A stretch of 64,000 nucleotides of DNA from Solen grandis. Taxonomy: Eukaryota > Mollusca > Bivalvia > Adapedonta > Solenidae. The stretch covers positions 26,542,154 through 26,606,153 of the forward strand of contig CM037783.1 of NCBI GenBank assembly GCA_021229015.1. Direction: 5' to 3'. Of the stretch, positions 1 through 64,000 are shown in pieces (within the stretch, counting starts at the first letter, position 1; every line of letters starts with the position of its first letter). The notes below the pieces were generated by a model. The model had not been told where the DNA came from. It searched no databases and was given only the letters and a program-made list of their open reading frames with translations. Position numbers and translations under genes: made by a program.

Positions 1-734
1 TGTCAGCCTCCAACATATTTATATTTATATTATTGATACAAATAATTCATTGATTACAATTTATAGTTATTTGTACAAATACTGGAATGGGGATTAAGTT
101 CAGTAAAACCAAAGTTAAAGTATTCAGAAATGGGGTATTATTAAAAAATTATGAAATGTAATTCTTTAGAGGTGAACAAATCAGTGTTGTATTATTTTTA
201 CAAATATATGGATTTAATGTTTACATATAAATAGACATGGGGTCAGGCACAATATAAAGGCTCTGTGAAGATTAATTTTGAGTGGAATTTCTGTGGTGGA
301 ATGTTAATACCATGTCTTCATATGCCAAAAATATACTAGGATTCATTAATTTTTTTAAGAAAATGGTAGAGTGGAAATTCCTGGATAGAAGATGTGTATA
401 ACTGATTTATGAGTACTGATGAAAATACTATCAGAAAATTATCTATGTATACCTTTTAATGTACGATAACTCTACGTGTCTAATAACTGATATCATCGTA
501 CATGTATCATTTGCTCTGAACACTGTATTTTCCATTCTGGGCCAGATGCCTTATATTACATTAAATTGAGTTGAGTTAGAAAAGTTCGCGAAATTGCTTT
601 ATTTTTGAAACCATGAAAAACAAAATGCATCACGAGATACGTTTACTCACGGCTGACATTAAGCTTAAATATTATTTAGATACATTTAGCAATAAAGCTC
701 ATATGGAACATTGAACTACAGTACTATGTACTAA
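1..734. other. AT-rich sequence, no gene seen
   Basis: No exon with recognisable protein similarity or conserved splice sites was found. It is presumably intron or upstream flank of the ADAMTS-type gene that becomes visible at 2981. Confidence 0.5.
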
Positions 735-1316
735 TTGAAGCACGCCGACGTCAACGTTTGGTCACACTGACGTTACCTAAACGTCAAAGTCTAGTGTCCG
801 GTTAACTTTCTCGACGTGATCACCACCTGTGGCCGCACACCTTTTTCTGTCTATGTACTCATTGGTCAAATCTTAAACCAATCCTTACTGAATGACGAAA
901 TTACTTCACGTGCTTTGTTGCGTAATTTTAAAGAGGCTTCAACCCGTTGGCCTTTCAGATCAGGGATCAAACGAAAGTCCGAGGGGGTTTAAATCCGGAC
1001 GATACGGTGGGTATTGCAGGAGACTGAATATCTAGTTCTGTATCGTGAGCTCGATGTGCCTGCATCGCTCAGATCCACACAAAATTAGACAACCGAACGC
1101 AACTAAACGTCATCTGTTGATGTCATGCGCCATTTGAAGTCATGGCTATAAAACGCTGCTGCGAAATAACCGTCTAACATAACGTCTAATTTTCCGGAAA
1201 TGACGGAGAAATGTCACGCTAACATCAGTTGCGTTCGCGCCGAATTTGCGTTAAATGTGACTGCGCACTAGCATGTATAATGAATTCAGAATATGTGAAA
1301 TAACAGCGTGCTTCAA
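735..1316 (-). mobile_element. Decayed mariner/Tc1-like DNA transposon
   Basis: The ends are imperfect inverted repeats: ttgaagcacgccg at 735-747 and, on the opposite strand, ttgaagcacgctg ending at 1316. Inside, the minus strand shows broken transposase C-terminus pieces: PPYRPDLNPLG (about 960-1005, the region of the third catalytic Asp), then in a shifted frame DLKGQRVEA, and farther on a GDHVEKV-like ending as in mariner GDYVEK. Stops and frameshifts separate the pieces, and at 582 bp it is too short for a full element. It is an internally deleted, inactive copy. No clean TA target duplication is visible. Confidence 0.7.
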
Positions 1317-2980
1317 GTCACTAAACAGTGGTTGCAATGGATACCATTTATTCTTCCCAAGTATTGAATGTCTGTTATTCTACATAATAATTAAAGAGAA
1401 AATTTGTGGTTTTACTTGAATAATAGTTTTCATGTGATGTCATGAAGAAATAAATTCTTTAGGGGAGAATTTCGCAAATTTATCAATCAGTCCTCGTATT
1501 TCGTATGATAGGGTCAAGTTAAAAGTCACATTTACTTAAAAACAACAACAACAAAAACAAACAGTGTAGCAGCAAATGTGTAATAATAATGTGACATTAG
1601 GGCCAAGACTGGTAACATAATGAGAAATATAATATATTTGAAAGCTACTAAATATTTAAGACTAAATGTATATTTAAACAATATATACTGTCACAAAATT
1701 AAAACTGAAAGAGCAGCTTTTCCTATTCATTTTTGTATTTCTTCCATTAATAAATGCTTAAAACTCTTCTCCTCGTTCAACCCCATGCTTGATGGACTTT
1801 GTCGCGAATAAAGACTGATAATTTGTGTTCTTTAAAGGATTGTTTCGATAAAAAGCATGTTCTGATCTGAAAAGCTGAACAATGTCCCCCTTTCTCCTTG
1901 TTTTCAACGTATTTTAACGTCTTTGATACAGGCATGTTTCAGATACGTGTATATAAATACAGTTTGCACAGTATAGCTCAACACAGTACATGATTAAGAG
2001 ACATTTTTTGTTCTGTGGCGTTTTGGTATTCGGTTGTTCAATTCTACGAAATCTATGCTCTTGTTGACATCCTCGAATGTTTGTTGATAAGTTTAGTTAG
2101 TTATAATAATATTGTTATATGATCATTCTAGTCATTGAGCAGCTCAAAGTAGGGTTTCAAAGTGAGAACTCCGAGAATATTTCAAGTGTGAAAGAATGTT
2201 ATGTTGTAGATAATGTGATGTGATGGAAAACCTCCATTCACCTTAATTAAAAAGTAAAGTAATACAATGAATATTTGAGGTATATTTCTTAACTATGATT
2301 TTTGGCAATTTTGTTGCAGTGTATTTGAGGGACGAAAGTTTCTGTACAAGTTTAAATTTTATGTGAATTTAACATATTAGATGTCGGCATATAAATGATA
2401 AGTACAGGATAGGTACCAAATTTATCACGTCTGTTTTTACCTGGTAAACAATGCGGTGTGGTAGCTAGATAAGTATAAAAAAAGATGTTATGATGAAAAC
2501 AAATTGGATCACTCTTGTTGTATAACATAAATAATATAGAGGGCTGCATATCACTGTTCTATACTTCCTTGTCGACCTCATTATCATTTTTTATATTAAA
2601 AAATGAATTCTATTGGATTCTGATTATGATTTTAAAACTTGGTTAACATATTGATGCCCTTTGAGTACCTAAAATTACATTCCAAAAGCCAATGTGACAG
2701 TCAAAGAACCAACGTGAAGGGTATATGATATAAAACATCCTCCTTATTTCCGGTTGAATTTTCATGGAGTACATTGCCAAAAATATTTCTTCGTCACTAA
2801 CATCTGATTGAAGCTCGATGTTTGCAAAACAGCGTGCACATTCTTTGTCTCTAGAATTGGTTCATGATGGAAAAGAATATTTATTGTCTGCGGATTGTTT
2901 TACAAATGATACATTCCGGAAAATAGCAATTAATTTGAATAAGAAAACCCTTATTACAAGTATTTATCTCTGGTTTGCAG
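1317..2980. other. Intron or upstream flank, nothing recognised
   Basis: AT-rich sequence without recognised exon. The metalloprotease zinc-binding motif (HExGHxxGxxHD) expected just before the exon at 2981 was looked for and not found here, so the preceding exon is probably outside the window. Confidence 0.5.
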
Positions 2981-3140
2981 GGGTAACGAATCACATTGTC
3001 TGCTTCATACCAATGACAAGCCTATTGATGGTAAAGATCGAGAAAATATGGAATTCCCAGGAATGCTATACCCAGCAGATGAACAGTGTCGTCTCCTGAT
3101 GAAAGCATCAACATCAACATTCTGCAACAATCAAAACAGG
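2981..3140 (+). CDS. ADAMTS exon 1 of window: metalloprotease end / disintegrin-like start
   Basis: The exon lies between a tttgcag acceptor and a gtgaga donor. Its translation contains SHCLL and then FPGMLYPADEQCRLLM, the conserved join between the metalloprotease and disintegrin-like domains of ADAMTS proteases (family pattern CLLD...PG..Y.ADxQC..xFG). It starts with one base of a split codon and ends on a codon boundary, fitting the next exon. Presence of this region separates the gene from ADAMTS-like proteins and papilin, which lack the protease part. The upstream exon with the zinc site is not in view. The protein should be secreted and act on extracellular matrix, by family knowledge. 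Confidence 0.85.
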
Positions 3141-3389
3141 GTGAGATTATTTATATGTTCTATATCAATACTAACCGATAGTAATTTAACTGTAAAGATT
3201 TTTTTTTTCAAATATAAAGCCTTTAGATAAATTGTATTAAAATAGCATCAAATCCGCTGAATTTATTACAAAGTAATAAGCATGAAAGTACAGTTTTTGT
3301 AATTTGCTCGTAGAATAGCATATGGCTAGTCGGGGCATTTGAGTGATAATTACCCTTGCTTTGCGATAATATTATCAATTAGACTATTC

Positions 3390-3414
3390 GGGGCAATTGA
3401 GTGATAATTGCCCC
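3390..3414. repeat. Small perfect hairpin in intron
   Basis: ggggcaatt at 3390-3398 is the exact reverse complement of aattgcccc at 3406-3414, loop gagtgat. A diverged copy of the surrounding 60 bases lies just before it (about 3330-3375). Probably a remnant of a miniature transposon. Confidence 0.5.
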
Positions 3415-3745
3415 GGCTCGGCTATGCGATAATTAATTAATCGGGTTCAAAATTAATCCTACTGATACCTTATATTATAATTATATATTCTAATTAATAT
3501 TTGTTATTTCAAGTCATTATGCAAAGTTTGAAAGCAATTGATCTTAGAGAAGTTCTGTTGTGTTTATATATATATTGCATTTTTCTTGAAAAAGGGGAGA
3601 TAAGTTGAGGAAAATTTATATATATTTGCATGATTGATTATAGTATAAAATCTGTCGCATAGAATTTCTACAAATTTGTACAGAGACAGGGAGCAAAGTA
3701 CTGAACATTATTTTGAAATCTGATGAGGTATTGTTTACCATTACC

Positions 3746-3813
3746 TTGAGTTATCTGCACTTGAATATGGCCTCAAAGAGCTAAAATATCACATTCAAGA
3801 GCAGATAACTCAA
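3746..3813. repeat. Foldback inverted repeat
   Basis: The left arm ttgagttatctgcacttgaa is matched, with few mismatches, by the reverse complement of the right arm ending in cagataactcaa. Arms of about 24 bases enclose about 20 bases. It is a likely MITE remnant in the intron between the exons at 2981 and 4245. Confidence 0.55.
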
Positions 3814-4244
3814 AAAGTAGGACGATGACCCCAATAAAAATGTTTCTTTTATGATTCTGTATAATCATGCAAAATTAAAAAAAATTAAGTAAACAGCAAA
3901 TAATTATCAATCCCTCTACCAGGACACGTCATTGAGGTCATACCACGTGGTAAGTGACGTCATTTTCAGCTGTCGCAAGCAAAATATTTGCCCTGATTCG
4001 GAGACGATAACTGCAGTATTTTATTTTTTACCAATTTAAATGGGATAAAGCGCATGCGATACGGAAATGTGTAACATACACGCAGGCCCTAATGATTTTT
4101 GTCAGATGTTCAGGAATTCCTACAATTCTGGAAACGACTTCAGATTTCGCGAAATTGCGATTGTTATCGCAAAAAGCGTAGCACAGTAAATGTACATCTG
4201 ACATAAAAAAATTAACTAGTTCATACCGTGCATATTTGTTACAG

Positions 4245-4352
4245 AATGGGAGTGACATATGTTCCCAGGTTGTATGTACAGGATCTGACGGCAAGTGTCG
4301 AGAGTTTTCCCAGCCTTTAATGGACGGTACTGATATCAGTAATACCCGTGTG
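4245..4352 (+). CDS. ADAMTS exon 2: disintegrin-like domain
   Basis: The exon is bounded by a ttacag acceptor and a gtaaga donor; 108 bases, 36 whole codons, phase 0 on both sides. It reads NGSDICSQVVCTGSDGKC, matching the ADAMTS disintegrin-like pattern (ICS.LWC......C), followed by PLMDGTDI, matching P..DGT.C. The usual Cys after DGT is replaced (DGTDIS), a departure from the family pattern. Despite the name, this domain in ADAMTS proteins lacks an RGD integrin-binding loop and helps position substrate. Confidence 0.85.
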
Positions 4353-5177
4353 GTAAGACTGTCTTGCATTTTCTTCTTTGAAAAAAGCTTGAAATTAAAA
4401 TAGTCCTATCATTGTCAAATAGCAAAGAATTGCGAAAAACTCTCTGCCAATAATGATTTATTTCTGAGATCATACATGTTCATATTTAATTTCCAATAAA
4501 AGGAGAGAAAGTGTCGCAGTTGAAGGTAATACTTTGTGATTTTATTTATATTTGAAAAAGAAAAGTCAAACTGCATTTTTTCTTACAAGAAACTAGGTAC
4601 ACAGACAATACTGCTAGCTTCTCATTACACGCTGACAAAAGTACATGTAGTAAGATTAGATATTTAGTCCATAACATGTGCTTTAGTTTAGAAACCACTG
4701 TTTTTCTCAGCCACTTATATATAGCTGAGGCATTTTATACACAATTTTCTTTTTCATCTGTTCCAATTATCTTGGCATTTGACACATTTAACATTCTTTT
4801 AAAAGAAAATCAAATGCTAGATGAAATATTTAAATATGAAATGAGGCACGCTTTAATTAATCACCTCTGAATTTGATTTAATTAAATTGGAATAAATGTC
4901 ATTTGATAGTGACCCGCCCCAAGTCCCATTGCGACAAGCCGATACCAGTATTGTAGCATTAATGAATAATTAAAGATAACCTATTTTTTTAAAACGGTCC
5001 TTTTTTTTCGGAATGACCACACAACATGTCAAAATGTATCTTACAGTAGATGCTTATTTTTGACAATGCACATATTTATGAGTGCACAAAATGGTTGTTG
5101 AAGCTTACAATGAAATTTAGTCAGAACAAATTAGATAAATACTACAGTTGAGTATAACATGTACACAATTTGTACAG
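4353..5177. other. Intron, nothing recognised
   Basis: AT-rich intron between the disintegrin-like and TSP1 exons; no repeat family or exon was recognised. Confidence 0.5.
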
Positions 5178-5322
5178 ATGTGCATGAGGGGTCTCTTAAC
5201 TGACCAAAATATTCCGCCTGCGGTAGACGGTGAATGGTCGGAGTGGGACCAGTCCTGGAGCCAGTGTACCCATTCATGTGGTGGGGTGTCAAGGTGAAGA
5301 GGAGAAGATGCTCAAATCCACA
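5178..5322 (+). CDS. ADAMTS exon 3: central TSP1 repeat, first half, with frameshift
   Basis: Acceptor tttgtacag, donor gtatgt. The translation has MCMRG (end of disintegrin-like domain), then DGEWSEWDQSWSQCTHSC, a textbook TSP1 start with its Trp residues and first Cys pair. After the Cys, the frame runs into TGA at 5295-5297. One extra G in the GGGG run at 5283-5286 would give CGGGV followed by KVKRRRCSNP, exactly the TSP1 pattern, and would make the exon phase fit the next exon. So a one-base deletion is present here: either a consensus error in a homopolymer or a real inactivating change. Confidence 0.85.
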
Positions 5323-5626
5323 GTATGTGTGTCAAGTAGTCACAAACAGTGACCGTATGAGCAAGTACTGCAAGTAGTGACTGTATTAATATCATTCTGT
5401 TTCAGTTACCAAATCTACAGATGATGAGTTGAAACTGATTACTCTCCACGAACATGTTTTTGTTCCTATTGCTGCAATCATATATTTCACTTTGTGGACT
5501 TTGTCTTCTATATCAATCAAGTTTTATTTTAATTCATATCTTAAAGATGTTATTATAACTTTTCATGTATTTTACTGGAAAACTATCAACAACCACATTA
5601 TGTACCATATTATTTTGTTTTTACAG

Positions 5627-5693
5627 ACCAATGTATGGAGGAAAATATTGCAATGGTTCCGATGTATTGGCTGTCCTTTGTAATGTTAATCAG
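5627..5693 (+). CDS. ADAMTS exon 4: central TSP1 repeat, second half
   Basis: Acceptor tttttacag and donor gtattt. Joined to the ca left by the preceding exon, it reads QPMYGGKYCNGSDVLAVLC, the C-terminal half of a TSP1 repeat (GG.YC.G....C). 67 bases; ends on a codon boundary, as the next exon requires. Confidence 0.85.
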
Positions 5694-6370
5694 GTATTTT
5701 CATTCTCGATGTGATATTCAATAATCAGCATAAAACTGTGCTAAAACATATACATGTATTTAACAAAATGATAAAAATCAAAACAACAAAAAATAACAAC
5801 ACTAATGTGTATTAAATTGGTTGACTGAATTTTTAAACAAGTCAACAAAGTTATAGATATACCATTAGACCTTACTTTTGAGACTATAATAGATCTTGTT
5901 GAATCCATTTCCCAGGGATACATGGATATTTGTCACCAATAGTTTTTTCTCTTCAGTTGAGTATTTATACATCACGAGTTACGTCCGCTCTTCATCTCCT
6001 GAACACAAATGTCACAGTAACATAATATGCAAGATAACGGTTTCATTTATATTATTCTGAATAAATATCGTATTGCGGTTCTATCAATAATAGAGTTTTC
6101 TTCACTAAAATCTTAATTTTCCATCTTTTGTTATCTTCATTTAAATTACGTTACTCATACATATTTTCCGGAGTAACATTTTCTCACCTTATCAAAGTTG
6201 ACATTTGAGTGACATCTGAACTGATCTGAATATCTAAAAATTATTTTAACAACTTCATGAAAAATAACGCCTAATAAAACGGCCAAGGAAAACAGTATCA
6301 GAAATAAGAACTATCGGAAAAATCGGCACGTTATCCCGCCTGGGTAATGTGAAGTCAAACGTATGACCAA
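5694..6370. other. Intron, nothing recognised
   Basis: AT-rich intronic sequence, no exon or repeat family recognised. Confidence 0.45.
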
Positions 6371-6595
6371 TCAGGAAAACAAAAACATTACTGCAGATAC
6401 AAGTTCACTGAAAAGAGGAACCAGAACCAAAAAAGTTAACCATTTGTTTAAGGAATGGGGGCTCAAGCATTCACAAGTTTTCGATCTAAAACACTTTTCA
6501 CATTCATGGTCACTGCGACCATGGCTTTTAATCCAGTGATCCAACAAGAGTGCCAATGTCGCCGCAATATACGCCGCCAAAAATACATAGATCAA
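6371..6595 (-). CDS. Hypothetical 74-residue membrane ORF inside an intron
   Basis: Minus-strand reading frame beginning MIYVFLAAYIAATLALLLDH, with a second hydrophobic stretch near its end (WLTFLVLVPLF) and a middle CEKCFRSKTCEC cysteine cluster. That layout would be a small two-helix membrane protein. No family is recognised, no promoter or splice evidence is visible, and it lies inside an ADAMTS intron next to dispersed repeats, so it may be chance. Confidence 0.2.
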   Translation of the reverse strand: MIYVFLAAYIAATLALLLDHWIKSHGRSDHECEKCFRSKTCECLSPHSLNKWLTFLVLVPLFSELVSAVMFLFS

Positions 6596-6654
6596 GATTA
6601 TAGAGGCTTTCGATATGAAAGTAGGTCAAATGGCAATGTCAATATGTATCTTTT

Positions 6655-7480
6655 TTCCTGCTTAGAATAACTCTTGCAAAAATCATTGAACCGGATGATC
6701 CCTGCTTTATGCACTTCTACCCGTTATAGGTATGACATTGATCAAGATCAATTCGGAAACTTAGGAGTTGCGTTCTAAATTTAATGTGCTGTAGAGACCA
6801 AGTTTCGATAACTATTGCAAATATCGCTGAACCAGGCAATCCCTGCTTCATGCACATCTGCCCATTATAGTTATGACATAGATTAAGTTTCATAAAGATC
6901 AATTCAGAAACTTTGGAGAGTGTTTGTTTATTTTTTAATTTAAACGTCCCACCGACAGAATTTCAGTGGACACTTTGTCTACATGAGACAGATATAGTGA
7001 TGCCATACTGCAGTATCACCGCCGTAGACATGTGGCATGATACCACATCCAGTCACACTATCCTGACACCGGGACAACCAGTCCTGCAACTACCCTTACC
7101 CTTACTGTTTAGCGCCAAGCAAGGTAGATATAACAGTACGATTTTTACGACTTTGGTATGTCGCGGCCTGGGATCGTACCCACGACCTACCGCACCCGAG
7201 GGGTTCACTCTAACCACTAGGCCAACGGGGACGGTTAAACTTAGGAGAAGTTGTGTTCACAAGGCTGCAATATCAATAAGCTATAGAGACTAAGTTTCAA
7301 GAGACATAACTCTTGCAAAAATCAATGAACCGGAAAATCGCTGCTTCATGCGCATCTGCCCATTATAGTAATGACATTGGCCAAGTATTAAACAGATAAG
7401 ATCAGAACTGTGGGAGGAGCTGTGTTCACAAGAAATAGATGTACGGACGGTGAGGCGGAGAAGATCGCGCCAATATACGA
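6655..7480. repeat. Three copies of a dispersed ~120-bp repeat, interrupted by a SINE
   Basis: The pattern 'cttgcaaaaatcattgaacc' followed by 'ctgctt.atgca..tctgccc.ttatag.tatgacat' recurs at about 6670, 6820 and 7310. The last copy runs into an acggacggtgagg stretch resembling the ends of other dispersed repeats in this window. A tRNA-derived SINE (6943-7232) separates the second and third copies. Confidence 0.6.
6943..7232 (-). mobile_element. tRNA-derived SINE, family A, copy 1
   Basis: Read on the minus strand, it begins with a tRNA-like head: ggcctagtggttagag (A-box type) and gtgggtacgatccc (B-box type), then cgcgacataccaaagtcgt, and ends in ctgtcggtgggacgtt. The same body recurs at 15957, 35785 and 55205. 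RNA polymerase III transcription from the internal A and B boxes is expected from the family. Confidence 0.75.
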
Positions 7481-8650
7481 CCGTCTCCGGCGGCATATAA
7501 AAACCAATTGGGATCATTTAGAAAGCATGATCTAACATCCTATCAGATTTAAAGAATGTGGACTCGAGCGTTTTCAAGACAGAAATAGGAAACTATTTTT
7601 ATATTCAATGTCATTGTGAAATTGGCCTTTACCTAGTGATCCCAAGATCTAAAGGACCATCAAGCCATTACCAAACACCCTTTTAAGATTTGAGGAATTT
7701 AAGTTCAAGTGGTCTTAATTTATCGATCGGAAATCGGAAAATATTAATGCGTAGGAAGCGGGTCAGCATTACAAGACTATTAAATTCTCATAGTTATGAT
7801 TATGAAAAGCATTTATTTTTATAAGATACAGCTTTTAAATGTGGTTTATATAAAGGTGATGGTGTAACACTGACAGACTAAAGTTAATATTGGTGGTATT
7901 TCAATTAAAAAAAAAAATCGCACATACATACACCAACACCTGGGAAAAGTTTGGCAGGAAAAAGATTCAATAATGTGATGTAAAGTGGAGGTTGCAATGA
8001 GGGGTCAAAGTTTATCTTTATGCCATTTTATTTCCACATATGCCAAAATAATATTGTGAAAGACATGGAACAAACGTCCGGATTTGGCTCTGTGTCATCT
8101 TTGAAAGATCTTAGCTGTAGATCCATATGTACACATGGTTTTGAATTCCCGTTTTTTTTATCCTTTTTTTTAAACAACAACTCATTTTGGATGACATCTA
8201 ATGTTTTTTTTACTTTCCTCCATTCACTTTTAAATACACTAGCCCATGTTGGGGTTCATGTACATGTAAATGATATTGAATATTGTTTTTCTTATTTTAC
8301 CATGATTAAAGATATAACTGCATGGAAGGGGATATCCGCGCCATTTCAATAATAATGTTAATTAATATGATATCTTTTAGTTTAATTTTGCAAAATCTTC
8401 TTTCTTCTTTTATGTGTGTTGACAAATACATAATATAAACCATGTTCATAGATATGAACGAATACAAGCTGTTGGTGATCTTGAGGTACAAATACGAGCT
8501 CATTGTTAATTGCATATTCAAACGATTAAATGTTCAATAAACATTAAACATTCTGAATACAAGAATGAACAAGCTCAATGTTGAATAATACAATATTCAA
8601 TGGCATTTGATGAGAAATGAAAACAAATTATGTTTTTAGTCAATACTACA

Positions 8651-8955
8651 TAATGTTGTCATGATGTTATTAGCTCCAATCAATATATGTTGTCACATTT
8701 ATTAGCACACTACTAATATAATTGTGTCACAATGATTATTACTCCACATATAATAATGTTGTCACGATGTTTATTAGCACCACATACTACATATAATTGT
8801 TGTCACGATGTTTATTAGCTCCACATACTACATATAATTGTTGTCACGATGTTTATTAGCACCACATACTACATATAATTGTTGTCACGATGTTTATTAG
8901 CTCCACATACTACATATAATTGTTGTCACGATGTTTATTAGCACCACATACTCAC
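8651..8955. repeat. 41-bp minisatellite, about 7 copies
   Basis: Unit gttgtcacgatgtttattag followed by c(a/t)ccacatactacatataatt. The first copies are degenerate and the later ones nearly identical. It ends about 100 bases before the exon at 9063. Confidence 0.8.
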
Positions 8956-9062
8956 CGTATTGTCAACAATCTCACAGTAAGATGTAAAAAATTTATTGTC
9001 CAGATTTTCGTAAACCCTTGTTTTTTATCATCATGAGATTTTTCTTTTGCTATATATTTCAG

Positions 9063-9138
9063 GATTGTGAAAGAGATAATAGATCCAAAATTTGTTCCAC
9101 TAATTATAACGGATTTGTGATCAATAGAGAAGTCTTTG
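9063..9138 (+). CDS. ADAMTS exon 5: Cys-rich domain start
   Basis: Acceptor tatatatttcag, donor gtaagt. The exon reads DCERDNRSKICSTNYNGFVI. Its first Cys supplies the last cysteine of the TSP1 repeat in the previous exons, and the second lies where the Cys-rich domain has its QC residue. 76 bases; it starts in phase 0 and leaves one g, which combines with gt of the exon at 10525 to give Gly. The sequence match alone is weak, but splice sites, phase and cysteine positions agree. Confidence 0.7.
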
Positions 9139-10524
9139 GTAAGTTGTCCCAACCTCACTATTGACCTACTTAGAGATGATTACGTGTTTTCTGCCTGAAT
9201 TACATTTTCTTTAATAAGTATAAAGTTATTTTATCAAAATATTTCTCTTTGATGCACATCGTGACTTGTTTCGGACCGAACGTTAGAAATATCCGCAGTG
9301 CCATCTCCTTGCGACTGAAAGACGGTTCGCTTTATTACAATGATGTTTACTCCGCCGATTTCGTTGAAGGGGACGCTTCAATACAGAGTTTTTATCTATG
9401 CTTATTTTAAACTTTCTTGGATGAAATGCTTCACAGATGAAAAATTTTTTTCATTCTCGTTTACTTTAGTCCCCTTCGACGCCCGCATGTCTCTCTCTTT
9501 TTTTTTTTTAAAGCTATTACTTATTAGTTTATTTTCATTGATTAAAATTCTCTTTCACTCAAACATATTAGAAATGGTAAGTGTGTTTAAAATAAAAATG
9601 CATTATTATCATAACTAAATAGCACTAAAAAAGATAGTTTTCCTTGACCATATGCTATTGGCCCAAGACTGGAGATTTTCGGCAGGGACATCGGTGGGTC
9701 TAATAGACGGTATTCACATTTGTACACAATTTCAATATTTGACAAAAAAGATCATTTGATATTCTTTCACTTGTGAAAATAAGTAAACACGTTTGTGCTG
9801 TGAAGGCAGTGGTTTATTTTCTAATTTTACAGGTACTTCGGGTATTTTCTAACTGATATGAAGTATTATACCAAACCCTACTCTGAATACACGCCTGTCT
9901 ATTGGGGTCCCCTTAGAATTATTTTAATTGGGTTCTACACACCAAGATTGATAAAACATTGCTTTCTTGCTAGGAAAGATTGATCGATACCACATAGTTT
10001 CATGAGTTACTAAACATTGACAGACGTATAATTGCACAAAGAAAAAAAGGTGTCAGATAAATTAAATGAAATTTTCAAATATAAATATATATTTCTGGTT
10101 TATTCTAGATCTATTTCGATTGTATGTCCAAATGATTCCATTTAATACTCAAACACACAGTTACTTATTATATCCAACAAATATAACGTCTTGTGACCTT
10201 GGATGTGCTTATGTCATTATGAAAGAGTTCAAACTTTACCGAACCTTTGTCCTATCCTGTGACTAGTTCCTTTCATGTACTCTTCCGCATTTTAGGCTAA
10301 AATGAAAATAAACCACTTTGCTGACGTAGTGTCTATTACAAAGTGTATCAACCGGCGGCAATAACTTATCAATGCTTTAGTTATGAGACGGTTACATTGT
10401 AACACCTGCTCTGATACTAGTTCTCAGTATAATATATTTAGCATAACTGACAAAGAATGAAATCGTTTTGGGGAAATACCACGAACGAAAGGAAATATAT
10501 GACCCAATTCTGGCATTGATACAG
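9139..10524. other. Intron, nothing recognised
   Basis: No exon or recognised repeat; AT-rich with some moderately GC-richer patches. Confidence 0.45.
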
Positions 10525-10655
10525 GTGATGAAAGTTGCTACATCGGTTGTGAAACACAAAAAAACATCATTGAGTGGCATTTTCTTCCTGATGGAACAGG
10601 GTGCTGGCACAGGGAAAACATACCTTTCAGTAGGTGTGTCGAAAGAAAATGCAAG
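10525..10655 (+). CDS. ADAMTS exon 6: Cys-rich domain
   Basis: Acceptor gatacag, donor gtagtc. In the frame set by exon 5 the translation is DESCYIGCETQKN..., then LPDGTGCWHRENIPF, then RCVERKCK. This follows the ADAMTS Cys-rich pattern C.L.C ... DGT.C ... CV.G.C. 131 bases, ending on a codon boundary. Other frames are open here but show no family similarity. Confidence 0.85.
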
Positions 10656-10994
10656 GTAGTCAGGAGTAGATAAATATGCCCTTGGTAAATCAGTATACAT
10701 TTCCCGAACAAAACATGTATTAGAATTTGTCACTTATTTAATCTTTTCATTAAAATCTTGACTAATTTTATTTACTATTTATCAATCAATTCGAATAATT
10801 GTTTTCATTTTTACGCTTTTCTTTTAATTCATAGTATTAATAATGTTAACTTTATGATCTGTTATTATCACATCGTGTATTCATATCATTAGCTGTTGAG
10901 TGTTGAGTATTCTTTGTGGACATTTGTAGTGTTAAAATTGTGTAAGTTACTAAATTATGCATTCCACTTTAGTACTTTGAATATCTCTAAACAG

Positions 10995-11118
10995 AAATTT
11001 GGATGCGATGGACGCTTAGAATCGGGGCTAACATACGACAAATGTGGTGTGTGCAATGGAAATGGCTCTCTTTGCCAAAGACATTTTGGCAGTTTCAACC
11101 AGGGAGGTCGCCAAGATG
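10995..11118 (+). CDS. ADAMTS exon 7: Cys-rich/spacer boundary
   Basis: Acceptor ctaaacag, donor gtaatc. It reads KFGCDGRLESG, then YDKCGVCNGNGSLCQRHFG, an excellent match to the end of the Cys-rich domain of ADAMTS and papilin proteins (vGCDg.l.S....DkCgvCnGdgs.C). 124 bases, phase 0 in and phase 1 out. Confidence 0.92.
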
Positions 11119-11526
11119 GTAATCTTTATTTGATATACTGATGTAAAAAGAATATATATACATCATCTAAAAAAGATAAGATAAAGTAATAAAAAAGCAT
11201 GTATAAGTTTTTTTGTTTTTTTTGTACTTTTCGATTTCCTGTGTTTTTCGATCTAATTTGTCATTTCTTTTGGTTGATTTTATCAAAATAATTTAAAAAA
11301 ACACACACATTTTAATAATGACTTTGTTAAAAAAAATTTTTTAACAACAGTGTTCTGCTGTCTGAACTAGATATGATTGGTTTACTTGCCTAAAAAACAT
11401 CAGGAATGTCATATTACATTTTGAGTTTGGGTACATGATACTGCAGCAAATGAGATAACTGATAAAAAGAAAAATACGACGAGGACTTATTTGGTGCTTG
11501 AATCAGTTTCTTGTATGACGTTTTAG

Positions 11527-11604
11527 TGTATGAGCCGGTTGTCACAATACCAAAAAGTAGCTCTGGCATCAGAATTACACAGAACAGTACAAACTGCCAC
11601 CTTG
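11527..11604 (+). CDS. ADAMTS exon 8: spacer domain, first part
   Basis: Acceptor cgttttag, donor gtatgt. The frame gives YEPVVTIPKSSSGIRITQNS, which matches the spacer start (Y..VvtIP.GA..I.I.). 78 bases, phase 1 in and out, so it fits both neighbours. Too short to stand out as an open frame, it was found by scanning the intron for the missing spacer segment. Confidence 0.8.
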
Positions 11605-13064
11605 GTATGTACATCTTTCTTAAACTTGATACCATTATAACATAAACACCCAATATATTTAAAAGTTCCCTTGTATCTGGTGATAAATTATGGTCTATGA
11701 CAGAAAAAAATCAGTGATCAGGTTCCTCTTTTGGCAACCAATAATGCTGTATTGATTCACAAGCAAGTTGTTTGCCTACCTGAAAAGTAAAGACTAATAT
11801 AATTTTTGTTTGATAATGTAAACTATAATTCAGTTTCATGTTTTTATGTACATTGCTTAAATTATCTAAAATATGTAAATACATTAATCATTGGTAATTA
11901 ACATCCCTGAATTTATTGCCACTTGCTAGAAATCACTTGCATAATTATTATCAGTTTCCTATGTGTGTTTCATATAGCTAAACAAATTGTCCAGAGATTG
12001 ACATTTAATTGCTGAGTTGATACATGCTATATATTGTACGGTCACGTGATTTTAAAAGGCGTCTCTGATTGGGCATAAAAAATGAGGTAGAATCATTTAA
12101 GTTTTTTTGTTTCTATTTAAAATAAGAACGCCATTTGCTTAGTGAGCACTTCTCCTTTCCTATTTTCATCATTTTTGATGTCAAAACTATCAATTTAATA
12201 AAACCGAATGGGGGCCCTAATGCCACAATTCTAGTTTGTTGTTCTTTTCGTGTCCTAATTAAGTATGCAATCCTTATGATTATTAAAGGGAAATAATTGA
12301 ATGGTCTCATACATACGAATGTACGAAATTCGTATACACCATTGAAATGTATATGTCAATGGCTGTATTATTTTTTTTTAAAAGATATTCATAAGAATAA
12401 AAATGGTTTGCAAGTGTTAAATCATAAAAAATCTGCTACTATGTGAACGCGTGTAACCATCCCCAGCGGAGATTTGCAATGATTTCACGAGAAAAACTCT
12501 CTGTTCTCAATATTTTAATCAAAATGACACATTTTTTCCTTTAATGAAAATAATAATTATGGTATGAGAAAATAAAGCAACAAATATAAATAGTTTCTAT
12601 TGCATTATATGTTTACAATTTCTAGTCCCGATCATTGGCAAGAAATACCGTATCAAACTGAATATCGTATCATGTTTTAATCATTGACGAATACACTGAT
12701 TTTTTTCTACAATTCATTAAATAAAAAGATGTGTCAATATGTAGGCATTTAGATTTATAGTAATATAATACTAGCGTTTTGTTCAGGACAACTCCCTGAA
12801 TCGAAAATCACAAAATTCACCGTTAAACTACATTTTCAGACAGTGAGCTGTAGTAGACTGCTATAGTAGGTCGAATATTTGAGAGATAATATTTCCACCC
12901 CTGATTATATAATTTTTCAACAAAATGATTTTGAGTGCTTGCTTTGTCAGAAATTAGCAAAATTCTAAGTGATCAATTAGAAACGTTGTTCAGTGCAATT
13001 TCTCAATATGTTTACTTTAACGCAAAGCTTTCCGGCAGTTTTGGGTTCTTCTATTTTATTCAAG
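11605..13064. other. Intron, nothing recognised
   Basis: AT-rich intron between the two spacer exons. No further exon is needed here, since phases and spacer sequence run on directly. Confidence 0.5.
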
Positions 13065-13228
13065 GTTTGGTTGTCAATGGTGAACGAGTTGTCAACCCAA
13101 ATGACACACGAACAACTTCTGGTCCTCACACATACCAAGGCATTAGTCTTTTCTACAACCGCACAAATATCTGGGGACCAGAACTGATTGAAATCTTCCA
13201 ACCTATTGATGTTGATATTGAAGTTCAG
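13065..13228 (+). CDS. ADAMTS exon 9: spacer domain, second part
   Basis: Acceptor tattcaag, donor gtttgt. The reading is LVVNGERVVNPNDTRTTSGP, then YQGISLFYNR, then ELIEIFQPIDVDIEVQ. This is the second half of the spacer (yvLNG......G..f.Y.R....E.i...GP....l.v.v). The spacer of ADAMTS enzymes is a beta-sandwich that contributes to substrate binding. 164 bases, phase 1 in and phase 0 out. Confidence 0.88.
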
Positions 13229-13413
13229 GTTTGTAATTTTCATGCAATCTAAGCTCATATACATGCATATGCACACACATGCATTCGCCCTACAGAGAGA
13301 GAGTCGTTTTATATGTAGCATGTTCGAAATAATTGTATAATTAAGTAGATACATGTATTTGAAATGTAACAAAACTTGACTTTTATTTGAATTTGACACT
13401 TTTTTGTAACCAG

Positions 13414-13458
13414 GTCTTCCAGAGCAAATCGATTTTTCCTAGCAGTCGTCAGCCGACA
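13414..13458 (+). CDS. ADAMTS exon 10, 5' part: spacer end, cut by assembly gap
   Basis: After the acceptor gtaaccag the exon reads VFQSKSIFPSSRQPT for 15 whole codons and then meets the N run. The missing continuation is not on the + strand after the gap; it is on the minus strand at 63558, which begins VDYEFYVPKN in the right frame. The two halves make a 139-base exon that finishes the spacer and starts the next TSP1 repeat. Confidence 0.88.
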
Positions 13459-13558
13459 NNNNNNNNNNNNNNNNNNNNNNNNNNNNNNNNNNNNNNNNNN
13501 NNNNNNNNNNNNNNNNNNNNNNNNNNNNNNNNNNNNNNNNNNNNNNNNNNNNNNNNNN
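13459..13558. other. Assembly gap (100 N)
   Basis: Exactly 100 N, the usual placeholder for a scaffold join of unknown size. Gene evidence indicates the wrong end of the following 50-kb piece has been placed here. Confidence 0.97.
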
Positions 13559-13561
13559 CAC

Positions 13562-13738
13562 GTTCACATATGGGAGGTTTAGAAGGTCTCCATTCCCAGT
13601 CTACGCGACACAGAAGTTCCTTTGGTCCCTTCATGATGTACCCAGGTAGGCACTCGAACACAGTACTCTCTCCCGGAAGTCGGTTGTCGTCGAGTTTCCG
13701 ACCATTTTTTGGATTTGGTATGTATGGGCATGGCATCA
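13562..13738 (-). CDS. CCP (sushi) domain exon, most 3' of the series
   Basis: Minus-strand exon after acceptor cttacacag. It reads MPCPYIPNPKNGRKL, then STVFECLPGYIMKG, then WEWRPSKPPIC, a complete CCP domain with four Cys and the closing Trp. It is 177 bases, the same as two other CCP exons here, phase 1 in and out. The donor starts gtg at 13561-13559 and is cut by the N gap; the first bases after the other gap (63659) are agg, giving gtgagg. Confidence 0.88.
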
Positions 13739-14281
13739 CTGTGTAAGAGTTTGTCAAGTTGATTGATAAATGTGCCTTTGAAGTAATTTTGAAAGTGCTC
13801 ATACACATATTACGACTGAATGTACTAATAAATGTTACTGGCCTGCACCATGACCAACCATAGTCAAATCGGTCTATATGGAGGTAACGAAGCACGTGCC
13901 ACCGGTAGTCCCTCGAAAAAAGTGAACAGATTTATAACTACATATATTAATATTAGTACTAGACTGAATTTGGTTTTTTTAATTTTTTAAAATTTTTGGA
14001 TATTTAATAAAGGCATCTTTATTTGATGCAGCCATTGTTTGATGGTACCTTTTGTAAATGGTTTATGTGTTTAATTGTACCTTTCTTTGATGGTGTATTT
14101 GACATCTATCTTAAATGGAGCCATTGTTTAATAGCACGGTTATTCGATGGTACCTATGATATCTTTTTTGAAGGTACCTGTGGTTGATAGAGCCATTGTT
14201 TGATGATACCTTTGTTAAATAATATCTTTGATGGTGTCTTTGGTTTGTGTTTATTAATGAAACTGGACGAAGCAAACTTAC

Positions 14282-14467
14282 GCTGACAGTCAAGAAGAGC
14301 CGTGGACCATTGTCCATTTTCGCATGTCCTCTTTAAGCTGGATCCCCTAAACAGTGCACCGGGCGAGCAACGGTATTCTACTGATTCTCCATGAGCAAAG
14401 TTTTCACGCTGTATGAACTTTCTCAGCAGATTTGCGTGTTCTACTGCTTCAGGCGGGTCACATGAGT
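14282..14467 (-). CDS. CCP (sushi) domain exon
   Basis: Acceptor attttgcag, donor gtaagt, read on the minus strand. The translation gives SCDPPEAVEHANLLRKF, then GESVEYRCSPGALFRG, then CENGQWSTALLDC: one CCP domain. 186 bases, phase 1 in and out. It joins the CCP exon at 13738 in frame. Upstream it fits equally well to the ADAMTS CCP exon at 43083 or to the signal-peptide-like exon at 18737, so gene membership is open. Confidence 0.88.
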
Positions 14468-14526
14468 CTGCAAAATTTTTAACAATGTGAACAGATAACA
14501 TTATGAAATCTACCCAGTAATCGACT

Positions 14527-15275
14527 TTTGCAAGCAGTAAAGAAACCACACCAGCCGGCGAGTGAACAGTATAGAACCACACCAGCCGGCGAGTGAACAG
14601 TAAAGAAACACACCAGCCGGCGAGTGAACAGTATAGAAACACACCAGCCGGCGAGTGAACAGTAAAGAAACACACCAGCCGGCGAGTGAACAGTAAAGAA
14701 ACACACCAGCCGGCGAGTGAACAGTATAGAACCACACCAGCCGGCGAGTGAACAGTAAAGAAACATACCAGCCGGCGAGTGAACAGTACAGAACTACACC
14801 AGCCGGCGAGTGAACAGTATAGAACCACACCAGCCGGCGAGTGAACAGTATAGAACCACACCAGCCGGCGAGTGAACAGTATAGAACCACACCAGCCGGC
14901 GAGTGAACAGTATAGAAACACACCAGCCGGCGAGTGAACAGTATAGAACCAAACCAATCGGCGAGTGAACAGTAAAGAAACACACCAACCGGCGAGTGAA
15001 CAGTATAGAACCACACAAGCCGGCGATTCAACAGTATAGAACCAAACCAACCGGCGAGTGAACGGTATAGAACCAAACCAATCGGCGAGTGAACAGTAAA
15101 GAAACACACCAGCCGGCGAGTGAACAGTATAGAACCAAACCAATCGGCGAGTGAACAGTAAAGAAACACACCAGCCGGCGAGTGAACAGTATAAAACCAC
15201 ACCAACCGGCGAGTGAACAGTATAAAACCACACCAGCCGGCGAGTGAACAGTATAGAACCAGACCAACCGGTGGC
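14527..15275. repeat. 31-bp minisatellite, about 24 copies
   Basis: Unit ccagccggcgagtgaacagt followed by ataga(a/c)ccaca, with regular variants (taaagaaa for tatagaac, aatcgg for gccggc). Period 31 is checked by successive agccggc positions 14553, 14584 and 14615. It lies in the intron just upstream (minus sense) of the CCP exon at 14467. Long open frames over it are an effect of the period not being divisible by three. Confidence 0.93.
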
Positions 15276-15956
15276 TGACTTGCATGTTGATCCGGTTTTA
15301 CACCGGTCGCGTCGCTACTTTCAGTTTCCTAGAGACGAGGTGGTAACACAGTTCAACCGTTCAGACGGAAAAAATTGATGTAAAATGATATAGGTCAAAG
15401 ATTAATACTGAAAGAGGATAAAGTCGACAAGTATCTGACGAAGAAAATGGTCATTGCATGCGTAAAGCCGGAATTACTCACTTAGCCGGATTTAATTGTT
15501 GGTCGAATTTCATAGCCAATCAGAGCGCTCCGTTAAGGCAATAGTTTGTGCAAGGTTATGAGTGGCGGGGCCTCTATAGACATGACTTTAGTACTTGAGA
15601 CCAACCCCGACCCTCGACTACCGCCTCTCTCAGTTAATTAACGATAAGGATTTAGCTGGACCCTCTCTGTTTCCAGGAAGGACTAGTGCTTGAGACAATT
15701 TGAGGATTTTCTTACTTAAAAATCGCGCCTCAAGTGATGGACTCATAAGGCTTGACTCCACAACAAGGCCAATATGACGAAATAGTTGAACCCCTACAAC
15801 TGCCCACCTATCTCCTATTTCAATTACTTAATGGATTGATAAGTAATGATCCCTTTGTAATATATTGACATCCTATGTAGAATTAACAATCCCCGTTTGA
15901 TGACATCATTGATTTTCTATCAAGACATATCTTAACGTCCGACGATTGTTCTCTTA

Positions 15957-16226
15957 AGAAATCCCGGTGATAACGTGAGCGGGAAGTCTTTGGTTTGATC
16001 CACGGTCGCGACATACCAAAATCATTAATATGTTACTGGTATATCTTCCTTATACTTGACAATTACCACATAAGGGTAGTTTTCCAGAAATGGATGGTTC
16101 AGTATCATTTTCAGGGTAGAGCGACTGGTGTGATCTCTTGCCACTTGTTACGGTGAGGTATCACTATAGCTCACTCATCAAGATGAATGAAATACTATCG
16201 GTGGAACGTAAAACCCAAGCAGACAA
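15957..16226 (+). mobile_element. tRNA-derived SINE, family A, copy 2
   Basis: The plus strand carries ggtttgatccacggtcgcga, then cataccaaaatcattaat, and ends gaaatactatcggtggaacg. This is the same order of blocks as the copy at 6943 on the other strand, but more diverged. Confidence 0.6.
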
Positions 16227-16494
16227 ACATTCACCGAAGGAAATTGTTCGTGGTGACTTTATTCATTTTATATAAATGGCGCGGGTCACATCGAAACCAT
16301 GTGTTGCTGCATGGAATAAAAAAACAACACTTACTTAGACACAATGTTACCCAAAATTCCAACGAGTTCATATAAACACAGTTGCAAAATGAAGTGTGCA
16401 CTCATATTTTCTTTCATTTGAATATGTTTTTATTTTTTCACAAATGTAAACAAATGCTGATTGTGTGCCCAAAAAGGAATTGTTAGCAATCCTA

Positions 16495-16970
16495 TGAAAA
16501 TAGGTGTCAAACGTTAAAGCTGCAACTAAAAAGTAAGGTGTCAAACATTAAAGCTGCAACTATAAAGAAGGTGTCAAAGTTAAAGCTGCAACTATAAAGA
16601 TAGGTGTCAAAACATTAAAGCTGCAACTAAAAAGTAAGGCGTTGAAGCTAAATCTGGAACTATAAAGACAGGTGAAAAAGATAAAGCTGCAACTATAAAG
16701 ATAGGTGTCAAAGCAAAAGCTGCAAGTATAAAAAAGGTGTCAAAGCTAAAACTGCAGCTTTAAAGGGGGTGTCAAAGCTAAAGCTGCAACCATAAATAAA
16801 GGTGTCAAAGCTAAAGCTTCGACTTCGACTATAACGATAGGTGTCAAACATTAAAGTTGCAAACATAAAGATAGGCGTTAAAGCTAAAGATGCAAAAATA
16901 AAGACGTGTCAAAAGTAACATAAAGGGAAAAACAATAAAGAAAGGCGTAAAACGTTAAAGCAGCAACTAC
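16495..16970. repeat. Degenerate ~33-bp minisatellite, about 14 copies
   Basis: Unit approximately aggtgtcaaagctaaagctg followed by caactataaagat, with indels and substitutions. No coding content. Confidence 0.8.
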
Positions 16971-17897
16971 AAGCGAAGCGGACAGCAAGCACGATAGTAT
17001 TTGTCTATTTGTCATTCAACGGTTCAACAAGGCGGCGAACAGGCGTTTATTCGTTATGTTTTCCCAACTACCCACCCTTGTTTTGTTTTGCAGTGCTTAA
17101 TTATGTCATTTCTTTTCAGTTGTGATGCGTTTGTTTCATCAGCCTCCATGTGTGATCTTGGATAGTGATGAATTAAGAGCGATTGGCACAGTGGTTCTGG
17201 GTATTTTTCTTACTATGAGGAAGTCTTCCCTGGTGGTTCATTGTTTCTGTTAGGACACTTTACCTGCCATTATATTACGGCCATTGTTGGGACCATGGCT
17301 GGTCTGGAAGTGTGCATTTTCATGTATAGTATTGATAAATTAAAGTCTCGTTGAAACCATTAGTTTGTCGTTCTTATTATTAAAGGCGTATGAACGGGTT
17401 TTTTTTCTAACGGACAAATTTTTCTAAAAAAATGCTCATAAGTACTTAAGACTTTAACTAAAAGATATAGGAATTAAAAATAGGGGGTCACCATTCTTGT
17501 TGTAGAGATCAAGCTTATGGTAGAGCATCACGTTTTGCTTGTTGAAAAAAAAAACATGGCGTTTAAAAATAAGAAATATTCCGATTCTAAATACTGTAAC
17601 AGTATATCAAAATGATATTTTTAAAATATTTTTTATAACCATTTGTAACTTATAATGTATTCTATAAGTTAAAGATAAAAAAATACTGTCAAGTATGCAT
17701 TGAAAATACAAAACGGGTACTAAATCTCATTTGTGCCCGGACCAAAATGTATACAAAAACTATCCCAAAACTGTGAATTTTTATATATATTTTTCTAAAT
17801 AAAAGAAAAATTTCAACGGACAGATTTCCTTTATATTTTCAGAGTCAGTCCTTTGATATAAATGCTTTCTGAAAATATAAAAAAAGACATACCTCAA

Positions 17898-17951
<54 letters not shown>

Positions 17952-18631
17952 TAAAACTGCCTTTTTTTATTGAAATTTTAGCCAAATTCGCATAAAAGCA
18001 CTAAAATGTGCTTTTTTATACCTTCAAAATTTGCCAAATATACTTTTAATGGTATTCTTAACACATGCATCTTAAAATTTGGGCTTTCTCCTATCATTCT
18101 ACTTAAAAATAATTGATCAGTTTAAAACAGCAAACTATACCAAGTATTACAGAACCCTGATAATGTAATGTTTTCTAATATATGGAAAGAAATTAAATAT
18201 CGGCTTGAATAAAACACACGGGTCGTCATTTTAGGTGTAAACTGAGATTTTAAAACAAAAACAAACATGTTGTCTTAACCACATCAACGAACAAATTAGT
18301 CAGTATTAAGAAATTTTGGTTTGAGTCCAATGTGTTGTCCATCTGATTAAAACGTTTGACTAAACATGACAATATGTCTCCCTGCGCCCTAACGGACTTT
18401 TGATGGTCAAAAATTGTTAAATTATTTTGATTTTTTATTTCAGGAGTGTTCGAATAGATTACTACCGGGATTTGGAATTTGAACAACAGGACCGTTAGAA
18501 ATGAAAAGCAATGTACACAAAACATTTTGGTGAATTTTACGTGGCGGCTTAATAAAAAAATGTAAGTAACCCCGCCTTCAGAAGATATCGTCGGATCTGA
18601 CAAACAAAGGAATACAAGTGATAAGACTTAC
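16971..18631. other. Intron or intergenic, nothing coding seen
   Basis: AT-rich sequence containing a run of about 47 T at 17902-17948. No exon was recognised on either strand. Confidence 0.5.
17902..17948. repeat. Poly(T) tract
   Basis: About 47 consecutive T; likely the tail of an old retrotransposed sequence on the minus strand or a slippage product. Confidence 0.9.
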
Positions 18632-18737
18632 TTTCAAGAACTTCTTCTTGACCAAAACAATCCGAAAAAATCAGCTGTAAAGTAATCACAAATACAATTT
18701 TGACTCTAAATGTCCCAACCATTGACTGTGTTGCCAT
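18632..18737 (-). CDS. Candidate first coding exon with signal peptide
   Basis: On the minus strand an ATG at 18737-18735 opens MATQSMVGTFRVKIVFVITL followed by QLIFSDCFGQEEVLE and a strong GTAAGT donor. The form is that of a secretory signal peptide: a short basic stretch, a hydrophobic core of about 12 residues and small residues before a Gln. 35 codons plus one base, phase 1, exactly what the next minus-strand exon (CCP at 14467) needs. It may start a separate secreted sushi-domain gene, downstream of the ADAMTS gene in the corrected orientation. No promoter was identified. Confidence 0.5.
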
Positions 18738-19778
18738 GTTGAGGCAAGAAAAGCAAAGTGAACTCGTGGGACCATGCTACAATATGATATAGGGTCTTGT
18801 GAAGTGGCTAACATTATTAATCGAGGACTTCCTATTTCACTTTCGTGTTCATAGAAACTTGATGCGATGTGAAAATATATCTGAGCTGGTGGTGCATTGG
18901 GATTTTGTAAAATGATATTTTTATAAGTAGTGAGTAAAGTAATAACTCCACTCATTGAAAGCAGTAAATAAATATGCCCACGAAATTAAAGCGAACTTCG
19001 CTACGAAAGCTCTTAGAAATGAGTAGCAATTTCCTGTACAGCTTAACGTGAGTGTGAAAGTAATGTATGTCCGTGTAATAACAACCTCTTTAATGAGAAA
19101 ATATAGAGACGCAGATGTATATATGTATGTATGTATGTATGTATGTGAGAATATTTCTGATATTTTATGTTATTTTAATCATGTCTTAAAGGCGTATGCT
19201 AGAGTTTCATAATTTTTTGGTCGGGAATAAAATTACCCTATATTCAATATTGTGTGTATCCAATGTATTGTTTAAAGAAAATGATATAAATGTTGGGAGT
19301 CAGCAACTTCGTTTACATTTAAATCCACATATGGTTACATGACTAATAACAGACATGGTGTTAAATCTCAAATGCAATGGCTCTAGAAATATATGTTACA
19401 ATTTCTATAAAGTGCTACATATAATAACAAAATCATGAAAAATTTGCATATAAAACATTGCTGTTCTTCAAAACACACTTAAAAATATTAAAATATCCAT
19501 CTACATGGTATCGAGTTGTTGTTGGAGGTGCTGCTAAATGATCGATATCCTGACACTACAGGCTGTAGTCGCATATTCATAATAATGTTTATGCAAATTC
19601 AAATAAAAATCTTGCCTTTACATGCAATTATAATAGATTATTTTCTCTCCAAATATAAAAAGAAAAATGGGATCAACTAATACACACGAATAACAGAAAT
19701 ACACTTTTCATGCATCGCTTCACATTTTATCCCGTAATTTACGGTGACATAGAGGTGACATGCACTACTCTTTTTTAT
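18738..19778. other. Intergenic or intronic, nothing coding seen
   Basis: AT-rich, includes a short (ATGT)n microsatellite near 19115-19146. If the exon at 18737 is a true gene start, its promoter and 5' UTR would be in this stretch; no clear signal was seen. Confidence 0.45.
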
Positions 19779-20172
19779 GTCGAGGGAACGAGATAATAAG
19801 TCGAGGGAACGAGTTAATTATCTCGAATGAACGAGATAATAAGTCGTGGGAACGAGTTAGTTATCTCGAAGGAACGACTTATTATCTCGAGGGAACGAGA
19901 TAATAAGTCGAGGGAACGAGATAATAAGTCAAGGAAACGAGTTAATTATCTCGAGGGAACGACTTGTTATCTCGAGGGAACGAGATAATAAGTCGAGGGA
20001 ACGAGTTAATTATAATAAATTGTTCCCTTGAGATAATGAAATCGTTGTCTCGACTTATTATCTCGTTCCCTCGAGATAATAAGCCGTTCCCTCGAGATAA
20101 TCAACTCGTTCCCTCGAGTTATTATCTCGTTCCCTCGACTTATTATCTCGTTCCCTCGAGTCGTTCCCTCGA
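19779..20172. repeat. 21-bp palindromic tandem repeat, inverted at its centre
   Basis: The first half (19779-20019) repeats gtcgagggaacgagataataa, mixed with flipped units. From about 20025 the units run mainly in the opposite sense (ttccctcgagataataa). The block therefore could fold into a long imperfect hairpin of about 200 bases per arm. Confidence 0.88.
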
Positions 20173-20483
20173 TTTTTTTTTCTTTTTTTGTGATTTTATT
20201 TTTGGCGAAATAAGGTAGGTATAGAGGAGCGAAGGTTGATCCTCACGTGTGTTTCTTACAAGATACTGTTAACTCTTATTTCAGATTTATTATTGATCAT
20301 AAATAATTGCTTCCATGTAAAATTGCTATTTTTTGACGTAATTCGAAATAAATAATGTATTGTGTTAAAATATCTGTTATGAAAAAAAATAAAAAATAAA
20401 AAAAAAAAATAAAAAAATAAACGGTGTAACGTGCGCTCAACTATAGCAAACATCTCTTATAATAACAATAATTATAGCTAGAT

Positions 20484-21536
20484 ATTTGTTTTCGTAGAAA
20501 ACTGATGTCCCCCACCCCCTTCCCCTCACAAACACATATACACTAAGGCACACAGTGACATATTCATATAATTTAAGTTAGAGGGCTGACTATATTGATA
20601 AAGCTCCGCTCAGAGTTATGGACCTTGTGTGTGAGACTTCCTCTCATCAATTTCTTTCAATAACTGAAATTTTGTTTTAATAGTATAAGTAGAACAAGAG
20701 TTATCTTGCGGTCAAGAAATTGTAAAAAGGAGGAATAACTCCAAACATACTGGCCTTAATATCTCATTAATTTCTTTCCATAAATGGAATTTAATTTCAA
20801 AAGCATGAGTCGAACAGGGGTTATCTTAAGGACACAAAATTGAATAAAAGCAGAAAAACTACAACATGAAACTTTGGAATTGGATTATGCTCTAGTGTAC
20901 TGCAATTATTGTCCATAATGTCTACCCACCTTCAAGGTTATGTCTCATAGTGCATGAGTTATGCTTAAAAAAAACAAGTATGAAATTGACCAAAGGGCAG
21001 TAACTCTAAAATAGTATGTGCAGAGTTACAGTTCTTGTGCATGGCACTTCTCCACAATAAGATCTATACACCTGTGAAGTTTAAAGTTAATAGCTATGAT
21101 ACTTTTGAAGTTAAGCTCTGGATGGAAATTAAGTATGAAATTTAACAAAGGGCAATCACTTAAATAATTGATGTGCAGAGTTACAGTTCTTGTGCATGAC
21201 ACTTCACCTGCATAAGATCTATTCACCGTGACGTTTCAAGTAAATAGTTTTGATACTTTTTGAGTTATGCTCCGGACAAAATTTAAGTTTGAAATTTAAC
21301 AAAGGGAATAACTCAAAAATATGATACGCAGAGTTACGGTTCTTGTGCACTGCACTTCTCCTCCATGAGATCTACCCACCTGTGAAGTTTCAGTTTAAAA
21401 GCTTTGATACTTTTTGAGTTATGCTCCGGACGAAAAGTGCGACAGACAGACGGACAGACGGACACACAACTCCGAAAAAAAACAATGTCTCCCCCATATA
21501 AATAGGGGGGGGGGGGGGGGGGGGGGGGGGGCATAA
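20484..21536 (+). repeat. ~1-kb dispersed repeat ending in a G run, copy 1
   Basis: It starts ttgttttcgtagaaaactga, followed by runs of C, and carries internal repeats of the form 'gcacttctcc...gatctacccacctgtgaagtttca...tttgagttatgctccggac'. It ends with acagacagacggacagacgg, then ctcccccatataaatagggg and a long G run (to 21531). A second copy with the same order and orientation starts at 27012. No coding capacity, so presumably non-autonomous. Confidence 0.75.
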
Positions 21537-22904
21537 TAAAAGTTGTAATATAATAAAATCATTTCATGTTTTCTTTTTATCAAATTAAAGTCTTAAAGTC
21601 TAACAACAACTTTGACACAACCTGCAAACAAAAAAATAGATACGGGAGAGTTCATGGTGGGTTATTTTGACATTCTCATGACCTGTATTTCACGTGATAC
21701 TTGGAGACCGTGAGGCGTTTCGTTGAAATTTTATCTAAGAGCATACTGAAGTGTTCTCTTGTAGAATTTAAGGAGAATATGGCATGTCAAGTGTACATGT
21801 GAAGGGCGGACTTATTATTCACACTCATGCAAGCACAAGTGTAGAGAACATGGCGGTGCTCAAGGACGTAACAGAGAAGATTTTTTCATCCAAAATACAT
21901 ATGACAATAAAATGAAGCAGGCAAAACATTATAATTAATATGCATACGGAATAGGCGGACATTGTTTATCATAATTTTTATGTTTTTATAACGTAATAAT
22001 TATTATACTTATACTACAATATGATACAACTATGACTTATTTAAAGTAAAAGACAAAATACATCACACTTTTACAGTGGTATGTTTATCTATAAAAGGTT
22101 ATCTCATTATATGATATGAGATAATATTTAGGGAGATTGAATGATTGATTGATTTTTTGGGTTTGTATTTTATACAGGAAAATATTAGACATTTCAAAAT
22201 ATACCCGTATGACAATGCATTTCAAATTTGATTTCTGCAATTTAATTTATTATATATTTATGTTCTGTACCAGTGGTAATCTTAAACCAATATTTAATTA
22301 TATTATAAATGCAATTGTAAGGTAAAATAATCCATTTTACCTCCTAACCTTGCAATAAACCTCATATGATAGACCCTGTCTCATTCTAAAGCATTTATTT
22401 TGTTTATCAAAATAATTTAAATTGTAATACCCTCGAATACTTCCTATTTAAAACTGACACAAAAGTATTTGCATTGAGTATATAAAGAAAACGGGCTCCG
22501 CCCCTTGAAGACAATGTTTTTCAATGGATCCAAATAATTGAACAATCTTCGTAGAGAGTGACCAGCGGAACATCTGTGCAAAAATATTTTTAAATCCAGG
22601 CAATACTTTTAGAGGAGAAGATTTTTGAAGTTGTCACATTATTTCCCCTTTTAGTTGCCATGGCAACCAGATTTTGGCATGGAATTTTTGAACAGTTTTG
22701 GAAGAGGACCATCCAAGGACATTCCTGTACAGTTTAATGAAGATTGGGCTAGTAGTTTAGGCGGAGATGTCGTTTACATTAAATGTTGACGACGGATGCT
22801 GGACGCCGGATATTCATATAGGTCACAATAGCTTTCCTTGAGCATGTTGTGCTCAGGTGAGATAATAATGTTAAATATTCCATGTCAATTTTACATAATA
22901 GATA
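21537..22904. other. Intergenic or intronic, nothing recognised
   Basis: AT-rich, no exon recognised on either strand. Part (22500-22860) resembles the 'gttatgctc..gg' type dispersed repeats only loosely. Confidence 0.4.
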
Positions 22905-23290
22905 TCACATGTCATACCGATACAATGTGTAATTTGTCGTGTCCGTGTTACAAATGTTGATACCACATATCCATATAATATATGTGATATGTTGTGTCAA
23001 TGTTACACACATAGATACCACATTTCATACCGACATAATGTGAAATATTTCGTGTCCATGTTATACACATAGATACCAAATGTCATACCGACATAATGTG
23101 TGATATTTCGTACCTACGTACCTAGATAAGACACAGTATTTGTTAGCATGACCACTTTATGATTGTATAATTCAAGTAACGAGGAATATGTTTATTCATG
23201 TTACGAAATAAAGAATTATCTTATCTTTAATACCAACTGTCATACCAACATTATGTGTGATATTTAGTGTCAGTATCACACAATTAGAAA
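22905..23290. repeat. Degenerate ~60-bp tandem repeat
   Basis: The pattern 'catgtcataccga.a.aatgtg..atatttcgtgtc.atgttacacacatagatacca' recurs about five times, with a non-repeat insertion around 23110-23225. Confidence 0.65.
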
Positions 23291-24279
23291 CCACAATGCT
23301 AATTCTCTGTGTTGGTTATTCTTTTGGTAAGAACAATTCCTCAAAATTCGTCAAACATATTCATTTCAAACTTGATATATTTGTTTACTATGAAAGGGGA
23401 ACTCATTTCAACCGGTCAAGTAATCCTAAAATTTATTTTGGAAGAGTTATATCCCTTTTTCAACTTAGAAATTCTGTTTTGCTTACCGATTTTTGTCATA
23501 ATTCTTCTTTGTCCAGATTTTTTGTCATACAGTTTTTTTTTTTTAATTTTTGAGTTTATGTTGTTGCCTCTACTGTTCAAGAAATGCACATATATCTCCA
23601 AAATTGCTATCTATCAGAATGTAACCCAAGATGATATAAGATACATTGATACATTGCGTGTATAACGAACTATGTGTAGAGAAGTATAGTTGCATACAAT
23701 CAAGAAATTACGAATGCAAAATTCGCAACGATTTGGACAAGGGTGTAAAGGAAAGTTTTTCAACTAATGATGTTCTTACAGTATGAGTCACACTACTTAA
23801 CATATGTGGAGATATTCTAATTAAGACAGACAAAAACAACAATTGCAAATCAATCCTTGAGGGACTGTTGGCAAAAAATTAGTTATTAGTTATATTTTAA
23901 TTGATTTCATTGTTAGATAGATTATACCAAATATATGCTTCTGGTCAGCTTTATGTAAAAAGAAAACATAAAATAATGTATATAAAAAGGATTTGAATAT
24001 AAAATAAAAGCGCTGAATTTTCAACATAATGAATAATGTATCGATAAGATTTTTTTCCTCAGATTCTTCAATATGTTCGAATCTAAAGTAATAGCAAATG
24101 TTTTTTTTCACTATAAACATTTTAGCAAATATTGTAAAAATGTAAGAGGGGTAAAGTAGAAAAATAAAAGGTTTAAATACAAGCAGCAATGCAATTTATT
24201 TGAAATCTAAAAAAAATTTGAGTTAAACGAAGAAAAATAGTATGGGTGAATGAAATAAAATGAATAAAACAAAATATGT

Positions 24280-25383
24280 AGAAAATATGTCTATATTTTC
24301 TGCATATTTTATATAACCAATAGTACGTAATCTTTCTAATTCATAACCACGTCTGAAAATGTGATGAACCGGTAGTAATCATGTTTGGAAGTCCAAAATC
24401 ATTAACGTCCTGGCTTGGACCGAGTTTATATTTCTACACATTCTTTTACACAACGGAATTTTCTATTTAAAGAAAAATGTAGAAGATATCTCGAATAATA
24501 TTACCGAGAATTAAATACATTTTATTTAGGGTTAAATGTAAACTTCCTTCAAACAAAATATATAGAAGAAATTTCGCCATTATGTATATAATATTAAACC
24601 GATAGTTCTTTTTCTAAAGACAAAAAAGATGATTTAAATAAGGTTAAATACATAACGAAACCAAATATTTCTTTTCTATATAAATGAATAAAGATGTATA
24701 TGTTCTTCGTAAAGATTGAACGAAATTATTAATTTTATTCAAGAGTTCTCCCTTATTTTAGAATTGTGCAAAGTAATATACATATGTTTGTCGTTAAAAT
24801 TATAACATCAGGACAACATCTGTGTTTCGTAGGTAGCATAAACCGTGTCGTATTGGCTTGGGCCGAGTTGATAAGACTCGAATCAGAAGTACACGAAAAT
24901 GGAAATCATTTATTCAGTTTTTTTAAATATCGCCTGCATAAGTTGTATTATCAGTGTATTTTCTATTCAAAAATATTTATAAGATATAACGCAGAATCAA
25001 ATTTAGTTTATTTACATTAAATGTTAACTGCTTTCAAACAATATATATATAGAAGATATTTCCCCTTTATATCTATATTTTCTGGAAGTTATATATAACC
25101 AGTGATTCTCTTTTTAAAACAAACACGATAATTCAAATCATTAACGTGTTAGATTTGGTCGAGTTTATATGATTTGAATCAGAAGTACGTGGAGAAAGAA
25201 ATCACTTTTTTCAGTTTATTACATAATTGCATAATTTCTGACCATTCTCTTTCAAACAAAGTTAACTTCCTATTCAAACAACAAATATTGTAGACATTTC
25301 GGATAATATTACCAAGGATTAAAGGAACTTTATTAAGGTTTAAATGTAAAATCCTTTCAATATGATAATCAATATCTTTTATT
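24280..25383. repeat. Three diverged copies of a several-hundred-base repeat
   Basis: Markers 'ggcttgg.ccgagtt.ata' and 'gaatcagaagtac' recur around 24411, 24856 and 25150, followed by similar AT-rich tracts with 'ctttcaaacaa.atatatagaagatattt'. It looks like an old tandem duplication in non-coding DNA. Confidence 0.45.
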
Positions 25384-25416
25384 TTTGTGTGTACATATTT
25401 TGATACTTTTAAGAAT

Positions 25417-26199
25417 GGGACGTATCTCAAAGAGGAATGGCGAGCAGGTGGCTCAAACCGTGTTTTTCAAACTCACCCAGCATCTCAGGGTGGTTCACGT
25501 CATGAACCCCAAGCAGAGCCAGTTGGAAGAATCAAAATTGCGAGTCAAGACGGGTGGGGCCACCGAAAAAGGGCAGAAGATATTTAATTTGCCAACTTGA
25601 TGGATAATACTTGTTAAAGTTAATATGCATGCACATGTTATCTATGAGCGGATATATTACGTCATCAAGTATAGGCTATCTCTCATCAAGCGCTGTGATT
25701 TCACGCAGGTTCTTTTGATGAGTTGTATTTTATCTTAGGGTATAGCGAGGGCTTGGTGCAAAACTGTTGTAACTCCTTTTTTTTTATTTATATGTAGTTT
25801 TGCACCAAGCCCTCGACATATTTCCCTTGTTTATATTAGGTGCGGACGACGTGTGTCCTACAAATTTCCTCCCACCATGAACTGAAAGAAAAGACGGACG
25901 AGATAAAGGCAGCCATGTCCCAGTTTGAATGGGTAAGTTGTTTAAAGGAGAGGAGCAGCCAACGAAAAGGGGTTGTGGTAGAAACAGATCCCAATTACCT
26001 CGACGGCAGAATCAAGACCATGCACTTCTACGGCCCGGAGCCAATGGCGGATGATTCACCCAATAGCAGCCACGACGATGGATCGGACCAGGAGAAGCAA
26101 CAAGAGGTGGCCGGTCCGAAGCCTTTGATGACATCGAAGGATAATTCTATCGAGAGTTTCCATCGGCTGCTCCCGTGTCAATTTAGCCCATCAGCCTAA
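25417..26199 (+). other. GC-richer coding-like island, unidentified
   Basis: Two plus-strand open frames stand out from the AT-rich surroundings. The first (25417-25600) contains KLTQHLRVVHVMNPKQSQ, faintly like a zinc-finger His region but without the Cys pair. The second (from 25840) contains ELKEKTDEIKAAMSQFEW, then DPNYLDGRIKTMHFYGPEPM. An acceptor-like tatattag at 25839 and a perfect gtaagt donor at 25933 would define a 93-base, phase-0 exon, though the frame stays open to 26199. A 19-bp perfect inverted repeat separates the two frames. I do not recognise the protein; it may be a gene fragment or part of a mobile element. Confidence 0.3.
25746..25815. repeat. Perfect 19-bp inverted repeat
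   Basis: cgagggcttggtgcaaaac at 25746-25764 is the exact reverse complement of gttttgcaccaagccctcg at 25797-25815, with a 32-base AT-rich loop. It sits between the two coding-like frames of the island. Confidence 0.8.
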
Positions 26200-26330
26200 C
26201 AACGAGATGCCACCGAGTAGGGATCGAACACCGGTTCTTAGGGATCCGCCTACATCAGATGTCGTACCACCTTACCCACCAAAATAGGCGGCTATAGCAC
26301 TACTGAAGGCGAGACAGCTTGTTCGTCCTG
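26200..26330 (-). mobile_element. Possible tRNA-derived SINE fragment
   Basis: The minus strand carries tgggtaaggtggta (A-box-like) and, about 30 bases on, ggtgttcgatcccta (B-box-like). No acceptor-stem pairing was found, so this is not called as a tRNA gene. Confidence 0.35.
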
Positions 26331-27011
26331 TCAAAAAAGGACCCAGTTGGACTACAGGACAAGAAGTGAAATCAAGGACTCGTTTATGGAGGTGATATGG
26401 GAATACCGTACGACAGGGAGAAAATATTTTAGAATACTAACTTTCATTGTGGTAATAATTCAATTTTATGATTGATTTATGAGTATTGTTGTTTGTTAAA
26501 CCATAGACCATTCCACTCCGAAATAAGACGTAAACCTACACAAATCAACGAGCACTCTCTGAACTCATTATCGACATGCCGGTGTAAAATTCAACACTAT
26601 ATTCAGTTTGTTATAAATATATACACATGCAATTTTGAATCATTCACTTATTTGTGAATTTAAAGCAGCAAATTATACCGAGTATCGCCGAACCCATGGT
26701 TAAATGGTCTATAAATCTGAATACTTTCTTTTTGTGGTACAGGACTATCCCCTTTATTATCGTCAGAGATGTTCGACAGTGTAGATGGCCCGAGCTGACA
26801 CATCGGCAGCTAAGTGTCTGAAACATGACGACACAGGCTGCCAAGAGGGATTTAAAACAAGACCAAGATGAGTAGATTTTTTATTACGATTTGCAGAACA
26901 GACGCAATCAGGGTATTTTTTGTAGTTTGTATTGTTTAAATTTCAAAATACACTGTACATTTTTTTTATTTATAGATGACTATTTATTTCTAAATCAAAT
27001 AAAAAAACTAG
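26331..27011. other. Non-coding, nothing recognised
   Basis: No exon seen on either strand before the second 1-kb repeat. Confidence 0.4.
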
Positions 27012-27960
27012 AGATTTGTTTACGTAGAAAACTGATGTTTCCCCAACCCCTTCACCTCACACACATATATACACTAAAGACACACAGTGACATATGCAAA
27101 TAGTTAAAGTTAAAGGGCTGACTATATTGATAAAGTTCCGCATAGAGTTATGAACCTTGTGTGTGAGACTTCCTCTCATCAATTTCTTTCAATTAATGAT
27201 TTTTTTTTCAATAGCGTAAGTAGAAAAGATGTTGTTAAGAAATTGTGAAAAGGGGAAATAACTCCAAAAATACTGAGGCCAGAGTTTTGTGCATGACACT
27301 ATATCTCATTAATTTCTTTCCATAAATGGAATTTAATTTCAATACCATGAGTCGAACAGGAGTTATTTTATGGACACGAAATTGTATAAAAGCGTAAAAA
27401 TTCCAACAAGAAGATTATGCTCTTGTGTACTGATTTTTTTCCCCACAAGGTCTACCCACCTATGAAGCTTCAAGGCTATATGTCTCAAAATGCATGAGTT
27501 ATGCTCCGGACAAAACTTAATTTTATATGAAGTTTAACAACGGGCAATAACTCCAAAAATATATTTTGCAGACTTAAGTTTCTTGTGCACTGCAATTCTT
27601 CTTTGTGAGGTCTATCTACCTTTGGAGTTTCAAGGTAATATGTCTCATAGTGCACGAGTAATGCTTAAGAAAAACAAGTATTAAATTGAACAAAGGACGG
27701 TAGCTCAAAAAATATGTGCTAAGGACAATAACTCAGAAAGTATGATGCGCAGAGTTACGGTTCTTATGTACTGCACTTCTCCTCTATGTGATCTGCCCAT
27801 CTATGAATTTTCAAGTTAATAGCTTTGATACTTCATGAGTTATGCTCCGGACTAAAAGTGTGACAGACCGACGGACAGACAGACGGACAAACAGACAACT
27901 CCGACAAAAACAAATTGTCTCCCATATAAATAGGGGGGGGGGGGGGGGGGGGGGAGAGGC
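27012..27960 (+). repeat. ~1-kb dispersed repeat ending in a G run, copy 2
   Basis: Same start (ttgtttacgtagaaaactga), internal repeats and end (gacggacagacagacggac, then atataaatagggg and a G run to about 27954) as the copy at 20484, in the same orientation. Confidence 0.75.
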
Positions 27961-28696
27961 GTAATAATAAGGACAGACAGGAAAAGATAAACGAAACCTT
28001 TAAATCAATGATTCAAACAGTGGCCAAAGATGTTAGGTAAGTAGTAATCTTTTTTGTCAATTTTCTTTAATTGTCAGACAAGACGAAACCCAAGACGAGA
28101 GAAACAGAAAATACGCAATGGTTAACAAAAGGTTGGCCTACACGTGGCCATGAACTGGGCAACGGGTGAAAGCAAATATTATTATCGTTATAATTTAAGT
28201 TTACAAAAACGATATTGTTTTTAGCCGGCAAAGACCCCTTCAAATACAAATATATATGTTTAATATATATATTCTAGTATAACCTTAGTTAAAGCCTATT
28301 TCAGTTCTCATATTTTTACTGTTATCACATACAAATTAGGTATACGGTTTGGAAAAAGGATTGGACTGGAAGCTTACGGCTTATATAAAGTCCTCTTGGA
28401 AATCAGGTGTAAGTTACAATGGTGTGCGGTGAATTTAGGCAGATTCAGATATTACAAATTCAACAGAAATAAAATAGCTCTAGACAGAAATTGACAATAG
28501 CTTAGAATTTTAACATAGTAAGAAAGAATGAAAGTAATAGAAAAAAGAGAAGTAGAAAAAGACAGAAAGAAGAAAATAGGTACACGAAGAGGAAGTGAGT
28601 AGGTTAAACATTCAAAACAAAACAGAATCACGTATAAGTTAAAATTCTCAAAATCAGTTAAGAATGCAATATCAACAACGAACGTAAGAAAGTGAC

Positions 28697-31600
28697 TCAC
28701 GAACTGAACCTTTTGGTGCTAATAATGAACATTTGAACTGAATCAAATAAATCATTATTAACATGAACTGTGATGTTGGGATTTCCATATAACAGAGTAT
28801 CTAGCGTGGTGTTTGGTGGAATTTCATTTAGCATAAAATTTCTAGACTCGTCGAAACGTGGACATTCAAGCATGCAATGTATCGACGTACACGCACATAG
28901 TTGGGAATCAATAATATTACGGAGGTGATCATTGAGTCCGCTACTATTAGTTCGAATACGCGTCTGCGAAACCTGGGGATATCCATCACCATGATAATAA
29001 TAAAGCGGCGGCCTTTTGATATAAAGATGATTTAAGAGATCTCAGAGAATTAGCATTTTGCATTTCGGGTGACGTGTTTGATTTTCTAGTAGTTGATGGA
29101 AGAAACGAATTATGATATAATGACGTTCTAGACTGAATATTTTGTATACTATTAGCATATCGAGAATTTTGACCTACTATATTTGGAACCTTATTCGATA
29201 AATATTCTGGAGTAAAATTTTTTTCATTTTATACAACATTATCAATTTGTGTTTTCTTCTTCTTTCTAGAGATTCCCACATCACATCATAAAGATCACAT
29301 ATTGATATGAGTTTAGTTGTGCCTGAAACAATACTCGCTGTTTCGTGCTGATTTTTTCCAATCTATCCATATAATTTTTAGACGGGTTAAAATAAACAAA
29401 CCATGTGTCTTCCCAATTAGATATTTTGTCAATGTCATTCACTAAATTGTAGGCTGCTACTTGTGGATTTGCACAATACCATACAGACTAGTATCATCAG
29501 CAAAAAAACGAATATTACTATTAATTTCATATGTTATATCATTTATGAATATTAAAAATAACAGAGGACCAATGATTGAGCCTTTAGGCACCCCAACCTC
29601 AACAACAGCCAAGTTAGATTAACTCCAGGAAGTACAACACGTTGCCTGCACCTGGATAAAGAACTTTTAAACCAAAACTAAAGTGAATCTGTAATGTCAG
29701 CACTTTAAAGCTTATGGAGAAGGCCTTTATGCCATACCTTGTCAAACGCTTTACTTTATATCAAAAAGTACAGTTCTGACTTCTAGACCATCATCCAGAG
29801 CATTGCAAAAAGTAACATACAGGTTGGTAAATTGGTTGACCGTTGAATCTCCTGGAATAAAACCTGACTGAGAACTAGAGAGGAACTTAGTAGCTTGAAG
29901 ATGGGTAAAGACGTGTTTAAATATTAGGCGTTCGACCACCTTTTCTATGGTATTGAGGAAGGAAATTGGTCTATAAGAACTAGGTTTAGTAGCATCACCT
30001 TTTTTAAAAACAGCTGTTACGTGAGCTTCCTTCCAACAATCCGGGACAGTTTTAAAAGTTAAAGACTTATTAAAAGGTTTACATAACGGACTAGAAAGTT
30101 CGGTTGAAGCCTCACGCAACATCTTATTGCTAATACCATCTGGACCAGAGGCTTTACATAGTAGTAGAGATTTAAGAATATCAACTACTTCGGTGCGTGT
30201 TAAAACAATTGAATCAAGTACTTGGTCTGGGATTGTTAATTTTGGTACGTTCACGCCAGAGTCATTTAAGCAATTTTGTTTTTGAAAATAATTATTTAAT
30301 ATATTTGCATTTTCAGTATTGTTATCAAACAATCTTTTTTTCCTCATTATATAGTGGTGAGAGAGATTTCTGACTGGTTTTTGATAAGAACGATCTAAGG
30401 GTCTTCCACTAATCATTTTGACTAAGATTATTTTGATTGTTCTTGAATATACTTGCAAGTTTTTCGAAGAAGTTAGATTTAACTTTGTGTATGTCCGAGA
30501 CAATTTCATTCCTTAATTGTTTAAAATTATTCCAGTGATGATCTAAGTTAGTTCTTTTTGCCCTTTTAAAGGCTCGCTTTCTTTGATTGATTTTGTACTT
30601 TATACTGTTATTTATTCAAGGGGTATCGTTTGGATTTATAGTTGCAATTTTACTTGGGATATTATCATTTACTATCTTAAATAAAGTAGTAAAAATGTTA
30701 ATTCATAGTCATTTATATTATTTTGATCAAGAACATTCCAGTTATGATGTCTGACATCAGCCCGAAATTTCTCGAATTTAGCTCGGTCATATTTCCACAA
30801 TCTACGTTTAAATGCTTATACGAACAATGTTTAAAAAAAACATAGACAGGACAGTGCTGCTGGTTTAGAAATGGATCGCTAAAGCCTGATGAAAGGATAC
30901 TATCAGGTGAAGATGCAAGGATTAGGTCCAGAATAGAAGAGCTGTTTTCAGTATAGTGAGTTGCCTCCTAAATAATTTGGGTAAGATCAAATTGCTGACA
31001 AATTGATTCACTTTTGCGAGCAGACCTAGTATTTTGTAAATTAAAGTTAAAATCACCAGTAATGAAATATCTTTGACATTAGTGTTACGAGCGAGCGGTA
31101 TAGAATCTTCAATTGAACTGGAAATCGTCGAGTCAGCATTTGGTGGTCTATAAAAACTCCACGTAAGATATATTTGGACTTGCCTTTACATTAATCTCTA
31201 GCCAAAAACATTCGAATTTATTGAGTTCCAGGTTATGTTTTCGCTTTCAATGTAGAGAATCTTTAACAAAAGTCATGACTTCGCCGTGATTATCGCCATG
31301 GCGATCATTGTGCATTGATTAATGAAAAGACTCTATTTCTAACTCGCTCGATTCGACGGAATTTCCTGACCATGTTTCGGTAAAACACAAAATATCAAAA
31401 TCGCAGAGTTCAGGACCAATACATTTAGTTTTATTTGCAATACTTTGAACGTTGTAATGAATGCTAGAAATCTGTTTAGATGCAGTATATAAGATAATAA
31501 GGACAATGATTGAAGAACTACCAGTAGAAGAATGGTTGCTACTTGTATCTGTCCAGGATTAGGGTGGATATCGCCTGCCATAATAAGTAATACTGCTAAT

Positions 31601-31761
31601 TTAACGTTATATGTATAACGATAATAAACATCAAGGTCTTTGTGTCTTGAGAAGACATATTGAGATTTTTTCCTTATTATGAATATGTGGAAACAAAACC
31701 AGGTTAGACATATCCTCATAACTAACCCTTCGTCACCAAAGATAGAAAAAGAAAGAGACAA
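28697..31761 (-). mobile_element. CR1/Jockey-type LINE, nearly full length, frameshifted
   Basis: Minus-strand order: an N-terminal segment with AGDIHPNPGQ (31580-31550), an endonuclease with HYNVQSIANK, LCFTETWSG and ITGDFNFNLQNT, then reverse transcriptase with KASGPDGISNKML, HVTAVFKKGD, SYRPISFLNTIEKVVERLIF, SQSGFIPGDSTVNQ and the catalytic [10 protein letters not shown] (about 29520-29490), then a C-terminal CMLECPRFDESR block and a stop near 28697. The order matches single-ORF non-LTR retrotransposons. It is broken: near 29755 an extra A splits the FDI(S)KAFDKVWHKG motif, and other stops occur in the endonuclease region. It lies within what is, in corrected orientation, an intron or intergenic stretch, on the gene's sense strand. 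Confidence 0.88.
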
Positions 31762-32096
31762 GAAGATTGAGAAGCATTAAGAAAAGAATGTGGACACAAG
31801 CAGACCAGAACAATGATGCAAAAAGAATTTTTTGAAGTGGGTCGAAAATTGTTTAGAACTTATTTACGTTATTTTGGACATCTTTCTATTAAGTAAAGCA
31901 AATATTACATGTAAAATGTTAGGATAATTGGCAGTTATATGACATTAACTAGCTTATCATTCAACAACGAGACAAGAAAAAATCATTAACTCAGTTTGTA
32001 ATTTCAATTTTAAATTTGAAAGAATAACACATTTCTCAGACGGTATTTCCTCTTAAAGGCTTTTAAGTTCTTATAAAAAATGGATGTACTCGAGTG

Positions 32097-32127
<31 letters not shown>

Positions 32128-32449
32128 GAATGTGTGCATATATGTCAAATTATTCAGAATGTACTACTATTTATGTATATACATATGTATGTTATGAACC
32201 AGTATAATATGTATTTGTATGTAAGTATGTATATACATGTATTTATATATATTCATGTATATTAGGAATATACTACACGTATGTATGTATGTGTAGATGC
32301 ACTTGTGTATATATGTGTGTATTGTGTACTCATATTTTTGTGTGTATGCCTGCACATACAATTATGCATAATTTTTTTTATTTTATGTACTCGTTTATAC
32401 ATGTATTTACTGCTTAACACAATCTAATGATTTTATTCAATAAACAACC
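31762..32449. repeat. AT-rich stretch with (ATGT)n-type microsatellites
   Basis: Regular atgt repeats at about 32095-32128 and a degenerate gtatgtatatacatgtattt-like tract to about 32340. No coding signal. Confidence 0.6.
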
Positions 32450-32645
32450 ACCGAATCCCGGCAGGGTCATTCGGATTTTCATGTGAGGAAGCCTTCCAGC
32501 TGGCTTGCGGTAGGTCGGTGGTTCTACCCGGATGCCCTCGTGTATCCGGGGTCTTCCTCCACCTGTAATTATCTGGACGTCGCTATATGACTGAAATACT
32601 GTCGAAGCAACGGTTAACTCAAATAGTCAAGTCAAGTCAATTAGA
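32450..32645 (+). mobile_element. tRNA-derived SINE, family B, 5'-truncated copy
   Basis: From aatcccggcagggtcattcg, then cttccagctggcttgcggta, to ctggacgtcgctatatgact, it matches the copy at 60201, which keeps the tRNA-like head. It ends in caagtcaagtcaatt, a short gtcaa-type tail. Confidence 0.75.
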
Positions 32646-33012
32646 ATACGAATTTTATTTAGAAACATTACCCAAAATGTATCGGAATGCACTATCAAAA
32701 CTTCGTTTGTCATCACATTCGTTGAGAATTGAATCTGGTTGTTATGGTAACAATATAATTGAACGTAACTTGCGCATATGTACTGTATGTAACTCCGGCG
32801 ACATAGAGGACGAGTTCCATTTTATATTTAAATTTCCATTATATAGAGACCTACGTAATCAATATATTAGTAAATACTATTGTAACAGACCAAGTTTTGA
32901 ACAATTTTGTCAATTGATGCAATCTTCTAATTGGTTAGAATTATTGAGATTAGGGAAACTTGTATATCACGCATTTAGTATGCACAATTCATTTATCAAC
33001 AACGTTTCATAA
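32600..33012 (+). mobile_element. LINE fragment, C-terminal end of reverse transcriptase ORF
   Basis: The plus strand translates to RNALSKLRLSSHSLRIESG, RNLRICTVCNSG, and IEDEFHFIFKFPLYRDLR, the zinc-knuckle-like end (C..C...EDEFHFLF.CP.Y..LR) of CR1/RTE-like LINE proteins. The usual Cys before the Pro is Phe here. Only this end of the element is present, directly after a SINE. Confidence 0.75.
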
Positions 33013-35784
33013 TTACGCTCCTCATTATTAAATACATTAACTGTGTATTTTTTTTCCATGATAGATGATCTGATAATGATTGTTATTTTATCATTTATAT
33101 GTTGCAACTTGTATTAATTATTTGCCATACTTTCCATGCTGAAAATAGTCACCATTGTAGCAATCTACTTTGTCACGACCTTGTTTAAAGCTAAGATGTA
33201 TTATGTGGTGTGTATGCAAGTAGAAACTTATATAGGTTTACGTTGCGAAATAAAATATTTTGATCTTGAATCTAAAAGCTCAAGTAATGGAAAAAATAAG
33301 TGTGCGGACATGTGCCTTAATTTCGATACGCTCTTGACATTCAATCTAAATAAGAGACATGATCTTTATGCCTAAAATTAAGTACGAAAATAGGGCTACA
33401 CGTACATGAAAAAAAAAAATGAAATACTTTTAATGTTTTTGGTTTAAAAGGTTAATTTTTTTAATTTTTTTTTTAAACCCATCATAATAACCTAGACTTT
33501 TATATTTATTCATACTCTTTGATTGACTTTGAAGTTGATCGACATATTCCACCAGAACTCAATATTGAAGATATGTTAATACTAAAACATATCTTTAAAG
33601 TTGTTCGAGTTTTTAAATGGAAACACATCGTGGGTTGAACATGGTTGAAAACGCTTGGATCCTAAGTAAACTGAGAACAGCTACATAGTGCAGAATATAG
33701 AACCTTACCTGCTTGCGACTTACACACTTGCTGATCTGGTTTCATACCGGTTACATGAATTATTGAAAACTTTTATGGATATCCCGTTAGACATAGTAAT
33801 AACTATTTCCTGCATTTTGTTGAACTGCATGTATTCAATCTTCAATTTCACTATAGAACAATGCAAATGAAAATGCTATAAAACTAACATTGACTTTTCC
33901 TAGGGGCTGCTTAGCCTATTGATCGCTTGTATTAACAAAAACACAAACATTGATAATGATTTTAACAATGATTCATAGCGCCTTACAATCAACCAATGAT
34001 TATAAAACTGGATTCCTATGTACAACATTAACATCGGCCATTTCTACTTTCTCTGAACAAACTTAAACTGCATGCTGAAACCGTAGGCGGTAACCTAACC
34101 TCAAAAACATGGAACCTGATTTCCAGTACCTTCAGAATTATGTCTGAAACAACATATTCAAAAAATGATTTTTTTTCCAAATTAAAAAAAAAGTCTGCGT
34201 AGTAAGAAACAAGATTCCCAAGTGGTGTTGAGGCCGGCCGCAAACAAATTCGCAGGAAATGTCTAGTGGTATGCAGCACGTGGTCCGGTCATAGGTAGAG
34301 CAGTGGAATCATTTTTAATATTATTGATGGGCCCTCGTTCATGTGCAGAAAAATAAACGTGTTATCTTACAAATTGTGAATTTGTCTAAAATCACTTCAA
34401 TCGATCTCAGAATATGGATTAACTAGAATTTCCACCTTGTATTGATTTCGCGTATTATTGTAAAGTCTTCATTAATTATCAAAGCCTACTTGTAATTTTC
34501 CCTATCAATAAAAAAAGAGACGCTCAAATAGTAGATATCTCACAGACATTCATTTCCATTTATTTGCTTCAGAAATACATAATGTTGATACATTGGCATT
34601 TCTCCCTTTTATAGGTTTTGCTTATTAATATATAGCTCCCATGTTCAGCATAAACGAACTCGATTTTAAGTATCACGGGATCATCTTTTCTTCCATGATT
34701 TGAACTGTTGCTTTTACTTTTTAATCAAGATAAACGAAAAACATGTATTTAAAATGAAATTTTGTTTGAAATGTTAGAGCTTTTATTTATCCCTGTTTCA
34801 CATTTAAAGGTTGAAATAACGCAAAATATCGCATCGTCGTTTAAGGACAGTGGTATTTTTAGCATGCTTTTTAAGTGACCGAACGAACATCCGATATTCA
34901 GTAAATTTTCTTTCAATTCGATGATGTTTTTATTTCATACACGGCGACAAAAATTAAAAAAAAAATGACTGTGCGAGGTGTTGATATGGAGGCTGACGGT
35001 CTGTGACAATAATAATTTTTAATAGGCGAAGCAAGTCCCGTCTTATATTTCTGACCCTCGGGCAAGACATTCCTATCCTACATGAACGGTCATGATGATT
35101 TCTTATATTCTTAATGATTCTAAGTACGTTTCAATTTATCCATTTTTTCATAAAAAGATCATTTAATGCAAACGTAAACAGAGATCAAACAGTAGAATCC
35201 CCTTAAATACTGAAGATTTTATTATCATAATTATTATCATCACCAGACAGAAGGATTTTAATTGTTTAATTATGAGTTATACTTTCTATTGAATTTATGA
35301 AAATTCTAATCATGAGAAACTTTCTTATTCTTACATGCCAGTATCTTTTTGAGAAAAAGGCAACTTTTTTATCAATATAAAATTTTATTCAAATAAAGTC
35401 ACTAAGTTTTTTTTTTTTTTTTTTTCAAATCCAAATACAGCTGTGCTTTTGGTAATAAATCTCTAGTTCACCATATAACCTAACTTACTGTAATGATACA
35501 TGAATAAAGGTATATTGATGATTATGTCATACGCAATTTAAATTCTATTCTACTGACTTGAAGAGGAGTTCTAGACACAATTTTCTGCTGAATTAAATTT
35601 ATGAGCTAAATATTGTATGTTTCATCAGTGTAATTTGATACGCATATACATCACAGCAAGTGTTGACCGACCAAACATTTACTTTGATATAATACCTACT
35701 ATACCCTTTATAAGGCGCAAATGTTTATCTGTGCTTTATAAGCAACAACCAAAGAGGAAGCCCCCCCCCCCCCCCCCCCCCACT
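33013..35784. other. Non-coding, nothing recognised
   Basis: AT-rich; holds a poly(T) tract near 35408-35425 and a C run (35761-35782). No exon was identified. Confidence 0.45.
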
Positions 35785-35965
35785 AGCTTGGTGCTCATCA
35801 CATAAGGGTAGTTGCAGGAATGGTTAGCCCAGTGTCAGGATAAAGTAACTGGGTGTGGTATCATGCCACATGTCTACCGCGTGATACTGCAGTGTGGCAG
35901 CACTACATCTATCGTCTCCAAATGACTGAAATATTGTCGGTGGATGTTATACCCAACAAACAAAC
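35785..35965 (+). mobile_element. tRNA-derived SINE, family A, copy 3 (3' part)
   Basis: It lacks the tRNA-like head but has cataagggtagttgcaggaa, gtggtatcatgccacatgtc, and the end gaaatattgtcggtggatgt, as in the other family A copies. A poly(C) run abuts its 5' side. Confidence 0.7.
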
Positions 35966-36465
35966 AAACAAAAAGAAAGCCGAATGAACAAAAACGGCCC
36001 GTGAAGAAGATATAACGGGCCACAATAAAAAAAAACATTTATTAAAAAATATATAGCTCAAAGTAAAAAGTTTTATCAGTTAAAGTTGCCGATGTTTATC
36101 AAAATTATGCATTACTGAAGCACACATGACATTTTTCAAAAAGATATTTTGTTTAAAATAATTTCTACTTTATATATTAAATTAAAGAACAGGAGATATA
36201 CAGGGATTCATGGTCAAATTACTCTAAACCACAGAAAAAGGAGAAGATGTGAGTGATTTCCTAAGAAAATATTCTTTACATTATCATCTTTATAGTTATA
36301 GAGGAAACGATGCTGTCTTATCCCTTTCTTGAGATATTATTGATCAAAATTAAGGGAGAAACGTTATCGTTCGCCTTTCTGAGGTGGTCGACCTTATAGC
36401 TATATATTCGATAGGTTTTTCTATCTTTTAGCAGATTCTCCCTATATATATATATATATATATAT

Positions 36466-36500
<35 letters not shown>

Positions 36501-38179
36501 TCGAAACTTGTTCGTTAAACGAGTTTGTATCTGTATGAATGGTACAAAAAACAAAACAAATGAAAAGCATAAACTTTGTTAATTATTATAATTATCGTTA
36601 TTATTATATGCTAATAGGAAATTTGTAATTAGTAAAGTCTTCTCATATCATTTGTTCTTTTCTATTCGGTACTTAATGATTTTGGAATTCGTATGCAAAG
36701 TTTTACACTTAAAGTAATCCTTTTCTGAAAAGCTTCTTTTTTCATTTTAATAAAGTCAGCAAAATCCGCAAAACTTTGGGCAATGTAAAGTCCACCAGTC
36801 TATATACACCAGGTTTCTGCATGTTGTCTTGTCAAATACAGATCACGTGATGTTTACGTCATATCTGGAACAGAAATATATGTATACATCACGTGCAGAT
36901 AAATAGGAGAGGGGTCGCTACAACGGTACAACGAAAATCTGCTGTGACTTCAAAGGGAAGTAGAAGACAATGATGAAGAGTTAAGACCATTACCAGCTGT
37001 GACTTCAAAGGGAAGTAGTAGACAATGATGAAGAGTTAAGACCATAACCAGTTTTCAGTATCAATCAAGACATTTCAAGTGTTTTTACGTGTCGATATCA
37101 ATATCTTTAGCGGGTTTAAATCGTCATATCAAGTATACATATTTGTAGAACAAAAACAAAACCACAAAAAGAAGAAGTGGATTATTTTAATAATCAAGAT
37201 ACAATGACTGTGTTGTTCTTCTGTACACCTAAATCCTATATTCAATGACAAGCCACTTACGGACAAAGACATAAATGCCCTAAAACATAAACATTACTAG
37301 TTCTAGATTATTTTTTTTAAATTTATCTCCAAAATCTCACCATGGCCTTTTACTGAATTTGAATTGACATTTATGGTACTTTTAGCAATGTCCTTGCTAC
37401 GTGTTCTTTATTCCTTTGCATCGATTTTAAAAACACTTAACAATTATTTGCCTACATTTAAAAGTGCATCTTTGAAAACAAGTAGAGCTATGTATTCTTT
37501 TCTACCCTGGTATCTGAATCTGAATAGCACTGCAGGTACGGAAATTAAAGCACTGTATAACCTTTATACTTAGTGTTACGGCCAATTTCATGAAATTGCG
37601 CAACAAAGAAAAGCCAGCAACAAACTAGTTATTTAAATATATTTTAATTATAAACAAGTGACAAATATCAATATGAATATCACAACATACAATGTCTTAA
37701 AATTATTATAAAAAATTAGTTTGATCCTTGTCTGATTGATAAAATTTAAATTTAACCTGAGCAATTCAACAGATATGTCCTTTATCCAAATGTAAGTCCG
37801 AAATTAATCCCACACTGTTGAATGACCCACACTTGGTGAATTGCTGCAAACAAATCTCCAAAACAAGTCTGCTAAAACAAGTCTCCTCAACAAATCTGCT
37901 CTCCCTAAACCCCCCTTCATTATATATACTTGAGCAAAATATTCTAGAAACAACCATACTATACTCCAAAAAAGAATGTTCTAAAGTGTAAACAGGTTAC
38001 ATAAGACTTCTAGAATTTTCCATAGAAAGAATGAAAGTTCAAGTAAAAAAATATACCAGTAAACAAGTTATTTTTAGAACAGGAATCGCCTAATAGATCA
38101 CTCCAGAACAAAACTAGTAAACAAGTTAATCTTAGAATAGGGATTTCCTATACATAACTAGGTTGGGTGTAATATGTAA
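35966..38179. other. Non-coding with microsatellite
   Basis: Contains (TA)n followed by (TG)n at about 36441-36499 and a 51-base direct duplication with agctgtgacttcaaagggaa at about 36939-37045. No exon was identified. Confidence 0.5.
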
Positions 38180-39620
38180 CATTAGTAAGGTGCAGAAATG
38201 TTAGCATTGTACAGTCTTTACGAACAGACAGTCAGGTGCAGAAATGTGAGCTTTGCATGTCTTTACACACGCAGTCAGTCAGGTGCAGAAATGTGAGCAT
38301 TTGCATAGTCTTAACACACGCAGTCAGTCAGGTGTAGAAATGTGAGTATTTCATAGTCTGAACAAACGCAGTCAGTCATATTTAGAAATGTGAGTATTTC
38401 ATAGTCTGAACAAACGCAGTCAGTCAGGTGCAGAAATGTGAGCATTGCATAGTCTTAACAAACGCAGTCAGTCAGGTGCACAAATGTGAGCATTGCATAG
38501 TCATAACACACACAGTCAGTCAGGTGCAGAAATGTGAGCATTGCTTAGTCGTAACAAACGCAGTCAGTCAGGTGCACAAATGTGAGCATTGCATAGTCAT
38601 AACACACACAGTCAGTCAGGTGCAGAAATGTGAGCATTGCTTAGTCGTAACACGCAGTCAGTCAGGTGCAGAAATGAGAGCATGTCATAGTCTTAACACA
38701 CGCAGTCAGTCAGGTGCAGAGTTGTGAGCATTTCATAGTCTTACAAACGCAGTCAGTCAGGTGCAGAAATGTGAGCATTTCATAGTCTTTCAAACGCAGT
38801 CAGTCAGGTGCAGAAATGTGAGCATTGCATAGTCTTAACAACGCAGTCAGTCAGGTGCAGAAATGTGAGCATTGCATAGTCTTAACACACGCAGTCAGTC
38901 AGGTGCAGAAATGTGAGCATTGCATAGTCTTAACAACACAGTCAGTCAGGTGCAGAGTTGTGAGCATTGCAAAGTCTTAACAAACGCAGTCAGTCAGGTG
39001 TAGAAATGTGAGCATTGCATAGTCTAAACAAACGCAGTCAGTCAGGTGCAGAAATGTGAGCATTGCTAGTCGTAACACACGCAGTCAGTCAGGTGCAGAA
39101 ATGTGAGCATTGCATAGTCTTAACACACGCAGTCAGTCAGGTGCAGAGTGTGAGCATTGCATAGTCTTAACAAACGCAGTCAGTCAGGTGCAGAGTTGTG
39201 AGCATTGCATAGTCTTAACACACGCAGTCAGTCAGGTGCAAAGTTGTGAGCATTGCATAGTCTTAACACACACAGTCAGTCAGGTGAAAAGTTGTGAGCA
39301 TTGCATAGTCTTAACACACACAGTCAGTCAGGTGCAGAGTGTGAGCATTTCATAGTCTTGACAATGCAGTCAGTCAGGTGCAGAGTCGGAGCATTTCTAA
39401 TTTTTTAAAATACAGAGTCAGTCAGGTGCAGAAATGTTAGCATTGCATAGTCTGAACACACGCAGTCAGGCAGGTGCAGAGTATGAGCTTTGCATAGTCT
39501 TTAACAGTCAGTCAGGTACAGAAGTGTGAGCATTGCATAGTCTTTAAACACACTTTCGGTCAGGTGCAGAAATATGAGCATTTCATAGTCTTTACGAACA
39601 CAGTCAGTCAGTCGAAGCTG
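38180..39620. repeat. 48-bp minisatellite, about 30 copies
   Basis: Unit cagtcagtcaggtgcagaaa followed by tgtgagcattgcatagtctt and aacaaacg. Copies vary at the aaacg/cacg end and at agaaa/agttg. Since 48 is divisible by three, one plus frame stays open over many copies with a 16-residue period, but this has no other gene-like feature. Confidence 0.93.
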
Positions 39621-41764
39621 AACTGCGAAAATGTTTTTAGCACAACAACAACAAACAATAACAACAACAAAAACTATTTATTTCAGTTGTATATTTTACA
39701 AGTATAAACTTGCTTGAATTTGTATATGTTGTAACTTTTAGTTTTGTTCTCCAATTTAAATGTTTATTTACAATTTTTCTGAATGATTTGAGTTTATCTC
39801 AGGCTATGTGGTTAAGCTCGAGCTAAGTCCACATATTATCTTAAGATCTATTCAGGCATAAAGTACTGGTACAACCCAGATACCTTCAAAAGAGATTGTT
39901 TCCAAATTCTGAATAAAGATATGGCATGCAATTTGGTGATGGAAGTTATAAAGTGACATTTTGTGTTATCAGTTTCGTTTGCTGAGTATTTATATCTTTG
40001 AAACAGTTGCATGACTTGTTTATTGTGTTTCCTTTTACAAGTACATCGATATCATTATGTCTAAAAGATAACAATGCTTACAGATTACTGACTCTTGATT
40101 GCAGTGCTGCAACGATGCTTCCTTCTCAAGATGGTATGATGCTATTGTGCATCAGTTGCACTGCTAATATTTGTGTATAATTATTACTTTATATCATATG
40201 CGAATTAAAAACACCCTCGCGTTTAAATTAAATTTTATCATCCACAATATTTTTTCTCTCTCCGGAAGCACACATTTGGTTGAAAAAATCAAAGCACTGA
40301 GAGCACTGTCAGAAGCGAAAGTTAAAATGTGTGGATTTTATAAAGTCAATCCCTTTAATTTTTGGTGGTATGCATATAAAAAATCAGAGGAGTAAAATCT
40401 GATTAAAACAGCAGGTAATATGGATTATTGTATTTATTGGTCTCTGTCAAATTAAACAAAATTGGATAAGGAATAGTGGTTCTTAGTAATGATCCTCTCA
40501 ATACCTTTAATACTTCATGAACTTGCTGCAGACAGAAATAATTTTAATAGAAAAGCAAGAAAATGGGACAAGATAAAATCATTGTTATTTGTCACTTCAC
40601 ATCTTTGCCATGTGTAAAGAATGATATCCATGCCTTCAATAGGTTTTAATTTATGTTCTAGAAAAACATAATTTCACCATACAAAGTAATAGAGATGAAG
40701 CAAGGTAGGGCTATTGTTCTTGGTAAGTAAAGTTTGACCATTGTGCAAAGTATAAACCCAATCCCCTAAAGTACTGTCTGAGTTGTGACATACAGATGCG
40801 ACTAGAGACACTACAGTCATTTGTGACTCAACAAGATAAGATTAAAAACAAAATGTTTCAATTGACGGCTTACATTAAACATACTGTCCCCTCTCATTTC
40901 TACTGTTTTGACCTTATAACCAAACCTGTCTATGTGCAGGACCCTCATATTAGAAAAATCGACCTCTCTATGAATAATTTATATATAGAGAGGTCGATAA
41001 AAGAGCATAAAAGCTAAAATTGAAAAATCCTAAATACATAATCCAAGAAGAAAACAAATAAATATTACAAAAACAATAAAAATAAACGGTCTTACCAATG
41101 GAGCTAATTCCGCAGCCGTATATTTGTGGTGCAAATAAGGTTATTTACTGGTAGTTTAATGAATGAAACTGCGGATGAACACTGCATTATAAACTTGCTT
41201 CTTTTACAGTTTTGTTTGCACAGAAATTGTGATTATACCAAATGTTTTCAAAATCCTGCAATATATAACTTTTATCAAAACTGCAATGTTGACTTTTACA
41301 ACCAGTGGTACTATTTTTCAACGCGAATGTATGGATAAGTGGGGGTATTGTGATTGTAAGTAGAAAATCCACTGTCTGACTTAAGAAGCTTTCGCTTCTA
41401 CCAATTATGGACCATATGCAATCCTATGCATTTAATAAAATTAAAACCACAATCTCTTCATATTCTCCAACCAGATAAACAGTAAATTCTAATAAAACAC
41501 CAATGTCTAAAAGCATGATAAAGAAATACTACTATGGTGTCTGTTGTTAAAACTGTAATGAATATGTATTCCTTTTTAATTATGAACTTTAACAACTTAA
41601 AAATTAAATAATACTGAATGTACCACACTATGAAGGACATTCTAAATAATTTCTTTTGTAATTGTAATAGGACCACGTGTGTTACATCTTTTTAATTATG
41701 CTTTTACATACTTACATCTCAAAACGTGTTGTTATTTAACAATATTTATTAACAAACTTAATCT
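39621..41764. other. Non-coding, nothing recognised, one perfect hairpin
   Basis: No exon was recognised on either strand. A perfect hairpin lies at 40958-40998 (arms atcgacctctctat and atagagaggtcgat). Confidence 0.45.
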
Positions 41765-42015
41765 TTAAAACTTTACAAGCGTACTGTCTGTAGAATATTT
41801 TAAAACTTAACAAGCGTACTGTCTGTAGAATAGTTTAAAACTTTACAAGCGTACTGTCTGTAGAATATTTTAAAACTTTACAAGCGTACTGTCTGTAGAA
41901 TATTTTAAAACTTTACAAGCGTACTGTCTGTAGAATATTTTAAAACTTAACAAGCGTACTGTCTGTAGAATATTTTAAAACTTAACAAGCGTTCTGTCTG
42001 TAGAATATTTTAAGT
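41765..42015. repeat. 35-bp minisatellite, about 7 copies
   Basis: Unit aactttacaagcgtactgtc followed by tgtagaatattttaa; successive gcgtac positions 41779, 41814 and 41849 give the period. Confidence 0.92.
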
Positions 42016-42901
42016 ACAATAACGGGACTTGCTTCAGCATTTATTGCTGAATGAATATGTAAAAAATATGATCTTTTTTCCACGTCGTTTAGAATTTGAT
42101 AATAAGAAAGTGAAATAAGTACCGAAAATCAAATGTTATTTTACCGTGGTTCATGACCCTTAAATGCTTATAATATAAATATCTTCCTAAATATAGCAAT
42201 AATGGTCAGAGAGGAGAAAAACAGAAATAAAAATGCTATTCTTGTTTTCAAAAAGTACGTTTTGTTAACTAATAAACTTTGCTCACACACTTAGGTTCAA
42301 ATGGACTGTCTCGATATTTCAGCTATTCTGTACGAAATTGGGTTAAATCGAACAACTATCGTAAAAGGATCAGAGAGAAAAACTGTTTACGATGTAAATT
42401 TCTTTTTAATATCAAGAAACGGTGATGTACCGTAATTATCCATTATGTTTAAAAAGAAATAGATGTAAGATGCTTAATGTCTTAAGATGTTTCTAATACA
42501 GCTTAAATGTACATGATAGTTTTAATAATGTTCCAGTTTTTCATATTAAAGCATGCATTATTTGCTTCAAGATCTTCAAAAAAGTGTTTGATGACAAAAT
42601 AATGGTTTGTCACACAACATATTCATTTGAACGTAAAATGGTTACACGGTGTCATATAACCACTGAAGGTGATATGAATATACGCATGTTGACAGTTTTC
42701 TGAACATTTTTGGGTCGAGATACAGAGTAATACTTCTGAGGAATATAAAGTGGTCGTTTTAATAAAATGTTGATGAAAATATGGGAAATTTGGAGATATT
42801 GTACCAAGATTTTGTAAGATCACTTACCACAATAAATATTCTGCATTATGCAATATTTTTTTCTTGAATATTAAAATGTAATGTTTGCTCATAAAAATCA
42901 G
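42016..42901. other. Possible 3' flank of ADAMTS gene (minus sense)
   Basis: If the CCP exon at 43083-42907 is terminal, the 3' UTR would run through here on the minus strand. An AATAAA on the minus strand is present near 42041, but it is far from the stop codon and is only weak support. No other exon seen. Confidence 0.3.
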
Positions 42902-42906
42902 CTAAC

Positions 42907-43083
42907 CCTTTTCGCATTTGGGTGGGGAAGTCCACTGTTCATCCGGACGACACGTGATTACTGGGCTACTTCCGGTCAGATGGTATCCGGAATCACACTG
43001 ATATCTCACCACTCCACCATACGTATAGTTGCCTCCCAAATTTTCTTTACCGTGTGCAACACCTGGCGGAGGTCTACATCCGT
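42907..43083 (-). CDS. ADAMTS exon 19: second CCP (sushi) domain, possibly terminal
   Basis: After acceptor ctctttaag, minus strand, it reads GCRPPPGVAHGKENLGG, YTYGGVVRYQCDSGYHLTG and CRPDEQWTSPPKC, a complete CCP domain close in sequence to the one at 49485. 177 bases to a possible gttagc donor in phase 1. Alternatively the frame simply continues two codons and stops at TAG (42904-42902), making this the last coding exon. The stop option is attractive because no certain ADAMTS exon follows for 28 kb and a signal-peptide-like exon intervenes. Confidence 0.9.
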
Positions 43084-43272
43084 CTTAAAGAGAAAAAATG
43101 TTCTCCTATTGAACATATTGCAATTAATTCGTTATCGTTATGTTTCATAATGATAACTTTCATAACGAGTTTATTGTGATATTAACTATCCAATAATACT
43201 GCATTTAAGTTTAGGATTCAAAGGTTGTCGGATCAAGCCCAAACAGGAATTTTTTTCTCACAGCATTTCCAG

Positions 43273-43399
43273 TACAATGATCTAGTAAACACAATGACCC
43301 ATCAACAACATGACTCAATAATCTAGTAAACACAATGACCCATCAACAACATGACTCAATGATCTAGTAAACACAATGACCCATCAACAACATGATTCA
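43273..43399. repeat. 41-bp minisatellite, 3 copies left of a LINE insertion
   Basis: Unit gacccatcaacaacatgact followed by caatgatctagtaaacacaat, the same as the large array at 45737. The two parts are one array split by the LINE at 43400-45736. Confidence 0.93.
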
Positions 43400-43661
43400 G
43401 AACAGAACAGAACAAAACTTTTATTCACCCAGGTATTACATTAATACAACATGGGGTTTTACATAGGTTATACACACACATATATATATATAATATTTGT
43501 TAATAATTTCCGGTCTTATTTAATAAGATTAAGTTCAATTGTAGCATAGATCAATTTGTTAGGCATTTTTCAATTATTTAAAGCAGACATGCTGTGTTCA
43601 GAGTGGGGGGATTACATCTTTGAATTTATAAATAAATACAAGAAAGACATTGTTTATTTTC

Positions 43662-43706
<45 letters not shown>

Positions 43707-44041
43707 AAACCTAGCATGATCAATTTATGTAACGTTATAATGACAACAACAACAAAAAAAAAAATAGATAAATACATGTGCTGGCAAATATTAATGTCAA
43801 CAAAATAACCTTTGGATAAATAATTTCTTTGTTAAGTGTTTTCAGCTATAAAACATAAAACAAGCAGTTATTCCTATTGTATATATACAGTCTCTGCATC
43901 ATACTTTACACAAATAAAGACAAGTGAACAATAACATTAAAGAGCGACAAAAGCATGCTTTTCTTACAGATTTAGATAGTAACAAATATGTAAAGTCACT
44001 ATGGTAATAGTTACTTATGAGAGAGAGAGAGAGAGAGAGAG

Positions 44042-44075
<34 letters not shown>

Positions 44076-45736
44076 AGGATTGCGTGGCATTATTAATTAT
44101 TCAATTAGATAATTTATTGCAAAGGAATTTTAATGCATGTAAAGACACAATCATATTTAGAATAATAGATAATTCGTTACTATGTTGCCAAAGAGAGAGA
44201 GAGAGAGAGAGAGGAGGGGTGAGTATTCCCCTTCTCTCCCCCTTTCTATATACCTTGCCTGATACGAAAACGAAAGTCGACAAGGTATCATTGTGAGAAT
44301 GCTTATTGCAATATATCTCAATGACATACATGCCCCTCTAGTACAACCTTGCCGGGTACGAAATCGTAAGACGGCAAGGTAACAAAAAGCGCATGCGTAC
44401 GTGATGGTGAGAAATCAGGAAAAAAAGCAAAAAAATAAATGTCAAACAATAATGGGAAACAATGGATTAAAATATTATTATATACAGTTACAAAACAACA
44501 CAATCAATTATTTTCTCTCATTTGAATAAGGTGTTCCTTAAAATAGATAGCTGTTTGAGGTTATTTTTAAAACGTGCATGAAATAAGCGTGGAAATCGGG
44601 GAGCTGTTTATTCCTAGCGAGTGCGGATAGACGGTGTCCAGACAAAACAAAGAGAGCGAAGTGAGGTAAGTGATCTTTTGCTCGTTTCAATTATGTTTCT
44701 TATTTTTTTCAGTTTAAGAATAAGAATTTCATTTAACTTGTAATTTTAGATTTTTTAAAAACTTAGTTAGCATGTTACATTTTGTTCAGTGCGAAATAGA
44801 CATAATGTATAAATGGTTCAGGCTATCTTTTCATCTGAATTTGTTAAAGATAAGTGATGCAAACTTACTTAAATTTCTCAAAACTTTATCAGAATCGGAT
44901 TGCAAAAGGGTTTTGAATGAAAGATAGTGCCTCTGTATATTGATTTCATCAGGGTCAAGATAAATGTTTCTCTCCCTTGAAAATAATTACAGTGTAATAA
45001 ATAGTGTTCCTCAGTGCCAACCTGGCCCGTGTCACATAATGGGCATAATCTATTTTCGAAATTTGTCCCATCATATCTACCAGTTTCAACAGGGAGTGAG
45101 TGATTTGCAGTTCTTAGTTTAAAAAGATTTATAAAGTCTCGCTCTTCAAGTTTAATAAGGTAATTTTCCAAATTTATGTTTTCCTTAAATCTAGAATAAA
45201 TCAAACCTTTATTGGATGTTTGCAACTTCGCGTGCCAGTCTTGTTTGAATTTATCGATTAATGAGGATTTTATTTGTTTATGTACGTTTATATTATTTAT
45301 TTGGAATTGATTTTCCCACAAATCAGGGCGCCCTACAGATATAAGGATGTTTTTTATCTTTTCGATCCACTTAAAATGACAGTCCTTTTGGTTTAACATG
45401 TACTTATATATTTGTAAGCTTATCTTTTGATCTTTGCCAAGTAATAAACGGTTCCAGTAAGAAATCATGCGGCTTTCAACTACTACTGATATGGGATATC
45501 TACCTAGTTCTCCGTATAAAAAGGATATCGGTGTAGATTGTTTTGCTTTAGTTATTCTTCTAAGAAATTTATTATGTACCTTCTCAATGAGATCGATATT
45601 TTCAAATCCAAATATTTCGCTGCCGTAAGTTAAAATTGGTAGAACAGTATGATCAAATAATTTAAGTAATAAGTCTATCGGTAAATGTGCATTATTTGCT
45701 CGTGTGAATAAAAGGTGCATTGCCTTTGATGCCTGC
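43400..45736 (-). mobile_element. 5'-truncated LINE inserted in the 41-bp array
   Basis: On the minus strand the element begins within the end of the reverse transcriptase ORF: SKAMHLLFTRANNAHLPIDL, then VLPILTYGSEIFGFE, then RLCPLCDTGQVGTEEHYLLH, stop at 44878. Its 3' end is a ttttgttctgttctgttc tail at 43400. Flanks both carry tgattca (43393-43399 and 45737-45743), a 7-bp target duplication inside the minisatellite unit. The ORF part is intact, so the insertion may be young. The 3' part holds (AC)n at 43662-43704, (GA)n at 44021-44043, poly(A) at 44045-44073 and more (GA)n near 44190-44213. Confidence 0.88.
44251..44380. repeat. Pair of similar short hairpins
   Basis: taccttg...caaggta at 44251-44287 and accttgcc...ggcaaggt at 44346-44380 share the loop pattern 'gatacgaaa.cg.aag.c'. 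They are 95 bases apart in the 3' part of the LINE insertion and may mark the ends of a nested small element. Confidence 0.45.
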
Positions 45737-47260
45737 TGATTCAATGATCTAGTAAACACAATGACCCATCAACAACATGATTCAATGATCTAGTAAACGC
45801 AATGACCCATCAACAACATGACTCAATGATCTAGTAAACACAATGACCCATCAACAACATGATTCAATGATCTAGTAAACGCAATGACCCATCAACAACA
45901 TGACTCAATGATCTAGTAAACGCAATTACCCATAAACAACATGACTCAATGATCTAGTAAACACAATGACCCATCAACAACATGACTCAATGATCTAGTA
46001 AACACAATGACCCATCAACAACTTGATTCTATGATGTAGTAAACACAATGACCCATCAACAACATGATTCAATGATCTAGTAAACACAATGACCCATCAA
46101 CAACATGACTCAATGATCTAGTAAACACAATGACCCATCAACAACATGAATCAATGATCTAGTAAACACAATGACCCATCAACAACTTGACTCAATGATC
46201 TAGTAAACACAATGACCCATCAACAACATGACTCAATGATCTAGTAAACACAATGACCCATCAACAACATGACTCAATGATCTAGTAAACACAATGACCC
46301 ATCAACAACATGACTCAATGATCTAGTAAACACAATGACCCATCAACAACTTGACTCAATGATCTAGTAAACACAATGACCCATCAACAACATGACTCAA
46401 TGATCTAGTAAACACAATGACCCATCAACAACATGACTCAATGATCTAGTAAACGCAATGACCCATCAACAACATGACTCTACGATCTAGTAAACACAAT
46501 GACCCATCAACAACTTGACTCAACGATCTAGTAAACACAATGACCCATCAACAACATGACTCAATGATCTAGTAAACACAATGACCCATCAACAACATGA
46601 CTCAATGATCTAGAAAACACAATGACCCATCAACAACATGACTCAATGATCTAGTAAACACAATGACCCATCAACAACATGACTCAATGATCTAGTAAAC
46701 ACAATGACCCATCAACAACATGACTCAATGATCTAGTAAACACAATGACCCATCAACAACATGACTCAATGATCTAGTAAACACAATGACCCATCAACAA
46801 CTTGATTCAATGATGTAGTAAACACAATGACCCATCAACAACATGACTCAATGATCTAGTAAACACAATGACCCATCAACAACTTGACTCAATGATCTAG
46901 TAAACGCAATGACCCATCAGCAACATGACTCAATGATCTAGTAAACGCAATGACCCATCAACAACATGACTCAATGATCTAGTAAACACAATGACCCATC
47001 AACAACATGACTCAATGATCTAGTAAACACAATGACCCATCAACAACATGACTCAATGATCTAGTAAACACAATGACCCATCAACAACATGACTCAATGA
47101 TCTAGTAAACACAATGACCCATCAACAACATGACTCAATGATCTAGTAAACACAATGACCCATCAACAACTTGATTCAATGATCTATAAACCAATGACCC
47201 CAACAATAAACACAACCCTCAATACCACAATGATCTATTCAACACAATGACTCGTCAATA
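45737..47260. repeat. 41-bp minisatellite, about 35 copies
   Basis: Same unit as at 43273 with few variants (cttgactc, gatgtag, aaacgc), decaying after about 47185. It starts right at the LINE target duplication and stops about 100 bases before the ShKT exon at 47368 (within the same intron). Confidence 0.95.
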
Positions 47261-47367
47261 GGAATTTAGTTCTTAAAACTATTTTTTTAAACTTAGAGAA
47301 ATAGACATGACAAGGTTGCACTGCATTATTATGAAAATATTGTAAAATATCTATCATCTCAGCTTAC

Positions 47368-47478
47368 CACAATAGCCACAATATCGTGGACAGTGTTGCT
47401 TTGCAAACTGTTCATATCCCGTGCACATTGGGGTCCCATAAGCAGGGCATGTATCGTCCAAATCCTTGCATGGCACTT
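47368..47478 (-). CDS. ADAMTS exon 18: third ShKT domain
   Basis: Acceptor ctattttag, donor gtaagc, minus strand. The exon reads VPCKDLDDTCPAYGTPMC, then FAKQHCPRYCGYC: six Cys with the ShKT spacing (C.D....C........C........C...C..C). 111 bases, phase 1 in and out, between two CCP exons. ShKT is a small disulfide-rich extracellular module, common in metalloproteases of invertebrates; presence does not imply a toxin. Confidence 0.88.
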
Positions 47479-49308
47479 CTAAAATAGAAATAAATTACTG
47501 CATAATTATATATTTCTCTGCATGCAATAAAACCCTCTGCCTGACAATATATTAATATAAATCAATACTCATACCAGTAAAATAAAGTTTCAACTGCAAG
47601 GATCAAAAAAGCTTCATTTGTAAAAACACTAGACTTTTTATCTGTACCATAAGTGTGTTTGTTTTTAATTTGTCATTAAGGATATATATAATAGAAAATA
47701 TTAACTTTTTAGAATATGAACCATTGTCTACAAAAACACACAAGAAGAACTAGTTGAATAATATAAAAACATCATGAAAACTTAAATAAAAGATTACATC
47801 TGCGAGAGTAAATGAAGATCATTTCCCTATCTTTTATGGTCAGGTTTTATAACAAAACTTATAATGTGAATACCCCAAGAATCGTTTTAACACAGTAGTT
47901 GTCACAGGTCAGCAACAGTCTTGGAACAGTTACTGTAACATTATTCTTGACACGGTCGGTGCATGGATAAAACAGCTGTCGCTATGACAATCTTTATGTG
48001 AGTTGAATTCTTTTGCAGTATTGATGCATTGTACCATCAGCCTAAATAAAACCATATTTACAGTTTGTCCAATAATATGCTTGTATTCCGTTAACATTTT
48101 AAAAACGTATTGTATTAAATGAACCGTGAGATCTTGACATGGAGAAAATAAGATTGTATTAAATGAACCGTGAGATCTTGACATGGAGAAAATATATTGT
48201 ATTTAATGGACCGTGAGATCTTGACATGGAGAAAATAAGATTGTATTTAATGAACCGTGAGATCTTGACATGGAGAAAATAAGATTGTATGGTGCCTACG
48301 TGACCTAAAGCAATTTTGACGGAGCTTGTTACGGTGGCGACTGATAACGCCATCTTTTGTTAGCTAAATATATAAACTTACTCTTAACAGTATAAAACAT
48401 CATGTGAAACTGTTAATCAAACGGAAGGCGGTTCCGTAAAAGCAAAACTATTTGCCGTATGTGACAAACTGTAAATGTCTTATCATTTATATTTCAAATT
48501 TCATGAATTCATCGCAGCCCTCCGTTTCTCGTCGCCTGCGATGTATTCCGTACAATATAAAATATAAATTATTACTTATACATATATCTTTAGTTTTTAC
48601 ATTTCGGTCCCAAACATATCACAAATTCATAATGGTACATTGTGTATTGTAAAATTGGCTCTGGATATTTTTTTATAAAATCAACTAAGGGGTTTAATTC
48701 ACGAATTAGGTGACCTAGAGTTTAGCTCTTGTACACTTCACTTATACACTCCAATTTAGTTTGGAGTGAATTTTTATACAGTACTGACGTTATACTCCGG
48801 TCATGATTTTGCAAATCAACTACGGGGGGGGGGGGGTAATTAAATAATTAGATGAGTTAGAGGTAACGGTTCTTGTTCACTGCACTTCTAAGCCACATAG
48901 CCACATTTGGTATCAATATTCCAATTTTGAGGTGAATCCATGCAATAGTGTTGAAATTATGCTCCGGACATTTTTAACAAAATCAATAAAAGGATAAGCT
49001 AGAGTCCTATATCTTGTGCACTGCATTCCTACACCACATAATATATGTATATTTAAAATTTAGAGTGAATCCGAGTAATAGTCTTAAGATCATGCCCCGG
49101 TCAAGAATGAGTAACGAAAACACTGCCGACGACGACGACACCGACGACGGACAAAGTGTTTTCTATGTGTCGGCAATGCTGAATAGGCGACACAAAATAT
49201 GTTGACGAACCATGATGTGTAATGATAATTATATATTACCTCAGGTAAGCTAAAATGAATCTTAAATATTTGAACTTGAAATAAAACATAGATGAATGAT
49301 ATGAGCAC
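47479..49308. other. Intron with 44-bp repeat and dispersed-repeat fragment
   Basis: Holds four copies of a 44-bp repeat (48112-48290) and a decayed piece (about 48700-49090) of the 'ctgcacttct.......gagttatgctccgga' repeat family with a short G run at about 48825-48836. No exon. Confidence 0.6.
48112..48290. repeat. 44-bp tandem repeat, 4 copies
   Basis: Unit taaatgaaccgtgagatctt followed by gacatggagaaaataagattgtat. Confidence 0.9.
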
Positions 49309-49485
49309 CTTCCGTGCAAGTTGGGGCATTACTCCATTGTCCTGTTTGTTGACAAGTAACCGAGTTCGTAGTGCCTTGGAAACGGTACCCAGTATTGCAC
49401 GTGTAGTTCACAACATTGCCGTATGAGTAATTCATCTCTCCTACTGGTACACCATGTAGAATCGGTGGTGGTGGCCCGCAACCAT
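49309..49485 (-). CDS. ADAMTS exon 17: first CCP (sushi) domain
   Basis: Acceptor ttaaatcag, donor gtgctc, minus strand. It reads GCGPPPPILHGVPVGEMN, then SYGNVVNYTCNTGYRFQG, then CQQTGQWSNAPTC, a full CCP domain. 177 bases, phase 1 in and out. Close in layout to the exon at 43083 (same GC.PPP start and Y-S/T-YG-VV core), suggesting the two arose by exon duplication. CCP modules mediate protein binding. Confidence 0.92.
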
Positions 49486-50124
49486 CTGATTTAAAATAAA
49501 TCGATAATGATAAAAACAGTAGAACTGAAAAATCACATTTAATCTAATAAATAATGTCTTCATTCAATGTTTTTAAACAAAGGTTACAAATCTGAATCAC
49601 TGACTGTCTGAAAAAGATAAAACACCTCTACACCTGTAATCTACTTAAAACTACATACATGTCTGTGGGAATAACCCATTTTGAAGATAGTAGAATCTAA
49701 CACTGTTGTTCAATATACAGAAATATTACATTTTCCGCACACCCAGGGTTAAGCTTCCAAAACATGATTATGAAAACGATTATTTCTTTTCTAATTTCAA
49801 TGAAACCAGATGGAAGCTACCAACCAACATTAATTTGTAAATTAACTTACCGTGTTTCAATATTGTGGATGTTTGTTTTTGTGGTATCATATTTAAAAAT
49901 GTTCTTCTTAACATGAATCTAGAACACGACATTTGCAACTAATCTGAAAACCAGATTTATTGTAGGTAGACTTTTTTAGAAAAAAAAAATCCCATTTGAA
50001 CAATTAGATATAAGCTACAACTTTTCATTTCTATCACACTTAAAATTAATATCAATATTTATTTTTGCATGGACCTTTCAAAATATTTATCACATATACA
50101 TCACGTAATACAATATCTACTCAC
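49486..50124. other. Intron, nothing recognised
   Basis: AT-rich intron between CCP and ShKT exons. Confidence 0.5.
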
Positions 50125-50229
50125 CACAGAATCCGCAGAAGAGAGGACATATTGTTTTTGCCCATTGATTATAGTTGCTGCACACGCTCGTATTACGTTG
50201 TCTGCAGGAAGGATCATCCCTACAAACAC
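50125..50229 (-). CDS. ADAMTS exon 16: second ShKT domain
   Basis: Acceptor cacattacag, donor gtgagt, minus strand. Reads VCRDDPSCRQRNTSVCSN, then WAKTICPLFCGFC, again a six-Cys ShKT domain ending FCGFC. 105 bases, phase 1 in and out. Confidence 0.88.
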
Positions 50230-50935
50230 CTGTAATGTGACAAGGTTTTATTTAAAGCATATATTTGAAATCGCTGGCACACTCATAACGTATTATATTT
50301 TTGCAAAATTACAAACATAAAATTTGATTTCTATACTTAAGTTATCATTAGACGTACAGTGGGTTACTAGATATTTTACATTTTTAATAATAGAGCTGTT
50401 AAAAAAACAACAGAAAAAAACCCGCTTATCCGTGTCTGAAAAGCTAAATATCTCAAAACTTTCCAAGCTACTAGAATGGAAATTATGATAATACGCCCTT
50501 AGATTAAAAAAATCCTTTTTAAAGATAGCTGTGATAAGATTCTGAATTTTTCTGGCATCATTCGTCATTAAACACCATTAAACGTCGTTGTATTTCCTAC
50601 ATGCACTGATCTGAATTTACGGTTGTACATGCATATTGTGGATTAAAGAATCGATCTTGTTGCACTGCACTCAAAATTACATTTGTTAGGGAAAATGTAG
50701 CAATAAAACCTAGTATAAACAATAACAGACATCTTAATTATATTGCTACTAAACAACGAGAAATTTTATTTTCTGTCTGAAAAACTCACATCTAATCCTT
50801 GATCCTCACTCAGATTATTGCAAGTCTGTCCAAAACATAAACACAATGAGTTATGAAAATGTACAGTGAGTTCGAAGTTAGTTAAGCTAATCGTTGACTT
50901 CTTTAACATGATTTGTCGATGTAAAACTTGCTTAC
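50230..50935. other. Intron, nothing recognised
   Basis: AT-rich intron between two ShKT exons. Confidence 0.5.
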
Positions 50936-51055
50936 CACAGATTCCACACGACTTTTTACAGTTTTGGAGGGCCCAGGGCCTACAATGACCCAGACATACA
51001 TCTGAACCATATTTTTCAAAACATTTATTCTCTTTATCATCGCAATCCGTACTGG
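50936..51055 (-). CDS. ADAMTS exon 15: first ShKT domain
   Basis: Acceptor tctgcttcag, donor gtaagc, minus strand. The reading STDCDDKENKCFEKYGSDVC, then GHCRPWALQNCKKSCGICG has the six ShKT cysteines and the closing CKKSCGIC typical of the family. 120 bases, phase 1 in and out, following directly on the last TSP1 repeat. Confidence 0.92.
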
Positions 51056-51664
51056 CTGAAGCAGAAACAAACCTGTCCAAATACATCCATATAATATACA
51101 TATATTTATGTAATAAACGTGTTTTTTTTTCAATTTCAAAAGAATTCCTCATAAGTATATAAAAAGATTTCGGTGAAAAAAGATTTGCACCACCCTTCCC
51201 CTACTTCTTGAGATTTATTTATTGATATGAGCAGGCATGACATTGCGAAGTGAATTATACAGAATGGATCAATCTTTTTCTTTTCCTATTTGCAACAACA
51301 TGAATCGTTATCGTGGGTAATAATCACTTTTTTTTCTAAACTCTTATTATTTTTCTCATTGACTTAGATTTTCAAATACACATTGTAAACGGGTAAAAAT
51401 ATAATTGTGCACCATAATAATTCAAAGATATTTAAAATTTAAAATAAAAATCTTATTTGAAGCTCTATTTTAAGCCAGTCATCCCTTTGATGGATTTTAA
51501 CAAAAGCGTTAAAAAATTCTCTGATTAAATGTGCATTAGACTATCGTAATAAATGAATGTAAAAAATAAATGAAATTTGATATTGAGACATGCTGATTCG
51601 GCAAAAAGGGGGGTGGGGTTAACAAAAGAAAATTGGGAGGATCCTTAGCAGAATGCTGACATAC
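51056..51664. other. Intron, nothing recognised
   Basis: AT-rich intron between TSP1 and ShKT exons. Confidence 0.5.
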
Positions 51665-51803
51665 CGTAACATAACCCATCTGAACACCTTTGAGACTTAG
51701 GGGGTTTTTCTATGGCAAAGCAATGATCATCATCTACATTGATTGATGCATAGGTACACCACACAGGTCGAGTCCTTTTCCCTTCGCCACAGGTTTCGGA
51801 GCA
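51665..51803 (-). CDS. ADAMTS exon 14: fourth TSP1 repeat, main part
   Basis: Acceptor tgctactggaag, donor gtatgt, minus strand. Reads CSETCGEGKRTRPVWCTYAS, then IEKPPKSQRCSDGLC: TSP1 from the first Cys pair (CSxTCGxG) to the last Cys. The Trp-containing start of this repeat (GVWKYGNWSK) is at the end of the preceding exon (54610). 139 bases, phase 0 in and phase 1 out. Confidence 0.92.
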
Positions 51804-51969
51804 CTTCCAGTAGCAGGAAAATAAATTTAAATCATGACTGAGGAAATGTATGCAAACACTAGTCACCTACCCGTAAAAAAAAACAACAAAAAATATGTAA
51901 ATCTCCCATGTATATATCATATCTTCCTTAAAATAAAATAAACTAGAACTGCAATTGTCATGGCGAAAA

Positions 51970-54358
51970 TACCCCCCGCATGCCGCTTTGTCACAGGAAT
52001 TTTTTAAATGACACAAATGGGGGTTACAGTTCTTTGGCACTGCACTTCTCTTCAATGAGATCTATCCACATATGAAGTTTCATATTAATCTTTATCCTTT
52101 TTGAGTTATGGTCCGGACAAAAATTAAGTATAAAAAATTACAAAGGGCAATAGCTCCAAAATTATGCAACAGAAAGTTATGGTTCTTGGGCACTGCACTC
52201 CCCCTCAATAAGATCTATCCCCTATGAAGTTTCATCTTAATACGTTTTATACTTTTTGAGTTATTGCCCGGACAAAATTTAAGTATGAAAATTTACAAAG
52301 GGCAATAACTCCAAAACTATACAACAGAGACTTATTGTTCTTGGGCGCTGCACATCCCCTCAATGAGATCTATCCACATATGAAGTTTCATCTTCAAAGC
52401 ATTTATACTTTTTGATTAACAGCCCAAACAAAAATTAAGTATTAACATTTACAAAGGGCAATAACTCCAAAATTACGTGAAAAGAGTTATGGTTTATGGT
52501 CACTGTACGCCCCCCTCAGTGAGATCTATCGACATATGAAGTTTCATCTTGATATCTTTAGTACTTTTTGAGTAACGGCCCGGACAAAATTTAAGTATGA
52601 AAATTTACAACGGACAATAACTCCAAAATTACGTGAAAAGAGTTATGGTTTATGGTCTATGTACGCCCCCCTAAGTGAGATCTATCGACATATGAAGTTT
52701 CATCTTGATATCTTTAGTACTTTTTGAGTAACGGCCCGGACAAAATTTAAGTATGAAAATTTACAACGGACAATAACTCCAAAATTACGCGACAGAGAGT
52801 TATGGTTCTTAGACACTGCACGCTCTATCAATGAGATCTATCTATATATGAAGTTTCCTCTTGATTTCTTTTATACTTTTTGAGTTACGGCCCAGACAAA
52901 ATTTAAGTATGAAAATTTACAAAGGGCAATAACTCCAAAACTATACAACAGAGACTTATTGTTCTTGGGCGCTGCACATCCCCTCAAGAGATTTTCTTCA
53001 AAGCTTTTATACTTTTTGATTAACAGCCCAAACAAAAATTAAGTATTAACATTTACAAAGGGCAATAACTCCAAAATTACGTGAAAAGAGTTATGGTTTA
53101 TGGTCACTGTACGCCCCCCTCAGTGAGATCTATCGACGTATGAAGTTTCATCTTGATATCTTTAGTACTTTTTGAGTATCGGCCCGGACAAAATTTAAGT
53201 ATGAAAATTTACAACGGACAATAACCAAAATTACACAGAGAGTTATGGTTCTTAGACACTGCACGCTCTATCAATGAGATCTATCTATATATGAAGTTTC
53301 CTCTTGATTTCTTTAGTACTTTTTGAGTAACGGCCCGGACAAAATTTAAGTATGAAAATTTACAACGGACAATAACTCCAAAATTACGCGACAGAGAGTT
53401 ATGGTTCTTAGACACTGCACGCTCTATCAATGAGATCTATCTATATATGAAGTTTCCTCTTGATTTCTTTTATACTTTTTGAGTTACGGCCCAGACAAAA
53501 TTTAAGTATGAAAATTTACAAAGGGCAATAACTCCAAAACTATACAACAGAGACTTATTGTTCTTGGGCGCTGCACATCCCCTCAATGAGATCTATCCAC
53601 ATATGAAGTTTCATCTTCAAAGCTTTTATACTTTTTGATTAACAGCCCAAACAAAAATTAAGTATGAAAATTTACAAAGGACAATAACTCCAACATTACG
53701 CGACAGAGAGTTATGGTTCTTGGTCACTGCACGCCCCCTCAATGAGATCTATCCTCTTATGATGTTTCATCTTGATGCCTTTTACTCTTTTTGAGTTAAG
53801 GCCCGGACAAAAATTAAGTATAAAAATTTACAAAGGACAATAACTCAAAATTACGCGACAGAGAGTTATGGTTCTTGATCACTGCACTCCCCCCAAATGA
53901 GATCTATCTACATATGATGTTTCATCTTGATGCCTTTTACTCTTTTTGAGTTAAGGACCGGACAAAAATTAAGTATGAAAAATTACAAAGGGCAATAACT
54001 CAAAAATTACGCGACAGAGAGTTATGGTTCTTCGTCACTGCACTTCCCCCAAATGAGATCTATCCACATATGAAGTTTCATCTTGATGCCTTTTATACTT
54101 TTTGAGTTACGGCCCGGACAAAAAATTAAGTATGAAAATTTACAAAGGGCAATAACTCAAAATTACGCGACAGAGAGTTATGGTTCTTGGTCACTGCAAT
54201 CCCCCCAAATGAGATCTATCCACATATGATGTTTCATCTTGATGCCTTTTATTCTTTTTGAGTTACAGCCCGGACAAAAAAACCGACGGCCGGACGGCCA
54301 GACAGACAAGCTGAATCCAGTATACCCCCTTACAACTTTATTGTACGGGGGGTATAAT
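51970..54358 (-). repeat. Block of about 14 tandem ~160-bp repeats with hairpin end
   Basis: The unit has 'tttacaaagggcaataactc', 'gagagttatggttcttggtc', 'actgcac..ccc', 'gagatctatccacatatgaa' and 'tttttgagttacggcccgga'. It ends with gacggccggacggccagaca, then tatacccccttacaa...ttgtacggggggtata (54320-54356), a hairpin. The family is related to that in the repeats at 20484 and 27012. Strand is arbitrary. It occupies most of the intron between the exons at 51803 and 54610. Confidence 0.82.
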
Positions 54359-54609
54359 TATATAATGATGCATGTAATTATCTAATAATGCAATCGTGGG
54401 AGGTTCGTCAGCAACCATGGGATCTAGAACTGCCACACAGAGGATGAGATACAAAATTCTTTTGTCTACAATTTCTCTCTTTGGTTTAGAGTTTGAAACA
54501 ACAACCTACATCTATGGAAAGAAAGTGTTCTTTTCTTAAGACCAATGTTGTTTTAAGATATGAGATCGACATACAAGTATATGAGTATTTAAGTTGAATA
54601 AAACATCAC

Positions 54610-54714
54610 CTTGGACCAGTTTCCATACTTCCACACCCCTAGGCAGGGCCTGTCGCCGCACTCCTCAGTGATGTTAGGCTTGTTGGTGTGGCTACAGTTT
54701 TCTGGCTTTATTGT
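54610..54714 (-). CDS. ADAMTS exon 13: end of third and start of fourth TSP1 repeat
   Basis: Acceptor tatccaccag, donor gtgatg, minus strand. Reads TIKPENCSHTNKPNITEECG, then DRPC (end of TSP1) and GVWKYGNWSK (start of the next). 105 bases, whole codons, phase 0 in and out. Both halves complete repeats in the adjoining exons. Confidence 0.9.
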
Positions 54715-55705
54715 CTGGTGGATACAAAATATATGAGTGCTGATACTCCAGGGAGGCCAGTTGCGGGGAAAACATGTTCGTACTATCTTATTAGCTCAGA
54801 AGCATCCAAGGAATAACCGACCTACAGCATGTCAGTTATAAGGTATCCCGATCATTCAAGCACATTGTTTTTTGAAACTATTTTGGGCTTCTGATGAAAA
54901 GAAACAGTGCCTTGTTTAAAGATTAAAGTAATGGAAAATGTAGAACGTTTATATGATGCCCGTACGAATCATTATCTGTAAAGCATTTTATCAAAGGAAG
55001 CAGGAAGTCAAATGTAGCATACATAAAATCTCTGTATTAAAGCGTACATCTCCACCGCATCTGGTGGAATTAAAACATTATAATAGAGTGCACCGTATTT
55101 CAGCCATACGGAGACAGTGAAACAGACTATAAGTAACTGCAGGTATTTATAAAGAGAAGTGTTGTGATAAAATAACTACAATTGTATTGTTGTTTGTTAA
55201 ATTTAATGTCCCACCGACAGTATTTCAATCGTTTGGAGGTTATGTTTACTTGAGACAGATGTAGTTCTGCAACACTGCAGTATCATACCGTAAACATGTA
55301 GCATGATACCACACCAAGTCACATTATCCTGACACCAGGTCAACCAGTCCTTGAACTATCCATATCTGCTGAGCGGCAAGCAAGTACCATTTTTACGACT
55401 TTGGTATGTCGCGACAAGGAATAGAACCCACGACATCAAGCTCCCGACTAACTACTCGGCAACCGAGGACTGTAAAGTACGTTTATAAAAAAAAAAACAC
55501 CAAAAAAAAAAAACGTATTTCAGTCACCTCAACAAACAATATATAATGGTGCCTAACATTTTTTCTGTGCGTATCTACCAATCAAAATCTTTAAAATACT
55601 CATTCGTCACTGTCGCACATCCTTATCTCTAAGTAGGAAAAATGTGGGGTTAGACAGCTGCGTCCAAAAAAGTTGATACGCGATGTGAATATAGTAAAAA
55701 CGTAC
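54715..55705. other. Intron containing a SINE
   Basis: Apart from the SINE at 55205-55472, no repeat or exon was recognised; a poly(A)-like stretch lies at about 55488-55512. Confidence 0.5.
55205..55472 (-). mobile_element. tRNA-derived SINE, family A, copy 4
   Basis: Minus strand begins gtcctcggttgccgagtagt, then gtgggttctattccttgtcg (B-box type), cgacataccaaagtcgtaaa, and ends gaaatactgtcggtgggaca. Same structure as the copy at 6943. Confidence 0.78.
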
Positions 55706-55805
55706 CGTATACAAGCCCTCGTATTTATACGCGCATGAAACGTTTCGAGTTTTTGTTCCATTCCCACAAGATGCTGAACAATCACCCCACGCCCCTGTTA
55801 ACCAC
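55706..55805 (-). CDS. ADAMTS exon 12: third TSP1 repeat, first half
   Basis: Acceptor gttttgtag, donor gtacgt, minus strand. Reads WLTGAWGDCSASCGNGTKTR, then NVSCAYKYEGLYT: a clear TSP1 start (W...W..CS.SCG.G...R.V.C). 100 bases, takes one base to finish a Gln codon with the preceding exon, phase 0 out. Confidence 0.92.
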
Positions 55806-55859
55806 CTACAAAACAAAACAAAAACGTTTCCATCCTTATATTAGCGCATCATGTCTATT

Positions 55860-58376
55860 GAGTATACCATAACTGACATTAGTATACCATAACGGATATT
55901 AGTATACCATAACTGACGTTAGTATACCATAAGTGACATTAATATACCATAACTGACATGAGTATACCATAACTGACGTGAGTATACCATAACTGACATA
56001 AGTATACCATAACTGACATGAGTTTACCATAACTGACGTGAGTATACCATAACTGACGTGAGTATACCATAACTGACGTGAGTATACCATAACTGACATG
56101 AGTATACCATAACTGACATGAGTATACCATAACTGACATGAGTATACCATAACTGACATTAGTATACCATAACTGACATGCGTATACCATAACTGACATA
56201 AGTATACCATAACTGACATGAGTATACCATAACTGACTTAAGTATACCATAACTGCCATGAGTATACCATAACTGACATGAGTATACCATAACTGACATG
56301 AGTATATCATAACTGACGTGAGTATACCATAACTGACGTGAGTATACCATAACTGACATGAGTATAACATTACTGACATTAGTATACCATAACTGACATT
56401 AGTATACCATAACTGACGTGAGTAAACCATAACTGATATGAGTATACCATAACTGACATTAGTATACCATAACTGACATGAGTATACCATAACTGACGTG
56501 AGTATAACATAACTGACATTAGTATACCATAACTGATATGCGTATACCATAACTGACGTGAGTATACCATAACTGACATTAGGTTACCATAACTGACGTG
56601 AGTATACCATAACTGACATTTGCATACCATAACTGACATGAGTAAACCATAACTGACATTAGTATACCATAACTGACATGAGTATACCATAACTGACATG
56701 AGTATACCATAACTGACGTGAGTATACCATAACTGACGTGAGTATACCGTAACTGACGTGAGTATACCATAACTAACATAAGTATACCATAACTGACATG
56801 AGTATACCATAACTGACATGAGTATACCATAACTGATATGCGTTTAGCATAACTGACGTGAGTATACCATAACTGACATGAGTATACAATAACTGACTTA
56901 GTATACAATAACTGACGTGAGTATACCATAACTGACATGAGTATACCATAACTGACATAAGTATACCATAACTGACATTAGTATACCATAACTGACGTGA
57001 GTATACCATAACTGATATGAGTATACCATAACTGATATTAGTATACCATAACTGACATTAGTATACCATAACTGACATGCATATACCATAACTGACGTGA
57101 GTATACCATAACTGACATGAGTATACCATAACTGACATGAGTATACCATAACTGACATAAGTATACCATAACTGACATTAGTATACCATAACTGACATGA
57201 GTATACCATAACTGATATGCGTTTAGCATAACTGCCGTGAGTATACCATAACTGACATGAGTATACAATAACTGACTTAGTATACAATAACTGACGTGAG
57301 TATACCATAACTGACATGAGTATACCATAACTGACGTGAGTATACCATAAGTGACATAAGTATACCATAACTGACGTGAGTATACCATAACTGACATGAG
57401 TATACCATAACTGACGTGAGTATTCCATAACTGACATAAGTATACCATAACTGACATTAGTATACAATAACTGACATTAGTATACAATAACTGACATTAG
57501 TATACAATAACTGACATTAGTATACAATAACTGACATTAGTATACAATAACTGACATTAGTATACCATAACTGACGTGAGTATACCATAACTGACGTGAG
57601 TATACCATAACTGACATGAGTATACCATAACTGACATGAATATACCATAACTGACGTTAGTATACCATAACTGACATGAGTATACCATAACTGACATTAG
57701 TATACCATAACTGATATGCGTTTAGCATAACTGACGTGAGTATACCATAACTGACATGAGTATACAATAACTGACTTAGTATACAATAACTGACGTGAGT
57801 ATACCATAAATGACATGAGTATACCATAACTGAGGTGAGTATACCATAACTGACATGCGTATACCATAACTGACGTGAGTATACCATAACTGACATAAGT
57901 ATACCATAACTGACATGAGTATACCATAACTGACATGAGTATACCATAACTGACGTGAGTATACCATAACTGACATTAGTATACCATAACTGACATGAGT
58001 ATACCATAACTGACATTAGTATACCATAACTGACGTGAGTATACCATAACTAACAAGAGTATACCATAACTGACGTGAGTATACCATAACTGACATTAGT
58101 ATACCATAACTGACGTGAGTATACCATAACTGACATTAGTATACCATAACTGACATTAGTATACCATAACTGACATGAGTATACCATAACTGACATTAGT
58201 ATACCATAACTGACATGAGTATACCATAACTGACATGAGTATACCATAACTTACATAAGTATACCATAACTGACATTAGTATACCATAACTGACATAAGT
58301 ATACCATAACTGGCATGAGTATACCATAACTGACATAAGTATACCATAACTGACGTGAGTATACCATAATTGACAT
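55860..58376. repeat. 20-bp satellite array, about 125 copies
   Basis: Unit agtataccataactgacatg with variants at the last three positions (atg, gtg, att, ata) and occasional deletions. 2.5 kb long, in the intron between exons at 59188 and 55805. Longer-range copies of variant order are visible (for example the 'gatatgcgtttagcataactg' version at about 56836, 57217 and 57713). All minus frames are free of stops because 20 is not divisible by three. Confidence 0.96.
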
Positions 58377-58664
58377 ATAGATGCATTTTTGAACCACACA
58401 GCAAATGGCATGCAGTATTATTGATTCATTAATATTTAATATTCCACATCTAATGAAAATGTAAGTTTTTTGTTTATCAATACATGCAGTTAATTTACCT
58501 TTATCCATTGACATTTATAAACAAATTACTTGCCACAGGCTGTTACATAGAAAATGAATGTGGAGTTTGGAAAAGATATAGCTAACGTCATTATTTATTT
58601 TTATTTGATAACATTGTTCAAAACACGTACAAGGTTTGCTAATTTCATAAAAGTGTAAAGTGTA

Positions 58665-59000
58665 CAGGAGCAAGTATTAGGATGCTATCTTGTAATCTTC
58701 ATACACGTGCAAGGTACTGCGATACTATCTTGAAAACTTGATACACGTGCAAGGTGTTAGGATGCTATTTTGAAAACTTAATTAGCGTGGACGGTTTTAG
58801 GATGCTTTCTTGAAATCTTAATACACATGCACGGTGTTAGGATGCTTTCTTGAAATCTTAATACACATGCACGGTGTTAGGATGCTTTCTTGAAATCTTA
58901 TTACACATGCACGGTGTTAGGATGCTATCTTGAAATCTTAATACACATGCACGGTGTTAGGATGCTATCTTGAAACCTTGCTACACGCTGAAGCTTAAGG
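58665..59000. repeat. 40-bp minisatellite, about 8 copies
   Basis: Unit acacatgcacggtgttagga followed by tgct(t/a)tcttgaaatcttaat, degenerate at both ends. Confidence 0.85.
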
Positions 59001-59187
59001 GTGCTACTTTTAAACTTTGCTACAAATGTAGGATCAATATTTTCTAGGCAGGACGAGACGAAAATGCATGTGTGATAAACTTATGTCAATCAAGTTAAAA
59101 GATATAATTGGAAGGATCTCGCACCGAAAATGGTTTGATGGTAATTTCAGTAACTGTTTGAAATACGATAAAATTGGAAATACTTAC

Positions 59188-59308
59188 TGCGGGGGACAAA
59201 AAAAGTCGTTGCAAACAATCGCTTCTTTTGGCCTCTTTTTAATGTCACAAAGGTAATCTTCAACAACTACTGAGGAATTTACACACTTCACGACCCTTTC
59301 TATGTGAC
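59188..59308 (-). CDS. ADAMTS exon 11: second TSP1 repeat, second half
   Basis: Acceptor cctatttacag, donor gtaagt, minus strand. Reads HIERVVKCVNSSVVVEDYLC, then KRPKEAIVCNDFFCPP, the C-terminal half of TSP1 (R.V.C......D..C....P.....CN...CP). It needs the CSASCGKG start found only at the exon at 63558-63465; the join gives Gly in phase 1. 121 bases, leaves two bases for the next exon. Confidence 0.92.
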
Positions 59309-59473
59309 CTGTAAATAGGTAGCTTACTGCTTCACTACAATCTTCTCTAAAGTTGTGTAAAGTAGTAGTGTAAGACTTAAAATAACAGGGGCACATTTTT
59401 GTGGAGGCCACATTTGTGTGGAGGTCAATATCTGGGACGTTCCGAGCGCGACGGCACACGATATGTCGATGGA

Positions 59474-59874
59474 AACGCCCGAGGTTGATTCGTCGCTATT
59501 CGGAAAAATGAGCAGGTAAAGTCGGAGCGATGGAGCTTTATCGATATAAGCCAAATTTGATACTACAGGATTAACTTTAAGCTAAAACGAAATAAAATGC
59601 GTTATTGCTCCGACTTTATTAATAGTCGCGGAACGTAGAATTACAAGACTGTACTTCGCTATGTCTGCACTGAAACTGAAAGCACACATTATCGGGTAAT
59701 GCAATGGATAGTTTGTCAGCAACAATGATTTGTAGGGAAAAAAAGTCTCGATGCATCGGATATAAATAATATATAGTCGGAGCAATAACGCATTTGGCTT
59801 ATATCGATAACGCTCTGTCGCTCCGACTTAACTTGTTCACTTTTCCGAAAAGCGACGAATCAACCTCGGGCGTT
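59474..59874. mobile_element. ~400-bp element with long terminal inverted repeats
   Basis: The left arm begins aacgcccgaggttgattcgt and includes gtcggagcgatggagctttatcgatataagccaaat; the right arm is its reverse complement with few changes, ending cctcgggcgtt at 59874. Arms are about 85 bases. No coding sequence, so a foldback/MITE-type element. It lies about 165 bases upstream (minus sense) of the TSP1 exon at 59308, in the intron. Confidence 0.75.
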
Positions 59875-60200
59875 CTACACTACTACTGCATGTGTAAGCA
59901 GATAAAGGACAAAGTAAAACATGAATCATTATTTTATTTAGTCAAGCATGCATACATAGAACACGCAACTGCTATTTGAAATTCTATCTTTAACTAGACA
60001 ACAAAATGATTTGATTTTATTAAGCTTAACACATTACTTCAACAGACACCCATTTTATGTTGAGACCAAACATTTTCAAATATACGCGCTGTTTCTGACT
60101 TGCGTTCGTTTTACATTCGTTTTATTTTGCTTTTAAGGTATGACCCACCTAATTCTCCATATTTTTAATAAACCTAAAATGACGATATAATCATATTTGA

Positions 60201-60430
60201 ATGATCTCCGTGGCCGAGATGGTAAAGTCGCTGACTTTAATACTCACTCAGCCCCTCACCGCGTGGGTTCGAATCCCGGCAGGGTCATTCGGATTTTCAT
60301 GTGAGGAAGCCTTCCAGCTGACTTGCGGTAGGTCGGTGGTTCTACCCGGATGCCTCCGTGCATTCAGAGTCTTCCTCCACCTGTAATTAGCTGGACGTCG
60401 CTATATGACTCAAATAGTCATGTCAAGTCA
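60201..60430 (+). mobile_element. tRNA-derived SINE, family B, with tRNA-like head
   Basis: Begins atgatctccgtggccgagat (A-box region) and has gtgggttcgaatcccggcag (B box), then cttccagctgacttgcggta, and ends in gtcatgtcaagtcaatt. A related copy without the head is at 32450. The sequence between the boxes does not make a proper tRNA fold, so it is called SINE and not a tRNA gene. Confidence 0.8.
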
Positions 60431-60779
60431 ATTAATTCAGTCTACGAATACACTGACGAGAAGCAATACATGGAATGCATTGGACCACGAAGGCTCTTAA
60501 AACGTGCAAAGCCACATTGTGATTCTTTAAGCAACACGATCGACCCCGACCAGCCATTGGCATCACCGGCAACAGTGGTCGATACTCGTCTCACCACGCA
60601 AAAATAACTTAAACCGAATGACCTTAGATAACCATACACGGGACAAGTGTCGACGAAATGTGTCACGCTCACCAGCCAACCAATCTAATCAGCATTTGGC
60701 GATGCCAACCGATGACGAGTCTGCTTAAAATAACTAGGAAGACGGTCAAGGTCCACGTGATACTACCCATTCATATTTC

Positions 60780-62150
60780 AATCTCAGTGTATTATCGTGG
60801 AACATTGCTGGGTTAGCAAAATATTCAGACAATACCGAAATTATATATTTTCTCTAAACTTTTAACATTATAAGTATTTGTGAAACTTGGAGCGATAGAA
60901 GTGTAGAATTCAATAATTATTTGAAAATTTAACCTGTTATGATTCTGTGAGACAACGTCGGTATAGCAGTATACGTTAGTAATTGGTAACAATCTTAAAA
61001 AATAATGTCGCCTATTTGTGTAGATTTTAAGGATTTTGTAGTGCTATTATTCTCATTATCTAAGTTGTTTAATATGAAAGATATTATGTATTTCACATGT
61101 GTGTCACCAGAATGATCTACTATTTTCGAAAATTGTAACGAATAAAATAGTATACTGAAAATACAAAATGACTTAGAAGAAATACAGCAAATATATCAAG
61201 ACACTTTACTATTTCTTACTATTTCTGGCAGGTGATTTTAATAGTATTCGGATTTTGTTTATAGCTAAGTTGATTACGAAACCTCATCATTTGATATTCC
61301 GAGACATAACTGAGATATAATAGGAGGTAACAATTTTTGCAAGACACTTGTAAATATGTTTTGTGTATATGATATTCATTTGTTAAATAGGAGCTTTGAC
61401 ACCGATAAAAAATGAGAATGTTCATGTTTTGCGAATGATGGAACCAGTGTCGTAGATTATATGATTGCTTCCACTGAACTCTTTGATTGCATAAATATTT
61501 CCATTGTTTAGAACGAGATGAATCCGACCATTTCCCGATTTCATGCCAATTTAAATATTGTATAAGAAAGTACCACATAATATATCTAATCTTGAAAACA
61601 AAAATAGTAATATCCACTTATTAGAACGATTCAAATGGCGTGGAATCAAACGACAAACGTTTCAGTCAAAAATTTATAAAAATATTGCATGAAAAAAGAA
61701 AAATAAATATAACAGATGTAATTTCGTATGATATTAATGGAGCTATTGACCTTATAACAACTCTTTACTATTGTCTGGAAAAACAATGGAAGTGAACATG
61801 AATATTACATATGACGTACAGCCACCATGGGACGCTAAATCAGAAGATTAGAAATAACGACTAATACGTTTCAGGATTACTAGCTCTAACGACGACCTTC
61901 GTAATTATAAAGAGAAATAAAATGATTTAAAAGAACATGCAAAACTAAGATATATACATATTAGGAAATGAAAGAGAATAACTCTTTAGTAATCAAAACG
62001 ATCCCAAGACAGTCTGGTCAATGATAAAACGATGTAATCAGTGGTACAAAAATAGTTATAAAGAGTTTACTGTTTGTATGTTGGTTTTCGAAAAGCATTC
62101 GATAATATCACCAGTTATTTAAATGTTTGAAAAAAGGGTATACATCGTCG
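60780..62150 (+). mobile_element. Decayed LINE: endonuclease and start of reverse transcriptase
   Basis: The plus strand gives LSVLSWNIAGLAKYSDN, ICETWSDRSVEF, LAGDFNSIRI (61223-61252), ANDGTSVVDYMIASTEL and, one frame over, ERDESDHFPISC, in the order of an APE-type LINE endonuclease. Farther on are weak pieces such as KTVWSMIKRCNQ and VCMLVFEKHSI. Many stops and frameshifts; inactive. Confidence 0.72.
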
Positions 62151-63107
62151 CATTAGGTGAATGTGGACGACTCCCACTTAATAAATTGTAGAAGATACTG
62201 GTGAACCTTAATACAGATGCCACCGCACAAATTTCCCCGTAATTGTTATCTTATGTTAAAGTCACTTGATAATGTTAATAGATCTTGCTGGGAAAATAAA
62301 ATTTGTTTTATTTAAGTATGGATTTGGTTATGTATGGATTTCACAAGATGTCGGTAATAAAAAATTATTTGTTTCTCATTTTAAGCAACGGATTAAAAAT
62401 TCAAATGCTTACTATGTCAAAGGACTTTCGCTACTTAAAGAAATGTGTGGGCAAAGAATTATGTATTTATGCACAACTACATATGCAAGTATATTGGGTA
62501 TATGTGTAACAAATCCCTGTTGTATAGAGGAGTTGCGTTCATATATGATCAAGGACCATCACTCTAAAAACAAATGGGTGAGTATGAAATGCTGACTTCA
62601 TGAAGACGAGTGCAATTGATAAATTTGAACCCATTTAAACTTGTAGTGCAAGAGGTTTTGTGTTCACAATGTTCTTACATAACTCTATAGAAGAAAAAGT
62701 GACAAAGGGCCATACATTTCATGTGAGCACAGAATCATATTTCAATCACATATAACTACATATAAAGTTGAGTATTGTGATTAATTTTGAACCAAAATCC
62801 TCAGTAATGTAAGAGGGGTTGTGCTCACAAGACTCTGCTTCATAACTGAATATAGGGAAAATGACAAAGGACCACTATTATTTTAAGTTTTATGTGAACA
62901 CGCACTCCAGTCTTCATGCACAACTACATATATAGGTAATTTTTGTGGGTAAGTTTGAACCAAACCACTCTGATAGTTTTTGAGGAGATGCGATTAAAGG
63001 GTTTTGCTAGCGGACAGACAGACAAACCCGTGGACGACTTGGGATATAACATAATACAGACCTTCTGGCGTATAATAACACCAATACATACCCAAATGCT
63101 GCTTAAA
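62151..63107. other. Intron, weak dispersed-repeat similarity
   Basis: Two or three diverged copies of a segment with 'gttgtgctcacaag' and 'acaaagg.cca' and 'acaactacatata.a' (62580-62980), ending in agcggacagacagacaaacc. No exon was found. Confidence 0.45.
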
Positions 63108-63235
63108 TTACGAGATAATGCGAAACAGCACGGTAATAATTACGAGATAATGCGAGACAGCACGGTAATAATTACGAGATAATGCGAAACAGCACGGTAA
63201 TAATTACGAGATAATGCGAAACAGCACGGTAATCC
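63108..63235. repeat. 32-bp tandem repeat, 4 copies
   Basis: Unit attacgagataatgcgaaac followed by agcacggtaata. Confidence 0.9.
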
Positions 63236-63464
63236 GCATTTCACCTTTAATCAGTTAAAACATTAAGCTGCCTTCGTAATCTGAATAAATTCCGCTGACA
63301 CATCTTATATAAACGCACGCTGTTTCTATAGTTACCAAGTCATGATGCTATTAAGGCAAGCCGCTTTAAATGATAGGCTTTAGAGCAGATGTACTGCCAG
63401 TTAGAACAGATATTGTACATATTTAAAGCCAAGCATCAGCGATGTGTTCACTTCATGCGGTTAC

Positions 63465-63558
63465 CTTTGCCACACGAGGCGCTACAGGAGCTGGGGTTGC
63501 TGGTGGCCCACGTGTACACACCTATATCGTTCTTTGGAACATAAAACTCGTAGTCAAC
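63465..63558 (-). CDS. ADAMTS exon 10, 3' part: spacer end and second TSP1 start
   Basis: The minus strand starts directly at the N gap: VDYEFYVPKNDIGVYTWATS, then NPSSCSASCGK and a gtaacc donor, phase 1. YEF.vP is the conserved end of the ADAMTS spacer and W....CSaSCGkG the start of a TSP1 repeat. There is no acceptor; the exon is entered from the gap in frame 0, the frame in which the + strand exon at 13414-13458 leaves it. Confidence 0.9.
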
Positions 63559-63658
63559 NNNNNNNNNNNNNNNNNNNNNNNNNNNNNNNNNNNNNNNNNN
63601 NNNNNNNNNNNNNNNNNNNNNNNNNNNNNNNNNNNNNNNNNNNNNNNNNNNNNNNNNN
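63559..63658. other. Assembly gap (100 N)
   Basis: Second gap of exactly 100 N; the piece between the two gaps is exactly 50,000 bases. Confidence 0.97.
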
Positions 63659-64000
63659 AGGTGAAAATTAATTAAGAATGCACTTTTATATAGGCACTTG
63701 CGTTGTATTGTAATATTTGCAGGTAACTTGAATTTAAAAAGGTGAGGACTTGTTGAGTATGGCATGCACTTTTATATAGGCACTTGCGTTGTATTGTAAT
63801 AAAAAGTTAATAATGACATATTTTTAGAAAATATGACATGATAAAATTTATCTATACTTCTTTAAACAAAATTGAATTCAAATTAAATTTTTTTAAAATT
63901 TTTTAAATTTTTTTTTAAATGGAATATCATCATTCATTATTTCTATATTTTTATATAGGTTATTTATTCTTTGAAATATATATATATATTTATAATCACA
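63659..64000 (+). other. Start of third piece: intron after the last CCP exon
   Basis: Begins aggtgaaaa. Placed after the gtg at the minus-strand end of the CCP exon (13561-13559), this makes a gtgagg donor, so these 342 bases are the start of the following intron. A 28-base block (gcacttttatataggcactt...) occurs twice, near 63680 and 63767. No exon. Confidence 0.65.

What the first reader, a model, noticed from the sequence alone, without database searches (positions are those of the whole stretch)
13459..63658. The 50-kb piece between the two N gaps is inverted in this assembly
Seen: ADAMTS exons run on the + strand up to 13458, then the rest of the same protein (spacer end, TSP1 repeats, ShKT, CCP) runs on the - strand from 63558 down to 13562. 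Reverse-complementing 13559-63558 makes the gene continuous, with every exon phase matching. Inference: a scaffolding error, since both breakpoints lie inside gene signals that are restored by flipping. Gene models made on this assembly would be two unrelated-looking fragments.
Basis: partly seen in the sequence, partly recalled or inferred. Interest (0 to 1): 0.93.

Follow-up and report, generated by a model that had tools for sequence, protein, structure and literature searches.

The report
Misassembled 50-kb block splits ADAMTS gene
A block of exactly 50,000 bases was put back the wrong way round when this animal genome was assembled, cutting a protease gene in two; the inversion is a scaffolding mistake, not biology, and its exact length hints at how it was made.

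Summary
Confirmed: the piece between the two 100-N gaps (13559-63558) is inverted in this assembly. Flipping it restores one ADAMTS exon across gap 1 with no base lost, and a 12-exon model then has matching phases at all 11 introns. Independent proof comes from the same assembly. Two paralogs, one about 83 kb upstream (84% over 322 bp) and one on C1 (81% over 402 bp), align straight through junction 1 in flipped form; with the unflipped join the alignments end 20 and 11 bases before the break. The upstream paralog's gap-free contig matches the left piece (16 of 16 matches +) and then the inverted piece reversed (16 of 17 matches -). Mechanism: the piece is exactly 50,000 bp, as are its three left neighbours, and the right-hand contig is 14,602 bp. 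So, by inference, one contig of about 214.6 kb was cut on a 50-kb grid and one bin was reinserted reversed; published recipes cut contigs this way before LACHESIS (PMC6701489, PMC8298618). Junction 2 is inferred: nothing independent spans it. Species and software are not identified. No novel biology; the by-product is a length fingerprint for finding such errors.

The parts
13459..13558 (.). 100-N gap 1 (C7:26555612-26555711), inside ADAMTS spacer exon 3
63559..63658 (.). 100-N gap 2 (C7:26605712-26605811), just after the CCP4 exon once flipped
13559..63558 (-). piece C: exactly 50,000 bp, inverted in this assembly (C7:26555712-26605711)
1..13458 (+). end of piece B (whole piece C7:26505612-26555611, exactly 50,000 bp), same orientation as the tandem paralog in piece A
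63659..64000 (+). start of piece D (C7:26605812-26620413, 14,602 bp, read as the remainder of the grid)
2952..3119 (+). probable disintegrin-like/cysteine-rich exon of the same gene (weak: E 0.045; a similar exon lies at A 7202-7342)
   Evidence: B 39494-39661
5175..5336 (+). central TSP1 exon region of the same gene
10995..11118 (+). end of cysteine-rich domain / spacer start exon
13065..13228 (+). spacer exon 2
13414..13458 (+). 5' part of spacer exon 3, cut by gap 1
63465..63558 (-). 3' part of the same exon 3 (spacer end, TSP1-1 start); joins 13458 without loss of a base
59188..59308 (-). TSP1-1 end exon
55706..55805 (-). TSP1-2 start exon
54610..54714 (-). TSP1-2 end / TSP1-3 start exon
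51665..51803 (-). TSP1-3 exon
50936..51055 (-). ShKT-like exon (cysteine pattern named by eye; no Pfam match)
49309..49485 (-). CCP/sushi exon 1
42907..43083 (-). CCP/sushi exon 2
14282..14467 (-). CCP/sushi exon 3
13562..13738 (-). CCP/sushi exon 4; its donor (or run to stop) would be completed by 63659 onward

Best explanation
One contig (Z-A-B-C-D, 214,602 bp if these five pieces are its whole) was cut into exact 50,000-bp bins before or during scaffolding, probably as a Hi-C check for contig errors. The bins Z, A, B, C and the 14,602-bp remainder D were rejoined with 100-N gaps in place of the original continuous sequence, and bin C was put in backwards. The cut at the B/C boundary fell inside exon 3 of an ADAMTS gene, so the gene's 3' half now lies on the wrong strand. 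SHOWN: C is inverted relative to B; the lengths are exact; no base is lost at junction 1. INFERRED: the order C-then-D at junction 2, the single parent contig, and the Hi-C/LACHESIS type of recipe.
For: Seamless in-frame exon at junction 1 when flipped and consistent phases over 12 exons. Paralogous DNA on C7 (piece A) and C1 runs unbroken across junction 1 in flipped form (322 bp 84%; 402 bp 81%); with the unflipped join the alignments are 85 and 147 bp and end 20 and 11 bases before the break. Contig A, free of gaps, matches B 16 of 16 on + (14 in order), C 16 of 17 on - (those 16 in order) and D 7 of 7 on + (matches of at least 200 bp and 70%); A 16621 pairs with B 49980 and A 16639 with C 50000, the last base of C. 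Z, A, B and C are each exactly 50,000 bp between 100-N gaps, and D is 14,602 bp. The recipe is in print for other animals: scaffolds split into segments of 50 kb on average, then LACHESIS (PMC6701489, passage); raw contigs split into segments of 50 Kb, LACHESIS (PMC9605442, passages); contigs broken into 50 kb fragments, LACHESIS (PMC8298618, passages). Mytilus coruscus (PMC8063583, passages and section 9): LACHESIS, gaps preset at 100 Ns, and 4 of 15 contig-N50 entries are exact multiples of 100,000.
Against: No reads, Hi-C map or transcript could be examined. The species and its assembly paper are not identified, so the recipe is inferred; the M. coruscus main text has no '50 kb', so its round N50 values are suggestive only. 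Junction 2 has nothing independent across it. Copy 1 in contig A shows no CCP3/CCP4 in the rest of A or in B 1-14430, so other joins in this run may be wrong too. 51 of 54 grid probes held no gap; the 30 on the right were laid out from D's start and missed because D ends after 14.6 kb, and the left run ends at Z.
Confidence: 0.9

Rival explanations
1. A scaffolding error as above, but made by another Hi-C tool or by manual editing that cuts on a 50-kb bin, not by pre-splitting plus LACHESIS. This differs from the best explanation in the tool only; the 0.9 given there covers the bin-cut inversion whichever tool made it.
For: YaHS, for one, breaks contigs and scores four orientations per join, and inversions were among the errors counted in its, SALSA2's and pin_hic's output (PMC9848053, part 1 of 2 read).
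Against: Four bins in a row plus a short remainder look like wholesale splitting of a contig, not a targeted cut.
Confidence: 0.2
2. Real inversion (fixed or polymorphic) in the sequenced animal.
For: Gene halves on opposite strands are what a true inversion would leave.
Against: Both ends are N gaps, the length is exactly 50,000, three neighbours have the same length, the exon is restored to the base, and two paralogs show the uninverted form.
Confidence: 0.02
3. The 3' half on the minus strand belongs to another ADAMTS paralog of the array, so no gene is broken.
For: There are at least three tandem copies here and related exons on C1 and C534.
Against: The two halves meet to the base in one exon, as in the A and C1 paralogs, and a genome search with exons 2-3 listed six matches, two each here, in A and on C1, with no other continuation (only the best candidates are scored).
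Confidence: 0.03

Closest known systems
Orientation errors of Hi-C scaffolding after contig splitting (LACHESIS with 50-kb pre-splitting)
   Same: Exact 50-kb pieces, 100-N gaps, short remainder, one piece reversed
   Different: This assembly's own recipe is not known; order at junction 2 is inferred
ADAMTS metalloproteases with C-terminal TSP1 repeats
   Same: HEIGH exon, cysteine-rich end, spacer, TSP1 repeats
   Different: C-terminal ShKT-like and four CCP/sushi exons. Of the 111 different proteins listed by the two ADAMTS searches (78, 35, two shared), by eye none lists both PF00084 (sushi) and a TSP1 or ADAMTS profile; both searches are limited by length and shared words

Membership tests
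Scaffolding (orientation) error | Inverted piece bounded by assembly gaps on both sides | tested here: met
Scaffolding (orientation) error | Flipping restores continuity supported by independent copies | tested here: met
   junction 1:
Scaffolding (orientation) error | Same restoration at the second edge | tested here: inconclusive
   donor GTG|AGG or run to TAA restored, but nothing independent spans it
Scaffolding (orientation) error | Reads or Hi-C contacts contradict the present order | not testable with these tools
   no read data held
50-kb pre-split artefact | Pieces of exactly 50,000 bp in a run | tested here: met
   Z, A, B, C
50-kb pre-split artefact | Shorter remainder piece at one end | tested here: met
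   D 14,602 bp
50-kb pre-split artefact | The assembly's own methods describe it | not tested
   species not identified
ADAMTS | HExxH zinc-binding exon of an M12B domain | tested here: met
   ...TLSHEIGHL in A 4871, B 29988, D 14117; outside the window; third zinc ligand not checked
ADAMTS | Cysteine-rich domain PF19236 | tested here: met
   exon ORF alone 25.9 bits, cut-off 21; 19.3, under the cut-off, in the joined protein
ADAMTS | Spacer PF05986 | tested here: inconclusive
   22.8 bits against 23.6
ADAMTS | TSP1 repeats PF19030 | tested here: met
   3 stretches, 99.9 bits

The most novel reading that the evidence does not exclude
Assemblies made by splitting contigs into 50-kb bins carry a detectable fingerprint (runs of contigs of exactly n x 50,000 bp plus a remainder). 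In them many genes may be broken by misoriented bins, and a simple scan of contig lengths could find and correct these genome-wide, in this assembly and in published molluscan ones such as Mytilus coruscus.
Probability: 0.55. Interest if true: 0.4.

Novelty: not a real feature. Interest (0 to 1): 0.22.

Why it matters
The inversion would otherwise be read as a structural rearrangement and as two separate genes. If the grid explanation holds, suspect joins in such an assembly can be listed from contig lengths alone, before it is used for synteny, inversion calling or gene-family counts.

Tried and rejected
Junction 2 by paralog: blastn of the flipped join against the fetched pieces, and a genome-wide DNA search with 220 bases around it (2 matches, neither crossing), gave nothing across it; the CCP3/CCP4 relative on C534 stops matching within the CCP4 exon. 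An ortholog with an intact C-terminus: two protein searches returned distant ADAMTS-like, TSP1 or sushi proteins only, 25-40% identity (the second scored residues 190-530 of its query, so not the CCP exons). Species: a retroelement search (168 matches, 120 listed) gave mostly unnamed proteins, with Haliotis and Thiodiazotropha-MAG names among the few named, so a mollusc is likely but not shown. The COX1 family search hit one place, a bacterial-type cbb3 oxidase, not a mitochondrial gene. The assembly (1,324,486,009 bases, 811 sequences) fits none of three mollusc papers looked at: razor clam PMC7358530 (passages, 1,332,277,427 bp, 7,932 scaffolds), M. coruscus PMC8063583 (1,423,058,668 bp anchored), Corbicula fluminea PMC8298618 (1.52 Gb). 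Anadara broughtonii used 300-bp fragments (PMC6615981, passage). Zebra mussel PMC9210306 (passages) used Proximo and says nothing of 50-kb bins in the passages seen. One literature search for this kind of error (six terms together) gave 0 papers; that is no proof that it is not in print. Rfam at gathering scores: 0 matches.

Full report
What is in the sequence. The window holds two gaps of 100 N, at 13459-13558 and 63559-63658, and exactly 50,000 bases between them. On the + strand up to 13458 lie exons of an ADAMTS gene; on the - strand from 63558 down to 13562 lie exons of the rest: spacer end, three TSP1 repeats, a ShKT-like exon and four CCP/sushi exons. Pfam supports TSP1_ADAMTS (3 stretches) and Sushi (4 stretches); the spacer profile is just under its cut-off (22.8 against 23.6), but its match runs through the junction to its last position. 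The ShKT name is by eye. That the gene is an ADAMTS and not an ADAMTS-like protein is suggested by an exon ...TLSHEIGHL at B 29988-30104, 6.4 kb left of the window.

Flipping. With the middle piece reversed, exon 3 reads ...SSRQPT|VDYEFYVPKNDIGVYTW... in frame with no base missing; unflipped, that frame meets a stop seven residues on. A 12-exon model then has AG/GT sites and compatible phases at all 11 introns. I chose the sites with the protein family in mind, so the phases are supporting evidence and not an independent test.

Independent test. The genome search placed the window at C7:26542154-26606153 of an assembly of 1,324,486,009 bases in 811 sequences. The protein of exons 2-3 gave six matches: two here, two in a second copy on C7 (26471751-26472245, +, about 83 kb upstream) and two on C1 (-) (the last C1 match reads through an intron and shows two stops, but exon 3 itself is open). 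Aligned as DNA, the flipped exon with flanks runs unbroken for 402 bp at 81% in the C1 copy and 322 bp at 84% in the C7 copy, while with the unflipped join the alignments are 147 and 85 bp and end 11 and 20 bases before the break. The gap-free contig that holds the C7 copy (piece A) matches piece B (16 of 16 on the same strand, 14 of them in order) and then the middle piece C reversed (16 of 17, those 16 in order), and 7 of 7 matches to the next piece D are again on the same strand. Matches under 200 bp or under 70% identity were dropped before these counts. So C alone is out of register.

How such a thing arises. The Sitobion miscanthi paper (passage) describes splitting scaffolds into segments of 50 kb on average, Hi-C mapping, LACHESIS, and manual checks of segments whose links disagree with the raw scaffold; an Apis mellifera carnica paper has the same step (passages). 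The Corbicula fluminea paper (passages) broke contigs into 50 kb fragments before LACHESIS. The Mytilus coruscus paper (passages and section 9) states 'Gaps are preset at 100 Ns' and lists contig N50 values of which 4 of 15 are exact multiples of 100,000 (3,700,000; 2,900,000; 1,000,000; 1,700,000); its main text does not mention 50 kb. I infer the same kind of recipe here. Other tools also break contigs and choose an orientation (YaHS, part 1 of 2 read).

Limits. Junction 2 restores either a donor GTG|AGG in the phase of the other CCP exons or a short run to TAA, with an AATAAA at D 140, but nothing independent crosses it. Copy 1 in piece A seems to lack CCP3/CCP4, so the A|B join is not proven either. 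No reads or Hi-C data were available. The species is unknown; a few named hits point to a mollusc.

Verdict. The finding is an assembly artefact of a known kind, with an unusually clear likely cause.

Noticed in passing
C7 pieces A, B-C, D (window and about 137 kb to its left, 14 kb to its right): Tandem array of at least three head-to-tail ADAMTS copies: one in A (found as far as CCP2), one in B plus flipped C, and the start of one with its HEIGH exon in D (B 14497-20216 and D 55-5745 are 94% identical); related exons on C1 and C534.
   Followed up: partly
window 49309-49485 and piece A 25040-25216: CCP1 exon is 176 of 177 nucleotides identical between copies 1 and 2, with a nearly identical stretch of upstream intron, while the wider region is about 75-82%: looks like recent gene conversion.
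   Followed up: partly
C7:26505512-26505611 (A|B join): Copy 1 shows no CCP3/CCP4 exons in the rest of A or in B 1-14430, so either it is shorter or this join is also wrong.
   Followed up: partly
L099 (C4:7025412-7026737 and flanks): Open bacterial-type frames for ccoN, ccoO (cbb3 oxidase) and carA inside a chromosome-scale sequence: bacterial contamination scaffolded in, or an insertion.
   Followed up: partly
14510-15328 and 55899-58514: Two long repeat arrays with open frames on the - strand; the first repeats in 31-bp steps.
   Followed up: no
44878-45768 and 29751-30512, - strand: Retroelement-type (reverse transcriptase) frames; the first has its best relatives at 60-66% identity, mostly unnamed; the second was judged by eye.
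   Followed up: partly
[not shown]
   Followed up: no
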